A stretch of 64,000 bases of DNA from Henricia sp. BOLD:AAB3569. Its lineage: Eukaryota; Echinodermata; Asteroidea; Spinulosida; Echinasteridae. The position numbers and the translations under genes are program-made. Positions 1 to 64,000 of this stretch are shown in pieces. The first letter of the stretch is position 1. Each line of letters begins with the position of its first letter. The notes under the pieces are model-generated. The model made no database searches and was not told the DNA's origin. It saw only the letters and a list, made by a program, of their open reading frames with translations. The stretch is from NCBI GenBank assembly GCA_037783545.1, contig JBBELK010000326.1:434001-498000 (forward strand). The letters run 5' to 3'.

Positions 1-759
1 GTCCTGAAAAATTGACAGACTTTCGCCGGGAAATGGCCGAGAAATTTCAGAGTTTAGGGAAAACTGGGCTCGGGCTTCCTGCCTGCTCTGCAGACCGTGG
101 CTGTCCGTGTACTCCTGATCACTCGTGCGCATGCTCAGTCTTGTTTGGGACGGGAATTTGGTCAAAGTGTGGTCCAAACGTCGGCAAATTTGGAAGTCAA
201 GGAATTTTCCGACGAACTTCAAATTGTGCATGCTCCAAACAGTCTATTTTCCGCACTTGTCCTGAAAAATTGTCAGACTTTCGACGGGAAATGGCCGAGA
301 AATTTCAGAGTTTAGGGAAAACTGGGCTCGGGCTTCCTGCCTGCTCTGCAGACCGTGGCAGTCCGTGTACTCCTGATCACTCGTGCGCATGCTCAGTCTT
401 GTTTGGGACGGGAATTTGGTCAAAGTGTGGTCCAAACGTCGGCAAATTTGGAAGTCAAGGAATTTTCCGACGAACTTCAAATTTTGCATGCTCCAAACAG
501 TCTATATTCCGCACTTGTCCTGAAAAATGGACAGACTTTCGCCGTGAAATGGCCGAGAAATTTCAGAGTTTAGGAAAAACTGGGCTCGGGCTTCCTGCCT
601 GCTCTGCAGACCGTGGCTGTCCGTGTACTCCTGATCACTCGTGCGCATGCTCAGTCTTGTTTGGGACGGGAATTTGGTCAAAGTGTGGTCCAAACGTCGG
701 CAAATTTGGAAGTCAAGGAATTTTCCGACGAACTTCAAATTTTGCATGCTCCAAACAGT
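1..759 (+). repeat. leading monomers of the window, not assigned to a local HOR
   Basis: A partial monomer (1-243) and two complete ones (244-501, 502-759). The monomer at 244 has CTATTTTCC in place of CTATATTCC, TCGACGGG in place of TCGCCGGG, and GCAGTCCG in place of GCTGTCCG. The next has a GGACAG start and the CGCCGTG form. This pair of types recurs in the same order at 5099-5614, so the left edge is probably a displaced copy of the 5-kb block. Confidence 0.8.
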
Positions 760-992
760 CTATATTCCGCACTTGTCCTGAAAAAATGACAGACTTTCGC
801 CGTGAAATGGCCGAGAAATTTTAGAGTTTAGGGAGAACTGGGCTCGGGCTTCCTGCCTGCTCTGCAGACCGTGGCTGTCCGTGTACTCCTGATCGCTCTT
901 GCGCACGCTCAGTCTTGTTTGTCCAAACGTCGGCAAATTTGGAAGTCAAGGAATTTTCCGACGAACTTCCAATTGTGCATGCTCCAAACAGT
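760..992 (+). repeat. 233-bp monomer, 25-bp deletion
   Basis: TTGTTT is joined directly to GTCCAAACG at 920/921, removing the GGGACGGGA...GTGTG segment. It also carries GATCGCTCTTGCGCACGC and GGGAGAACTGGG. Only one base of homology flanks the junction. This is the earliest-looking member of a class seen 13 times. Confidence 0.92.
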
Positions 993-1766
993 CTATATTC
1001 CGCACTTGTCCTGAAAAATTGACAGACTTTCGCCGGGAAATGGCCGAGAAATTTCAGAGTTTAGGGAAAACTGGGCTCGGGCTTCCTGCCTGCTCTGCAG
1101 ACCGTGGCTGTCCGTGTACTCCTGATCACTCGTGCGCATGCTCAGTCTTGTTTGGGACGGGAATTTGGTCAAAGTGTGGTCCAAACGTCGGCAAATTTGG
1201 AAGTCAAGGAATTTTCCGACGAACTTCAAATTTTGTATGCTCCAAACAGTCTATATTCCGCACTTGTCCTGAAAAATTGACAGACTTTCGCCGTGAAATG
1301 GCCGAGAAATTTTAGAGTTTAGGGAAAACTGGGCTCGGGCTTCCTGCCTGCTCTGCAGACCGTGGCTGTCCGTGTACTCCTGATCACTCTTGCGCACGCT
1401 CAGTCTTGTTTGGGACGGGAATTTGGTCAAAGTGTGGTCCAAACGTCGGCAAATTTGGAAGTCAAGATATTTTCCGACGAACTTCAAATTTTGCATGCTC
1501 CAAACAGTCTATATTCCGCACTTGTCCTGAAATATTGACAGACTTTCGCCGGGAAATGGCCGAGAAATTTCAGAGTTTAGGAAAAACTGGGCTCGGGCTT
1601 CCTGCCTGCTCTGCAGACCGTGGCTGTCCGTGTACTCCTGATCACTCGTGCGCATGCTCAGTCTTGTTTGGGACGGGAATTTGGTCAAAGTGTGGTCCAA
1701 ACGTCGGCAAATTTGGTAGTCAAGAAATTTTCCGACGAACTTCAAATTTTGCATGCTCCAAACAGT

Positions 1767-1998
1767 CTATATTCCGCACTTGTCCTGAAAAATTGACAGA
1801 CTGTCGCCGGGAAATGGCCGAGAAATTTCAAGTTTAGGGAAACCTGGGCTCGGGCTTCCTGCCTGCTCTGCAGACCGTGGCTGTCCGTGTACTCCTGATC
1901 ACTCTTGCGCACGCTCAGTCTTGTTTATCCAAACGTCGGCAAATTTGGAAGTCAAGGAATTTTCCGACGAACTTCCAATTGTGCATGCTCCAAACAGT
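1767..1998 (+). repeat. 232-bp monomer, 25-bp deletion plus 1-bp loss
   Basis: Same 25-bp junction (1926/1927), with A replacing G just after it (TTTATCC), and CAGAG shortened by one base. It is the HOR partner of 760-992. Confidence 0.9.
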
Positions 1999-3286
1999 CT
2001 ATATTCCGCACTTGTCCTGAAAAATTGACAGACTTTCGCCGGGAAATGGCCGAGAAATTTCAGAGTTTAGGGAAAACTGGGCTCGGGCTTCCTGCCTGCT
2101 CTGCAGACCGTGGCTGTCCGTGTACTCCTGATCACTCGTGCGCATGCTCAGTCTTGTTTGGGACGGGAATTTGGTCAAAGTGTGGTCCAAACGTCGGCAA
2201 ATTTGGAGGTCAAGGAATTTTCCGACGAACTTCAAATTTTGCATGCTCCAAACAGTCTATATTCCGCACTTGTCCTGAAAAATTGACAGACTTTCGCCGT
2301 GAAATGGCCGAGAAATTTTAGAGTTTAGGGAAAACTGGGCTCGGGCTTCCTGCCTGCTCTGCAGACCGTGGCTGTCCGTGTACTCCTGATCACTCTTGCG
2401 CACGCTCAGTCTTGTTTGGGACGGGAATTTGGTCAAAGTGTGGTCCAAACGTCGGCAAATTTGGAAGTCAAGATATTTTCCGACGAACTTCAAATTGTGC
2501 ATGCTCCAAACAGTCTATATTCCGCACTTGTCCTGAAATATTGACAGACTTTCGCCGGGAAATGGCCGAGAAATTTCAGAGTTTAGGAAAAACTGGGCTC
2601 GGGCTTCCTGCCTGCTCTGCAGACCGTGGCTGTCCGTGTACTCCTGATCACTCGTGCGCATGCTCAGTCTTGTTTGGGACGGGAATTTGGTCAAAGTGTG
2701 GTCCAAACGTCGGCAAATTTGGTAGTCAAGAAATTTTCCGACGAACTTCAAATTTTGCATGCTCCAAACAGTCTATATTCCGCACTTGTCCTGAAAAATT
2801 GACAGACTGTCGCCGGGAAATGGCCGAGAAATTTCAAGTTTAGGGAAACCTGGGCTCGGGCTTCCTGCCTGCTCTGCAGACCGTGGCTGTCCGTGTACTC
2901 CTGATCACTCGTGCGCATGCTCAGTCTTGTTTGGGACGGGAATTTGGTCAAAGTGTGGTCCAAACGTCGGCAAATTTGGAAGTCAAGGAATTTTCCGACG
3001 AACTTCAAATTTGCATGCTCCAAACAGTCTATATTCCGCACTTGTCCTGAAAAATTGACAGACTTTCGCCGGGAAATGGCCGAGAAATTTCAGAGCTTAG
3101 GGAAAACTGGGCTCGGGCTTCCTGCCTGCTCTGCAGACCGTGGCTGTCCGTGTACTCCTGATCACTCGTGCGCATGCTCAGTGTTGTTTGGGACGGGAAT
3201 TTGGTCAAAGTGTGGTCCAAACGTCGGCAAATTTGGTAGTCAAGACATTTTCCGACGAACTTCAAATTTTGCAAGCTCCAAACAGT

Positions 3287-3548
3287 CTATATTTCGCACT
3301 TGTCCTGAAAAATTGACAGACTTTCGCCGGATAATGGCTGAGAAATTTAATAGTTTAGGGAAAACTGGGCTCGGGCTTCCTGCCTGCCTGCTCTGCAGAC
3401 CGTGGCTGTCCGTGTACTCCTGATCACTCGTGCGCATGCTCAGTCTTGTTTGGGACGGGAATTTGGTCAACGTGTGGTCCAAACGTCGGCAAATTTGGAA
3501 GTCAAGGAATTTTCCGACGAACTTCAAATTTTGCATGCTCCAAACAGT
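3287..3548 (+). repeat. 262-bp monomer with 4-bp CCTG expansion
   Basis: GCCTGCCTGCTCTGC of the consensus is extended by one CCTG unit near 3382-3390. The natural reading is slippage on the short CCTG/CCTG tract just before the CTGCAG site. The same monomer also carries GGATAATGGCTGAG and TTTAATAG substitutions. Confidence 0.9.
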
Positions 3549-4578
3549 CTATATTCCGCACTTGTCCTGAAAAATTGACAGACTTTCGCCGGGAAATGGC
3601 CGAGAAATTTCAGAGTTTAGGGAAAACTGGGCTCGGGCTTCCTGCCTGCTCTGCAGACCGTGGCTGTCCGTGTACTCCTGATCACTCGTGCGCATGCTCA
3701 GTCTTGTTTGGGACGGGAATTTGGTCAAAGTGTGGTCCAAACGTCGGCAAATTTGGAAGTCAAGGAATTTTCCGACGAACTTCAAATTGTGCATGCTCCA
3801 AACAGTCTATATTCCGCACTTGTCCTGAAAAATTTACAGACTTTCGACGGGAAATGGCCGAGAAATTTCAGAGTTTAGGGAAAACTGGGCTCGGGCTTCC
3901 TGCCTGCTCTGCAGACCGTGGCAGTCCGTGTACTCCTGATCACTCGTGCGCATGCTCAGTCTTGTTTGGGACGGGAATATGGTCAAAGTGTGGTCCAAAC
4001 GTCGGCAAATTTGGAAGTCAAGGAATTTTCCGACGAACTTCAAATTTTGCATGCTCCAAACAGTCTATATTCCGCACTTGTCCTGAAAAATTGACAGACT
4101 GTCGCCGGGAAATGGCCGAGAAATTTAAAGTTTAGGGAAACCTGGGCTCGGGCTTCCTGCCTGCTCTGCAGACCGTGGCTGTCCGTGTACTCCTGATCAC
4201 TCGTGCGCATGCTCAGTCTTGTTTGGGACGGGAATTTGGTCAAAGTGTGGTCCAAACGTCGGCAAATTTGGAAGTCAAGGAATTTTCCGACGAACTTCAA
4301 ATTTGCATGCTCCAAACAGTCTATATTCCGCACTTGTCCTGAAAAATTGACAGACTTTCGCCGGGAAATGGCCGAGAAATTTCAGAGCTTAGGGAAAACT
4401 GGGCTCGGGCTTCCTGCCTGCTCTGCAGACCGTGGCTGTCCGTGTACTCCTGATCACTCGTGCGCATGCTCAGTGTTGTTTGGGTCGGGAATTTGGTCAA
4501 AGTGTGGTCCAAACGTCGGCAAATTTGGTAGTCAAGACATTTTCCGACGAACTTCAAATTTTGCAAGCTCCAAACAGT

Positions 4579-4840
4579 CTATATTTCGCACTTGTCCTGA
4601 AAAATTGACAGACTTTCGCCGGATAATGGCTGAGAAATTTAATAGTTTAGGGAAAACTGGGCTCGGGCTTCCTGCCTGCCTGCTCTGCAGACCGTGGCTG
4701 TCCGTGTACTCCTGATCACTCGTGCGCATGCTCAGTCTTGTTTGGGACGGGAATTTGGTCAAAGTGTGGTCCAAACGTCGGCAAATTTGGAAGTCAAGGA
4801 ATTTTCCGACGAACTTCAAATTTTGCATGCTCCAAACAGT
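4579..4840 (+). repeat. 262-bp monomer, HOR partner of the one at 3287
   Basis: It carries the same CCTG expansion and the same GGATAATGG and TTTAATAG substitutions, 1,292 bp downstream. The expansion therefore predates the duplication of the 5-monomer unit. The second GCATGCTC motif is changed to GCAAGCTC in the monomer before it, as in the first copy. Confidence 0.9.
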
Positions 4841-6130
4841 CTATATTCCGCACTTGTCCTGAAAAATTGACAGACTTTCGCCGGGAAATGGCCGAGAAAT
4901 TTCAGAGTTTAGGGAAAACTGGGCTCGGGCTTCCTGCCTGCTCTGCAGACCGTGGCTGTCCGTGTACTCCTGATCACTCGTGCGCATGCTCAGTCTTGTT
5001 TGGGACGGGAATTTGGTCAAAGTGTGGTCCAAACGTCGGCAAATTTGGAAGTCAAGGAATTTTCCGACGAACTTCAAATTGTGCATGCTCCAAACAGTCT
5101 ATATTCCGCACTTGTCCTGAAAAATTGACAGACTTTCGACGGGAAATGGCCGAGAAATTTCAGAGTTTAGGGAAAACTGGGCTCGGGCTTCCTGCCTGCT
5201 CTGCAGACCGTGGCAGTCCGTGTACTCCTGATCACTCGTGCGCATGCTCAGTCTTGTTTGGGACGGGAATATGGTCAAAGTGTGGTCCAAACGTCGGCAA
5301 ATTTGGAAGTCAAGGAATTTTCCGACGAACTTCAAATTTTGCATGCTCCAAACAGTCTATATTCCGCACTTGTCCTGAAAAATGGACAGACTTTCGCCGT
5401 GAAATGGCCGAGAAATTTCAGAGTTTAGGAAAAACTGGGCTCGGGCTTCCTGCCTGCTCTGCAGACCGTGGCTGTCCGTGTACTCCTGATCACTCGTGCG
5501 CATGCTCAGTCTTGTTTGGGACGGGAATTTGGTCAAAGTGTGGTCCAAACGTCGGCAAATTTGGAAGTCAAGGAATTTTCCGACGAACTTCAAATTGTGC
5601 ATGCTCCAAACAGTCTATATTCCGCACTTGTCCTGAAAAATTGACAGACTTTCGCCGTGAAATGGCCGAGAAATTTCAGAGTTTAGGGAAAACTGGGCTC
5701 GGGCTTCCTGCCTGCTCTGCAGACCGTGGCTGTCCGTGTACTCCTGATCACTCGTGCGCATGCTCAGTCTTGTTTGGGACGGGAATTTGGTCAAAGTGTG
5801 GTCCAAACGTCGGCAAATTTGGAAGTCAAGGAATTTTCCGACGAACTTCAAATTTTGCATGCTCCAAACAGTCTATATTCCGCACTTGTCCTTAAAAATT
5901 GACAGACTTTCGCCGGGAAATGGCCGAGAAATTTCAGAGTTTAGGGAAAACTGGGCTCGGGCTTCCTGCCTGCTCTGCAGACCGTGGCTGTCCGTGTACT
6001 CCTCATCACTCGTGCGCATGCTCAGTCTTGTTTGGGACGGGAATTTGGTCAAAGTGTGGTCCAAACGTCGGCAAATTTGGAAGTCAAGGAATTTTCCGAC
6101 GAACTTCAAATTTTGCATGCTCCAAACAGT

Positions 6131-6363
6131 CTATATTCCGCACTTGTCCTTAAAAATTGACAGACTTTCGCCGGGAAATGGCCGAGAAATTTTAGAGTTT
6201 AGGGAGAACTGGGCTCGGGCTTCCTGCCTGCTCTGCAGACCGTGGCTGTCCGTGTACTCCTGATCACTCTTGCGCACGCTCAGTCTTGTTTGTCCAAACG
6301 TCGGCAAATTTGGAAGTCAAGGAATTTTCCGACGAACTTCCAATTGTGCATGCTCCAAACAGT
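6131..6363 (+). repeat. 233-bp monomer, 25-bp deletion
   Basis: Junction at 6291/6292. It shares GGGAGAACTGGG with the copy at 760, some 5.4 kb away, so the two are close relatives. It follows two CTTAAAAATTG monomers. Confidence 0.92.
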
Positions 6364-9300
6364 CTATATTCCGCACTTGTCCTGAAAAATTGACAGACTT
6401 TCGCCGGGAAATGGCCGAGAAATTTCAGAGTTTAGGGAAAACTGGGCTCGGGCTTCCTGCCTGCTCTGCAGACCGTGGCTGTCCGTGTACTCCTGATCAC
6501 TCGTGCGCATGCTCAGTCTTGTTTGGGACGGGAATTTGGTCAAAGTGTGGTCCAAACGTCGGCAAATTTGGAAGTCAAGGAATTTTCCGACGAACTTCAA
6601 ATTTTGCATGCTCCAAACAGTCTATATTCCGCACTTGTCCTTAAAAATTGACAGACTTTCGCCGGGAAATGGCCGAGAAATTTCAGAGTTTAGGGAAAAC
6701 TGGGCTCGGGCTTCCTGCCTGCTCTGCAGACCGTGGCTGTCCGTGTACTCCTCATCACTCGTGCGCATGCTCAGTCTTGTTTGGGACGGGAATTTGGTCA
6801 AAGTGTGGTCCAAACGTCGGCAAATTTGGAAGTCAAGGAATTTTCCGACGTACTTCAAATTTTGCATGCTCCAAACAGTCTATATTCCGCACTTGTCCTG
6901 AAAAATTGACAGACTTTCGCCGTGAAATGGCCGAGAAATGTTAGAGTTTAGGGAAAACTGGGCTCGGGCTTCCTGCCTGCTCTGCAGACCGTGGCTGTCC
7001 GTGTACTCCTGATCACTCTTGCGCACGCTCAGTCTTGTTTGGGACGGGAATTTGGTCAAAGTGTGGTCCAAACGTCGGCAAATTTGGAAGTCAAGAAATT
7101 TCCGACGAACTTCCAATTGTGCATGCTCCAAACAGTCTATATTCCGCACTTGTCCTGAAAAATTGACAGACTTTCGCCGGGAAATGGCCGAGAAATTTCA
7201 GAGTTTAGGGAAAACTGGGCTCGGGCTTCCTGCCTGCTCTGCAGACCGTGGCTGTCCGTGTACTCCTGATCACTCGTGCGCATGCTCAGTCTTGTTTGGG
7301 ACGGGAATTTGGTCAAAGTGTGGTCCAAACGTCGGCAAATTTGGAAGTCAAGGAATTTTCCGACGAACTTCAAATTTTGCATGCTCCAAACAATCTATAT
7401 TCCGCACTTGTCCTTAAAAATTGACAGACTTTCGCCGGGAAATGGCCGAGAAATTTCAGAGTTTAGGGAAAACTGGGCTCGGGCTTCCTGCCTGCTCTGC
7501 AGACCGTGGCTGTCCGTGTACTCCTCATCACTCGTGCGCATGCTCAGTCTTGTTTGGGACGGGAATTTGGTCAAAGTGTGGTCCAAACGTCGGCAAATTT
7601 GGAAGTCAAGGAATTTTCCGACGAACTTCAAATTGTGCATGCTCCAAACAGTCTATATTCCGCACTTGTCCTGAAAAATTGACAGACTTTCGCCGTGAAA
7701 TGGCCGAGAAATTTTAGAGTTTAGGGAAAACTGGGCTCGGGCTTCCTGCCTGCTCTGCAGACCGTGGCTGTCCGTGTACTCCTGATCACTCTTGCGCACG
7801 CTCAGTCTTGTTTGGGACGGGAATTTGGTCAAAGTGTGGTCCAAACGTCGGAAAATTTGGAAGTCAAGAAATTTCCGACGAACTTCAAATTTTGCATGCT
7901 CCAAACAATCTATATTCCGCACTTGTCCTGAAAAATGGACAGACTTTCGCCGGGAAATGGCCGAGAAATTTCAGAGTTTAGGAAAAACTGAGCTCGGGCT
8001 TCCTGCCTGCTCTGCAGACCGTGGCTGTCCGTGTACTCCTGATCACTCGTGCGCATGCTCAGTCTTGTTTGGGACGGGAATTTGGTCAAAGTGTGGTCCA
8101 AACGTCGGCAAATTTGGAAGTCAAGGAATTTTCCGACGAACTTCAAATTGTGCATGCTCCAAACAGTCTATATTCCGCACTTGTCCTGAAAAATTGACAG
8201 ACTTTCGCCGGGAAATGGCCGAGAAATTTCAGAGTTTAGGGAAAACTGGGCTCGGGCTTCCTGCCTGCTCTGCAGACCGTGGCTGTCCGTGTACTCCTGA
8301 TCACTCGTGCGCATGCTCAGTCTTGTTTGGGACGGGAATTTGGTCAAAGTGTGGTCCAAACGTCGGCAAATTTGGAAGTCAAGGAATTTTCCGACGAACT
8401 TCAAATTTGCATGCTCCAAACAGTCTATATTCCGCACTTGTCCTGAAAAATTGACAGACTTTCGCCGGGAAATGGCCGAGAAATTTCAGAGCTTAGGGAA
8501 AACTGGGCTCGGGCTTCCTGCCTGCTCTGCAGACCGTGGCTGTCCGTGTACTCCTGATCACTCGTGCGCATGCTCAGTGTTGTTTGGGACGGGAATTTAG
8601 TCAAAGTGTGGTCCAAACGTCGGCAAATTTGGTAGTCAAGACATTTTCCGACGAACTTCAAATTTTGCATGCTCCAAACAGTCTATATTCCGCACTTGTC
8701 CTGAAAAATTGACAGACTTTCGCCGGGAAATGGCCGAGAAATTTCATAGTTTAGGGAAAACTGGGCTCGGGCTTCCTGCCTGCTCTGCAGACCGTGGCTG
8801 TCCGTGTACTCCTGATCACTCGTGCGCATGCTCAGTCTTGTTTGGGACGGGAATTTGGTCAAAGTGTGGTCCAAACGTCGGCAAATTTGGAAGTCAAGGA
8901 ATTTTCCGACGAACTTCAAATTTTGCATGCTCCAAACAGTCTATATTCCGCACTTGTCCTTAAAAATTGACAGACTTTCGCCGGGAAATGGCCGAGAAAT
9001 TTCAGAGTTTAGGGAAAACTGGGCTCGGGCTTCCTGCCTGCTCTGCAGACCGTGGCTGTCCGTGTACTCCTCATCACTCGTGCGCATGCTCAGTCTTGTT
9101 TGGGACGGGAATTTGGTCAAAGTGTGGTCCAAACGTCGGCAAATTTGGAAGTCAAGGAATTTTCCGACGAACTTCAAATTTTGCATGCTCCAAACAGTCT
9201 ATATTCCGCACTTGTCCTGAAAAATTGACAGACTTTCGCCGTGAAATGGCCGAGAAATTTTAGAGTTTAGGGAAAACTGGGCTCGGGCTTCCTGCCTGCT

Positions 9301-9971
9301 CTGCAGACCGTGGCTGTCCGTGTACTCCTGATCACTCTTGCGCACGCTCAGTCTTGTTTGGGACGGGAATTTGGTCAAAGTGTGGTCCAAACGTCGGCAA
9401 ATTTGGAAGTCAAGAAATTTCCGACGAACTTCAAATTTTGCATGCTCCAAACAATCTATATTCCGCACTTGTCCTGAAAAATGGACAGACTTTCGCCGGG
9501 AAATGGCCGAGAAATTTCAGAGTTTAGGAAAAACTGAGCTCGGGCTTCCTGCCTGCTCTGCAGACCGTGGCTGTCCGTGTACTCCTGATCACTCGTGCGC
9601 ATGCTCAGTCTTGTTTGGGACGGGAATTTGGTCAAAGTGTGGTCCAAACGTCGGCAAATTTGGAAGTCAAGGAATTTTCCGACGAACTTCAAATTGTGCA
9701 TGCTCCAAACAGTCTATATTCCGCACTTGTCCTGAAAAATTGACAGACTTTCGCCGGGAAATGGCCGAGAAATTTCAGAGTTTAGGGAAAACTGGGCACG
9801 GGCTTCCTGCCTGCTCTGCAGACCGTGGCTGTCCGTGTACTCCTGATCACTCGTGCGCATGCTCAGTCTTGTTTGGGACGGGAATTTGGTCAAAGTGTGG
9901 TCCAAACGTCGGCAAATTTGGAAGTCAAGGAATTTTCCGACGAACTTCAAATTTTGCATGCTCCAAACAGT

Positions 9972-10231
9972 CTATATTCCGCACTTGTCCTGAAAAATTG
10001 ACAGACTGTCGCCGGGAAATGGCCGAGAAATTTCAAGTTTAGGGAAACCTGGGCTCGGGCTTATTCCTGCCTGCTCTGCAGACCGTGGCTGTCCGTGTAC
10101 TCCTGATCACTCGTGCGCATGCTCAGTCTTGTTTGGGACGGGAATTTGGTCAAAGTGTGGTCCAAACGTCGGCAAATTTGGAAGTCAAGGAATTTTCCGA
10201 CGAACTTCAAATTTTGCATGCTCCAAACAGT
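9972..10231 (+). repeat. 260-bp monomer with ATT insertion
   Basis: CGGGCTTCCTGCC becomes CGGGCTTATTCCTGCC (+3), and CAGAGTTT becomes CAAGTTT (-1). The same ATT insertion recurs in the 259-bp monomers at 11006, 13329 and 16390, which also carry the AAATTTGC 1-bp loss. The insertion is therefore a marker for the 10-17 kb HORs. Confidence 0.88.
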
Positions 10232-10489
10232 CTATATTCCGCACTTGTCCTTAAAAATTGACAGACTTTCGCCGGGAAATGGCCGAGAAATTTCAGAGTT
10301 TAGGGAAAACTGGGCTCGGGCTTCCTGCCTGCTCTGCAGACCGTGGCTGTCCGTGTACTCCTCATCACTCGTGCGCATGCTCAGTCTTGTTTGGGACGGG
10401 AATTTGGTCAAAGTGTGGTCCAAACGTCGGCAAATTTGGAAGTCAAGGAATTTTCCGACGAACTTCAAATTTTGCATGCTCCAAACAGT

Positions 10490-13400
10490 CTATATTCCGC
10501 ACTTGTCCTGAAAAATTGACAGACTTTCGCCGTGAAATGGCCGAGAAATTTTAGAGTTTAGGAAAAACTGAGCTCGGGCTTCCTGCCTGCTCTGCAGACC
10601 GTGGCTGTCCGTGTACTCCTGATCACTCGTGCGCATGCTCAGTCTTGTTTGGGACGGGAATTTGGTCAAAGTGTGGTCCAAACGTCGGCAAATTTGGAAG
10701 TCAAGGAATTTTCCGACGAACTTCAAATTGTGCATGCTCCAAACAGTCTATATTCCGCACTTGTCCTGAAAAATTGACAGACTTTCGCCGGGAAATGGCC
10801 GAGAAATTTCATAGTTTAGGGAAAACTGGGCTCGGGCTTCCTGCCTGCTCTGCAGACCGTGGCTGTCCGTGTACTCCTGATCACTCGTGCGCATGCTCAG
10901 TTTTGTTTGGGACGGGAATTTGGTCAAAGTGTGGTCCAAACGTCGGCAAATTTGGAAGTCAAGGAATTTTCCGACGAACTTCAAATTTTGCATGCTCCAA
11001 ACAGTCTATATTCCGCACTTGTCCTGAAAAATTGACAGACTGTCGCCGGGAAATGGCCGAGAAATTTCAAGTTTAGGGAAACCTGGGCTCGGGCTTATTC
11101 CTGCCTGCTCTGCAGACCGTGGCTGTCCGTGTACTCCTGATCACTCGTGCGCATGCTCAGTCTTGTTTGGGACGGGAATTTGGTCAAAGTGTGGTCCAAA
11201 CGTCGGCAAATTTGGAAGTCAAGGAATTTTCCGACGAACTTCAAATTTGCATGCTCCAAACAGTCTATATTCCGCACTTGTCCTGAAAAATTGACAGACA
11301 TTCGCCGGGAAATGGCCGAGAAATTTCAGAGCTTAGGGAAAACTGGGCTCGGGCTTCCTGCCTGCTCTGCAGACCGTGGCTGTCCGTGTACTCCTGATCA
11401 CTCGTGCGCATGCTCAGTGTTGTTTGGGACGGGAATTTAGTCAAAGTGTGGTCCAAACGTCGGCAAATTTGGTAGTCAAGACATTTTCCGACGAACTTCA
11501 AATTTTGCATGCTCCAAACAGTCTATATTCCGCACTTGTCCTGAAAAATTGACAGACTTTCGCCGGGAAATGGCCGAGAAATTTCATAGTTTAGGGAAAA
11601 CTGGGCTCGGGCTTCCTGCCTGCTCTGCAGACCGTGGCTGTCCGTGTACTCCTGATCACTCGTGCGCATGCTCAGTCTTGTTTGGGACGGGAATTTGGTC
11701 AAAGTGTGGTCCAAACGTCGGCAAATTTGGAAGTCAAGGAATTTTCCGACGAACTTCAAATTTTGCATGCTCCAAACAGTCTATATTCCGCACTTGTCCT
11801 GAAAAATTGACAGACTTTCGCTGGGAATTGGCCGAGAAATTTCAGAGTTTAGGGAAAACTGGGCTCGGGCTTCCTGCCTGCTCTGCAGACCGTGGCTGTC
11901 CGTGTACTCCTGATCACTCGTGCGCATGCTCAGTCTTGTTTGGGACGGGAATTTGGTCAAAGTGTGGTCCAAACGTCGGCAAATTTGGAAGTCAAGGAAT
12001 TTTCCGACGAACTTCAAATTGTGCATGCTCCAAACAGTCTATATTCCGCACTTGTCCTGAAAAATTGACAGACTTTCGCCGGGAAATGGCCGAGAAATTT
12101 CAGAGTTTAGGGAAAACTGGGCTCGGGCTTCCTGCCTGCTCTGCAGACTGTGGCAGTCCGTGTACTCCTGATCACTCGTGTGCATGCTCAGTCTTGTTTG
12201 GGACGGGAATTTGGTCAAAGTGTGGTCCAAACGTCGGCAAATTTGGAAGTCAAGGAATTTTCCGACGAACTTCAAATTTTGCATGCTCCAAACAGTCTAT
12301 ATTCCGCACTTGTCCTGAAAATTTGACAGACTTTCGCCGTGAAATGGCCGAGAAATTTCAGAGTTTAGGAAAAACTGGGCTCGGGCTTCCTGCCTGCTCT
12401 GCAGACCGTGGCTGTCCGTGTACTCCTGATCACTCGTGCGCATGCTCAGTCTTGTTTGGGACGGGAATTTGGTCAAAGTGTGGTCCAAACGTCGGCAAAT
12501 TTGGAAGTCAAGAAATTTTCCGACGAACTTCAAATTTTGCATGCTCCAAACAGTCTATATTCCGCACTTGTCCTGAAAAATTGACAGACTTTCGCCGTGA
12601 AATGGCCGAGAAATTTTAGAGTTTAGGGAAAACTGGGCTCGGGCTTCCTGCCTGCTCTGCAGACCGTGGCTGTCCGTGTACTCCTCATCACTCGTGCGCA
12701 TGCTCAGTCTTGTTTGGGACGGGAATTTGGTCAAAGTGTGGTCCAAACGTCGGCAAATTTGGAAGTCAAGGAATTTTCCGACGAACTTCAAATTTTGCAT
12801 GCTCCAAACAGTCTATATTCCGCACTTGTCCTGAAAAATTGACAGACTTTCGCCGTGAAATGGCCGAGAAATTTTAGAGTTTAGGAAAAACTGAGCTCGG
12901 GCTTCCTGCCTGCTCTGCAGACCGTGGCTGTCCGTGTACTCCTGATCACTCGTGCGCATGCTCAGTCTTGTTTGGGACGGGAATTTGGTCAAAGTGTGGT
13001 CCAAACGTCGGCAAATTTGGAAGTCAAGGAATTTTCCGACGAACTTCAAATTGTGCATGCTCCAAACAGTCTATATTCCGCACTTGTCCTGAAAAATTGA
13101 CAGACTTTCGCCGGGAAATGGCCGAGAAATTTCATAGTTTAGGGAAAACTGGGCTCGGGCTTCCTGCCTGCTCTGCAGACCGTGGCTGTCCGTGTACTCC
13201 TGATCACTCGTGCGCATGCTCAGTTTTGTTTGGGACGGGAATTTGGTCAAAGTGTGGTCCAAACGTCGGCAAATTTGGAAGTCAAGGAATTTTCCGACGA
13301 ACTTCAAATTTTGCATGCTCCAAACAGTCTATATTCCGCACTTGTCCTGAAAAATTGACAGACTGTCGCCGGGAAATGGCCGAGAAATTTCAAGTTTAGG

Positions 13401-14943
13401 GAAACCTGGGCTCGGGCTTATTCCTGCCTGCTCTGCAGACCGTGGCTGTCCGTGTACTCCTGATCACTCGTGCGCATGCTCAGTCTTGTTTGGGACGGGA
13501 ATTTGGTCAAAGTGTGGTCCAAACGTCGGCAAATTTGGAAGTCAAGGAATTTTCCGACGAACTTCAAATTTGCATGCTCCAAACAGTCTATATTCCGCAC
13601 TTGTCCTGAAAAATTGACAGACATTCGCCGGGAAATGGCCGAGAAATTTCAGAGCTTAGGGAAAACTGGGCTCGGGCTTCCTGCCTGCTCTGCAGACCGT
13701 GGCTGTCCGTGTACTCCTGATCACTCGTGCGCATGCTCAGTGTTGTTTGGGACGGGAATTTAGTCAAAGTGTGGTCCAAACGTCGGCAAATTTGGTAGTC
13801 AAGACATTTTCCGACGAACTTCAAATTTTGCATGCTCCAAACAGTCTATATTCCGCACTTGTCCTGAAAAATTGACAGACTTTCGCCGGGAAATGGCCGA
13901 GAAATTTCATAGTTTAGGGAAAACTGGGCTCGGGCTTCCTGCCTGCTCTGCAGACCGTGGCTGTCCGTGTACTCCTGATCACTCGTGCGCATGCTCAGTC
14001 TTGTTTGGGACGGGAATTTGGTCAAAGTGTGGTCCAAACGTCGGCAAATTTGGAAGTCAAGGAATTTTCCGACGAACTTCAAATTTTGCATGCTCCAAAC
14101 AGTCTATATTCCGCACTTGTCCTGAAAAATTGACAGACTTTCGCTGGGAATTGGCCGAGAAATTTCAGAGTTTAGGGAAAACTGGGCTCGGGCTTCCTGC
14201 CTGCTCTGCAGACCGTGGCTGTCCGTGTACTCCTGATCACTCGTGCGCATGCTCAGTCTTGTTTGGGACGGGAATTTGGTCAAAGTGTGGTCCAAACGTC
14301 GGCAAATTTGGAAGTCAAGGAATTTTCCGACGAACTTCAAATTGTGCATGCTCCAAACAGTCTATATTCCGCACTTGTCCTGAAAAATTGACAGACTTTC
14401 GCCGGGAAATGGCCGAGAAATTTCAGAGTTTAGGGAAAACTGGGCTCGGGCTTCCTGCCTGCTCTGCAGACTGTGGCAGTCCGTGTACTCCTGATCACTC
14501 GTGTGCATGCTCAGTCTTGTTTGGGACGGGAATTTGGTCAAAGTGTGGTCCAAACGTCGGCAAATTTGGAAGTCAAGGAATTTTCCGACGAACTTCAAAT
14601 TTTGCATGCTCCAAACAGTCTATATTCCGCACTTGTCCTGAAAATTTGACAGACTTTCGCCGTGAAATGGCCGAGAAATTTCAGAGTTTAGGAAAAACTG
14701 GGCTCGGGCTTCCTGCCTGCTCTGCAGACCGTGGCTGTCCGTGTACTCCTGATCACTCGTGCGCATGCTCAGTCTTGTTTGGGACGGGAATTTGGTCAAA
14801 GTGTGGTCCAAACGTCGGCAAATTTGGAAGTCAAGAAATTTTCCGACGAACTTCAAATTTTGCATGCTCCAAACAGTCTATATTCCGCACTTGTCCTGAA
14901 AAATTGACAGACTTTCGCCGTGAAATGGCCGAGAAATTTTAGA
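10490..14943 (+). repeat. 9-monomer HOR, 2,323 bp, second copy incomplete
   Basis: Unit 10490-12812 is followed by a second copy that runs from 12813 to about 14943. Frames at 10645-11076, 11147-11440 and 11549-12619 recur exactly 2,323 bp later (12968-13399, 13470-13763, 13872-14942) with identical translations. Shared private marks are TCAGTTTTGTTTGGG, CGCTGGGAATTGGCC, AGACTGTGGCAGTCC and CGTGTGCATGC. After about 14943 the second copy switches to a 222-bp monomer and runs on as the 12-monomer unit. Confidence 0.9.
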
Positions 14944-15099
14944 GTTTAGGGAAAACTGGGCTCGGGCTTCCTGCCTGCTCTGCAGACCGTGGCTGTCCGT
15001 GTACTCTTGCGCACGCTCAGTCTTGTTTGTCCAAACGTCGGCAAATTTGGAAGTCAAGGAATTTTCCGACGAACTTCAAATTTGCATGCTCCAAACAGT
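14878..15099 (+). repeat. 222-bp monomer, 25-bp and 10-bp deletions plus 1-bp loss
   Basis: In addition to the 25-bp junction (15028/15029), CTGATCACTC is missing near 15006, so GTACTC runs straight into TTGCGC. The 10-bp loss removes one of two ACTC direct repeats with the bases between them, and with it the TGATCA site. AAATTTGC accounts for the last base. Confidence 0.92.
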
Positions 15100-17938
15100 C
15101 TATATTCCGCACTTGTCCTGAAAAATTGACAGACTTTCGCCGGGAAATGGCCGAGAAATTTCAGAGCTTAGGGAAAACTGGGCTCGGGCTTCCTGCCTGC
15201 TCTGCAGACCGTGGCTGTCCGTGTACTCCTGATCACTCGTGCGCATGCTCAGTGTTGTTTGGGACGGGAATTTAGTCAAAGTGTGGTCCAAACGTGGGCA
15301 AATTTGGTAGTCAAGACATTTTCCGACGAACTTCAAATTTTGCATGCTCCAAACAGTCTATATTCCGCACTTGTCCTGAAAAATTGACAGACTTTCGCCG
15401 GGAAATGGCCGAGAAATTACATAGCTTAGGGAAAACTGGGCTCGGGCTTCCTGCCTGCTCTGCAGACCGTGGCTGTCCGTGTACTCCTGATCACTCGTGC
15501 GCATGCTCAGTCTTGTTTGGGACGGGAATTTGGTCAAAGTGTGGTCCAAACGTCGGCAAATTTGGAAGTCAAGGAATTTTCCGACGAACTTCAAATTTTG
15601 CATGCTCCAAACAGTCTATATTCCGCACTTGTCCTGAAAAATTGACAGACTTTCGCCGGGAATTGGCCGAGAAATTTCAGAGTTTAGGGAAAACTGGGCT
15701 CGGGCTTCCTGCCTGCTCTGCAGACCGTGGCTGTCCGTGTACTCCTGATCACTCGTGCGCATGCTCAGTCTTGTTTGGGACGGGAATTTGGTCAAAGTGT
15801 GGTCCAAACGTCGGCAAATTTGAAAGTCAAGGAATTTTCCGACGAACTTCAAATTGTGCATGCTCCAAACAGTCTATATTCCGCACTTGTCCTGAAAAAT
15901 TGACAGACTTTCGCCGGGAAATGGCCGAGAAATTTCAGAGTTTAGGGAAAACTGGGCTCGGGCTTCCTGCCTGCTCTGCAGACCGTGGCAGTCCGTGTAC
16001 TCCTGATCACTCGTGCGCATGCTCAGTCTTGTTTGGGACGGGAATTTGGTCAAAGTGTGGTCCAAACGTCGGCAAATTTGGAAGTCAAGGAATTTTCCGA
16101 CGAACTTCAAATTGTGCATGCTCCAAACAGTCTATATTCCGCACTTGTCCTGAAAAATTGACAGACTTTCGCCGGGAAATGGCCGAGAAATTTCATAGTT
16201 TAGGGAAAACTGGGCTCGGGCTTCCTGCCTGCTCTGCAGACCGTGGCTGTCCGTGTACTCCTGATCACTCGTGCGCATGCTCAGTTTTGTTTGGGACGGG
16301 AATTTGGTCAAAGTGTGGTCCAAACGTCGGCAAATTTGGAAGTCAAGGAATTTTCCGACGAACTTCAAATTTTGCATGCTCCAAACAGTCTATATTCCGC
16401 ACTTGTCCTGAAAAATTGACAGACTGTCGCCGGGAAATGGCCGAGAAATTTCAAGTTTAGGGAAACCTGGGCTCGGGCTTATTCCTGCCTGCTCTGCAGA
16501 CCGTGGCTGTCCGTGTACTCCTGATCACTCGTGCGCATGCTCAGTCTTGTTTGGGACGGGAATTTTGTCAAAGTGTGGTCCAAACGTCGGCAAATTTGGA
16601 AGTCAAGGAATTTTCCGACGAACTTCAAATTTGCATGCTCCAAACAGTCTATATTCCGCACTTGTCCTGAAAAATTGACAGACATTCGCCGGGAAATGGC
16701 CGAGAAATTTCAGAGCTTAGGGAAAACTGGGCTCGGGCTTCCTGCCTGCTCTGCAGACCGTGGCTGTCCGTGTACTCCTGATCACTCGTGCGCATGCTCA
16801 GTGTTGTTTGGGACGGGAATTTAGTCAAAGTGTGGTCCAAACGTCGGCAAATTTGGTAGTCAAGACATTTTCCGACGAACTTCAAATTTTGCATGCTCCA
16901 AACAGTCTATATTCCGCACTTGTCCTGAAAAATTGACAGACTTTCGCCGGGAAATGGCCGAGAAATTTCATAGTTTAGGGAAAACTGGGCTCGGGCTTCC
17001 TGCCTGCTCTGCAGACCGTGGCTGTCCGTGTACTCCTGATCACTCGTGCGCATGCTCAGTCTTGTTTGGGACGGGAATTTGGTCAAAGTGTGGTCCAAAC
17101 GTCGGCAAATTTGGAAGTCAAGGAATTTTCCGACGAACTTCAAATTTTGCATGCTCCAAACAGTCTATATTCCGCACTTGTCCTGAAAAATTGACAGACT
17201 TTCGCTGGGAATTGGCCGAGAAATTTCAGAGTTTAGGGAAAACTGGGCTCGGGCTTCCTGCCTGCTCTGCAGACCGTGGCTGTCCGTGTACTCCTGATCA
17301 CTCGTGCGCATGCTCAGTCTTGTTTGGGACGGGAATTTGGTCAAAGTGTGGTCCAAACGTCGGCAAATTTGGAAGTCAAGGAATTTTCCGACGAACTTCA
17401 AATTGTGCATGCTCCAAACAGTCTATATTCCGCACTTGTCCTGAAAAATTGACAGACTTTCGCCGGGAAATGGCCGAGAAATTTCAGAGTTTAGGGAAAA
17501 CTGGGCTCGGGCTTCCTGCCTGCTCTGCAGACTGTGGCAGTCCGTGTACTCCTGATCACTCGTGTGCATGCTCAGTCTTGTTTGGGACGGGAATTTGGTC
17601 AAAGTGTGGTCCAAACGTCGGCAAATTTGGAAGTCAAGGAATTTTCCGACGAACTTCAAATTTTGCATGCTCCAAACAGTCTATATTCCGCACTTGTCCT
17701 GAAAATTTGACAGACTTTCGCCGTGAAATGGCCGAGAAATTTCAGAGTTTAGGAAAAACTGGGCCCGGGCTTCCTGCCTGCTCTGCAGACCGTGGCTGTC
17801 CGTGTACTCCTGATCACTCGTGCGCATGCTCAGTCTTGTTTGGGACGGGAATTTGGTCAAAGTGTGGTCCAAACGTCGGCAAATTTGGAAGTCAAGAAAT
17901 TTTCCGACGAACTTCAAATTTTGCATGCTCCAAACAGT

Positions 17939-18160
17939 CTATATTCCGCACTTGTCCTGAAAAATTGACAGACTTTCGCCGTGAAATGGCCGAGAAATTT
18001 TAGAGTTTAGGGAAAACTGGGCTCGGGCTTCCTGCCTGCTCTGCAGACCGTGGCTGTCCGTGTACTCTTGCGCACGCTCAGTCTTGTTTGTCCAAACGTC
18101 GGCAAATTTGGAAGTCAAGGAATTTTCCGACGAACTTCAAATTTGCATGCTCCAAACAGT
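17939..18160 (+). repeat. 222-bp monomer, partner of 14878 at 3,061 bp
   Basis: Identical layout to the 14878 monomer: both deletions and the AAATTTGC loss. The next monomer has the AAACGTGGGC substitution, as in the first copy. Confidence 0.92.
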
Positions 18161-19450
18161 CTATATTCCGCACTTGTCCTGAAAAATTGACAGACTTTCG
18201 CCGGGAAATGGCCGAGAAATTTCAGAGCTTAGGGAAAACTGGGCTCGGGCTTCCTGCCTGCTCTGCAGACCGTGGCTGTCCGTGTACTCCTGATCACTCG
18301 TGCGCATGCTCAGTGTTGTTTGGGACGGGAATTTAGTCAAAGTGTGGTCCAAACGTGGGCAAATTTGGTAGTCAAGACATTTTCCGACGAACTTCAAATT
18401 TTGCATGCTCCAAACAGTCTATATTCCGCACTTGTCCTGAAAAATTGACAGACTTTCGCCGGGAAATGGCCGAGAAATTACATAGCTTAGGGAAAACTGG
18501 GCTCGGGCTTCCTGCCTGCTCTGCAGACCGTGGCTGTCCGTGTACTCCTGATCACTCGTGCGCATGCTCAGTCTTGTTTGGGACGGGAATTTGGTCAAAG
18601 TGTGGTCCAAACGTCGGCAAATTTGGAAGTCAAGGAATTTTCCGACGAACTTCAAATTTTGCATGCTCCAAACAGTCTATATTCCGCACTTGTCCTGAAA
18701 AATTGACAGACTTTCGCCGGGAATTGGCCGAGAAATTTCAGAGTTTAGGGAAAACTGGGCTCGGGCTTCCTGCCTGCTCTGCAGACCGTGGCTGTCCGTG
18801 TACTCCTGATCACTCGTGCGCATGCTCAGTCTTGTTTGGGACGGGAATTTGGTCAAAGTGTGGTCCAAACGTCGGCAAATTTGAAAGTCAAGGAATTTTC
18901 CGACGAACTTCAAATTGTGCATGCTCCAAACAGTCTATATTCCGCACTTGTCCTGAAAAATTGACAGACTTTCGCCGGGAAATGGCCGAGAAATTTCAGA
19001 GTTTAGGGAAAACTGGGCTCGGGCTTCCTGCCTGCTCTGCAGACCGTGGCAGTCCGTGTACTCCTGATCACTCGTGCGCATGCTCAGTCTTGTTTGGGAC
19101 GGGAATTTGGTCAAAGTGTGGTCCAAACGTCGGCAAATTTGGAAGTCAAGGAATTTTCCGACGAACTTAAAATTTTGCATGCTCCAAACAGTCTATATTC
19201 CGCACTTGTCCTGAAAATTTGACAGACTTTCGCCGTGAAATGGCCGAGAAATTTCAGAGTTTAGGAAAAACTGGGCTCGGGCTTCCTGCCTGCTCTGCAG
19301 ACCGTGGCTGTCCGTGTACTCCTGATCACTCGTGCGCATGCTCAGTCTTGTTTGGGACGGGAATTTGGTCAAAGTGTGGTCCAAACGTCGGCAAATTTGG
19401 AAGTCAAGGAATTTTCCGACGAACTTCAAATTTTGCATGCTCCAAACAGT

Positions 19451-19673
19451 CTATATTCCGCACTTGTCCTGAAAAATTGACAGACTTTCGCCGTGAAATG
19501 GCCGAGAAATTTTAGAGTTTAGGGAAAACTGGGCTCGGGCTTCCTGCCTGCTCTGCAGACCGTGGCTGTCCGTGTACTCTTGCGCACGCTCAGTCTTGTT
19601 TGTCCAAACGTCGGCAAATTTGGAAGTCAAGGAATTTTCCGACGAACTTCCAATTGTGCATGCTCCAAACAGT
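19451..19673 (+). repeat. 223-bp monomer, 25-bp and 10-bp deletions
   Basis: Ends with CTTCCAATTGTGC instead of the AAATTTGC ending of the 222-bp copies. The 35-bp-short class therefore has two sub-lineages, separated by their 3' ends. Confidence 0.92.
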
Positions 19674-21220
19674 CTATATTCCGCACTTGTCCTGAAAAAT
19701 TGACAGACTTTCGCCGGGAAATGGCCGAGAAATTTCAGAGTTTAGGGAAAACTGGGCTCGGGCTTCCTGCCTGCTCTGCAGACCGTGGCTGTCCGTGTAC
19801 TCCTGATCACTCGTGCGCATGCTCAGTCTTGTTTGGGACGGGAATTTGGTCAAAGTGTGGTCCAAACGTCGGCAAATTTGGAAGTCAAGGAATTTTCCGA
19901 CGAACTTCAAATTTTGCATGCTCCAAACAGTCTATATTTCGCACTTGTCCTGAACAATTGACAGACTTTTGCCGGGAAATGGCCGAGAAATTTCAGAGTT
20001 TAGGGAAAACTGGGCTCGGGCTTCCTGCCTGCTCTGCAGACCGTGGCTGTCCGTGTACTCCTGATCACTCGTGCGCATGCTCAGTCTTGTTTGGGACGGG
20101 AATTTGGTCAAAGTGTGGTCCAAACGTCGGCAAATTTGGAAGTCAAGGAATTTTCCGACGAACTTCAAATTTTGCATGCTCCAAACAGTCTATATTCCGC
20201 ACTTGTCCTGAAAAATTGACAGACTTTCGCCGTGAAATGGCCGAGAAATTATAGAGTTTAGAGAAAACTGGGCTCGGGCTTCCTGCCTGCTCTGCAGACC
20301 GTGGCTGTCCGTGTACTCCTGATCACTCTTGCGCACGCTCAGTCTTGTTTGGGACGGGAATTTGGTCAAAGTGTGGTCCAAACGTCGGCAAATTTGGAAG
20401 TCAAGAAATTTCCGACGAACTTCAAATTTTGCATGCTCCAAACAATCTATATTCCGCACTTGTCCTGAAAAATTGACAGACTTTCGCCGGGAAATGGCCG
20501 AGAAATTTCAGAGTTTAGGAAAAACTGAGCTCGGGCTTCCTGCCTGCTCTGCAGACCGTGGCTGTCCGTGTACTCCTGATCACTCGTGCGCATGCTCAGT
20601 CTTGTTTGGGACGGGAATTTGGTCAAAGTGTGGTCCAAACGTCGGCAAATTTGGAAGTCAAGGAATTTTCCGACGAACTTCAAATTGTGCATGCTCCAAA
20701 CAGTCTATATTCCGCACTTGTCCTGAAAAATTGACAGACTTTCGCCGGGAAATGGCCGAGAAATTTCAGAGTTTAGGGAAAACTGGGCTCGGGCTTCCTG
20801 CCTGCTCTGCAGACCGTGGCAGTCCGTGTACTCCTGATCACTCGTGCGCATGTTCAGTCTTGTTTGGGACGGGAATTTGGTCAAAGTGTGGTCCAAACGT
20901 CGGCAAATTTGGAAGTCAAGGAATTTTCCGACGAACTTCAAATTTTGCATGCTCCAAACAGTCTATATTCCGCACTTGTCCTGAAAATTTGACAGACTTT
21001 CGCCGTGAAATGGCCGAGAAATTTCAGAGTTTAGGAAAAACTGGGCTCGGGCTTCCTGCCTGCTCTGCAGACCGTGGCTGTCCGTGTACTCCTGATCACT
21101 CGTGCGCATGATCAGTCTTGTTTGGGACGGGAATTTGGTCAAAGTGTGGTCCAAACGTCGGCAAATTTGGAAGTCAAGGAATTTTCCGACGAACTTCAAA
21201 TTTTGCATGCTCCAAACAGT

Positions 21221-21442
21221 CTATATTCCGCACTTGTCCTGAAAAATTGACAGACTTTCGCCGTGAAATGGCCGAGAAATTTTAGAGTTTAGGGAAAACT
21301 GGGCTCGGGCTTCCTGCCTGCTCTGCAGACCGTGGCTGTCCGTGTACTCTTGCGCACGCTCAGTCTTGTTTGTCCAAACGTCGGCAAATTTGGAAGTCAA
21401 GGAATTTTCCGACGAACTTCAAATTTGCATGCTCCAAACAGT
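21221..21442 (+). repeat. 222-bp monomer, 25-bp and 10-bp deletions plus 1-bp loss
   Basis: Third member of the AAATTTGC sub-lineage. It closes copy 1 of the 3,282-bp HOR. Confidence 0.92.
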
Positions 21443-22732
21443 CTATATTCCGCACTTGTCCTGAAAAATTGACAGACTTTCGCCGGGAAATGGCCGAGAA
21501 ATTTCAGAGCTTAGGGAAAACTGGGCTCGGGCTTCCTGCCTGCTCTGCAGACCGTGGCTGTCCGTGTACTCCTGATCACTCGTGCGCATGCTCAGTGTTG
21601 TTTGGGACGGGAATTTAGTCAAAGTGTGGTCCAAACGTCGGCAAATTTGGTAGTCAAGACATTTTCCGACGAACTTCAAATTTTGCATGCTCCAAACAGT
21701 CTATATTCCGCACTTGTCCTGAAAAATTGACAGACTTTCGCCGGGAAATGGCCGAGAAATTTCATAGTTTAGGGAAAACTGGGCTCGGGCTTCCTGCCTG
21801 CTCTGCAGACCGTGGCTGTCCGTGTACTCCTGATCACTCGTGCGCATGCTCAGTCTTGTTTGGGACGGGAATTTGGTCAAAGTGTGGTCCAAACGTCGGC
21901 AAATTTGGAAGTCAAGGAATTTTCCGACGAACTTCAAATTTTGCATGCTCCAAACAGTCTATATTCCGCACTTGTCCTGAAAAATTGACAGACTTTCGCC
22001 GGGAATTGGCCGAGAAATTTCAGAGTTTAGGGAAAACTGGGCTCGGGCTTCCTGCCTGCTCTGCAGACCGTGGCTGTCCGTGTACTCCTGATCACTCGTG
22101 CGCATGCTCAGTCTTGTTTGGGACGGGAATTTGGTCAAAGTGTGGTCCAAACGTCGGCAAATTTGGAAGTCAAGGAATTTTCCGACGAACTTCAAATTGT
22201 GCATGCTCCAAACAGTCTATATTCCGCACTTGTCCTGAAAAATTGACAGACTTTCGCCGGGAAATGGCCGAGAAATTTCAGAGTTTAGGGAAAACTGGGC
22301 TCGGGCTTCCTGCCTGCTCTGCAGACCGTGGCAGTCCGTGTACTCCTGATCACTCGTGCGCATGCTCAGTCTTGTTTGGGACGGGAATTTGGTCAAAGTG
22401 TGGTCCAAACGTCGGCAAATTTGGAAGTCAAGGAATTTTCCGACGTACTTCAAATTTTGCATGCTCCAAACAGTCTATATTCCGCACTTGTCCTGAAAAT
22501 TTGACAGACTTTCGCCGTGAAATGGCCGAGAAATTTCAGAGTTTAGGAAAAACTGGGCTCGGGCTTCCTGCCTGCTCTGCAGACCGTGGCTGTCCGTGTA
22601 CTCCTGATCACTCGTGCGCATGCTCAGTCTTGTTTGGGACGGGAATTTGGTCAAAGTGTGGTCCAAACGTCGGCAAATTTGGAAGTCAAGGAATTTTCCG
22701 ACGAACTTCAAATTTTGCATGCTCCAAACAGT

Positions 22733-22955
22733 CTATATTCCGCACTTGTCCTGAAAAATTGACAGACTTTCGCCGTGAAATGGCCGAGAAATTTTAGAGT
22801 TTAGGGAAAACTGGGCTCGGGCTTCCTGCCTGCTCTGCAGACCGTGGCTGTCCGTGTACTCTTGCGCACGCTCAGTCTTGTTTGTCCAAACGTCGGCAAA
22901 TTTGGAAGTCAAGGAATTTTCCGACGAACTTCCAATTGTGCATGCTCCAAACAGT
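22733..22955 (+). repeat. 223-bp monomer, 25-bp and 10-bp deletions
   Basis: Partner of 19451 at 3,282 bp, with the CTTCCAATTGTGC end. The following monomer carries TTTAGCCGGG. Confidence 0.92.
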
Positions 22956-23213
22956 CTATATTCCGCACTTGTCCTGAAAAATTGACAGACTTTAGCCGGG
23001 AAATGGCCGAGAAATTTCAGAGTTTAGGGAAAACTGGGCTCGGGCTTCCTGCCTGCTCTGCAGACCGTGGCTGTCCGTGTACTCCTGATCACTCGTGCGC
23101 ATGCTCAGTCTTGTTTGGGACGGGAATTTGGTCAAAGTGTGGTCCAAACGTCGGCAAATTTGGAAGTCAAGGAATTTTCCGACGAACTTCAAATTTTGCA
23201 TGCTCCAAACAGT

Positions 23214-23471
23214 CTATATTCCGCACTTGTCCTGAAAAATTGACAGACTTTCGCCGGGAAATGGCCGAGAAATTTCAGAGTTTAGGGAAAACTGGGCTCG
23301 GGCTTCCTGCCTGCTCTGCAGACCGTGGCTGTCCGTGTACTCCTGATCACTCGTGCGCATGCTCAGTCTTGTTTGGGACGGGAATTTGGTCAAAGTGTGG
23401 TCCAAACGTCGGCAAATTTGGAAGTCAAGGAATTTTCCGACGAACTTCAAATTTTGCATGCTCCAAACAGT
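23214..23471 (+). repeat. representative consensus-like 258-bp monomer
   Basis: This copy is close to the window consensus and serves as a map of the monomer. It carries palindromic hexamers CTGCAG (23316-23321), TGATCA (23344-23349) and GCATGC twice (23357-23362 and 23456-23461), which predict PstI, BclI and SphI ladders. AT-rich palindromes include GAAATTTC and CAAATTTG. A 17-bp segment with partial similarity to the CENP-B box lies at 23367-23383. A TGCGCATGC core sits at 23354-23362. Hand counts give 60 C, 66 G and 14 CpG. Several sites carry most of the inter-monomer variation: CGCCGG/CGCCGT/CGCAGT near the start, TTCAGAG/TTTAGAG/TTCATAG after it, and the GGAATTTTCC segment, which also appears as GAA, GAT or GAC forms or with one T lost. 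Confidence 0.95.
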
Positions 23472-24502
23472 CTATATTCCGCACTTGTCCTGAAAAATTG
23501 ACAGACTTTCGCCGTGAAATGGCCGAGAAATTATAGAGTTTAGGGAAAACTGGGCTCGGGCTTCCTGCCTGCTCTGCAGACCGTGGCTGTCCGTGTACTC
23601 CTGATCACTCTTGCGCACGCTCAGTCTTGTTTGGGACGGGAATTTGGTCAAAGTGTGGTCCAAACGTCGGCAAATTTGGAAGTCAAGAAATTTCCGACGA
23701 ACTTCAAATTTTGCATGCTCCAAACAATCTATATTCCGCACTTGTCCTGAAAAATTGACAGACTTTCGCCGGGAAATGGCCGAGAAATTTCAGAGTTTAG
23801 GAAAAACTGAGCTCGGGCTTCCTGCCTGCTCTGCAGACCGTGGCTGTCCGTGTACTCCTGATCACTCGTGCGCATGCTCAGTCTTGTTTGGGACGGGAAT
23901 TTGGTCAAAGTGTGGTCCAAACGTCGGCAAATTTGGAAGTCAAGGAATTTTCCGACGAACTTCAAATTGTGCATGCTCCAAACAGTCTATATTCCGCACT
24001 TGTCCTGAAAAATTGACAGACTTTCGCCGGGAAATGGCCGAGAAATTTCAGAGTTTAGGGAAAACTGGGCTCGGGCTTCCTGCCTGCTCTGCAGACCGTG
24101 GCTGTCCGTGTACTCCTGATCACTCGTGCGCATGCTCAGTCTTGTTTGGGACGGGAATTTGGTCAAAGTGTGGTCCAAACGTCGGCAAATTTGGAAGTCA
24201 AGGAATTTTCCGACGAACTTCAAATTTTGCATGCTCCAAACAGTCTATATTCCGCACTTGTCCTGAAAAATTGACAGACTTTCGCCGTGAAATGGCCGAG
24301 AAATTTCAGAGTTTAGGACAAACTGGGCTCGGGCTTCCTGCCTGCTCTGCGTCCCGTGGCTGTCCGTGTACTCCTGATCACTCTTGCGCACGCTCAGTCT
24401 TGTTTGGGACGGGAATTTGGTCAAAGTGTGGTCCAAACGTCGGCAAATTTGGAAGTCAAGAAATTTTCCGACGAACTTCAAATTTTGCATGCTCCAAACA
24501 GT

Positions 24503-24725
24503 CTATATTCCGCACTTGTCCTGAAAAATTGACAGACTTTCGCCGGGAAATGGCCGAGAAATTTCAGAGTTTAGGAAAAACTGGGCTCGGGCTTCCTGCC
24601 TGCTCTGCAGACCGTGGCTGTCCGTGTACTCTTGCGCACGCTCAGTCTTGTTTGTCCAAACGTCGGCAAATTTGGAAGTCAAGGAATTTTCCGACGAACT
24701 TCCAATTGTGCATGCTCCAAACAGT
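24503..24725 (+). repeat. 223-bp monomer in 7-monomer HOR unit 1
   Basis: CTTCCAATTGTGC sub-lineage, directly followed by the 23-bp-deleted monomer. Confidence 0.92.
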
Positions 24726-24960
24726 CTATATTCCGCACTTGTCCTGAAAAATTGACAGACTTTCGCCGGGAAATGGCCGAGAAATTTCAGAGTTTAGGGA
24801 AAACTGGGCTCGGGCTTCCTGCCTGCTCTGCAGACCGTGGCTGTCCGTGTACTCCTGATCACTCGTGCGCATGCTCAGTCTTGTTTGGGACGGGAATTTG
24901 GTCAAAGTGTGGTCCAAGGAATTTTCCGACGAACTTCAAATTTTGCATGCTCCAAACCGT
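24726..24960 (+). repeat. 235-bp monomer, 23-bp deletion
   Basis: GTGGTCCAA is joined to GGAATTTTCC near 24917, removing the ACGTCGGCAAATTTGG region. CAA occurs at both edges of the lost segment, consistent with microhomology or slippage. The copy also has CAAACCGTCTAT. Confidence 0.92.
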
Positions 24961-25357
24961 CTATATTCCGCACTTGTCCTGAAAAATTGACAGACTTTCG
25001 CCGGGAAATGGCCGAGAAATTTCAGAGTTTAGGGAAAACTGGGCTCGGGCTTCCTGCCTGCTCTGCAGACCGTGGCTGTCCGTGTACTCCTGATCACTCG
25101 TGCGCATGCTCAGTCTTGTTTGGGACGGGAATTTGGTCAAAGTGTGGTCCAAACGTCGGCAAATTTGGAAGTCAAGGAATTTTCCGACGAACTTCAAATT
25201 TTGCATGCTCCAAACAGTCTATATTCCGCACTTGTCCTGAAAAATTGACAGACTTTCGCCGTGAAATGGCCGAGAAATTATAGAGTTTAGGGAAAACTGG
25301 GCTCGGGCTTCCTGCCTGCTCTGCAGACCGTGGCTGTCCGTGTACTCCTGATCACTC

Positions 25358-27526
25358 TTGCGCACGCTCAGTCTTGTTTGGGACGGGAATTTGGTCAAAG
25401 TGTGGTCCAAACGTCGGCAAATTTGGAAGTCAAGAAATTTCCGACGAACTTCAAATTTTGCATGCTCCAAACAATCTATATTCCGCACTTGTCCTGAAAA
25501 ATTGACAGACTTTCGCCGGGAAATGGCCGAGAAATTTCAGAGTTTAGGAAAAACTGAGCTCGGGCTTCCTGCCTGCTCTGCAGACCGTGGCTGTCCGTGT
25601 ACTCCTGATCACTCGTGCGCATGCTCAGTCTTGTTTGGGACGGGAATTTGGTCAAAGTGTGGTCCAAACGTCGGCAAATTTGGAAGTCAAGGAATTTTCC
25701 GACGAACTTCAAATTGTGCATGCTCCAAACAGTCTATATTCCGCACTTGTCCTGAAAAATTGACAGACTTTCGCCGGGAAATGGCCGAGAAATTTCAGAG
25801 TTTAGGGAAAACTGGGCTCGGGCTTCCTGCCTGCTCTGCAGACCGTGGCTGTCCGTGTACTCCTGATCACTCGTGCGCATGCTCAGTCTTGTTTGGGACG
25901 GGAATTTGGTCAAAGTGTGGTCCAAACGTCGGCAAATTTGGAAGTCAAGGAATTTTCCGACGAACTTCAAATTTTGCATGCTCCAAACAGTCTATATTCC
26001 GCACTTGTCCTGAAAAATTGACAGACTTTCGCCGTGAAATGGCCGAGAAATTCCAGAGTTTAGGACAAACTGGGCTCGGGCTTCCTGCCTGCTCTCCGTC
26101 CCGTGGCTGTCCGTGTACTCCTGATCACTCTTGCGCACGCTCAGTCTTGTTTGGGACGGGAATTTGGTCAAAGTGTGGTCCAAACGTCGGCAAATTTGGA
26201 AGTCAAGAAATTTTCCGACGAACTTCAAATTTTGCATGCTCCAAACAGTCTATATTCCGCACTTGTCCTGAAAAATTGACAGACTTTCGCCGTGAAATGG
26301 CCGAGAAATTTCAGAGTTTAGGACAAACTGGGCTCGGGCTTCCTGCCTGCTCTCCGTCCCGTGGCTGTCCGTGTACTCCTGATCACTCTTGCGCACGCTC
26401 AGTCTTGTTTGGGACGGGAATTTGGTCAAAGTGTGGTCCAAACGTCGGCAAATTTGGAAGTCAAGAAATTTTCCGACGAACTTCAAATTTTGCATGCTCC
26501 AAACAGTCTATATTCCGCACTTGTCCTGAAAAATTGACAGACTTTCGCCGGGAAATGGCCGAGAAATTTCAGAGTTTAGGGAAAACTGGGCTCGGGCTTC
26601 CTGCCTGCTCTGCAGACCGTGGCTGTCCGTGTACTCCTGATCACTCGTGCGCATGCTCAGTCTTGTTTGGGACGGGAATTTGGTCAAAGTGTGGTCCAAA
26701 CGTCGGCAAATTTGGAAGTCAAGGAATTTTCCGACGAACTTCAAATTGTGCATGCTCCAAACAGTCTATATTCCGCACTTGTCCTGAAAAATTGACAGAC
26801 TTTCGCCGGGAAATGGCCGAGAAATTTCAGAGTTTAGGGAAAACTGGGCTCGGGCTTCCTGCCTGCTCTGCAGACCGTGGCTGTCCGTGTACTCCTGATC
26901 ACTCGTGCGCATGCTCAGTCTTGTTTGGGACGGGAATTTGGTCAAAGTGTGGTCCAAACGTCGGCAAATTTGGAAGTCAAGGAATTTTCCGACGAACTTC
27001 AAATTTTGCATGCTCCAAACAGTCTATATTCCGCACTTGTCCTGAAAAATTGACAGACTTTCGCCGTGAAATGGCCGAGAAATTTCAGAGTTTAGGACAA
27101 ACTGGGCTCGGGCTTCCTGCCTGCTCTGCGTCCCGTGGCTGTCCGTGTACTCCTGATCACTCTTGCGCACGCTCAGTCTTGTTTGGGACGGGAATTTGGT
27201 CAAAGTGTGGTCCAAACGTCGGCAAATTTGGAAGTCAAGAAATTTTCCGACGAACTTCAAATTTTGCATGCTCCAAACAGTCTATATTCCGCACTTGTCC
27301 TGAAAAATTGACAGACTTTCGCCGGGAAATGGCCGAGAAATTTCAGAGTTTAGGAAAAACTGGGCTCGGGCTTCCTGCCTGCTCTGCAGACCGTGGCTGT
27401 CCGTGTACTCTTGCGCACGCTCAGTCTTGTTTGTCCAAACGTCGGCAAATTTGGAAGTCAAGGAATTTTCCGACGAACTTCCAATTGTGCATGCTCCAAA
27501 CAGTCTATATTCCGCACTTGTCCTGA
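25358..27526 (+). other. 722-codon open frame, judged non-coding
   Basis: This is the longest open frame in the window. It is an 86-residue period repeated about eight times because 258 is divisible by three and the consensus frame has no stop. The conceptual product is Cys-rich (segments such as RGCPCTPDHSCACS and FGTGIWSKCGPN). It has no convincing signal peptide, transmembrane span or recognised domain. It ends where the 35-bp-short monomer shifts the frame. The same frame is broken in most other parts of the array by TTTTAG, CTTAAAAA or 1-bp losses, and many of the recurrent variants are amino-acid changing (F/C, G/E/D, Q/H, C/S, C/R). No intron, promoter or polyadenylation context stands out. 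Confidence 0.85.
27282..27504 (+). repeat. 223-bp monomer in expanded unit 2
   Basis: Its 35-bp shortfall shifts the 722-codon frame that starts at 25358 and ends it at 27526. It is followed by two full-length monomers before the 235-bp one. Confidence 0.92.
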
Positions 27527-28020
27527 AAAATTGACAGACTTTCGCCGGGAAATGGCCGAGAAATTTCAGAGTTTAGGGAAAACTGGGCTCGGGCTTCCTG
27601 CCTGCTCTGCAGACCGTGGCTGTCCGTGTACTCCTGATCACTCGTGCGCATGCTCAGTCTTGTTTGGGACGGGAATTTGGTCAAAGTGTGGTCCAAACGT
27701 CGGCAAATTTGGAAGTCAAGGAATTTTCCGACGAACTTCAAATTTTGCATGCTCCAAACAGTCTATATTCCGCACTTGTCCTGAAAAATTGACAGACTTT
27801 CGCCGTGAAATGGCCGAGAAATTTCAGAGTTTAGGACAAACTGGGCTCGGGCTTCCTGCCTGCTCTCCGTCCCGTGGCTGTCCGTGTACTCCTGATCACT
27901 CTTGCGCACGCTCAGTCTTGTTTGGGACGGGAATTTGGTCAAAGTGTGGTCCAAACGTCGGCAAATTTGGAAGTCAAGAAATTTTCCGACGAACTTCAAA
28001 TTTTGCATGCTCCAAACAGT

Positions 28021-28255
28021 CTATATTCCGCACTTGTCCTGAAAAATTGACAGACTTTCGCCGGGAAATGGCCGAGAAATTTCAGAGTTTAGGGAAAACT
28101 GGGCTCGGGCTTCCTGCCTGCTCTGCAGACCGTGGCTGTCCGTGTACTCCTGATCACTCGTGCGCATGCTCAGTCTTGTTTGGGACGGGAATTTGGTCAA
28201 AGTGTGGTCCAAGGAATTTTCCGACGAACTTCAAATTTTGCATGCTCCAAACCGT
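28021..28255 (+). repeat. 235-bp monomer, 23-bp deletion, second copy
   Basis: Same junction (about 28212) and same CAAACCGTCTAT substitution as at 24726, which shows common descent and not an independent deletion. Confidence 0.92.
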
Positions 28256-28513
28256 CTATATTCCGCACTTGTCCTGAAAAATTGACAGACTTTCGCCGGG
28301 AAATGGCCGAGAAATTTCAGAGTTTAGGGAAAACTGGGCTCGGGCTTCCTGCCTGCTCTGCAGACCGTGGCTGTCCGTGTACTCCTGATCACTCGTGCGC
28401 ATGCTCAGTCTTGTTTGGGACGGGAATTTGGTCAAAGTGTGGTCCAAACGTCGGCAAATTTGGAAGTCAAGGAATTTTCCGACGAACTTCAAATTTTGCA
28501 TGCTCCAAACAGT

Positions 28514-30283
28514 CTATATTCCGCACTTGTCCTGAAAAATTGACAGACTTTCGCCGTGAAATGGCCGAGAAATTATAGAGTTTAGGGAAAACTGGGCTCG
28601 GGCTTCCTGCCTGCTCTGCAGACCGTGGCTGTCCGTGTACTCCTGATCACTCTTGCGCACGCTCAGTCTTGTTTGGGACGGGAATTTGGTCAAAGTGTGG
28701 TCCAAACGTCGGCAAATTTGGAAGTCAAGAAATTTCCGACGAACTTCAAATTTTGCATGCTCCAAACAATCTATATTCCGCACTTGTCCTGAAAAATTGA
28801 CAGACTTTCGCCGGGAAATGGCCGAGAAATTTCAGAGTTTAGGAAAAACTGAGCTCGGGCTTCCTGCCTGCTCTGCAGACCGTGGCTGTCCGTGTACTCC
28901 TGATCACTCGTGCGCATGCTCAGTCTTGTTTGGGACGGGAATTTGGTCAAAGTGTGGTCCAAACGTCGGCAAATTTGGAAGTCAAGGAATTTTCCGACGA
29001 ACTTCAAATTGTGCATGCTCCAAACAGTCTATATTCCGCACTTGTCCTGAAAAATTGACAGACTTTCGCCGGGAAATGGCCGAGAAATTTCAGAGTTTAG
29101 GGAAAACTGGGCTCGGGCTTCCTGCCTGCTCTGCAGACCGTGGCTGTCCGTGTACTCCTGATCACTCGTGCGCATGCTCAGTCTTGTTTGGGACGGGAAT
29201 TTGGTCAAAGTGTGGTCCAAACGTCGGCAAATTTGGAAGTCAAGGAATTTTCCGACGAACTTCAAATTTTGCATGCTCCAAACAGTCTATATTCCGCACT
29301 TGTCCTGAAAAATTGACAGACTTTCGCCGTGAAATGGCCGAGAAATTTCAGAGTTTAGGACAAACTGGGCTCGGGCTTCCTGCCTGCTCTGCGTCCCGTG
29401 GCTGTCCGTGTACTCCTGATCACTCTTGCGCACGCTCAGTCTTGTTTGGGACGGGAATTTGGTCAAAGTGTGGTCCAAACGTCGGCAAATTTGGAAGTCA
29501 AGAAATTTTCCGACGAACTTCAAATTTTGCATGCTCCAAACAGTCTATATTCCGCACTTGTCCTGAAAAATTGACAGACTTTCGCCGGGAAATGGCCGAG
29601 AAATTTCAGAGTTTAGGAAAAACTGGGCTCGGGCTTCCTGCCTGCTCTGCAGACCGTGGCTGTCCGTGTACTCTTGCGCACGCTCAGTCTTGTTTGTCCA
29701 AACGTCGGCAAATTTGGAAGTCAAGGAATTTTCCGACGAACTTCCAATTGTGCATGCTCCAAACAGTCTATATTCCGCACTTGTCCTGAAAAATTGACAG
29801 ACTTTCGCCGGGAAATGGCCGAGAAATTTCAGAGTTTAGGGAAAACTGGGCTCGGGCTTCCTGCCTGCTCTGCAGACCGTGGCTGTCCGTGTACTCCTGA
29901 TCACTCGTGCGCATGCTCAGTCTTGTTTGGGACGGGAATTTGGTCAAAGTGTGGTCCAAACGTCGGCAAATTTGGAAGTCAAGGAATTTTCCGACGAACT
30001 TCAAATTTTGCATGCTCCAAACAGTCTATATTCCGCACTTGTCCTAAAAAATAGACAGACTTTCGCCGGGAAATGGCCGAGAAATTTCAGAGTTTAGGGA
30101 AAACTGGGCTCGGGCTTCCTGCCTGCTCTGCAGACCGTGGCTGTCCGTGTACTCCTGATCACTCGTGCGCATGCTCAGTCTTGTTTGGGACGGGAATTTG
30201 GTCAAAGTGTGGTCCAAACGTCGGCAAATTTGGAAGTCAAGGAATTTTCCGACGAACTTCAAATTTTGCATGCTCCAAACAGT
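28514..30283 (+). repeat. 7-monomer HOR, unit 3 (1,770 bp)
   Basis: Monomer lengths are 257, 258, 258, 258, 223, 258, 258. The sixth monomer is full length, without the 23-bp deletion seen in units 1, 2 and 4. The junction with the seventh monomer reads CCTAAAAAATAGACAG (near 30044), which puts an in-frame stop there that the other units lack. Confidence 0.9.
29545..29767 (+). repeat. 223-bp monomer in 7-monomer HOR unit 3
   Basis: Both deletions and the CTTCCAATTGTGC end. The monomer after it is full length. Confidence 0.92.
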
Positions 30284-31314
30284 CTATATTCCGCACTTGT
30301 CCTGAAAAATTGACAGACTTTCGCCGTGAAATGGCCGAGAAATTATAGAGTTTAGGGAAAACTGGGCTCGGGCTTCCTGCCTGCTCTGCAGACCGTGGCT
30401 GTCCGTGTACTCCTGATCACTCTTGCGCACGCTCAGTCTTGTTTGGGACGGGAATTTGGTCAAAGTGTGGTCCAAACGTCGGCAAATTTGGAAGTCAAGA
30501 AATTTCCGACGAACTTCAAATTTTGCATGCTCCAAACAATCTATATTCCGCACTTGTCCTGAAAAATTGACAGACTTTCGCCGGGAAATGGCCGAGAAAT
30601 TTCAGAGTTTAGGAAAAACTGAGCTCGGGCTTCCTGCCTGCTCTGCAGACCGTGGCTGTCCGTGTACTCCTGATCACTCGTGCGCATGCTCAGTCTTGTT
30701 TGGGACGGGAATTTGGTCAAAGTGTGGTCCAAACGTCGGCAAATTTGGAAGTCAAGGAATTTTCCGACGAACTTCAAATTGTGCATGCTCCAAACAGTCT
30801 ATATTCCGCACTTGTCCTGAAAAATTGACAGACTTTCGCCGGGAAATGGCCGAGAAATTTCAGAGTTTAGGGAAAACTGGGCTCGGGCTTCCTGCCTGCT
30901 CTGCAGACCGTGGCTGTCCGTGTACTCCTGATCACTCGTGCGCATGCTCAGTCTTGTTTGGGACGGGAATTTGGTCAAAGTGTGGTCCAAACGTCGGCAA
31001 ATTTGGAAGTCAAGGAATTTTCCGACGAACTTCAAATTTTGCATGCTCCAAACAGTCTATATTCCGCACTTGTCCTGAAAAATTGACAGACTTTCGCCGT
31101 GAAATGGCCGAGAAATTTCAGAGTTTAGGACAAACTGGGCTCGGGCTTCCTGCCTGCTCTGCGTCCCGTGGCTGTCCGTGTACTCCTGATCACTCTTGCG
31201 CACGCTCAGTCTTGTTTGGGACGGGAATGTGGTCAAAGTGTGGTCCAAACGTCGGCAAATTTGGAAGTCAAGAAATTTTCCGACGAACTTCAAATTTTGC
31301 ATGCTCCAAACAGT

Positions 31315-31537
31315 CTATATTCCGCACTTGTCCTGAAAAATTGACAGACTTTCGCCGGGAAATGGCCGAGAAATTTCAGAGTTTAGGAAAAACTGGGCTC
31401 GGGCTTCCTGCCTGCTCTGCAGACCGTGGCTGTCCGTGTACTCTTGCGCACGCTCAGTCTTGTTTGTCCAAACGTCGGCAAATTTGGAAGTCAAGGAATT
31501 TTCCGACGAACTTCCAATTGTGCATGCTCCAAACAGT
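31315..31537 (+). repeat. 223-bp monomer in 7-monomer HOR unit 4
   Basis: Both deletions, directly followed by the third 23-bp-deleted monomer. Confidence 0.92.
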
Positions 31538-31772
31538 CTATATTCCGCACTTGTCCTGAAAAATTGACAGACTTTCGCCGGGAAATGGCCGAGAAATTTC
31601 AGAGTTTAGGGAAAACTGGGCTCGGGCTTCCTGCCTGCTCTGCAGACCGTGGCTGTCCGTGTACTCCTGATCACTCGTGCGCATGCTCAGTCTTGTTTGG
31701 GACGGGAATTTGGTCAAAGTGTGGTCCAAGGAATTTTCCGACGAACTTCAAATTTTGCATGCTCCAAACCGT
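31538..31772 (+). repeat. 235-bp monomer, 23-bp deletion, third copy
   Basis: Junction near 31729, again with CAAACCGTCTAT. Confidence 0.92.
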
Positions 31773-32030
31773 CTATATTCCGCACTTGTCCTGAAAAATT
31801 GACAGACTTTCGCCGGGAAATGGCCGAGAAATTTCAGAGTTTAGGGAAAACTGGGCTCGGGCTTCCTGCCTGCTCTGCAGACCGTGGCTGTCCGTGTACT
31901 CCTGATCACTCGTGCGCATGCTCAGTCTTGTTTGGGACGGGAATTTGGTCAAAGTGTGGTCCAAACGTCGGCAAATTTGGAAGTCAAGGAATTTTCCGAC
32001 GAACTTCAAATTTTGCATGCTCCAAACAGT

Positions 32031-33800
32031 CTATATTCCGCACTTGTCCTGAAAAATTGACAGACTTTCGCCGTGAAATGGCCGAGAAATTATAGAGTTT
32101 AGGGAAAACTGGGCTCGGGCTTCCTGCCTGCTCTGCAGACCGTGGCTGTCCGTGTACTCCTGATCACTCTTGCGCACGCTCAGTCTTGTTTGGGACGGGA
32201 ATTTGGTCAAAGTGTGGTCCAAACGTCGGCAAATTTGGAAGTCAAGAAATTTCCGACGAACTTCAAATTTTGCATGCTCCAAACAATCTATATTCCGCAC
32301 TTGTCCTGAAAAATTGACAGACTTTCGCCGGGAAATGGCCGAGAAATTTCAGAGTTTAGGAAAAACTGAGCTCGGGCTTCCTGCCTGCTCTGCAGACCGT
32401 GGCTGTCCGTGTACTCCTGATCACTCGTGCGCATGCTCAGTCTTGTTTGGGACGGGAATTTGGTCAAAGTGTGGTCCAAACGTCGGCAAATTTGGAAGTC
32501 AAGGAATTTTCCGACGAACTTCAAATTGTGCATGCTCCAAACAGTCTATATTCCGCACTTGTCCTGAAAAATTGACAGACTTTCGCCGGGAAATGGCCGA
32601 GAAATTTCAGAGTTTAGGGAAAACTGGGCTCGGGCTTCCTGCCTGCTCTGCAGACCGTGGCTGTCCGTGTACTCCTGATCACTCGTGCGCATGCTCAGTC
32701 TTGTTTGGGACGGGAATTTGGTCAAAGTGTGGTCCAAACGTCGGCAAATTTGGAAGTCAAGGAATTTTCCGACGAACTTCAAATTTTGCATGCTCCAAAC
32801 AGTCTATATTCCGCACTTGTCCTGAAAAATTGACAGACTTTCGCCGTGAAATGGCCGAGAAATTTCAGAGTTTAGGACAAACTGGGCTCGGGCTTCCTGC
32901 CTGCTCTGCGTCCCGTGGCTGTCCGTGTACTCCTGATCACTCTTGCGCACGCTCAGTCTTGTTTGGGACGGGAATTTGGTCAAAGTGTGGTCCAAACGTC
33001 GGCAAATTTGGAAGTCAAGAAATTTTCCGACGAACTTCAAATTTTGCATGCTCCAAACAGTCTATATTCCGCACTTGTCCTGAAAAATTGACAGACTTTC
33101 GCCGGGAAATGGCCGAGAAATTTCAGAGTTTAGGAAAAACTGGGCTCGGGCTTCCTGCCTGCTCTGCAGACCGTGGCTGTCCGTGTACTCTTGCGCACGC
33201 TCAGTCTTGTTTGTCCAAACGTCGGCAAATTTGGAAGTCAAGGAATTTTCCGACGAACTTCCAATTGTGCATGCTCCAAACAGTCTATATTCCGCACTTG
33301 TCCTGAAAAATTGACAGACTTTCGCCGGGAAATGGCCGAGAAATTTCAGAGTTTAGGGAAAACTGGGCTCGGGCTTCCTGCCTGCTCTGCAGACCGTGGC
33401 TGTCCGTGTACTCCTGATCACTCGTGCGCATGCTCAGTCTTGTTTGGGACGGGAATTTGGTCAAAGTGTGGTCCAAACGTCGGCAAATTTGGAAGTCAAG
33501 GAATTTTCCGACGAACTTCAAATTTTGCATGCTCCAAACAGTCTATATTCCGCACTTGTCCTGAAAAATTGACAGACTTTCGCCGGGAAATGGCCGAGAA
33601 ATTTCAGAGTTTAGGGAAAACTGGGCTCGGGCTTCCTGCCTGCTCTGCAGACCGTGGCTGTCCGTGTACTCCTGATCACTCGTGCGCATGCTCAGTCTTG
33701 TTTGGGACGGGAATTTGGTCAAAGTGTGGTCCAAACGTCGGCAAATTTGGAAGTCAAGGAATTTTCCGACGAACTTCAAATTTTGCATGCTCCAAACAGT
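32031..33800 (+). repeat. 7-monomer HOR, unit 5 (1,770 bp)
   Basis: Same organisation as unit 3, with a full-length sixth monomer and the 223-bp monomer at 33062-33284. That 223-bp monomer is the last 25-bp-deleted monomer in the window, and the next block has a different period. Alternation of 1,747 and 1,770 bp units in this block shows that the 23-bp deletion is polymorphic within the HOR family. Confidence 0.92.
33062..33284 (+). repeat. 223-bp monomer, rightmost member of the 25-bp deletion class
   Basis: Both deletions present. No monomer to the right of it in the remaining 30.7 kb has the 25-bp deletion. Confidence 0.92.
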
Positions 33801-35311
33801 CTATATTCCGCACTTGTCCTGAAAAATTGACAGACTTTCGCCGGGAAATGGCCGAGAAATTTCAGAGCTTAGGGAAAACTGGGCTCGGGCTTCCTGCCTG
33901 CTCTGCAGACCGTGGCTGTCCGTGTACTCCTGATCACTCTTGCGCACGCTCAGTCTTGTTTGGGACGGGAATTTGGTCAAAGTGTGGTCCAAACGTCGGC
34001 AAATTTGGAAGTCAAGAAATTTCCGACGAACTTCAAATTTTGCATGCTCCAAACAATCTATATTCCGCACTTGTCCTGAAAAATTGACAGACTTTCGCCG
34101 GGAAATGGCCGAGAAATTTCAGAGTTTAGGAAAAACTGAGATCGGGCTTCCTGCCTGCTCTGCAGACCGTGGCTGTCCGTGTACTCCTGATCACTCGTGC
34201 GCATGCTCAGTCTTGTTTGGGACGGGAATTTGGTCAAAGTGTGGTCCAAACGTCGGCAAATTTGGAAGTCAAGGAATTTTCCGACGAACTTCAAATTTTG
34301 CATGCTCCAAACAGTCTATATTCCGCACTTGTCCTGAAAAATTGACAGACTTTCGCCGGGAAATGGCCGAGAAATTTCAGAGTTTAGGGAAAACTGGGCT
34401 CGGGCTTCCTGCCTGCTCTGCAGACCGTGGCTGTCCGTGTACTCCTGATCACTCGTGCGCATGCTCAGTCTTGTTTGGGACGGGAATTTGGTCAAAGTGT
34501 GGTCCAAACGTCGGCAAATTTGGAAGTCAAGGAATTTTCCGACGAACTTCAAATTTTGCATGCTCCAAACAGTCTATATTCCGCACTTGTCCTGAAAAAT
34601 TGACAGACTTTCGCCGGGAAATGGCCGAGAAATTTCAGAGCTTAGGGAAAACTGGGCTCGGGCTTCCTGCCTGCTCTGCATACCGTGGCTGTCCGTGTAC
34701 TCCTGATCACTCTTGCGCACGCTCAGTCTTGTTTGGGACGGGAATTTGGTCAAAGTGTGGTCCAAACGTCGGCAAATTTGGAAGTCAAGAAATTTCCGAC
34801 GAACTTCAAATTTTGCATGCTCCAAACAATCTATATTCCGCACTTGTCCTGAAAAATTGACAGACTTTCGCCGGGAAATGGCCGAGAAATTTCAGAGTTT
34901 AGGAAAAACTGAGATCGGGCTTCCTGCCTGCTCTGCAGACCGTGGCTGTCCGTGTACTCCTGATCACTCGTGCGCATGCTCAGTCTTGTTTGGGACGGGA
35001 ATTTGGTCAAAGTGTGGTCCAAACGTCGGCAAATTTGGAAGTCAAGGAATTTTCCGACGAACTTCAAATTGTGCATGCTCCAAACAGTCTATATTCCGCA
35101 CTTGTCCTGAAAAATTGACAGACTTTCGCCGGGAAATGGCCGAGAAATTTCTGCTCTGCAGACCGTGGCTGTCCGTGTACTCCTGATCACTCGTGCGCAT
35201 GCTCAGTCTTGTTTGGGACGGGAATTTGGTCAAAGTGTGGTCCAAACGTCGGCAAATTTGGAAGTCAAGGAATTTTCCGACGAACTTCAAATTTTGCATG
35301 CTCCAAACAGT
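33801..35311 (+). repeat. 3-monomer HOR, 773 bp, two copies (second shortened)
   Basis: Copies are 33801-34573 (257, 258, 258) and 34574-35311 (257, 258, 223). Both have the AGCTTAGGG start, the GAAATTTCC 1-bp loss, CAAACAATCTAT, and GAGATCGGG instead of GAGCTCGGG. Copy 2 reads TGCATACCG (34678-34683) where copy 1 has TGCAGACCG. The last monomer of copy 2 carries a unique 35-bp deletion. Confidence 0.9.
35089..35311 (+). repeat. 223-bp monomer with a unique 35-bp deletion
   Basis: GAGAAATTTC is joined to TGCTCTGCAG at 35151/35152, removing the AGAGTTTAGGG...CTGCC segment. The length matches the 25+10-bp class by coincidence, but the missing segment is different. Confidence 0.92.
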
Positions 35312-35827
35312 CTATATTCCGCACTTGTCCTGAAAAATTGACAGACTTTCGCCGTGAAATGGCCGAGAAATTTCAGAGTTTAGGACAAACTGGGCTCGGG
35401 CTTCCTGCCTGCTCTGCGTCCCGTGGCTGTCCGTGTACTCCTGATCACTCTTGCGCACGCTCAGTCTTGTTTGGGACGGGAATTTGGTCAAAGTGTGGTC
35501 CAAACGTCGGCAAATTTGGAAGTCAAGAAATTTTCCGACGAACTTCAAATTTTGCATGCTCCAAACAGTCTATATTCCGCACTTGTCCTGAAAAATTGAC
35601 AGACTTTCGCCGGGAAATGGCCGAGAAATTTCAGAGTTTAGGAAAAACTGGGCTCGGGCTTCCTGCCTGCTCTGCAGACCGTGGCTGTCCGTGTACTCCT
35701 GATCACTCGTGCGCATGCTCAGTCTTGTTTGGGACGGGAATTTGGTCAAAGTGTGGTCCAAACGTCGGCAAATTTGGAAGTCAAGGAATTTTCCGACGAA
35801 CTTCAAATTGTGCATGCTCCAAACAGT
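35312..35827 (+). repeat. two linking monomers between HOR blocks
   Basis: The monomer at 35312 is of the GCGTCCCG type typical of the 23-33 kb block. The one at 35570 is of the consensus type with AAATTGTGC. Together they form the transition from the 7-monomer family to the 5-monomer families on the right. Confidence 0.75.
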
Positions 35828-38403
35828 CTATATTCCGCACTTGTCCTGAAAAATTGACAGACTTTCGCCGTGAAATGGCCGAGAAATTTTAGAGTTTAGG
35901 GAAAACTGGGCTCGGGCTTCCTGCCTGCTCTGCAGACCGTGGCTGTCCGTGTACTCCTGATCACTCTTGCGCACGCTCAGTCTTGTTTGGGACGGGAATT
36001 TGGTCAAAGTGTGGTCCAAACGTCGGCAAATTTGGAAGTCAAGATATTTTCCGACGAACTTCAAATTTTGCATGCTCCAAACAGTCTATATTCCGCACTT
36101 GTCCTGAAAAATTGACAGACTTTCGCCGGGAAATGGCCGAGAAATTTCAGAGTTTAGGAAAAACTGGGCTCGGGCTTCCTGCCTGCTCTGCAGACCGTGG
36201 CTGTCCGTGTACTCCTGATCACTCGTGCGCATGCTCAGTCTTGTTTGGGAAGGGAATTTGGTCAAAGTGTGGTCCAAACGTCGGCAAATTTGGTAGTCAA
36301 GAAATTTTCCGACGAACTTCAAATTTTGCATGCTCCAAACAGTCTATATTCCGCACTTGTCCTGAAAAATTGACAGACTGTCGCCGGGAAATGGCCGAGA
36401 AATTTCAGAGTTTAGGGAAAACTGGGCTCGGGCTTCCTGCCTGCTCTGCAGACCGTGGCTGTCCGTGTACTCCTGATCACTCGTGCGCATGCTCAGTCTT
36501 GTTTGGGACGGGAATTTGGTCAAAGTGTGGTCCAAACGTCGGCAAATTTGGAAGTCAAGGAATTTTCCGACGAACTTCAAATTTGCATGCTCCAAACAGT
36601 CTATATTCCGCACTTGTCCTGAAAAATTGACAGACTTTCGCCGGGAAATGGCCGAGAAATTTCAGAGCTTAGGGAAAACTGGGCTCGGGCTTCCTGCCTG
36701 CTCTGCAGACCGTGGCTGTCCGTGTACTCCTGATCACTCGTGCGCATGCTCAGTCTTGTTTGGGACGGGAATTTGGTCAAAGTGTGGTCCAAACGTCGGC
36801 AAATTTGGAAGTCAAGGAATTTTCCGACGAACTTCAAATTTGCATGCTCCAAACAGTCTATATTCCGCACTTGTCCTGAAAAATTGACAGACTTTCGCCG
36901 GGAAATGGCCGAGAAATTTCAGAGCTTAGGGAAAACTGGGCTCGGGCTTCCTGCCTGCTCTGCAGACCGTGGCTGTCCGTGTACTCCTGATCACTCGTGC
37001 GCATGCTCAGTCTTGTTTGGGACGGGAATTTGGTCAAAGTGTGGTCCAAACGTCTGCAAATTTGGAAGTCATGGAATTTTCCGACGAACTTCAAATTTTG
37101 CATGCTCCAAACAGTCTATATTCCGCACTTGTCCTGAAAAATTAACAGACTTTCGCCGGGAAATGGCCGAGAAATTTCAGAGTTTAGGGAAAACTGGGCT
37201 CGGGCTTCCTGCCTGCTCTGCAGACCGTGGCTGTCCGTGTACTCCTGATCACTCTTGCGCACGCTCAGTCTTGTTTGGGACGGGAATTTGGTCAAAGTGT
37301 GGTCCAAACGTCGGCAAATTTGGAAGTCAAGATATTTTCCGACGAACTTCAAATTTGGCATGCTCCAAACAGTCTATATTCCGCACTTGTCCTGAAAAAT
37401 TGACAGACTTTCGCCGGGAAATGGCCGAGAAATTTCAGAGTTTAGGAAAAACTGGGCTCGGGCTTCCTGCCTGCTCTGCAGACCGTGGCTGTCCGTGTAC
37501 TCCTGATCACTCGTGCGCATGCTCAGTCTTGTTTGGGACGGGAATTTGGTCAAAGTGTGGTCCAAACGTCGGCAAATTTGGTAGTCAAGAAATTTTCCGA
37601 CGAACTTCAAATTTTGCATGCTCCAAACAGTCTATATTCCGCACTTGTCCTGAAAAATTGAAAGACTGTCGCCGGGAAATGGCCGAGAAATTTCAGAGTT
37701 TAGGGAAAACTGGGCTCGGGCTTCCTGCCTGCTCTGCAGACCGTGGCTGTCCGTGTACTCCTGATCACTCGTGCGCATGCTCAGTCTTGTTTGGGACGGG
37801 AATTTGGTCAAAGTGTGGTCCAAAATTCGGCAAATTTGGAAGTCAAGGAGTTTTCCGACGAACTTCAAATTTGCATGCTCCAAACAGTCTATATTCCGCA
37901 CTTGTCCTGAAAAATTGACAGACTTTCGCCGGGAAATGGCCGAGAAATTTCAGAGCTTAGGGAAAACTGGGCTCGGGCTTCCTGCCTGCTCTGCAGACCG
38001 TGGCTGTCCGTGTACTCCTGATCACTCGTGCGCATGCTCAGTGTTGTTTGGGACGGGAATTTGGTCAAAGTGTGGTCCAAACGTCGGCAAATTTGATAGT
38101 CAAGACATTTTCCGACGAACTTCAAATTTTGCATGCTCCAAACAGTCTATATTCCGCACTTGTCCTGAAAAATTGACAGACTGTCGCCGGGAAATGGCCG
38201 AGAAATTTCAGAGTTTAGGGAAAACTGGGCTCGGGCTTCCTGCCTGCTCTGCAGACCGTGGCTGTCCGTGTACTCCTGATCACTCGTGCGCATGCTCAGT
38301 CTTGTTTGGGACGGGAATTTGGTCAAAGTGTGGTCCAAAATTCGGCAAATTTGGAAGTCAAGGAGTTTTCCGACGAACTTCAAATTTGCATGCTCCAAAC
38401 AGT
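35828..38403 (+). repeat. 5-monomer HOR, 1,288 bp, two diverged copies
   Basis: Copies are 35828-37115 (258, 258, 257, 257, 258) and 37116-38403 (258, 258, 257, 258, 257). Both start with a GATATTTTCC monomer, then GGTAGTCAAGAAAT, then a GACTGTCGCC monomer ending in AAATTTGC. Within copy 2, the 515-bp pair 37632-38146 is repeated at 38147-38661, both carrying CCAAAATTCGG and GGAGTTTTCC, so a recent dimer duplication is nested in the older unit. Confidence 0.8.
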
Positions 38404-39177
38404 CTATATTCCGCACTTGTCCTGAAAAATTGACAGACTTTCGCCGGGAAATGGCCGAGAAATTTCAGAGCTTAGGGAAAACTGGGCTCGGGCTTCCTGC
38501 CTGCTCTGCAGACCGTGGTTGTCCGTGTACTCCTGATCACTCGTGCGCATGCTCAGTGTTGTTTGGGACGGGAATTTGGTCAAAGTGTGGTCCAAACGTC
38601 GGCAAATTTGATAGTCAAGACATTTTCCGACGAACTTCAAATTTTGCATGCTCCAAACAGTCTATATTCCGCACTTGTCCTGAAAAATTTACAGACTTTC
38701 GCAGTGAAATGGCCGAGAAATTTTAGAGTTTAGGGAAAACTGGGCTCGGGCTTCCTGCCTGCTCTGCAGACCGTGGCTGTCCGTGTACTCCTGATCACTC
38801 GTGCGCATGCTCAGTCTTGTTTGGGACGGGAATTTGGTCAAAGTGCGGTCCAAACGTCGGCAAATTTGGAAGTCAAGGAATTTTCCGACGAACTTCAAAT
38901 TTTGCATGCTCCAAACAGTCTATATTCCGCACTTGTCCTGAAAAATTGACAGACTTTCGCCGGAAAAAGGCCGAGAAATTTCAGAGTTTAGGAAAAACTG
39001 GGCTCGGGCTTCCTGCCTGCTCTGCAGACCGTGGCTGTCCGTGTACTCCTGATCACTCGTGCGCATGCTCAGTCTTGTTTGGGACGGGAATTTGGTCAAA
39101 GTGTGGTCCAAACGTCGGCAAATTTGGTAGTCAAGAAATTTTCCGACGAACTTCAAATTTTGCATGCTCCAAACAGT

Positions 39178-39285
39178 CTATATTCCGCACTTGTCCTGAA
39201 AAATTGAAGTGTGGTCCAAACGTCGGCAAATTTGGAAGTCAAGGAATTTTCCGACGAACTTCAAATTGTGCATCCTCCAAACAGT
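39178..39285 (+). repeat. 108-bp mini-monomer, 150-bp deletion
   Basis: GAAAAATTGA is joined to AGTGTGGTCC near 39207, removing 150 bp, including the CTGCAG, TGATCA and first GCATGC sites. The loss is a multiple of three, so the open frame of the array is kept. GCATCCTCC replaces GCATGCTCC. Confidence 0.93.
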
Positions 39286-39698
39286 CTATATTCCGCACTT
39301 GTCCTGAAAAATTGACAGACTTTCGCCGGGAAATGGCCGAGAAATTTCAGAGTTTAGGGAAAACTGGGCTCGGGCTTCCTGCCTGCTCTGCAGACCGTGG
39401 CTGTCCGTGTACTCCTGATCACTCGTGCGCATGCTCAGTGTTGTTTGGGACGGGAATTTGGTCAAAGTGTGGTCCAAACGTCGGCAAATTTGGTAGTCAA
39501 GACATTTTCCGACGAACTTCAAATTTTGCATGCTCCAAACAGTCTATATTCCGCACTTGTCATGAAAAATTGACAGACTTTCGCAGTGAAATGGCCGAGA
39601 AATTTTAGAGTTTAGGGAAAACTGGGCTCGGGCTTCCTGCCTGCTCTGCAGACCGTGGCTGTCCGTGTACTCCTGATCACTTGTGCGCATGCTAAGTC

Positions 39699-41591
39699 TT
39701 GTTTGGGACGGGAATTTGGTCAAAGTGTGGTCCAAACGTCGGCAAATTTGGAAGTCAAGGAATTTTCCGACGAACTTCAAATTGTGCAACCTCCAAACAG
39801 TCTATATTCCGCACTTGTCCTGAAAAATTGACAGACTTTCGCCGGGAAATGGCCGAGAAATTTCAGAGTTTAGGGAAAACTGGGCTCGGGCTTCCTGCCT
39901 GCTCTGCAGACCGTGGCTGTCCGTGTACTCCTGATCACTCGTGCGCATGCTCAGTCTTGTTTGGGACGGGAATTTGGTCAAAGTGCGGTCCAAACGTCGG
40001 CAAATTTGGAAGTCAAGGAATTTTCCGACGAACTTCAAATTTTGCATGCTCCAAACAGTCTATATTCCGCACTTGTCCTGAAAAATTGACAGACTTTCGC
40101 CGGAAAAAGGCCGAGAAATTTCAGAGTTTAGGAAAAACTGGGCTCGGGCTTCCTGCCTGCTCTGCAGACCGTGGCTGTCCGTGTACTCCTGATCACTCGT
40201 GCGCATGCTCAGTCTTGTTTGGGACGGGAATTTGGTCAAAGTGTGGTCCAAACGTCGGCAAATTTGGTAGTCAAGAAATTTTCCGACGAACTTCAAATTT
40301 TGCATGCTCCAAACAGTCTATATTCCGCACTTGTCCTGACAAATTGAAGTGTGGTCCAAACGTCGGCAAATTTGGAAGTCAAGGAATTTTCCGACGAACT
40401 TCAAATTGTGCATCCTCCAAACAGTCTATATTCCGCACTTGTCCTGAAAAATTGACAGACTTTCGCCGGGAAATGGCCGAGAAATTTCAGAGTTTAGGGA
40501 AAACTGGGCTCGGGCTTCCTGCCTGCTCTGCAGACCGTGGCTGTCCGTGTACTCCTGATCACTCGTGCGCATGCTCAGTCTTGTTTGGGACGGGAATTTG
40601 GTCAAAGTGTGGTCCAAACGTCGGCAAATTTGGAAGTCAAGGAATTTTCCGACGAACTTCAAATTTTGCATGCTCCAAACAGTCTATATACCGCACTTGT
40701 CCTGAAAAATTGACAGACTTTCGCCGTGAAATGGCCGAGAAATTTCAGAGTTTAGGAAAAACTGGGCTCGGGCTTCCTGCCTGCTCTGCAGACCGTGGCT
40801 GTCCGTGTACTCCTGATCACTCTTGCGCACGCTCAGTCTTGTTTGGGACGGGAATTTGGTCAAAGTGTGGTCCAAACGTCGGCAAATTTGGAAGTCAAGA
40901 TATTTTCCGACAAACTTCAAATTTTGCATGCTCCAAACAGTCTATATTCCGCACTTGTCCTGAAAAATTGACAGACTTTCGCCGGGAAAAGGCCGAGAAA
41001 TTTCAGAGTTTAGGAAAAACTGGGCTCGGGCTTCCTGTCTGCTCTGCAGACCGTGGGTGTCCGTGTACTCCTGATCACTCGTGCGCATGCTCAGTCTTGT
41101 TTGGGACGGGAATTTGGTCAAAGTGTGGTCCAAACGTCGGCAAATTTGGAAGTCAAGATATTTTCCGACGAACTTCAAATTTTGCATGCTCCAAACAGTC
41201 TATATTCCGCACTTGTCCTGAAAAATTGACAGACTTTCGCCGGGAAATGGCCGAGAAATTTCAGAGCTTAGGGAAAACTGGGCTCGGGCTTCCTGCCTGC
41301 TCTGCAGACCGTGGCTGTCCGTGTACTCCTGATCACTCTTGCGCACGCTCAGTCTTGTTTGGGACGGGAATTTGGTCAAAGTGTGGTCCAAACGTCGGCA
41401 AATTTGGAAGTCAAGATATTTTCCGACGAACTTCAAATTTTGCATGCTTCAAACAGTCTATATTCCGCACTTGTCCTGAAAAATTGACAGACTTTCGCCG
41501 GGAAATGGCCGAGAAATTTCAGAGTTTAGAAAAAAAATGGGCTCGGGCTTCCTGCCTGCTCTGCAGACCGTGGCTGTCCGTGTACTCCTGA
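39699..41591 (+). other. 630-codon open frame, judged non-coding
   Basis: Second longest open frame. It runs through one 108-bp mini-monomer because that deletion is a multiple of three, which gives a CPDKLKCGPN junction in the conceptual product. It ends in the poly-A-expanded monomer at 41458. It has the same 86-residue period and lack of recognisable domains as the other open frames of the array, and I regard it as a by-product of monomer length. Confidence 0.85.
40318..40425 (+). repeat. 108-bp mini-monomer, second copy
   Basis: Same junction (about 40347) and the same GCATCCTCC change as the copy 1,140 bp upstream. It differs by GACAAATTG in place of GAAAAATTG. Confidence 0.93.
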
Positions 41592-41974
41592 TCACTCGTG
41601 CGCATGCTCAGTCTTGTTTGGGACGGGAATTTTGTCAAAGTGTTGTCCAAACGTCGGCAAATTTGGTAGTCAATAAATTTTCCGACGAACTTCAAATTTT
41701 GCATGCTCCAAACAGTCTATATTCCGCACTTGTCCTGAAAAATTGACAGACTGTCGCCGGGAAATGGCCGAGAAATTTCAGAGTTTAGGGAAAACTGGGC
41801 TCGGGCTTCCTGCCTGCTCTGCAGACCGTGGCTGTCCGTGTACTCCTGATCACTCGTGCGCATGCTCAGTGTTGTTTGGGACGGGAATTTGGTCAAAGTG
41901 TGGTCCAAACGTCGGCAAATTTGGTAGTCAAGACATTTTCCGACGAACTTCAAATTTTGCATGCTCCAAACAGT
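40684..41974 (+). repeat. five monomers related to neighbouring HORs, one with poly-A expansion
   Basis: Contains three GATATTTTCC-type monomers (40684, 40942, 41200) with TATATACCGC (40687), CCTGTCTGC (about 41035) and GACAAACTTC (about 40910) as private changes. The 259-bp monomer at 41458 has TTTAGAAAAAAAATGGG where the consensus has TTTAGGGAAAACTGGG. The monomer at 41717 combines a GACTGTCGCC start with a GTGTTG and GACATTTT end. Confidence 0.75.
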
Positions 41975-44552
41975 CTATATTCCGCACTTGTCATGAAAAA
42001 TTTACAGACTTTCGCAGTGAAATGGCCGAGAAATTTTAGAGTTTAGGGAAAACTGGGCTCGGGCTTCCTGGCTGCTCTACAGACCGTGGCTGTCCGTGTA
42101 CTCCTGATCACTCGTGCGCATGCTCAGTCTTGTTTGGGACGGGAATTTGGTCAAAGTGTGGTCCAAACGTCGGCAAATTTGGAAGTCAAGGAATTTTCCG
42201 ACGAACTTCAAATTTTGCATGCTCCAAACAGTCTATATTCCGCACTTGTCCTGAAAAATTTACAGACTTTCGCCGTGAAATGGCCGAGAAATTTTAGAGT
42301 TTAGGGAAAACTGGGCTCGGGCTTCCTGCCTGCTCTGCAGACCGTGGCTGTCCGTGTACTCCTGATCACTCTTGCGCACGCTCAGTCTTGTTTGGGACGG
42401 GAATTTGGTCAAAGTGTGGTCCAAACGTCGGCAAATTTGGAAGTCAAGATATTTTCCGACGAACTTCAAATTTTGCATGCTCCAAACAGTCTATATTCCG
42501 CACTTGTCCTGAAAAATTGACAGACTTTCGCCGGGAAATGGCCGAGAAATTACAGAGTTTAGGAAAAACTGGGCTCGGGCTTCCTGCCTGCTCTGCAGAC
42601 CGTGGCTGTCCGTGTACTCCTGATCACTCGTGCGCATGCTCAGTCTTGTTTGGGACGGGAATTTTGTCAAAGTGTGGTCCAAACGTCGGCAAATTTGGTA
42701 GTCAAGAAATTTTCCGACGAACTTCAAATTTTGCATGCTCCAAACAGTCTATATTCCGCACTTGTCCTGAAAAATTGACAGACTGTCGCCGGGAAATGGC
42801 CGAGAAATTTCAGAGTTTAGGGAAAACTGGGCTCGGGCTTCCTGCCTGCTCTGCAGACCGTGGCTGTCCGTGTACTCCTGATCACTCGTGCGCATGCTCA
42901 GTCTTGTTTGGGACGGGAATTTGGTCAAAGTGTGGTCCAAACGTCGGCAAATTTGGAAGTCAAGGAATTTTCCGACGAACTTCAAATTTGCATGCTCCAA
43001 ACAGTCTATATTCCGCACTTGTCCTGAAAAATTGACAGACTTTCGCCGGGAAATGGCCGAGAAATTTCAGAGCTTAGGGAAAACTGGGCTCGGGCTTCCT
43101 GCCTGCTCTGCAGACCGTGGCTGTCCGTGTACTCCTGATCACTCGTGCGCATGCTCAGTGTTGTTTGGGACGGGAATTTGGTCAAAGTGTGGTCCAAACG
43201 TCGGCAAATTTGGTAGTCAAGACATTTTCCGACGAACTTCAAATTTTGCATGCTCCAAACAGTCTATATTCCGCACTTGTCATGAAAAATTTACAGACTT
43301 TCGCAGTGAAATGGCCGAGAAATTTTAGAGTTTAGGGAAAACTGGGCTCGGGCTTCCTGCCTGCTCTGCAGACCGTGGCTGTCCGTGTACTCCTGATCAC
43401 TCGTGCGCATGCTCAGTCTTGTTTGGGACGGGAATTTGGTCAAAGTGTGGTCCAAACGTCGGCAAATTTGGAAGTCAAGGAATTTTCCGACGAACTTCAA
43501 ATTTTGCATGCTCCAAACAGTCTATATTCCGCACTTGTCCTGAAAAATTAACAGACTTTCGCCGGGAAATGGCCGAGAAATTTCAGAGTTTAGGGAAAAC
43601 TGGGCTCGGGCTTCCTGCCTGCTCTGCAGACCGTGGCTGTCCGTGTACTCCTGATCACTCTTGCGCACGCTCAGTCTTGTTTGGGACGGGAATTTGGTCA
43701 AAGTGTGGTCCAAACGTCGGCAAATTTGGAAGTCAAGACATTTTCCGACGAACTTCAAATTTTGCATGCTCCAAACAGTCTATATTCCGCACTTGTCCTG
43801 AAAAATTGACAGACTTTCGCCTGGAAATGGCCGAGAAATTTCAGAGTTTAGGAAAAACTGGGCTCGGGCTTCCCGCCTGCTCTGCAGACCGTGGCTGTCC
43901 GTGTACTCCTGATCACTCGTGCGCATGCTCAGTCTTGTTTGGGACGGGAATTTGGTCAAAGTGTGGTCCAAACGTCGGCAAATTTGGAAGTCAAGGAATT
44001 TTCCGACGAACTTCAAATTGTGCATGCTCCAAACAGTCTATATTCCGCACTTGTCCTGAAAAATTGACAGACTTTCGCCGGGAAATGGCCGAGAAATTTC
44101 AGAGTTTAGGGAAAACTGGGCTCGGGCTTCCTGCCTGCTCTGCAGACCGTGGCTGTCCGTGTACTCCTGATCACTCGTGCGCATGCTCAGTCTTGTTTGG
44201 GACGGGAATTTGGTCAAAGTGTGGTCCAAACGTCGGCAAATTTGGAAGTCAAGGAATTTTCCGACGAACTTCAAATTTGCATGCTCCAAACAGTCTATAT
44301 TCCGCACTTGTCCTGAAAAATTGACAGACTTTCGCCGGGAAATGGCCGAGAAATTTCAGAGCTCAGGGAAAACTGGGCTCGGGCTTCCTGCCTGCTCTGC
44401 AGACCGTGGCTGTCCGTGTACTCCTGATCACTCGTGCGCATGCTCAGTGTTGTTTGGGACGGGAATTTGGTCAAAGTGTGGTCCAAACGTCGGCAAATTT
44501 GGTAGTCAAGACATTTTCCGACGAACTTCAAATTTTGCATGCTCCAAACAGT
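41975..44552 (+). repeat. 5-monomer HOR, 1,289 bp, two copies
   Basis: Copies are 41975-43263 and 43264-44552, with the 257-bp monomer in fourth place in both (42749, 44038). Each starts with a CATGAAAAATTTACAG / CGCAGTGAAATGG monomer and ends with the AGCTTAGGG / GTGTTG / GACATTTT monomer (AGCTCAGGG in copy 2). Frames at 42888-43328 and 44177-44617 are 1,289 bp apart and nearly identical, but the third monomers differ in type, so one side has been partly replaced. A third copy starts at 44553. Confidence 0.78.
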
Positions 44553-47500
44553 CTATATTCCGCACTTGTCATGAACAATTTACAGACTTTCGCAGTGAAA
44601 TGGCCGAGAAATTTTAGAGTTTAGGGAAAACTGGGCTCGGGCTTCCTGCCTGCTCTGCAGACCGTGGCTGTCCGTGTACTCCTGATCACTCGTGCGCATG
44701 CTCAGTCTTGTTTGGGACGGGAATTTGGTCAAAGTGTGGTCCAAACGTCGGCAAATTTGGAAGTCAAGGAATTTTCCGACGAACTTCAAATTGTGCATGC
44801 TCCAAACAGTCTATATTCCGCACTTGTCCTGAAAAATTGACAGACTTTCGCCGGGAAATGGCCGAGAAATTTCAGAGTTTAGGGAAAACTGGGCTCGGGC
44901 TTCCTGCCTGCTCTGCAGACCGTGGCTGTCCGTGTACTCCTGATCACTCGTGCGCATGCTCAGTCTTGTTTGGGACGGGAATTTGGTCAAAGTGTGGTCC
45001 AAACGTCGGCAAATTTGGAAGTCAAGGAATTTTCCGACGAACTTCAAATTTTGCATGCTCCAAACAGTCTATATTCCGCACTTGTCCTGAAAAATTGACA
45101 GACTTTCGCCGTGAAATGGCCGAGAAATTTCAGAGTTTAGGAAAAACTGGACTCGGGCTTCCTGCCTGCTCTGCAGACCGTGGCTGTCCGTGTACTCCTG
45201 ATCACTCGTCCGCATGCTCAGTCTTGTTTGGGACGGGAATTTGGTCAAAGTGTGGTCCAAACGTCGGCAAATTTGGAAGTCAAGGAATTTTCCGACGAAC
45301 TTCAAATTGTGCATGCTCCAAACAGTCTATATTCCGCACTTGTCCTGAAAAATTGACAGACTTTCGCAGTGAAATGGCCGAGAAATTTTAGAGTTTAGGG
45401 AACACTGGGCTCGGGCTTCCTGCCTGCTCTGCAGACCGTGGCTGTCCGTGTACTCCTGATCACTCTTGCGCACGCTCAGTCTTGTTTGGGACGGGAATAT
45501 GGTCAAAGTGTGGTCCAAACGTCGGCAAATTTGGAAGTCAAGATATTTTCCGACGAACTTCAATTTTTGCATGCTCCAAACAGTCTATATTCCGCACTTG
45601 TCCTGAAAAATTGACAGACTTTCGCCGGGAAAAAGCCGAGAAATTTCAGAGTTTAGGAAAAACTGGGCTCGGGCTTCCTGCCTGCTCTGCAGACCGTGGC
45701 TGTCCGTGTACTTCTGATCACTCGTGCGCATGCTCAGTCTTGTTTGGGACGGGAATTTTGTCAAAGTGTGGTCCAAACGTCGGCAAATTTGGTAGTCAAG
45801 AAATTTTCCGACGAACTTCAAATTTTGCATGCTCCAAAGAGTCTATATTCCGCACTTGTCCTGAAAAATTGACAGACTGTCGCCGGGAAATGGCCGAGAA
45901 ATTTCAGAGTTTAGGGAAAACTGGGCTCGGGCTTCCTGCCTGCTCTGCAGACCGTGGCTGTCCGTGTACTCCTGATCACTCGTGCGCATGCTCAGTCTTG
46001 TTTGGGACGGGAATTTGGTCAAAGTGTGGTCCAAACGTCGGCAAATTTGGAAGTCAAGGAATTTTCCAACGAACTTCGAATTTTGCATGCTCCAAACAGT
46101 CTATATTCCGCACTTGTCCTGAAAAATTGACAGACTTTCGCAGTGAAATGGCCGAGAAATTTTAGAGTTTAGGGAAAACTGGGCTCGGGCTTCCTGCCTG
46201 CTCTGCAGACCGTGGCTGTCCGTGTACTCCTGATCACTCTTGCGCACGCTCAGTCTTGTTTGGGACGGGAATATGGTCAAAGTGTGGTCCAAACGTCGGC
46301 AAATTTGGAAGTCAAGATATTTTCCGACGAACTTCAAATTTTGCATGCTCCAAACAGTCTATATTCCGCACTTGTCCTGAAAAATTGACAGACTTTCGCC
46401 AGGAAAAGGCCGAGAAATTTCAGAGTTTAGGAAAAACTGGGCTCGGGCTTCCTGCCTGCTCTGCAGACCGTGGCTGTCCGTGTACTCCTGATCACTCGTG
46501 CGCATGCTCAGTCTTGTTTGGGACGGGAATTTGGTCAAAGTGTGGTCCAAACGTCGGCAAATTTGGTAGTCAAGGAATTTTCCGACGAACTTCGAATTTT
46601 GCATGCTCCAAACAGTCTATATTCCGCACTTGTCCTGAAAAATTGACAGACTTTCGCAGTGAAATGGCCGAGAAATTTTAGAGTTTAGGGAAAACTGGGC
46701 TCGGGCTTCCTGCCTGCTCTGCAGACCGTGGCTGTCCGTGTACTCCTGATCACTCTTGCGCACGCTCAGTCTTGTTTGGGACGGGAATATGGTCAAAGTG
46801 TGGTCCAAACGTCGGCAAATTTGGAAGTCAAGATATTTTCCGACGAACTTCAAATTTTGCATGCTCCAAACAGTCTATATTCCGCACTTGTCCTGAAAAA
46901 TTGACAGACTTTCGCCAGGAAAAGGCCGAGAAATTTCAGAGTTTAGGAAAAACTGGGCTCGGGCTTCCTGCCTGCTCTGCAGACCGTGGCTGTCCGTGTA
47001 CTCCTGATCACTCGTGCGCATGCTCAGTCTTGTTTGGGACGGGAATTTGGTCAAAGTGTGGTCCAAACGTCGGCAAATTTGGTAGTCAAGAAATTTTCCG
47101 ACGAACTTCAAATTTTGCATGCTCCAAACAGTCTATATTCCGCACTTGTCCTGAAAAATTGACAGACTGTCGCCGGGAAATGGCCGAGAAATTTCAGAGT
47201 TTAGGGAAAACTGGGCTCGGGCTTCCTGCCTGCTCTGCAGACCGTGGCTGTCCGTGTACTCCTGATCACTCGTGCGCATGCTCAGTCTTGTTTGGGACGG
47301 GAATTTGGTCAAAGTGTGGTCCAAACGTCGGCAAATTTGGTAGTCAAGACATTTTCCGACGAACTTCAAATTTTGCATGCTCCAAACAGTCTATATTCCG
47401 CACTTGTCATGAAAAATTTACAGACTTTCGCAGTGAAATGGCCGAGAAATTTTAGAGTTTAGGGAAAACTGGGCTCGGGCTTCCTGCCTGCTCTGCAGAC

Positions 47501-50500
47501 CGTGGCTGTCCGTGTACTCCTGATCACTCGTGCGCATGCTCAGTCTTGTTTGGGACGGGAATTTGGTCAAAGTGTGGTCCAAACGTCGGCAAATTTGGAA
47601 GTCAAGATATTTTCCGACGAACTTCAAATTTTGCATGCTCCAAACAGTCTATATTCCGCACTTGTCCTGAAAATTTGACAGACTTTCGCCGGGAAAAGGC
47701 CGAGAAATGTCAGAGTTTAGGAAAAACTGGGCTCGGGCTTCCTGCCTGCTCTGCAGACCGTGGCTGTCCGTGTACTCCTGATCACTCGTGCGCATGCTCA
47801 GTCTTGTTTGGGACGGGAATATGGTCAAAGTGTGGTCCAAACGTCGGCAAATTTGGAAGTCAAGATATTTTCCGACGAACTTCAAATTTTGCATGCTCCA
47901 AACAGTCTATATTCCGCACTTGTCCTGAAAAATTGACAGACTTTCGCCAGGAAAAGGCCGAGAAATTTCAGAGTTTAGGAAAAACTGGGCTCGGGCTTCC
48001 TGCCTGCTCTGCAGACCGTGGCTGTCCGTGTACTCCTGATCACTCGTGCGCATGCTCAGTCTTGTTTGGGACGGGAATTTGGTCAAAGTGTGGTCCAAAC
48101 GTCGGCAAATTTGGTAGTCAAGAAATTTTCCGACGAACTTCAAATTTTGCATGCTCCAAACAGTCTATATTCCGCACTTGTCCTGAAAAATTGACAGACT
48201 GTCGCCGGGAAATGGCCGAGAAATTTCAGAGTTTAGGGAAAACTGGGCTCGGGCTTCCTGCCTGCTCTGCAGACCGTGGCTGTCCGTGTACTCCTGATCA
48301 CTCGTGCGCATGCTCAGTCTTGTTTGGGACGGGAATTTGGTCAAAGTGTGGTCCAAACGTCGGCAAATTTGGTAGTCAAGACATTTTCCGACGAACTTCA
48401 AATTTTGCATGCTCCAAACAGTCTATATTCCGCACTTGTCATGAAAAATTTACAGACTTTCGCAGTGAAATGGCCGAGAAATTTTAGAGTTTAGGGAAAA
48501 CTGGGCTCGGGCTTCCTGCCTGCTCTGCAGACCGTGGCTGTCCGTGTACTCCTGATCACTCGTGCGCATGCTCAGTCTTGTTTGGGACGGGAATTTGGTC
48601 AAAGTGTGGTCCAAACGTCGGCAAATTTGGAAGTCAAGGAATTTTCCGACGAACTTCAAATTGTGCATGCTCCAAACAGTCTATATTCCGCACTTGTCCT
48701 GAAAAATTGACAGACTTTCGCAGTGAAATGGCCGAGAAATTTTAGAGTTTAGGGAAAACTGGGCTCGGGCTTCCTGCCTGCTCTGCAGACCGTGGCTGTC
48801 CGTGTACTCCTGATCACTCTTGCGCACGCTCAGTCTTGTTTGGGACGGGAATATGGTCAAAGTGTGGTCCAAACGTCGGCAAATTTGGAAGTCAAGATAT
48901 TTTCCGACGAACTTCAAATTTTGCATGCTCCAAACAGTCTATATTCCGCACTTGTCCTGAAAATTTGACAGACTTTCGCCGGGAAAAGGCCGAGAAATTT
49001 CAGAGTTTAGGAAAAACTGGGCTCGGGCTTCCTGCCTGCTCTGCAGACCGTGGCTGTCCGTGTACTCCTGATCACTCGTGCGCATGCTCAGTCTTGTTTG
49101 GGACGGGAATTTGGTCAAAGTGTGGTCCAAACGTCGGCAAATTTGGTAGTCAAGAAATTGTCCGACGAACTTCAAATTTTGCATGCTCCAAACAGTCTAT
49201 ATTCCGCACTTGTCCTGAAAAATTGACAGACTGTCGCCGGGAAATGGCCGAGAAATTTTAGAGTTTAGGGAAAACTGGGCTCGGGCTTCCTGCCTGCTCT
49301 GCAGACCGTGGCTGTCCGTGTACTCCTGATCACTCTTGCGCACGCTCAGTCTTGTTTGGGACGGGAATATGGTCAAAGTGTGGTCCAAACGTCGGCAAAT
49401 TTGGAAGTCAAGATATTTTCCGACGAACTTCAAATTTTGCATGCTCCAAACAGTCTATATTCCGCACTTGTCCTGAAAATTTGACAGACTTTCGCCGGGA
49501 AAAGGCCGAGAAATTTCAGAGTTTAGGAAAAACTGGGCTCGGGCTTCCTGCCTGCTCTGCAGACCGTGGCTGTCCGTGTACTCCTGATCACTCGTGCGCA
49601 TGCTCAGTCTTGTTTGGGACGGGAATATGGTCAAAGTGTGGTCCAAACGTCGGCAAATTTGGAAGTCAAGATATTTTCCGACGAACTTCAAATTTTGCAT
49701 GCTCCAAACAGTCTATATTCCGCACTTGTCCTGAAAAATTGACAGACTTTCGCCAGGAAAAGGCCGAGAAATTTCAGAGTTTAGGAAAAACTGGGCTCGG
49801 GCTTCCTGCCTGCTCTGCAGACCGTGGCTGTCCGTGTACTCCTGATCACTCGTGCGCATGCTCAGTCTTGTTTGGGACGGGAATTTGGTCAAAGTGTGGT
49901 CCAAACGTCGGCAAATTTGGTAGTCAATAAATTTTCCGACGAACTTCAAATTTTGCATGCTCCAAACAGTCTATATTCCGCACTTGTCCTGAAAAATTGA
50001 CAGACTGTCGCCGGGAAATGGCCGAGAAATTTCAGAGTTTAGGGAAAACTGGGCTCGGGCTTCCTGCCTGCTCTGCAGACCGTGGCTGTCCGTGTACTCC
50101 TGATCACTCGTGCGCATGCTCAGTCTTGTTTGGGACGGGAATTTGGTCAAAGTGTGGTCCAAACGTCGGCAAATTTGGTAGTCAAGACATTTTCCGACGA
50201 ACTTCAAATTTTGCATGCTCCAAACAGTCTATATTCCGCACTTGTCATGAAAAATTTACAGACTTTCGCAGTGAAATGGCCGAGAAATTTTAGAGTTTAG
50301 GGAAAACTGGGCTCGGGCTTCCTGCCTGCTCTGCAGACCGTGGCTGTCCGTGTACTCCTGATCACTCGTGCGCATGCTCAGTCTTGTTTGGGACGGGAAT
50401 TTGGTCAAAGTGTGGTCCAAACGTCGGCAAATTTGGAAGTCAAGGAATTTTCCGACGAACTTCAAATTTTGCATGCTCCAAACAGTCTATATTCCGCACT

Positions 50501-51002
50501 TGTCCTGAAAAATTGACAGACTTTCGCAGTGAAATGGCCGAGAAATTTTAGAGTTTAGGGAAAACTGGGCTCGGGCTTCCTGCCTGCTCTGCAGACCGTG
50601 GCTGTCCGTGTACTCCTGATCACTCTTGCGCACGCTCAGTCTTGTTTGGGACGGGAATATGGTCAAAGTGTGGTCCAAACGTCGGCAAATTTGGAAGTCA
50701 AGATATTTTCCGACGAACTTCAAATTTTGCATGCTCCAAACAGTCTATATTCCGCACTTGTCCTGAAAATTTGACAGACTTTCGCCGGGAAAAGGCCGAG
50801 AAATTTCAGAGTTTAGGAAAAACTGGGCTCGGGCTTCCTGCCTGCTCTGCAGACCGTGGCTGTCCGTGTACTCCTGATCACTCGTGCGCATGCTCAGTCT
50901 TGTTTGGGACGGGAATTTGGTCAAAGTGTGGTCCAAACGTCGGCAAATTTGGTAGTCAAGAAATTGTCCGACGAACTTCAAATTTTGCATGCTCCAAACA
51001 GT
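44553..51002 (+). repeat. 25 consecutive exact 258-bp monomers with nested short HORs
   Basis: From 44553 to 51003 every marker interval is 258 bp (6,450 bp), unlike the indel-rich left half. Repeating combinations include dimers (46101-46616 against 46617-47132), trimers (774 bp), a 1,032-bp tetramer offset (46875 with 47907; 47133 with 48165) and an 1,806-bp heptamer offset (48681-49196 with 50487-51002, both with GAAATTGTCCGACG). Marker substitutions are GGAATATGG, GATATTTTCC, AAAAGGCCGAG, CGCCAGGAAAAGG and CGCAGTGAAATGG. Confidence 0.82.
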
Positions 51003-52033
51003 CTATATTCCGCACTTGTCCTGAAAAATTGACAGACTGTCGCCGGGAAATGGCCGAGAAATTTTAGAGTTTAGGGAAAACTGGGCTCGGGCTTCCTGCC
51101 TGCTCTGCAGACCGTGGCTGTCCGTGTACTCCTGATCACTCGTGCGCATGCTCAGTCTTGTTTGGGACGGGAATTTGGTCAAAGTGTGGTCCAAACGTCG
51201 GCAAATTTGGAAGTCAAGGAATTTTCCGACGAACTTCAAATTTGCATGCTCCAAACAGTCTATATTCCGCACTTGTCCTGAAAAATTGACAGACTTTCGC
51301 CGGGAAATGGCCGAGAAATTTCAGAGCTTAGGGAAAACTGGGCTCGGGCTTCCTGCCTGCTCTGCAGACCGTGGCTGTCCGTGTACTCCTGATCACTCGT
51401 GCGCATGCTCAGTGTTGTTTGGGACGGGAATTTGGTCAAAGTGTGGTCCAAACGTCGGCAAATTTGGTAGTCAAGACATTTTCCGACGAACTTCAAATTT
51501 TGCATGCTCCAAACAGTCTATATTCCGCACTTGTCATGAAAAATTAACAGACTTTCGCCGGGAAATGGCCGAGAAATTTCAGAGTTTAGGGAAAACTGGG
51601 CTCGGGCTTCCTGCCTGCTCTGCAGACCGTGGCTGTCCGTGTACTCCTGATCACTCTTGCGCACGCTCAGTCTTGTTTGGGACGGGAATTTGGTCAAAGT
51701 GTGGTCCAAACGTCGGCAAATTTGGAAGTCAAGAAATTTTCCGACGAACTTCAAATTTTGCATGCTCCAAACAGTCTATATTCCGCACTTGTCCTAAAAA
51801 ATTGACAGACTTTCGCCGGGAAATGGCCGAGAAATTTCAGAGTTTAGGAAAAACTGGGCTCGGGCTTCCTGCCTGCTCTGCAGACCGTGGCTGTCCGTGT
51901 ACTCCTGATCACTCGTGCGCATGCTCAGTCTTGTTTGGGACAGGAATTTGGTCAAAGTGTGGTCCAAACGTCGGAAAATTTGGTAGTCAAGAAATTTTCC
52001 GACGAACTTCAAATTTTGCATGCTCCAAACAGT
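51003..52033 (+). repeat. four linking monomers (51003, 51260, 51518, 51776)
   Basis: The first is 257 bp (AAATTTGC loss). The second is of the AGCTTAGGG / GTGTTG type. The third has CATGAAAAATTAACAG with the CTTGCGCACG form. The fourth has GGGACAGGAATTTGG and GTCGGAAAATTTGG, features that carry on into the 52-54 kb block. Confidence 0.75.
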
Positions 52034-54613
52034 CTATATTCTGCACTTGTCCTCAAAAATTGACAGACTGTCGCCGGGAAATGGCCGAGAAATTCCAGAG
52101 TTTAGGGAAAACTGGGCTCGGGCTTCCTGCCTGCTCTGCATACCGTGGCTGTCCGTGTACTCCTGATCACTCGTGCGCATGCTCAGTGTTGTTTGGGACG
52201 GGAATTTGGTGAAAGTGTGGTCCAAACGCCGGCAAATTTGGAAGTCAAGAAATTTTCCGACGAACTTCAAATTTTGCATGATCCAAACAGTCTATATTCC
52301 GCTCTAGTCAAGAAAAATTTACAGACTTTCTCCGGGAAATGGCCGAGAAATTTATGAGTTTAGGGAAAACTGGGCTTGGGCTTCCTGCCTGCTCTGCAGA
52401 CCGTGGCTGTCTGTGTACTCCTGATCACTCGTGCGCATGCTCAGTCTTGTTTGGGACGGGAATTTGGTCAAAGTGTGGTCCAAACGTCGGCAAATTTGGA
52501 AGTCAAGAAATTTTCCGACGAACTTCAAATTTTGCATGCTCCAAACAGTCTATATTCCGCACTTGTCCTGAAAAATTTACAGACTTTCGCCGTGAAATGG
52601 CCGAGCAATTTCAGAGTTTAGGGAAAACTGGGCTCGGGCTTCCTGCCTGCTCTGCAGACCGTGGCTGTCCGTGTACTCCTGATCACTCGTGCGCATGCTC
52701 AGTCTTGTTTGGGACGGGAATTTGGTCAAAGTGTGGTCCAAACGTCGGCAAATTTGGAAGTCAAGGAATTTTCCGACGAACTTCCAATTGTGCATGCTCC
52801 AAACAGTCTATATTCCGCACTTGTCCAGAAAAATTGACAGACTTTCGCCGGGAAATGGCCGAGAAATTTCAGAGTTTAGGGAAAACTGGGCTCGGGCTTC
52901 CTGCCTGCTCTGCAGACCGTGGCTGTCCGTGTACTCCTGATCACTCGTGCGCATGCTCAGTCTTGTTTGGGACGGGAATTTGGTCAAAGTGTGGTCCAAA
53001 CGTCGGAAAATTTGGAAGTCAAGAAATTTTCCGACGAACTTCAAATTTTGCATGATCCAAACAGTCTATATTCCGCACTTGTCATGAACAATTTACAGAC
53101 TTTCTCCGGGAAATGGCCGATAAATTTATGAGTTTAGGGAAAACTGGGCTTGGGCTTCCTGCCTGCTCTGCAGACCGTGGCTGTCCGTGTACTCCTGATC
53201 ACTCGTGCGCATGCTCAGTCTTGTTTGGGACGGGAATTTTGTCAAAGTGTGGTCCAAACGTAGGCAAATTTGGAAGTCAAGAAATTTTCCGACGAACTTC
53301 AAATTTTGCATGATCCAAACAGTCTATATTCCGCACTTGTCATGAAAAATTTACAGACTTTCTCCGGGAAATGGCCGAGAAATTTCTGAGTTTAGGGAAA
53401 ACTGGGCTTGGGCTTCCTGCCTGCTCTGCAGACCGTGGCTGTCCGTGTACTCCTGATCACTCGTGCGCATGCTCAGTCTTGTTTGGGACAGGAATTTGGT
53501 CAAAGTGTGGTCCAAACGTCGGAAAATTTGGTAGTCAAGAAATTTTCCGACGAACTTCAAATTTTGCATGCTCCAAACAGTCTATATTCCGCACTTGTCC
53601 TCAAAAATTGACAGACTGTCGCCGGGAAATGGCCGAGAAATTCCAGAGTTTAGGGAAAACTGGGCTCGGGCTTCCTGCCTGCTCTGCATACCGTGGCTGT
53701 CCGTGTACTCCTGATCACTCGTGCGCATGCTCAGTGTTGTTTGGGACGGGAATTTGGTGAAAGTGTGGTCCAAACGCCGGCAAATTTGGAAGTCAAGAAA
53801 TTTTCCGACGAACTTCAAATTTTGCATGATCCAAACAGTCTATATTCCGCTCTAGTCAAGAAAAATTTACAGACTTTCTCCGGGAAATGGCCGAGAAATT
53901 TATGAGTTTAGGGAAAACTGGGCTTGGGCTTCCTGCCTGCTCTGCAGACCGTGGATGTCTGTGTACTCCTGATCACTCGTGCGCATGCTCAGTCTTGTTT
54001 GGGACGGGAATTTGGTCAAAGTGTGGTCCAAACGTCGGCAAATTTGGAAGTCAAGAAATTTTCCGACGAACTTCAAATTTTGCATGCTCCAAACAGTCTA
54101 TATTCCGCACTTGTCCTGAAAAATTTACAGACTTTCGCCGTGAAATGGCCGAGCAATTTCAGAGTTTAGGGAAAACTGGGCTCGGGCTTCCTGCCTGCTC
54201 TGCAGACCGTGGCTGTCCGTGTACTCCTGATCACTCGTGCGCATGCTCAGTCTTGTTTGGGACGGGAATTTGGTCAAAGTGTGGTCCAAACGTCGGCAAA
54301 TTTGGAAGTCAAGGAATTTTCCGACGAACTTCCAATTGTGCATGCTCCAAACAGTCTATATTCCGCACTTGTCCAGAAAAATTGACAGACTTTCGCCGGG
54401 AAATGGCCGAGAAATTTCAGAGTTTAGGGAAAACTGGGCTCGGGCTTCCTGCCTGCTCTGCAGACCGTGGCTGTCCGTGTACTCCTGATCACTCGTGCGC
54501 ATGCTCAGTCTTGTTTGGGACGGGAATTTGGTCAAAGTGTGGTCCAAACGTCGGAAAATTTGGAAGTCAAGAAATTTTCCGACGAACTTCAAATTTTGCA
54601 TGATCCAAACAGT
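52034..54613 (+). repeat. 6-monomer HOR, 1,548 bp, second copy losing one monomer
   Basis: Unit 52034-53581 recurs from 53582. Frames at 52145-52357, 52339-53055 and 52689-52940 reappear 1,548 bp later almost unchanged. Private marks are CTCAAAAATTG, TGCATACCG, GGTGAAAGTGTGG, AAACGCCGGC, CGCTCTAGTCAAG, TTTATGAG and TTTCTGAG. In copy 1 a TTTATGAG monomer (53066) precedes a TTTCTGAG monomer (53324). In copy 2 these are fused into one monomer at 54614, so one monomer was lost at the junction with the 15-monomer HOR. Confidence 0.87.
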
Positions 54614-57600
54614 CTATATTCCGCACTTGTCATGAACAATTTACTGATTTTCTCCGGGAAATGGCCGAGAAATTTCTGAGTTTAGGGAAAACTGGGCTTG
54701 GGCTTCCTGCCTGCTCTGCAGACCGTGGCTGTCCGTGTACTCCTGATCACTCGTGCGCATGCTCAGTCTTGTTTGGGACGGGAATTTGGTCAAAGTGTGG
54801 TCCAAACGTCGGCAAATTTGGTAGTCAAGAAATTTTCCGACGAACTTCAAATTTTGCATGCTCCAAACAGTCTATATTCCGCACTTGTCCTGAAAAATTG
54901 ACAGACTTTCGCCGTAAAATGGCCGATAAATTTCAGAGTTTAGGGAAAACTGGGCTAGGGCTTCCTGCCTGCTCTGCAGACCGTGGCTGTCCGTGTACTC
55001 CTGATCACTCGTGCGCATGCTCAGTCTTGTTTGGGACGGGAATTTGGTCAAAGTGTGGTCCAAACGTCGGCAAATTTGGAAGTCAAGACATTTTCCGACG
55101 AACTTCAAATTTTGCATGCTCCAAACAGTCTATATTCCGCACTTGTCCTGAAAAATTGACAGACTTTCGCCGTGAAATGGCCGAGAAATTTCAGAGTTTA
55201 GGGAAAACTGGGCTCGGGCTTCCTGCCTGCTCTGCAGACCGTGGCTGTCCGTGTACTCCTGATCACTCGTGCGCATGCTCAGTCTTGTTTGGGACGGGAA
55301 TTTGGTCAAAGTGTGGTCCAAACGTCGGCAAATTTGGAAGTCAAGGAATTTTCCGACGAACTTCCAATTGTGCATGCTCCAAACAGTCTGTATTCCGCAC
55401 TTGTCCTAAAAAATTGACAGACTTTCGCCGGGAAATGGCCGAGAAATTTCAGAGTTTAGGGAAAACTGGGCTCGGGCTTCCTGCCTGCTCTGCAGACCGT
55501 GGCTGTCCGTGTACTCCTGATCACTCGTGCGCATGCTCAGTCTTGTTTGGGACGGGAATTTGGTCAAAGTGTGGTCCAAACGTCGGCAAATTTGGAAGTC
55601 AAGGAATTTTCCGACGAACTTCAAATTTTGCATGCTCCAAACAGTCTATATTCCGCACTTGTCCTGAAAAATTGACAGACTTTCGCCGGGAAATGGCCGA
55701 GAAATTTCAGAGTTTAGGGAAAACTGGGCTCGGGCTTCCTGCCTGCTCTGCAGACCGTGGCTGTCCGTGTACTCCTGATCACTCTTGAGCACGCTCAGTC
55801 TTGTTTGGGACGGGAATTTGGTCAAAGTGTGGTCCAAACGTCGGCAAATTTGGAAGTCAAGAAATTTCCGACGAACTTCAAATTTTGCATGCTCCAAACA
55901 GTCTATATTCCGCACTTGTCCTGAAAAATTGACAGACTTTCGCCGGGAAATGGCCGAGAAATTTCAGAGTTTAGGAAAAACTGGGCTCGGGCTTCCTGCC
56001 TGCTCTGCAGACCGTGGCTGTCCGTGTACTCCTGATCACTCGTGCGCATGCTCAGTCTTGTTTGGGACGGGAATTTGGTCAAAGTGTGGTCCAAACGTTG
56101 GCAAATTTGGAAGTCAAGGAATTTTCCGACGAACTTCAAATTTTGCATGCTCCAAACAGTCTATATTCCGCACTTGTCCTGAAAAATTGACAGACTTTCG
56201 CCGTGAAATGGCCGAGAAATTTTAGAGTTTAGGGATAACTGGGCTCGGGCTTCCTGCCTGCTCTGCAGACCGTGGCTGTCCGTGTACTCCTGATCACTCT
56301 TGAGCACGCTCAGTCTTGTTTGGGACGGGAATTTGGTCAAAGTGTGGTCCAAACGTCGGCAAATTTGGAAGTCAAGAAATTTCCGACGAACTTCAAATTT
56401 TGCATGCTCCAAACAGTCTATATTCCGCACTTGTCCTGAAAAATTGACAGACTTTCGCCGGGAAATGGCCGAGAAATTTCAGAGTTTAGGAACAACTGGG
56501 CTCGGGCTTCCTGCCTGCTCTGCAGACCGTGGCTGTCCGTGTACTCCTGATCACTCGTGCGCATGCTCAGTCTTGTTTGGGACGGGAATTTGGTCAAAGT
56601 GTGGTCCAAACGTCGGCAAATTTGGAAGTCAAGGAATTTTCCGACGAACTTCAAATTGTGCATGCTCCAAACAGTCTATATTCCGCACTTGTCCTGAAAA
56701 ATTGACAGACTTTCGCCGGGAAATGGCCGAGAAATTTCAGAGTTTAGGGAAAACTGGGCTCGGGCTTCCTGCCTGCTCTGTGGACCGTGGCTGTCCGTGT
56801 ACTCCTGATCACTCGTGCGCATGCTCAGTCTTGTTTGGGACGGGAATTTGGTCAAAGTGTGGTCCAAACGTCGGCAAATTTGGAAGTCAAGGAATTTTCC
56901 GACGAACTTCAAATTTTGCATGCTCCAAACAGTCTATATTCCGCACTTGTCCTGAAAAATTGACAGACTTTCGCCGTGAAATGGCCGAGAAATTTCAGAG
57001 TTTAGGAAAAACTGGGCTCGGGCTTCCTGCCTGCTCTGCAGACCGTGGCTGTCCGTGTACTCCTGATCACTCGTGCGCATGCTCAGTCTTGTTTGGGACG
57101 GGAATTTGGTCAAAGTGTGGTCCAAACGTCGGCAAATTTGGAAGTCAAGGAATTTTCCGACGAACTTCAAATTTTGCATGCTCCAAACAGTCTATATTCC
57201 GCACTTGTCCTGAAAAATTGACAGACTTTCGCCGTGAAATGGCCGAGAAATTTTAGAGTTTAGGGAAAACTGGGCTCGGGCTTCCTGCCTGCTCTGCAGA
57301 CCGTGGCTGTCCGTGTACTCCTGATCACTCTTGCGCACGCTCAGTCTTGTTTGGGACGGGAATTTGGTCAAAGTGTGGTCCAAACGTCGGCAAATTTGGA
57401 AGTCAGGGAATTTTCCGACGAACTTCCAATTGTGCATGCTCCAAACAGTCTATATTCCGCACTTGTCCTGAAAAATTGACAGACTTTCGCCGGGAAATGG
57501 CCGAGAAATTTCAGAGTTTAGGGAAAACTGGGCTCGGGCTTCCTGCCTGCTCTGCAGACCGTGGCTGTCCGTGTACTCCTGATCACTCGTGCGCATGCTC

Positions 57601-58481
57601 AGTCTTGTTTGGGACGGGAATTTGGTCAAAGTGTGGTCCAAACGTCGGCAAATTTGGAAGTCAAGGAATTTTCCGACGAACTTCAAATTTTGCATGCTCC
57701 AAACAGTCTATATTCCGCACTTGTCCTGAAAAAATTGGCAGACTTTCGCCGTGAAATGGCCGAGAAATTTTAGAGTTTAGGGAAAACTGGGCTCGGGCTT
57801 CCTGCCTGCTCTGCAGACCGTGGCTGTCCGTGTACTCCTGATCACTCTTGCGCACGCTCAGTCTTGTTTGGGACGGGAATTTGGTCAAAGTGTGGTCCAA
57901 ACGTCGGCAAATTTGGAAGTCAAGAAATTTCCGACGAACTTCAAATTTTGCATGCTCCAAACAGTCTATATTCCGCACTTGTCCAGAAAAATTGACAGAC
58001 TTTCGCCGGGAAATGGCCGAGAAATTTCAGAGTTTAGGGAAAACTGGGCTCGGGCTTCCTGCCTGCTCTGCAGACCGTGGCTGTCCGTGTACTCCTGATA
58101 ACTCGTGCGCATGCTCAGTCTTGTTTGGGACGGGAATTTGGTCAAAGTGTGGTCCAAACGTCGGAAAATTTGGAAGTCAAGAAATTTTCCGACGAACTTC
58201 AAATTTTGCATGATCCAAACAGTCTATATTCCGCACTTGTCATGAACAATTTACTGATTTTCTCCGGGAAATGGCCGAGAAATTTATGAGTTTAGGGAAA
58301 ACCGGGCTTGGGCTTTCTGCCTGCTCTGCAGACCGTGGCTGTCCGTGTACTCCTGATCACTCGTGCGCATGCTCAGTCTTGTTTGGGACGGGAATTTTGT
58401 CAAAGTGTGTTCCAAACGTAGGCAAATTTGGAAGTCAAGAAATTTTCCGACGAACTTCAAATTTTGCATGATCCAAACAGT
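54614..58481 (+). repeat. 15-monomer HOR, copy 1 (3,868 bp)
   Basis: Fifteen monomers, of which 55646 and 56161 are 257 bp. Marks include CGTAAAATGGCCGATAAATTT (near 54914), GGGCTAGGGC, AACAGTCTGTATTCC, CTTGAGCACGC in the two 257-bp monomers, GGAACAACTGGG, AGTCAGGGAATT, and a GAAAAAATTGGCAG monomer (57708) whose extra A offsets a lost T. TGTGGACCG near 56780 is unique to this copy. Confidence 0.92.
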
Positions 58482-61400
58482 CTATATTCCGCACTTGTCA
58501 TGAAAAATTTACAGACTTTCTCCGGGAAATGGCCGAGAAATTTCTGAGTTTAGGGAAAACTGGGCTTGGGCTTCCTGCCTGCTCTGCAGACCGTGGCTGT
58601 CCGTGTACTCCTGATCACTCGTGCGCATGCTCAGTCTTGTTTGGGACGGGAATTTGGTCAAAGTGTGGTCCAAACGTCGGCAAATTTGGTAGTCAAGAAA
58701 TTTTCCGACGAACTTCAAATTTTGCATGCTCCAAACAGTCTATATTCCGCACTTGTCCTGAAAAATTGACAGACTTTCGCCGTAAAATGGCCGATAAATT
58801 TCAGAGTTTAGGGAAAACTGGGCTAGGGCTTCCTGCCTGCTCTGCAGACCGTGGCTGTCCGTGTACTCCTGATCACTCGTGCGCATGCTCAGTCTTGTTT
58901 GGGACGGGAATTTGGTCAAAGTGTGGTCCAAACGTCGGCAAATTTGGAAGTCAAGACATTTTCCGACGAACTTCAAATTTTGCATGCTCCAAACAGTCTA
59001 TATTCCGCACTTGTCCTGAAAAATTGACAGACTTTCGCCGTGAAATGGCCGAGAAATTTCAGAGTTTAGGGAAAACTGGGCTCGGGCTTCCTGCCTGCTC
59101 TGCAGACCGTGGCTGTCCGTGTACTCCTGATCACTCGTGCGCATGCTCAGTCTTGTTTGGGACGGGAATTTGGTCAAAGTGTGGTCCAAACGTCGGCAAA
59201 TTTGGAAGTCAAGGAATTTTCCGACGAACTTCCAATTGTGCATGCTCCAAACAGTCTGTATTCCGCACTTGTCCTAAAAAATTGACAGACTTTCGCCGGG
59301 AAATGGCCGAGAAATTTCAGAGTTTAGGGAAAACTGGGCTCGGGCTTCCTGCCTGCTCTGCAGACCGTGGCTGTCCGTGTACTCCTGATCACTCGTGCGC
59401 ATGCTCAGTCTTGTTTGGGACGGGAATTTGGTCAAAGTGTGGTCCAAACGTCGGCAAATTTGGAAGTCAAGGAATTTTCCGACGAACTTCAAATTTTGCA
59501 TGCTCCAAACAGTCTATATTCCGCACTTGTCCTGAAAAATTGACAGACTTTCGCCGGGAAATGGCCGAGAAATTTCAGAGTTTAGGGAAAACTGGGCTCG
59601 GGCTTCCTGCCTGCTCTGCAGACCGTGGCTGTCCGTGTACTCCTGATCACTCGTGCGCATGCTCAGTCTTGTTTGGGACGGGAATTTGGTCAAAGTGTGG
59701 TCCAAACGTCGGCAAATTTGGAAGTCAAGGAATTTTCCGACGAACTTCAAATTTTGCATGCTCCAAACAGTCTATATTCCGCACTTGTCCTGAAAAATTG
59801 ACAGACTTTCGCCGGGAAATGGCCGAGAAATTTCAGAGTTTAGGGAAAACTGGGCTCGGGCTTCCTGCCTGCTCTGCAGACCGTGGCTGTCCGTGTACTC
59901 CTGATCACTCTTGAGCACGCTCAGTCTTGTTTGGGACGGGAATTTGGTCAAAGTGTGGTCCAAACGTCGGCAAATTTGGAAGTCAAGAAATTTCCGACGA
60001 ACTTCAAATTTTGCATGCTCCAAACAGTCTATATTCCGCACTTGTCCTGAAAAATTGACAGACTTTCGCCGGGAAATGGCCGAGAAATTTCAGAGTTTAG
60101 GGATAACTGGGCTCGGGCTTCCTGCCTGCTCTGCAGACCGTGGCTGTCCGTGTACTCCTGATCACTCTTGAGCACGCTCAGTCTTGTTTGGGACGGGAAT
60201 TTGGTCAAAGTGTGGTCCAAACGTCGGCAAATTTGGAAGTCAAGAAATTTCCGACGAACTTCAAATTTTGCATGCTCCAAACAGTCTATATTCCGCACTT
60301 GTCCTGAAAAATTGACAGACTTTCGCCGGGAAATGGCCGAGAAATTTCAGAGTTTAGGAACAACTGGGCTCGGGCTTCCTGCCTGCTCTGCAGACCGTGG
60401 CTGTCCGTGTACTCCTGATCACTCGTGCGCATGCTCAGTCTTGTTTGGGACGGGAATTTGGTCAAAGTGTGGTCCAAACGTCGGCAAATTTGGAAGTCAA
60501 GGAATTTTCCGACGAACTTCAAATTGTGCATGCTCCAAACAGTCTATATTCCGCACTTGTCCTGAAAAATTGACAGACTTTCGCCGGGAAATGGCCGAGA
60601 AATTTCAGAGTTTAGGGAAAACTGGGCTCGGGCTTCCTGCCTGCTCTGCAGACCGTGGCTGTCCGTGTACTCCTGATCACTCGTGCGCATGCTCAGTCTT
60701 GTTTGGGACGGGAATTTGGTCAAAGTGTGGTCCAAACATCGGCAAATTTGGAAGTCAAGGAATTTTCCGACGAACTTCAAATTTTGCATGCTCCAAACAG
60801 TCTATATTCCGCACTTGTCCTGAAAAATTGACAGACTTTCGCCGTGAAATGGCCGAGAAATTTCAGAGTTTAGGAAAAACTGGGCTCGGGCTTCCTGCCT
60901 GCTCTGCAGACCGTGGCTGTCCGTGTACTCCTGATCACTCGTGCGCATGCTCAGTCTTGTTTGGGACGGGAATTTGGTCAAAGTGTGCTCCAAACGTCGG
61001 CAAATTTGGAAGTCAAGGAATTTTCCGACGAACTTCAAATTTTGCATGCTCCAAACAGTCTATATTCCGCACTTGTCCTGAAAAATTGACAGACTTTCGC
61101 CGTGAAATGGCCGAGAAATTTTAGAGTTTAGGGAAAACTGGGCTCGGGCTTCCTGCCTGCTCTGCAGACCGTGGCTGTCCGTGTACTCCTGATCACTCTT
61201 GCGCACGCTCAGTCTTGTTTGGGACGGGAATTTGGTCAAAGTGTGGTCCAAACGTCGGCAAATTTGGAAGTCAGGGAATTTTCCGACGAACTTCCAATTG
61301 TGCATGCTCCAAACAGTCTATATTCCGCACTTGTCCTGAAAAATTGACAGACTTTCGCCGGGAAATGGCCGAGAAATTTCAGAGTTTAGGGAAAACTGGG

Positions 61401-62349
61401 CTCGGGCTTCCTGCCTGCTCTGCAGACCGTGGCTGTCCGTGTACTCCTGATCACTCGTGCGCATGCTCAGTCTTGTTTGGGACGGGAATTTGGTCAAAGT
61501 GTGGTCCAAACGTCGGCAAATTTGGAAGTCAAGGAATTTTCCGACGAACTTCAAATTTTGCATGCTCCAAACAGTCTATATTCCGCACTTGTCCTGAAAA
61601 AATTGGCAGACTTTCGCCGTGAAATGGCCGAGAAATTTTAGAGTTTAGGGAAAACTGGGCTCGGGCTTCCTGCCTGCTCTGCAGACCGTGGCTGTCCGTG
61701 TACTCCTGATCACTCTTGCGCACGCTCAGTCTTGTTTGGGACGGGAATTTGGTCAAAGTGTGGTCCAAACGTCGGCAAATTTGGAAGTCAAGAAATTTCC
61801 GACGAACTTCAAATTTTGCATGCTCCAAACAGTCTATATTCCGCACTTGTCCAGAAAAATTGACAGACTTTCGCCGGGAAATGGCCGAGAAATTTCAGAG
61901 TTTAGGGAAAACTGGGCTCGGGCTTCCTGCCTGCTCTGCAGACCGTGGCTGTCCGTGTACTCCTGATAACTCGTGCGCATGCTCAGTCTTGTTTGGGACG
62001 GGAATTTGGTCAAAGTGTGGTCCAAACGTCGGAAAATTTGGAAGTCAAGAAATTTTCCGACGAACTTCAAATTTTGCATGATCCAAACAGTCTATATTCC
62101 GCACTTGTCATGAACAATTTACTGATTTTCTCCGGGAAATGGCCGAGAAATTTATGAGTTTAGGGAAAACCGGGCTTGGGCTTTCTGCCTGCTCTGCAGA
62201 CCGTGGCTGTCCGTGTACTCCTGATCACTCGTGCGCATGCTCAGTCTTGTTTGGGACGGGAATTTTGTCAAAGTGTGGTCCAAACGTAGGCAAATTTGGA
62301 AGTCAAGAAATTTTCCGACGAACTTCAAATTTTGCATGATCCAAACAGT
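58482..62349 (+). repeat. 15-monomer HOR, copy 2 (3,868 bp)
   Basis: Aligns with copy 1 at an offset of exactly 3,868 bp over nearly its whole length. Private substitutions are GTGTTCC (58410), AAACATCGG (60738) and GTGTGCTCC (60988). The three monomers at 59514-60285 are ordered full-length, CTTGAGCACG, CTTGAGCACG, whereas copy 1 has CTTGAGCACG, full-length, CTTGAGCACG. Total length is the same, so the exchange kept monomer number. Confidence 0.93.
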
Positions 62350-64000
62350 CTATATTCCGCACTTGTCATGAAAAATTTACAGACTTTCTCCGGGAAATGG
62401 CCGAGAAATTTCTGAGTTTAGGGAAAACTGGGATTGGGCTTCCTGCCTGCTCTGCAGACCGTGGCTGTCCGTGTACTCCTGATCACTCGTGCGCATGCTC
62501 AGTCTTGTTTGGGACGGGAATTTGGTCAAAGTGTGGTCCAAACGTCGGCAAATTTGGTAGTCAAGAAATTTTCCGACGAACTTCAAATTTTGCATGCTCC
62601 AAACAGTCTATATTCCGCACTTGTCCTGAAAAATTGACAGACTTTCGCCGTAAAATGGCCGATAAATTTCAGAGTTTAGGGAAAACTGGGCTAGGGCTTC
62701 CTGCCTGCTCTGCAGACCGTGGCTGTCCGTGTACTCCTGATCACTCGTGCGCATGCTCAGTCTTGTTTGGGACGGGAATTTGGTCAAAGTGTGGTCCAAA
62801 CGTCGGCAAATTTGGAAGTCAAGACATTTTCCGACGAACTTCAAATTTTGCATGCTCCAAACAGTCTATATTCCGCACTTGTCCTGAAAAATTGACAGAC
62901 TTTCGCCGTGAAATGGCCGAGAAATTTCAGAGTTTAGGGAAAACTGGGCTCGGGCTTCCTGCCTGCTCTGCAGACCGTGGCTGTCCGTGTACTCCTGATC
63001 ACTCGTGCGCATGCTCAGTCTTGTTTGGGACGGGAATTTGGTCAAAGTGTGGTCCAAACGTCGGCAAATTTGGAAGTCAAGGAATTTTCCGACGAACTTC
63101 CAATTGTGCATGCTCCAAACAGTCTGTATTCCGCACTTGTCCTAAAAAATTGACAGACTTTCGCCGGGAAATGGCCGAGAAATTTCAGAGTTTAGGGAAA
63201 ACTGGGCTCGGGCTTCTTGCCTGCTCTGCAGACCGTGGCTGTCCGTGTACTCCTGATCACTCGTGCGCATGCTCAGTCTTGTTTGGGACGGGAATTTGGT
63301 CAAAGTGTGGTCCAAACGTCGGCAAATTTGGAAGTCAAGGAATTTTCCGACGAACTTCAAATTTTGCATGCTCCAAACAGTCTATATTCCGCACTTGTCC
63401 TGAAAAATTGACAGACTTTCGCCGGGAAATGGCCGAGAAATTTCAGAGTTTAGGGAAAACTGGGCTCGGGCTTCCTGCCTGCTCTGCAGACCGTGGCTGT
63501 CCGTGTACTCCTGATCACTCGTGCGCATGCTCAGTCTTGTTTGGGACGGGAATTTGGTCAAAGTGTGGTCCAAACGTCGGCAAATTTGGAAGTCAAGGAA
63601 TTTTCCGACGAACTTCAAATTTTGCATGCTCCAAACAGTCTATATTCCGCACTTGTCCTGAAAAATTGACAGACTTTCGCCGGGAAATGGCCGAGAAATT
63701 TCAGAGTTTAGGGAAAACTGGGCTCGGGCTTCCTGCCTGCTCTGCAGACCGTGGCTGTCCGTGTACTCCTGATCACTCTTGAGCATGCTCAGTCTTGTTT
63801 GGGACGGGAATTTGGTCAAAGTGTGGTCCAAACGTCGGCAAATTTGGAAGTCAAGAAATTTCCGACGAACTTCAAATTTTGCATGCTCCAAACAGTCTAT
63901 ATTCCGCACTTGTCCTGAAAAATTGACAGACTTTCGCCGGGAAATGGCCGAGAAATTTCAGAGTTTAGGAAAAACTGGGCTCGGGCTTCCTGCCTGCTCT
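62350..64000 (+). repeat. 15-monomer HOR, copy 3 (partial, cut by window end)
   Basis: The first six monomers and part of a seventh are present. Up to 63,896 it follows copy 2, with a full-length monomer at 63382 and a 257-bp one at 63640. Private changes are GGGATTGGG (62433), CTTCTTGCC (63217) and GAGCATGCTC (about 63785). The final monomer reads AGGAAAAACTGGG rather than the GGGATAACTGGG of copy 2, so it may depart from copy 2 there. Confidence 0.88.

Follow-up and report, generated by a model that had tools for sequence, protein, structure and literature searches.

Shifting higher-order periods along a 258-bp sea star satellite array are mostly two-copy footprints of probable tandem duplications

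How can a single satellite array change its higher-order period stepwise along its length? The question is raised by a 64,000-bp window of contig C326 from the sea star Henricia, the whole of which (1..64000, + strand) consists of a 258-bp satellite with all monomers head to tail. The window holds 250 monomers, 198 of them exactly 258 bp long, and their pairwise divergence averages 2.9%. The array ends on the right at position 572,218 of the contig and on the left beyond 334,253, and so spans at least 238 kb of a 741-Mb genome assembly, whose mitochondrial code points to a probable echinoderm. In the 264 kb of C326 that were read, anchor matches number 929 on one strand and 0 on the opposite strand, and one of the 929 stands alone at C326:577,130, past the array end. 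Tandem monomers therefore run head to tail over the tens of kilobases or more that mark a long satellite. High copy number at several loci, the other mark of a satellite, was found with a 36-base piece of the monomer, which has 20,318 exact copies in the genome (reversed control, 0), lying on at least C326, C81, C71, C58, C46 and C30. C71, of which 8 kb were read, carries a two-monomer 531-bp array. Rfam and a tRNA scan each returned 0 matches in the window. The 47 open reading frames of at least 150 amino acids listed there include long frames of the kind expected because a 258-bp repeat is equivalent to 86 codons.

The first-pass annotation had described stepwise changes of period and proposed a lag-identity comparison as the check. 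Local peaks were found at the periods that it gave, and the changes are real: the expected lag is the best of lags 1-20 in 11 of 12 period/interval pairs, with 4, 5, 3, 6, 9, 12, 13, 7, 3, 6 and 15 ranking first locally. The local permutation p values of these 11 lags, 0.0005 to 0.007, are optimistic because the test intervals, for which the annotation gave no coordinates, were set from the lag scan. The second 5-monomer period ranked 10th where it was first placed (37.9-41.2 kb, p 0.16); it is clear at 41.7-44.3 kb, an interval picked after viewing the table, where 0 of 2000 shuffles match it. The zones of periods 3/6 and 4 are weak, at 3.9-6.2 differences per monomer, and a 7-mer at 47.6-51.1 kb was absent from the original list of periods. 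Near-identical diagonal runs number 14 in the window versus 0 in 100 shuffles of monomer order. Similarity at a period of n monomers above the monomer background, as in a higher-order repeat (HOR), is present, but the many successive n-mer copies of a HOR array are not: each of the 9-, 12-, 13- and 15-mer units is present twice, and the 7-mer at 28.3-33.5 kb three times. Over 238 kb, the 39 tandem runs comprise 18 of two copies, 1 of three copies and the rest partial under a ratio rule. The periods of the window are not long HOR arrays; they are mostly two-copy footprints of single in-register tandem duplications.

These footprints, all on the + strand, can be followed from left to right. A 4-monomer duplication occupies 983..3018 (983-1,988 against 1,989-3,018), and positions 1-2,504 belong to a repeat of the block at C326:413,322-417,136 (2 events in 15 monomers). 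A two-copy 5-monomer duplication (2763..5346), recognizable by its 256/262-bp monomers, precedes a weak, older zone of lags 3 and 6 (5347..9954), inside which 7,120-8,408 (1,289 bp) repeats at lag 1,546 with 5 mismatches. Two-copy tandem duplications follow of a 9-mer (2,323 bp; 10295..15006; 0 mismatches over 2,389 bp), a 12-mer (3,061 bp; 12930..19168; 2 over 3,178 bp) and a 13-mer (3,282 bp; 17247..24269; 19 over 3,741 bp). Each step between the three copies of the 7-mer (1,770/1,747 bp; 28284..33476) brings 1 mismatch in 1,676 bp. To their right are a 3-mer duplication (33533..35301), a weak 5-mer duplication (41707..45574; about 4 differences per monomer) and two-copy duplications of a 7-mer (1,806 bp; 47564..51141; 3 mismatches over 1,772 bp), a 6-mer (1,548 bp; 51862..54644; 2 over 1,235 bp) and a 15-mer (3,868 bp; 56224..63969; 8 over 3,878 bp). 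Lag 3,868 is also seen at 54,649-55,784, besides the 15-mer block.

Along the 238 kb we counted 23 tandem duplications of 1.0-5.4 kb, or 4 to 21 monomers, read from one assembly by comparing copy against copy within the array. The base-level scan considered ungapped lags below 6.5 kb that share an exact 450-base word, so that older or indel-bearing duplications are missed. The overlapping unequal exchanges that the annotation had suggested are supported by two features. First, of 90 near-identical segments, 24 have a matched length close to the lag, where permuted lags give 8.6 (sd 2.5) and never more than 20 in 5,000 permutations; "close" here means -100..+320 bp, a range set after viewing the scan and one that the 13-mer exceeds (459 bp over). 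Second, the junctions are in register: 22 of the 23 events have a junction monomer of normal length (257-259 bp), and one has a monomer of 233 bp. The partners in all 70 near-identical runs lie within 90 monomers (~23 kb) of each other, with every lag up to 926 scanned. We consider it likely that the local period shifts are independent homology-guided tandem duplications, randomly placed and often atop older ones. Such duplications, mostly adding one copy, would land at random by out-of-register sister-chromatid exchange or equivalent copying (break-induced replication or template switching), and deletions of similar size would be expected to occur as well.

Whether the act is reciprocal unequal crossing over, or instead break-induced replication or fork template switching, is a question inside this explanation, and the odds of the two levels are not additive. 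Copying is a serious candidate, if one to which we give somewhat less than an even chance. Out-of-register copying behind a fork would leave an identical in-register, two-copy product, the model is described in PMC8997354, and that paper puts unequal exchange in question from long-read centromere structures. Homology tracts at the junctions are not long: their median is 69 bp and 6 of 23 are at zero. Counting against homology-guided duplication in general, a preference for long homology was not found at these junctions, the 69 bp being shorter than the median of 141.5 bp for 1,678 in-register points drawn at random (p 0.003), although later mutation and the clipping rule may have shortened the tracts. 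That test used 23 of the 24 events, without the one at 350,828 (a copy of a nested 7-mer), and a null without tracts of at least 600 bp; the tests of junction phase and overlap keep all 24. The present data fit copying and crossing over alike.

It is quite unlikely that the two-copy blocks are false duplications from repeat assembly or haplotype joining. Such an artefact would likewise give two-copy blocks with matched length close to the lag, and concatemers do exist in the assembly, where contig C955 has mitochondrial COI three times at an exact spacing of 16,221 bp. The 9-mer copies, without a mismatch, are compatible with it, and the one-sided 25-base context of all 8 differences between the 15-mer copies is unique in 264 kb, as base errors would make it. 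Against an artefact, all 8 of these differences are substitutions, two of them at adjacent bases (in an ungapped scan, blind to indels), and copy-to-copy divergence is not near zero throughout: among the 24 events it varies between 0 and 0.61%. Contig C81, moreover, has duplications of like kind with different lags (773 and 2,064 bp). C81 was probed as the other haplotype of C326 with 3 kb of right flank, starting ~2.6 kb past the array; this flank is itself high-copy, with 72 matches (40 scored of 910 candidates).

Randomly placed duplications also bear on the sub-blocks that neighboring units had been said to share. The 9-mer and 12-mer units do share one: 10,607-12,683 (2,077 bp, ~8 monomers) recurs, but for 2 mismatches, in the second 12-mer copy, the lag of 5,384 being the sum of 2,323 and 3,061. 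The sharing between the 12-mer and 13-mer also holds, the second copy of the former (from 15,991) overlapping the first copy of the latter (from 17,247), and unit boundaries do lie inside monomers, as first described. Part of the likeness between neighboring units comes from physical overlap of the duplicated segments. The 13-mer is older than the 12-mer (over one common 1,921-bp stretch, 11 differences versus 1), and at C326:343.8-354.6 kb a later 21-mer duplication (2 mismatches) contains the whole of a 7-mer one (7 mismatches). The idea that each exchange built on the last is borne out in these two cases, in that some duplications were built on others, but an ordered stepwise series along the array is not supported. 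A true HOR array, in which each stable unit was amplified in stages from the end of the last, could draw on the shared blocks and on the ordering of the 12-mer and 13-mer, and is nonetheless very unlikely. Units are mostly in two copies and form no arrays, ages neither rise nor fall in order and divergence along the window is non-monotonic. Overlapping pairs of events are at chance level (10 seen versus 9.9 by random placement, p 0.52), near-identical runs are scattered over C326:340 to 560 kb, and the right third of the window is a different monomer-class zone.

Site-specific breakage at one monomer position, to which nothing points beyond the repeated form, is hardly credible, since junction midpoints show no clustering within the monomer (Rayleigh p 0.44 for 24 events), the window has 0 matches to a CENP-B-box pattern (0.48 expected) and the single-strand fold of a monomer is unremarkable (z 0.25). 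As a mark of an active centromere satellite, a CENP-B box is not known to be required outside mammals.

We simulated random in-register duplication and deletion in 8 runs, with an event rate estimated from the young duplications and unit sizes drawn from the 23 events, so that agreement in unit size is built in. The dominant period switched between neighboring blocks at 0.80-0.91 (0.90 observed), and the runs gave 12-26 two-copy and 0-2 three-copy tandem runs (18 and 1 observed). The long simulation misfits in mean pairwise differences (100-111 versus 7.9 observed) and in runs overall (20-48 versus 70). A short simulation (T=4) fits the mean differences, yet it gives only 32-37 runs, of which 0-5 are at lags over 25 (31 observed), and no variants at frequencies of at least 5% (22 observed). 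Variants at 5% do arise at T=8 (1, 11 and 4 of them), but mean differences are then 15-16. Variant frequencies were counted in 723 of the 739 258-bp monomers, the other 16, which have over 25 mismatches to the consensus, being left out. Neutral duplication and deletion, as modeled, would yield the period switching but not the longer-lag repeats or array-wide variants. Because these two are left unexplained by the simulation, another process, or long-standing polymorphism among the founding copies, would be needed to spread single variants across the array.

Near 41 kb the window passes into a different monomer-class zone. Divergent class-A monomers, counted as those with two or more of eight class-A variants, number 23 in 41965..64000 (+ strand) and none to the left of 41,965 in the window, the eight variants having been picked after the uneven distribution was seen. 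Monomers of 222/223 bp number eleven in the 264 kb of C326 that were read, all of them at 14868..35301 (+ strand), and 10 of the 11 share the exact junction of a 25-bp plus 10-bp deletion (junctions 14,999-33,183), which is absent from the pieces of C81 read (L008, L029 and L030). On C81, 46 of 75 monomers are identical to some C326 monomer, and C81 shares 3,616 bp of the 15-mer block, there doubled at 8 monomers. We tentatively suggest, as a possibility that we would not yet favor, two separable processes, strictly local block duplication (within 90 monomers) and longer-range short-patch exchange. The former would create short-lived periods, and the latter would carry individual variants from contig to contig and over 238 kb or more of the array, with linkage decaying within one monomer. 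Both would be overlain by alternating class zones on C326 and C81, two contigs that double one and the same block at different lengths, 15 monomers in C326 and 8 in C81.

By comparison with known systems, the C326 array appears to be a well-resolved new animal case of a known kind, alongside maize CentC and alpha satellite, and a product of ordinary satellite evolution. PMC4806543 presents the CentC HORs of maize CEN10 as adjacent segmental duplications, drawn paired and mostly overlapping, with seven dates of 98-498 thousand years, a 10-monomer as the youngest and a recombinant monomer at the recombination point; the C326 array resembles them in its adjacent, overlapping duplications of differing age. 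It differs in that CEN10 belongs to a plant, has CentC monomers (at least 147 nt as full length) and bears retrotransposon insertions. The maize authors favor alternative (microhomology-mediated) end joining for adjacent duplications, whereas the C326 junctions are in register with normal-length monomers. Human alpha satellite (PMC11062924) is similar in its higher-order units, new ones arising from older, and in zones differing in composition, but human HORs can run megabases in layers while C326 has mostly two copies in at least 238 kb of mixed blocks. Smith's unequal-exchange model, as given in PMC8997354, resembles C326 in that random out-of-step duplication and deletion lead to changing periodicities; alone and as simulated, it lacks the array-wide shared variants of C326. 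That failure on array-wide variants and longer-lag repeats marks the need for a second process or founding polymorphism. With about two dozen duplications graded by divergence in one animal array, models of satellite evolution could be tested by counting, and an apparently ordered series of periods that needs only random duplication is a caution against reading staged histories from HOR maps.

Relatives of the satellite with periods of 283-298 bp occur at five minor loci, with one 255-bp row in L032. A single mobile-element carrier of the satellite was sought in these five loci and not found; the array edges differ. Close to the arrays, three of the five have one interspersed, non-satellite piece in common, which appears SINE-like, and the broken frames at one minor locus resemble a non-LTR reverse transcriptase in their motifs.

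A stretch of near-identity about as long as the lag between its matched copies is what a single tandem duplication leaves behind: two copies plus a short interval in which the position of the junction is ambiguous. A base-level scan of contig C326 from 334 to 573 kb, at lags below 6.5 kb, returned 90 near-identical segments, of which 24 had a matched length that differed from the lag by -100 to +320 bp, compared with 8.6 (SD 2.5) when lags were permuted. The duplicated units span 1,031-5,417 bp (median 1,806, n = 24); a duplication of 21 monomers (a 21-mer) copied one of the 24 along with its surroundings, so that the events number 23. At lags of up to 25 monomers there are 39 tandem runs, 18 with two copies and one with three by the ratio rule, the others being partial. 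Because the periods are mostly single duplications, higher-order repeat is a generous term for them.

The periods that the first-pass annotation described along the window are nevertheless real. Shuffling monomer order gave no near-identical runs in 100 shuffles, compared with 14 observed, and the claimed period was the best among lags of 1-20 monomers in 11 of 12 period and interval pairs; the twelfth, a second 5-mer period, was located at 41.7-44.3 kb of the window. Both reported shared blocks, between the 9-mer and 12-mer and between the 12-mer and 13-mer, are borne out at the base level, and a 7-mer at 47.6-51.1 kb can be added to the list. The further proposal of overlapping exchanges, each building on the last, holds only in part. 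Duplications do hit earlier ones, but at chance frequency (10 overlapping pairs among 24 events; 9.9 under random placement), and since their ages are also non-monotonic along the window, there is no progressive series. In the 1,921 bp common to the 12-mer (3,061 bp) and the 13-mer (3,282 bp), the 12-mer partner has one difference and the 13-mer partner 11, so the 13-mer is the older. The 9-mer (2,323 bp) and the 12-mer, with 0 and 2 differences, give no order; at both 12-mer differences the 9-mer copy agrees with the first copy of the 12-mer. A nested pair lies outside the window: a 21-mer duplication with 2 mismatches encloses a 7-mer duplication with 7.

A study of maize CEN10 describes an adjacent 10-monomer duplication of CentC together with other paired, mostly overlapping higher-order repeats of differing ages (PMC4806543), and the C326 array is like it in its adjacent, overlapping duplications of varied age. 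The process is taken as already known from other satellites, of which this array is a further case; its value lies in the number of countable events, not in surprise. No 258-bp echinoderm satellite was reported among the open-licence titles and abstracts listed, which is weak evidence of absence.

Of 23 events, 22 have a junction monomer of normal length and one has a junction monomer of 233 bp, so monomer homology guides the joining. Across all 24, junction midpoints are scattered over the monomer (Rayleigh p = 0.44). The homology tracts at the junctions, with a median of 69 bp, are shorter than those at random in-register points (141.5 bp, p = 0.003), which counts against a simple homologous-recombination picture. 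Break-induced replication and unequal exchange are weighed as origins of higher-order repeats in a review (PMC8997354). The intra-monomer deletions, of which there are at least six distinct ones (10, 23, 25, 31, 150 and 154 bp) with microhomology of only 1-4 bp, are a different kind of event, later spread by duplications. This is exemplified by 11 monomers of 222/223 bp bearing both the 25-bp and 10-bp deletions, all within 14.9-35.3 kb of the window and 10 of them with the exact double-deletion junction; that junction was not found in the pieces of C81 and C71 that were read (L008, L029, L030 and L031). Two 108-bp monomers with the 150-bp deletion lie five monomers apart at 39,168 and 40,308 of the window, and three 104-bp monomers with another deletion lie elsewhere on C326, the first at 368,288.

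We ran a simulation in which in-register duplications and deletions, drawn from the observed unit sizes, struck the array at random. Across eight simulations, two-copy runs numbered 12-26 (18 in the real array), three-copy runs 0-2 (1 in the real array) and distinct local periods 17-20 (observed 20), and the period switched between neighboring blocks in 0.80-0.91 of cases (observed 0.90). Total near-identical runs were 20-48, compared with 70 observed, and the mean pairwise difference was 100-111, compared with 7.9. Three short simulations, started from a uniform array and lasting four mutations per monomer (T = 4), fitted the mean difference (7.4-8.2). At lags of up to 25 monomers they gave 31-33 near-identical runs, compared with 39 observed; beyond that they gave only 0-5, compared with 31, and in none of the three did a variant reach 5%. 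Three runs at T = 8 brought 1, 11 and 4 variants to 5%, with a mean difference of 15-16; the real array has 22 sites with a variant at 5% or above. All four allele combinations occur in 99 of the 231 pairs among these sites. For sites 5-20 bp apart mean r2 is 0.18 (median 0.023), dropping to 0.03 (median 0.009) for those 90-130 bp apart; the seven pairs less than 5 bp apart average just 0.035. Allele sharing between neighboring monomers barely exceeds expectation, by no more than 0.03 at any lag tried. Recurrent mutation may contribute shared variants; given the four-combination pairs, the linkage decay and the near absence of a neighbor excess, we read them as long-range short-patch exchange or the mixing of old variants.

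A divergent monomer class, class A, defined by eight variants chosen for their uneven distribution, is concentrated on C326 at about 340-388 kb and 475-505 kb, with few members outside these stretches; the 23 window monomers with at least two of the eight all lie from 41,965 rightward. Class A accounts for 0 of 38 monomers in one 10-kb piece of C81 and 10 of 37 in another. The second has 3,616 bp in common with the window's 15-mer block, at 99.56% identity to one copy and 99.47% to the other; identities among the remaining 23 of the 25 longest listed matches are 96.8-99.2%. This block is doubled at 8 monomers on C81 (lag 2,064 bp, 4 mismatches) and at 15 on C326. Among the C81 monomers read, 46 of 75 are identical to some C326 monomer; C81 may be either the homolog of C326 or another chromosome. 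Also on C81, at L029:4202-5149, three monomers are duplicated at a lag of 773 bp with 1 mismatch.

The window (C326:434,001-498,000) is head-to-tail satellite throughout. Its complete monomers number 250, with a mean pairwise divergence of 2.9%, and 198 of them measure exactly 258 bp. A 26-base anchor matches 929 times over the 264 kb of C326 read, always on the same strand, with one match standing alone at 577,130. On the right the array stops at 572,218; on the left it reaches at least to 334,253. The genome (740.7 Mb, 2,104 contigs) contains 20,318 exact copies of a 36-base monomer piece (reversed control 0), which at 258 bp each amounts by simple arithmetic to about 5 Mb, or 0.7%. At the right edge (L026:4121-9850; C326:572,121-577,850) the truncated last monomer bears class A variants by eye, and sequence about 2.6 kb beyond, probably a mobile element, has copies of up to 99% identity at other genomic sites.

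On C71 (1,256,001-1,264,000) the satellite forms a nearly regular 531-bp dimer (258 + 273 bp) over 8 kb, with one extra 258-bp monomer. The 273-bp form departs from the 258-bp form mainly at about columns 73-175, mid-monomer, and is near-identical elsewhere; by eye, a C46 locus (L033) has extra sequence in the same part. The 258-bp form appears to have arisen by shortening of a longer monomer. Three further loci (L032, L034 and L035) carry short dispersed arrays of a relative, with periods mostly of 283-298 bp. A non-satellite interspersed piece, SINE-like by eye, is shared by three loci near short arrays. At L033:885-2689, broken frames with motifs like those of a non-LTR reverse transcriptase stop 17 bases short of a small satellite array, about 750 bp long. 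In 400 bases of the genome's mitochondrial COI, AAA stands at two positions where the best-matching solved chain has Asn, as in the echinoderm and flatworm code; since this COI also closely matches solved chains of mammals, the source is probably an echinoderm. Contig C955 carries mitochondrial COI three times at an exact spacing of 16,221 bp, the full span of C2104, probably because the assembly joined copies of the circular mitochondrial genome end to end.
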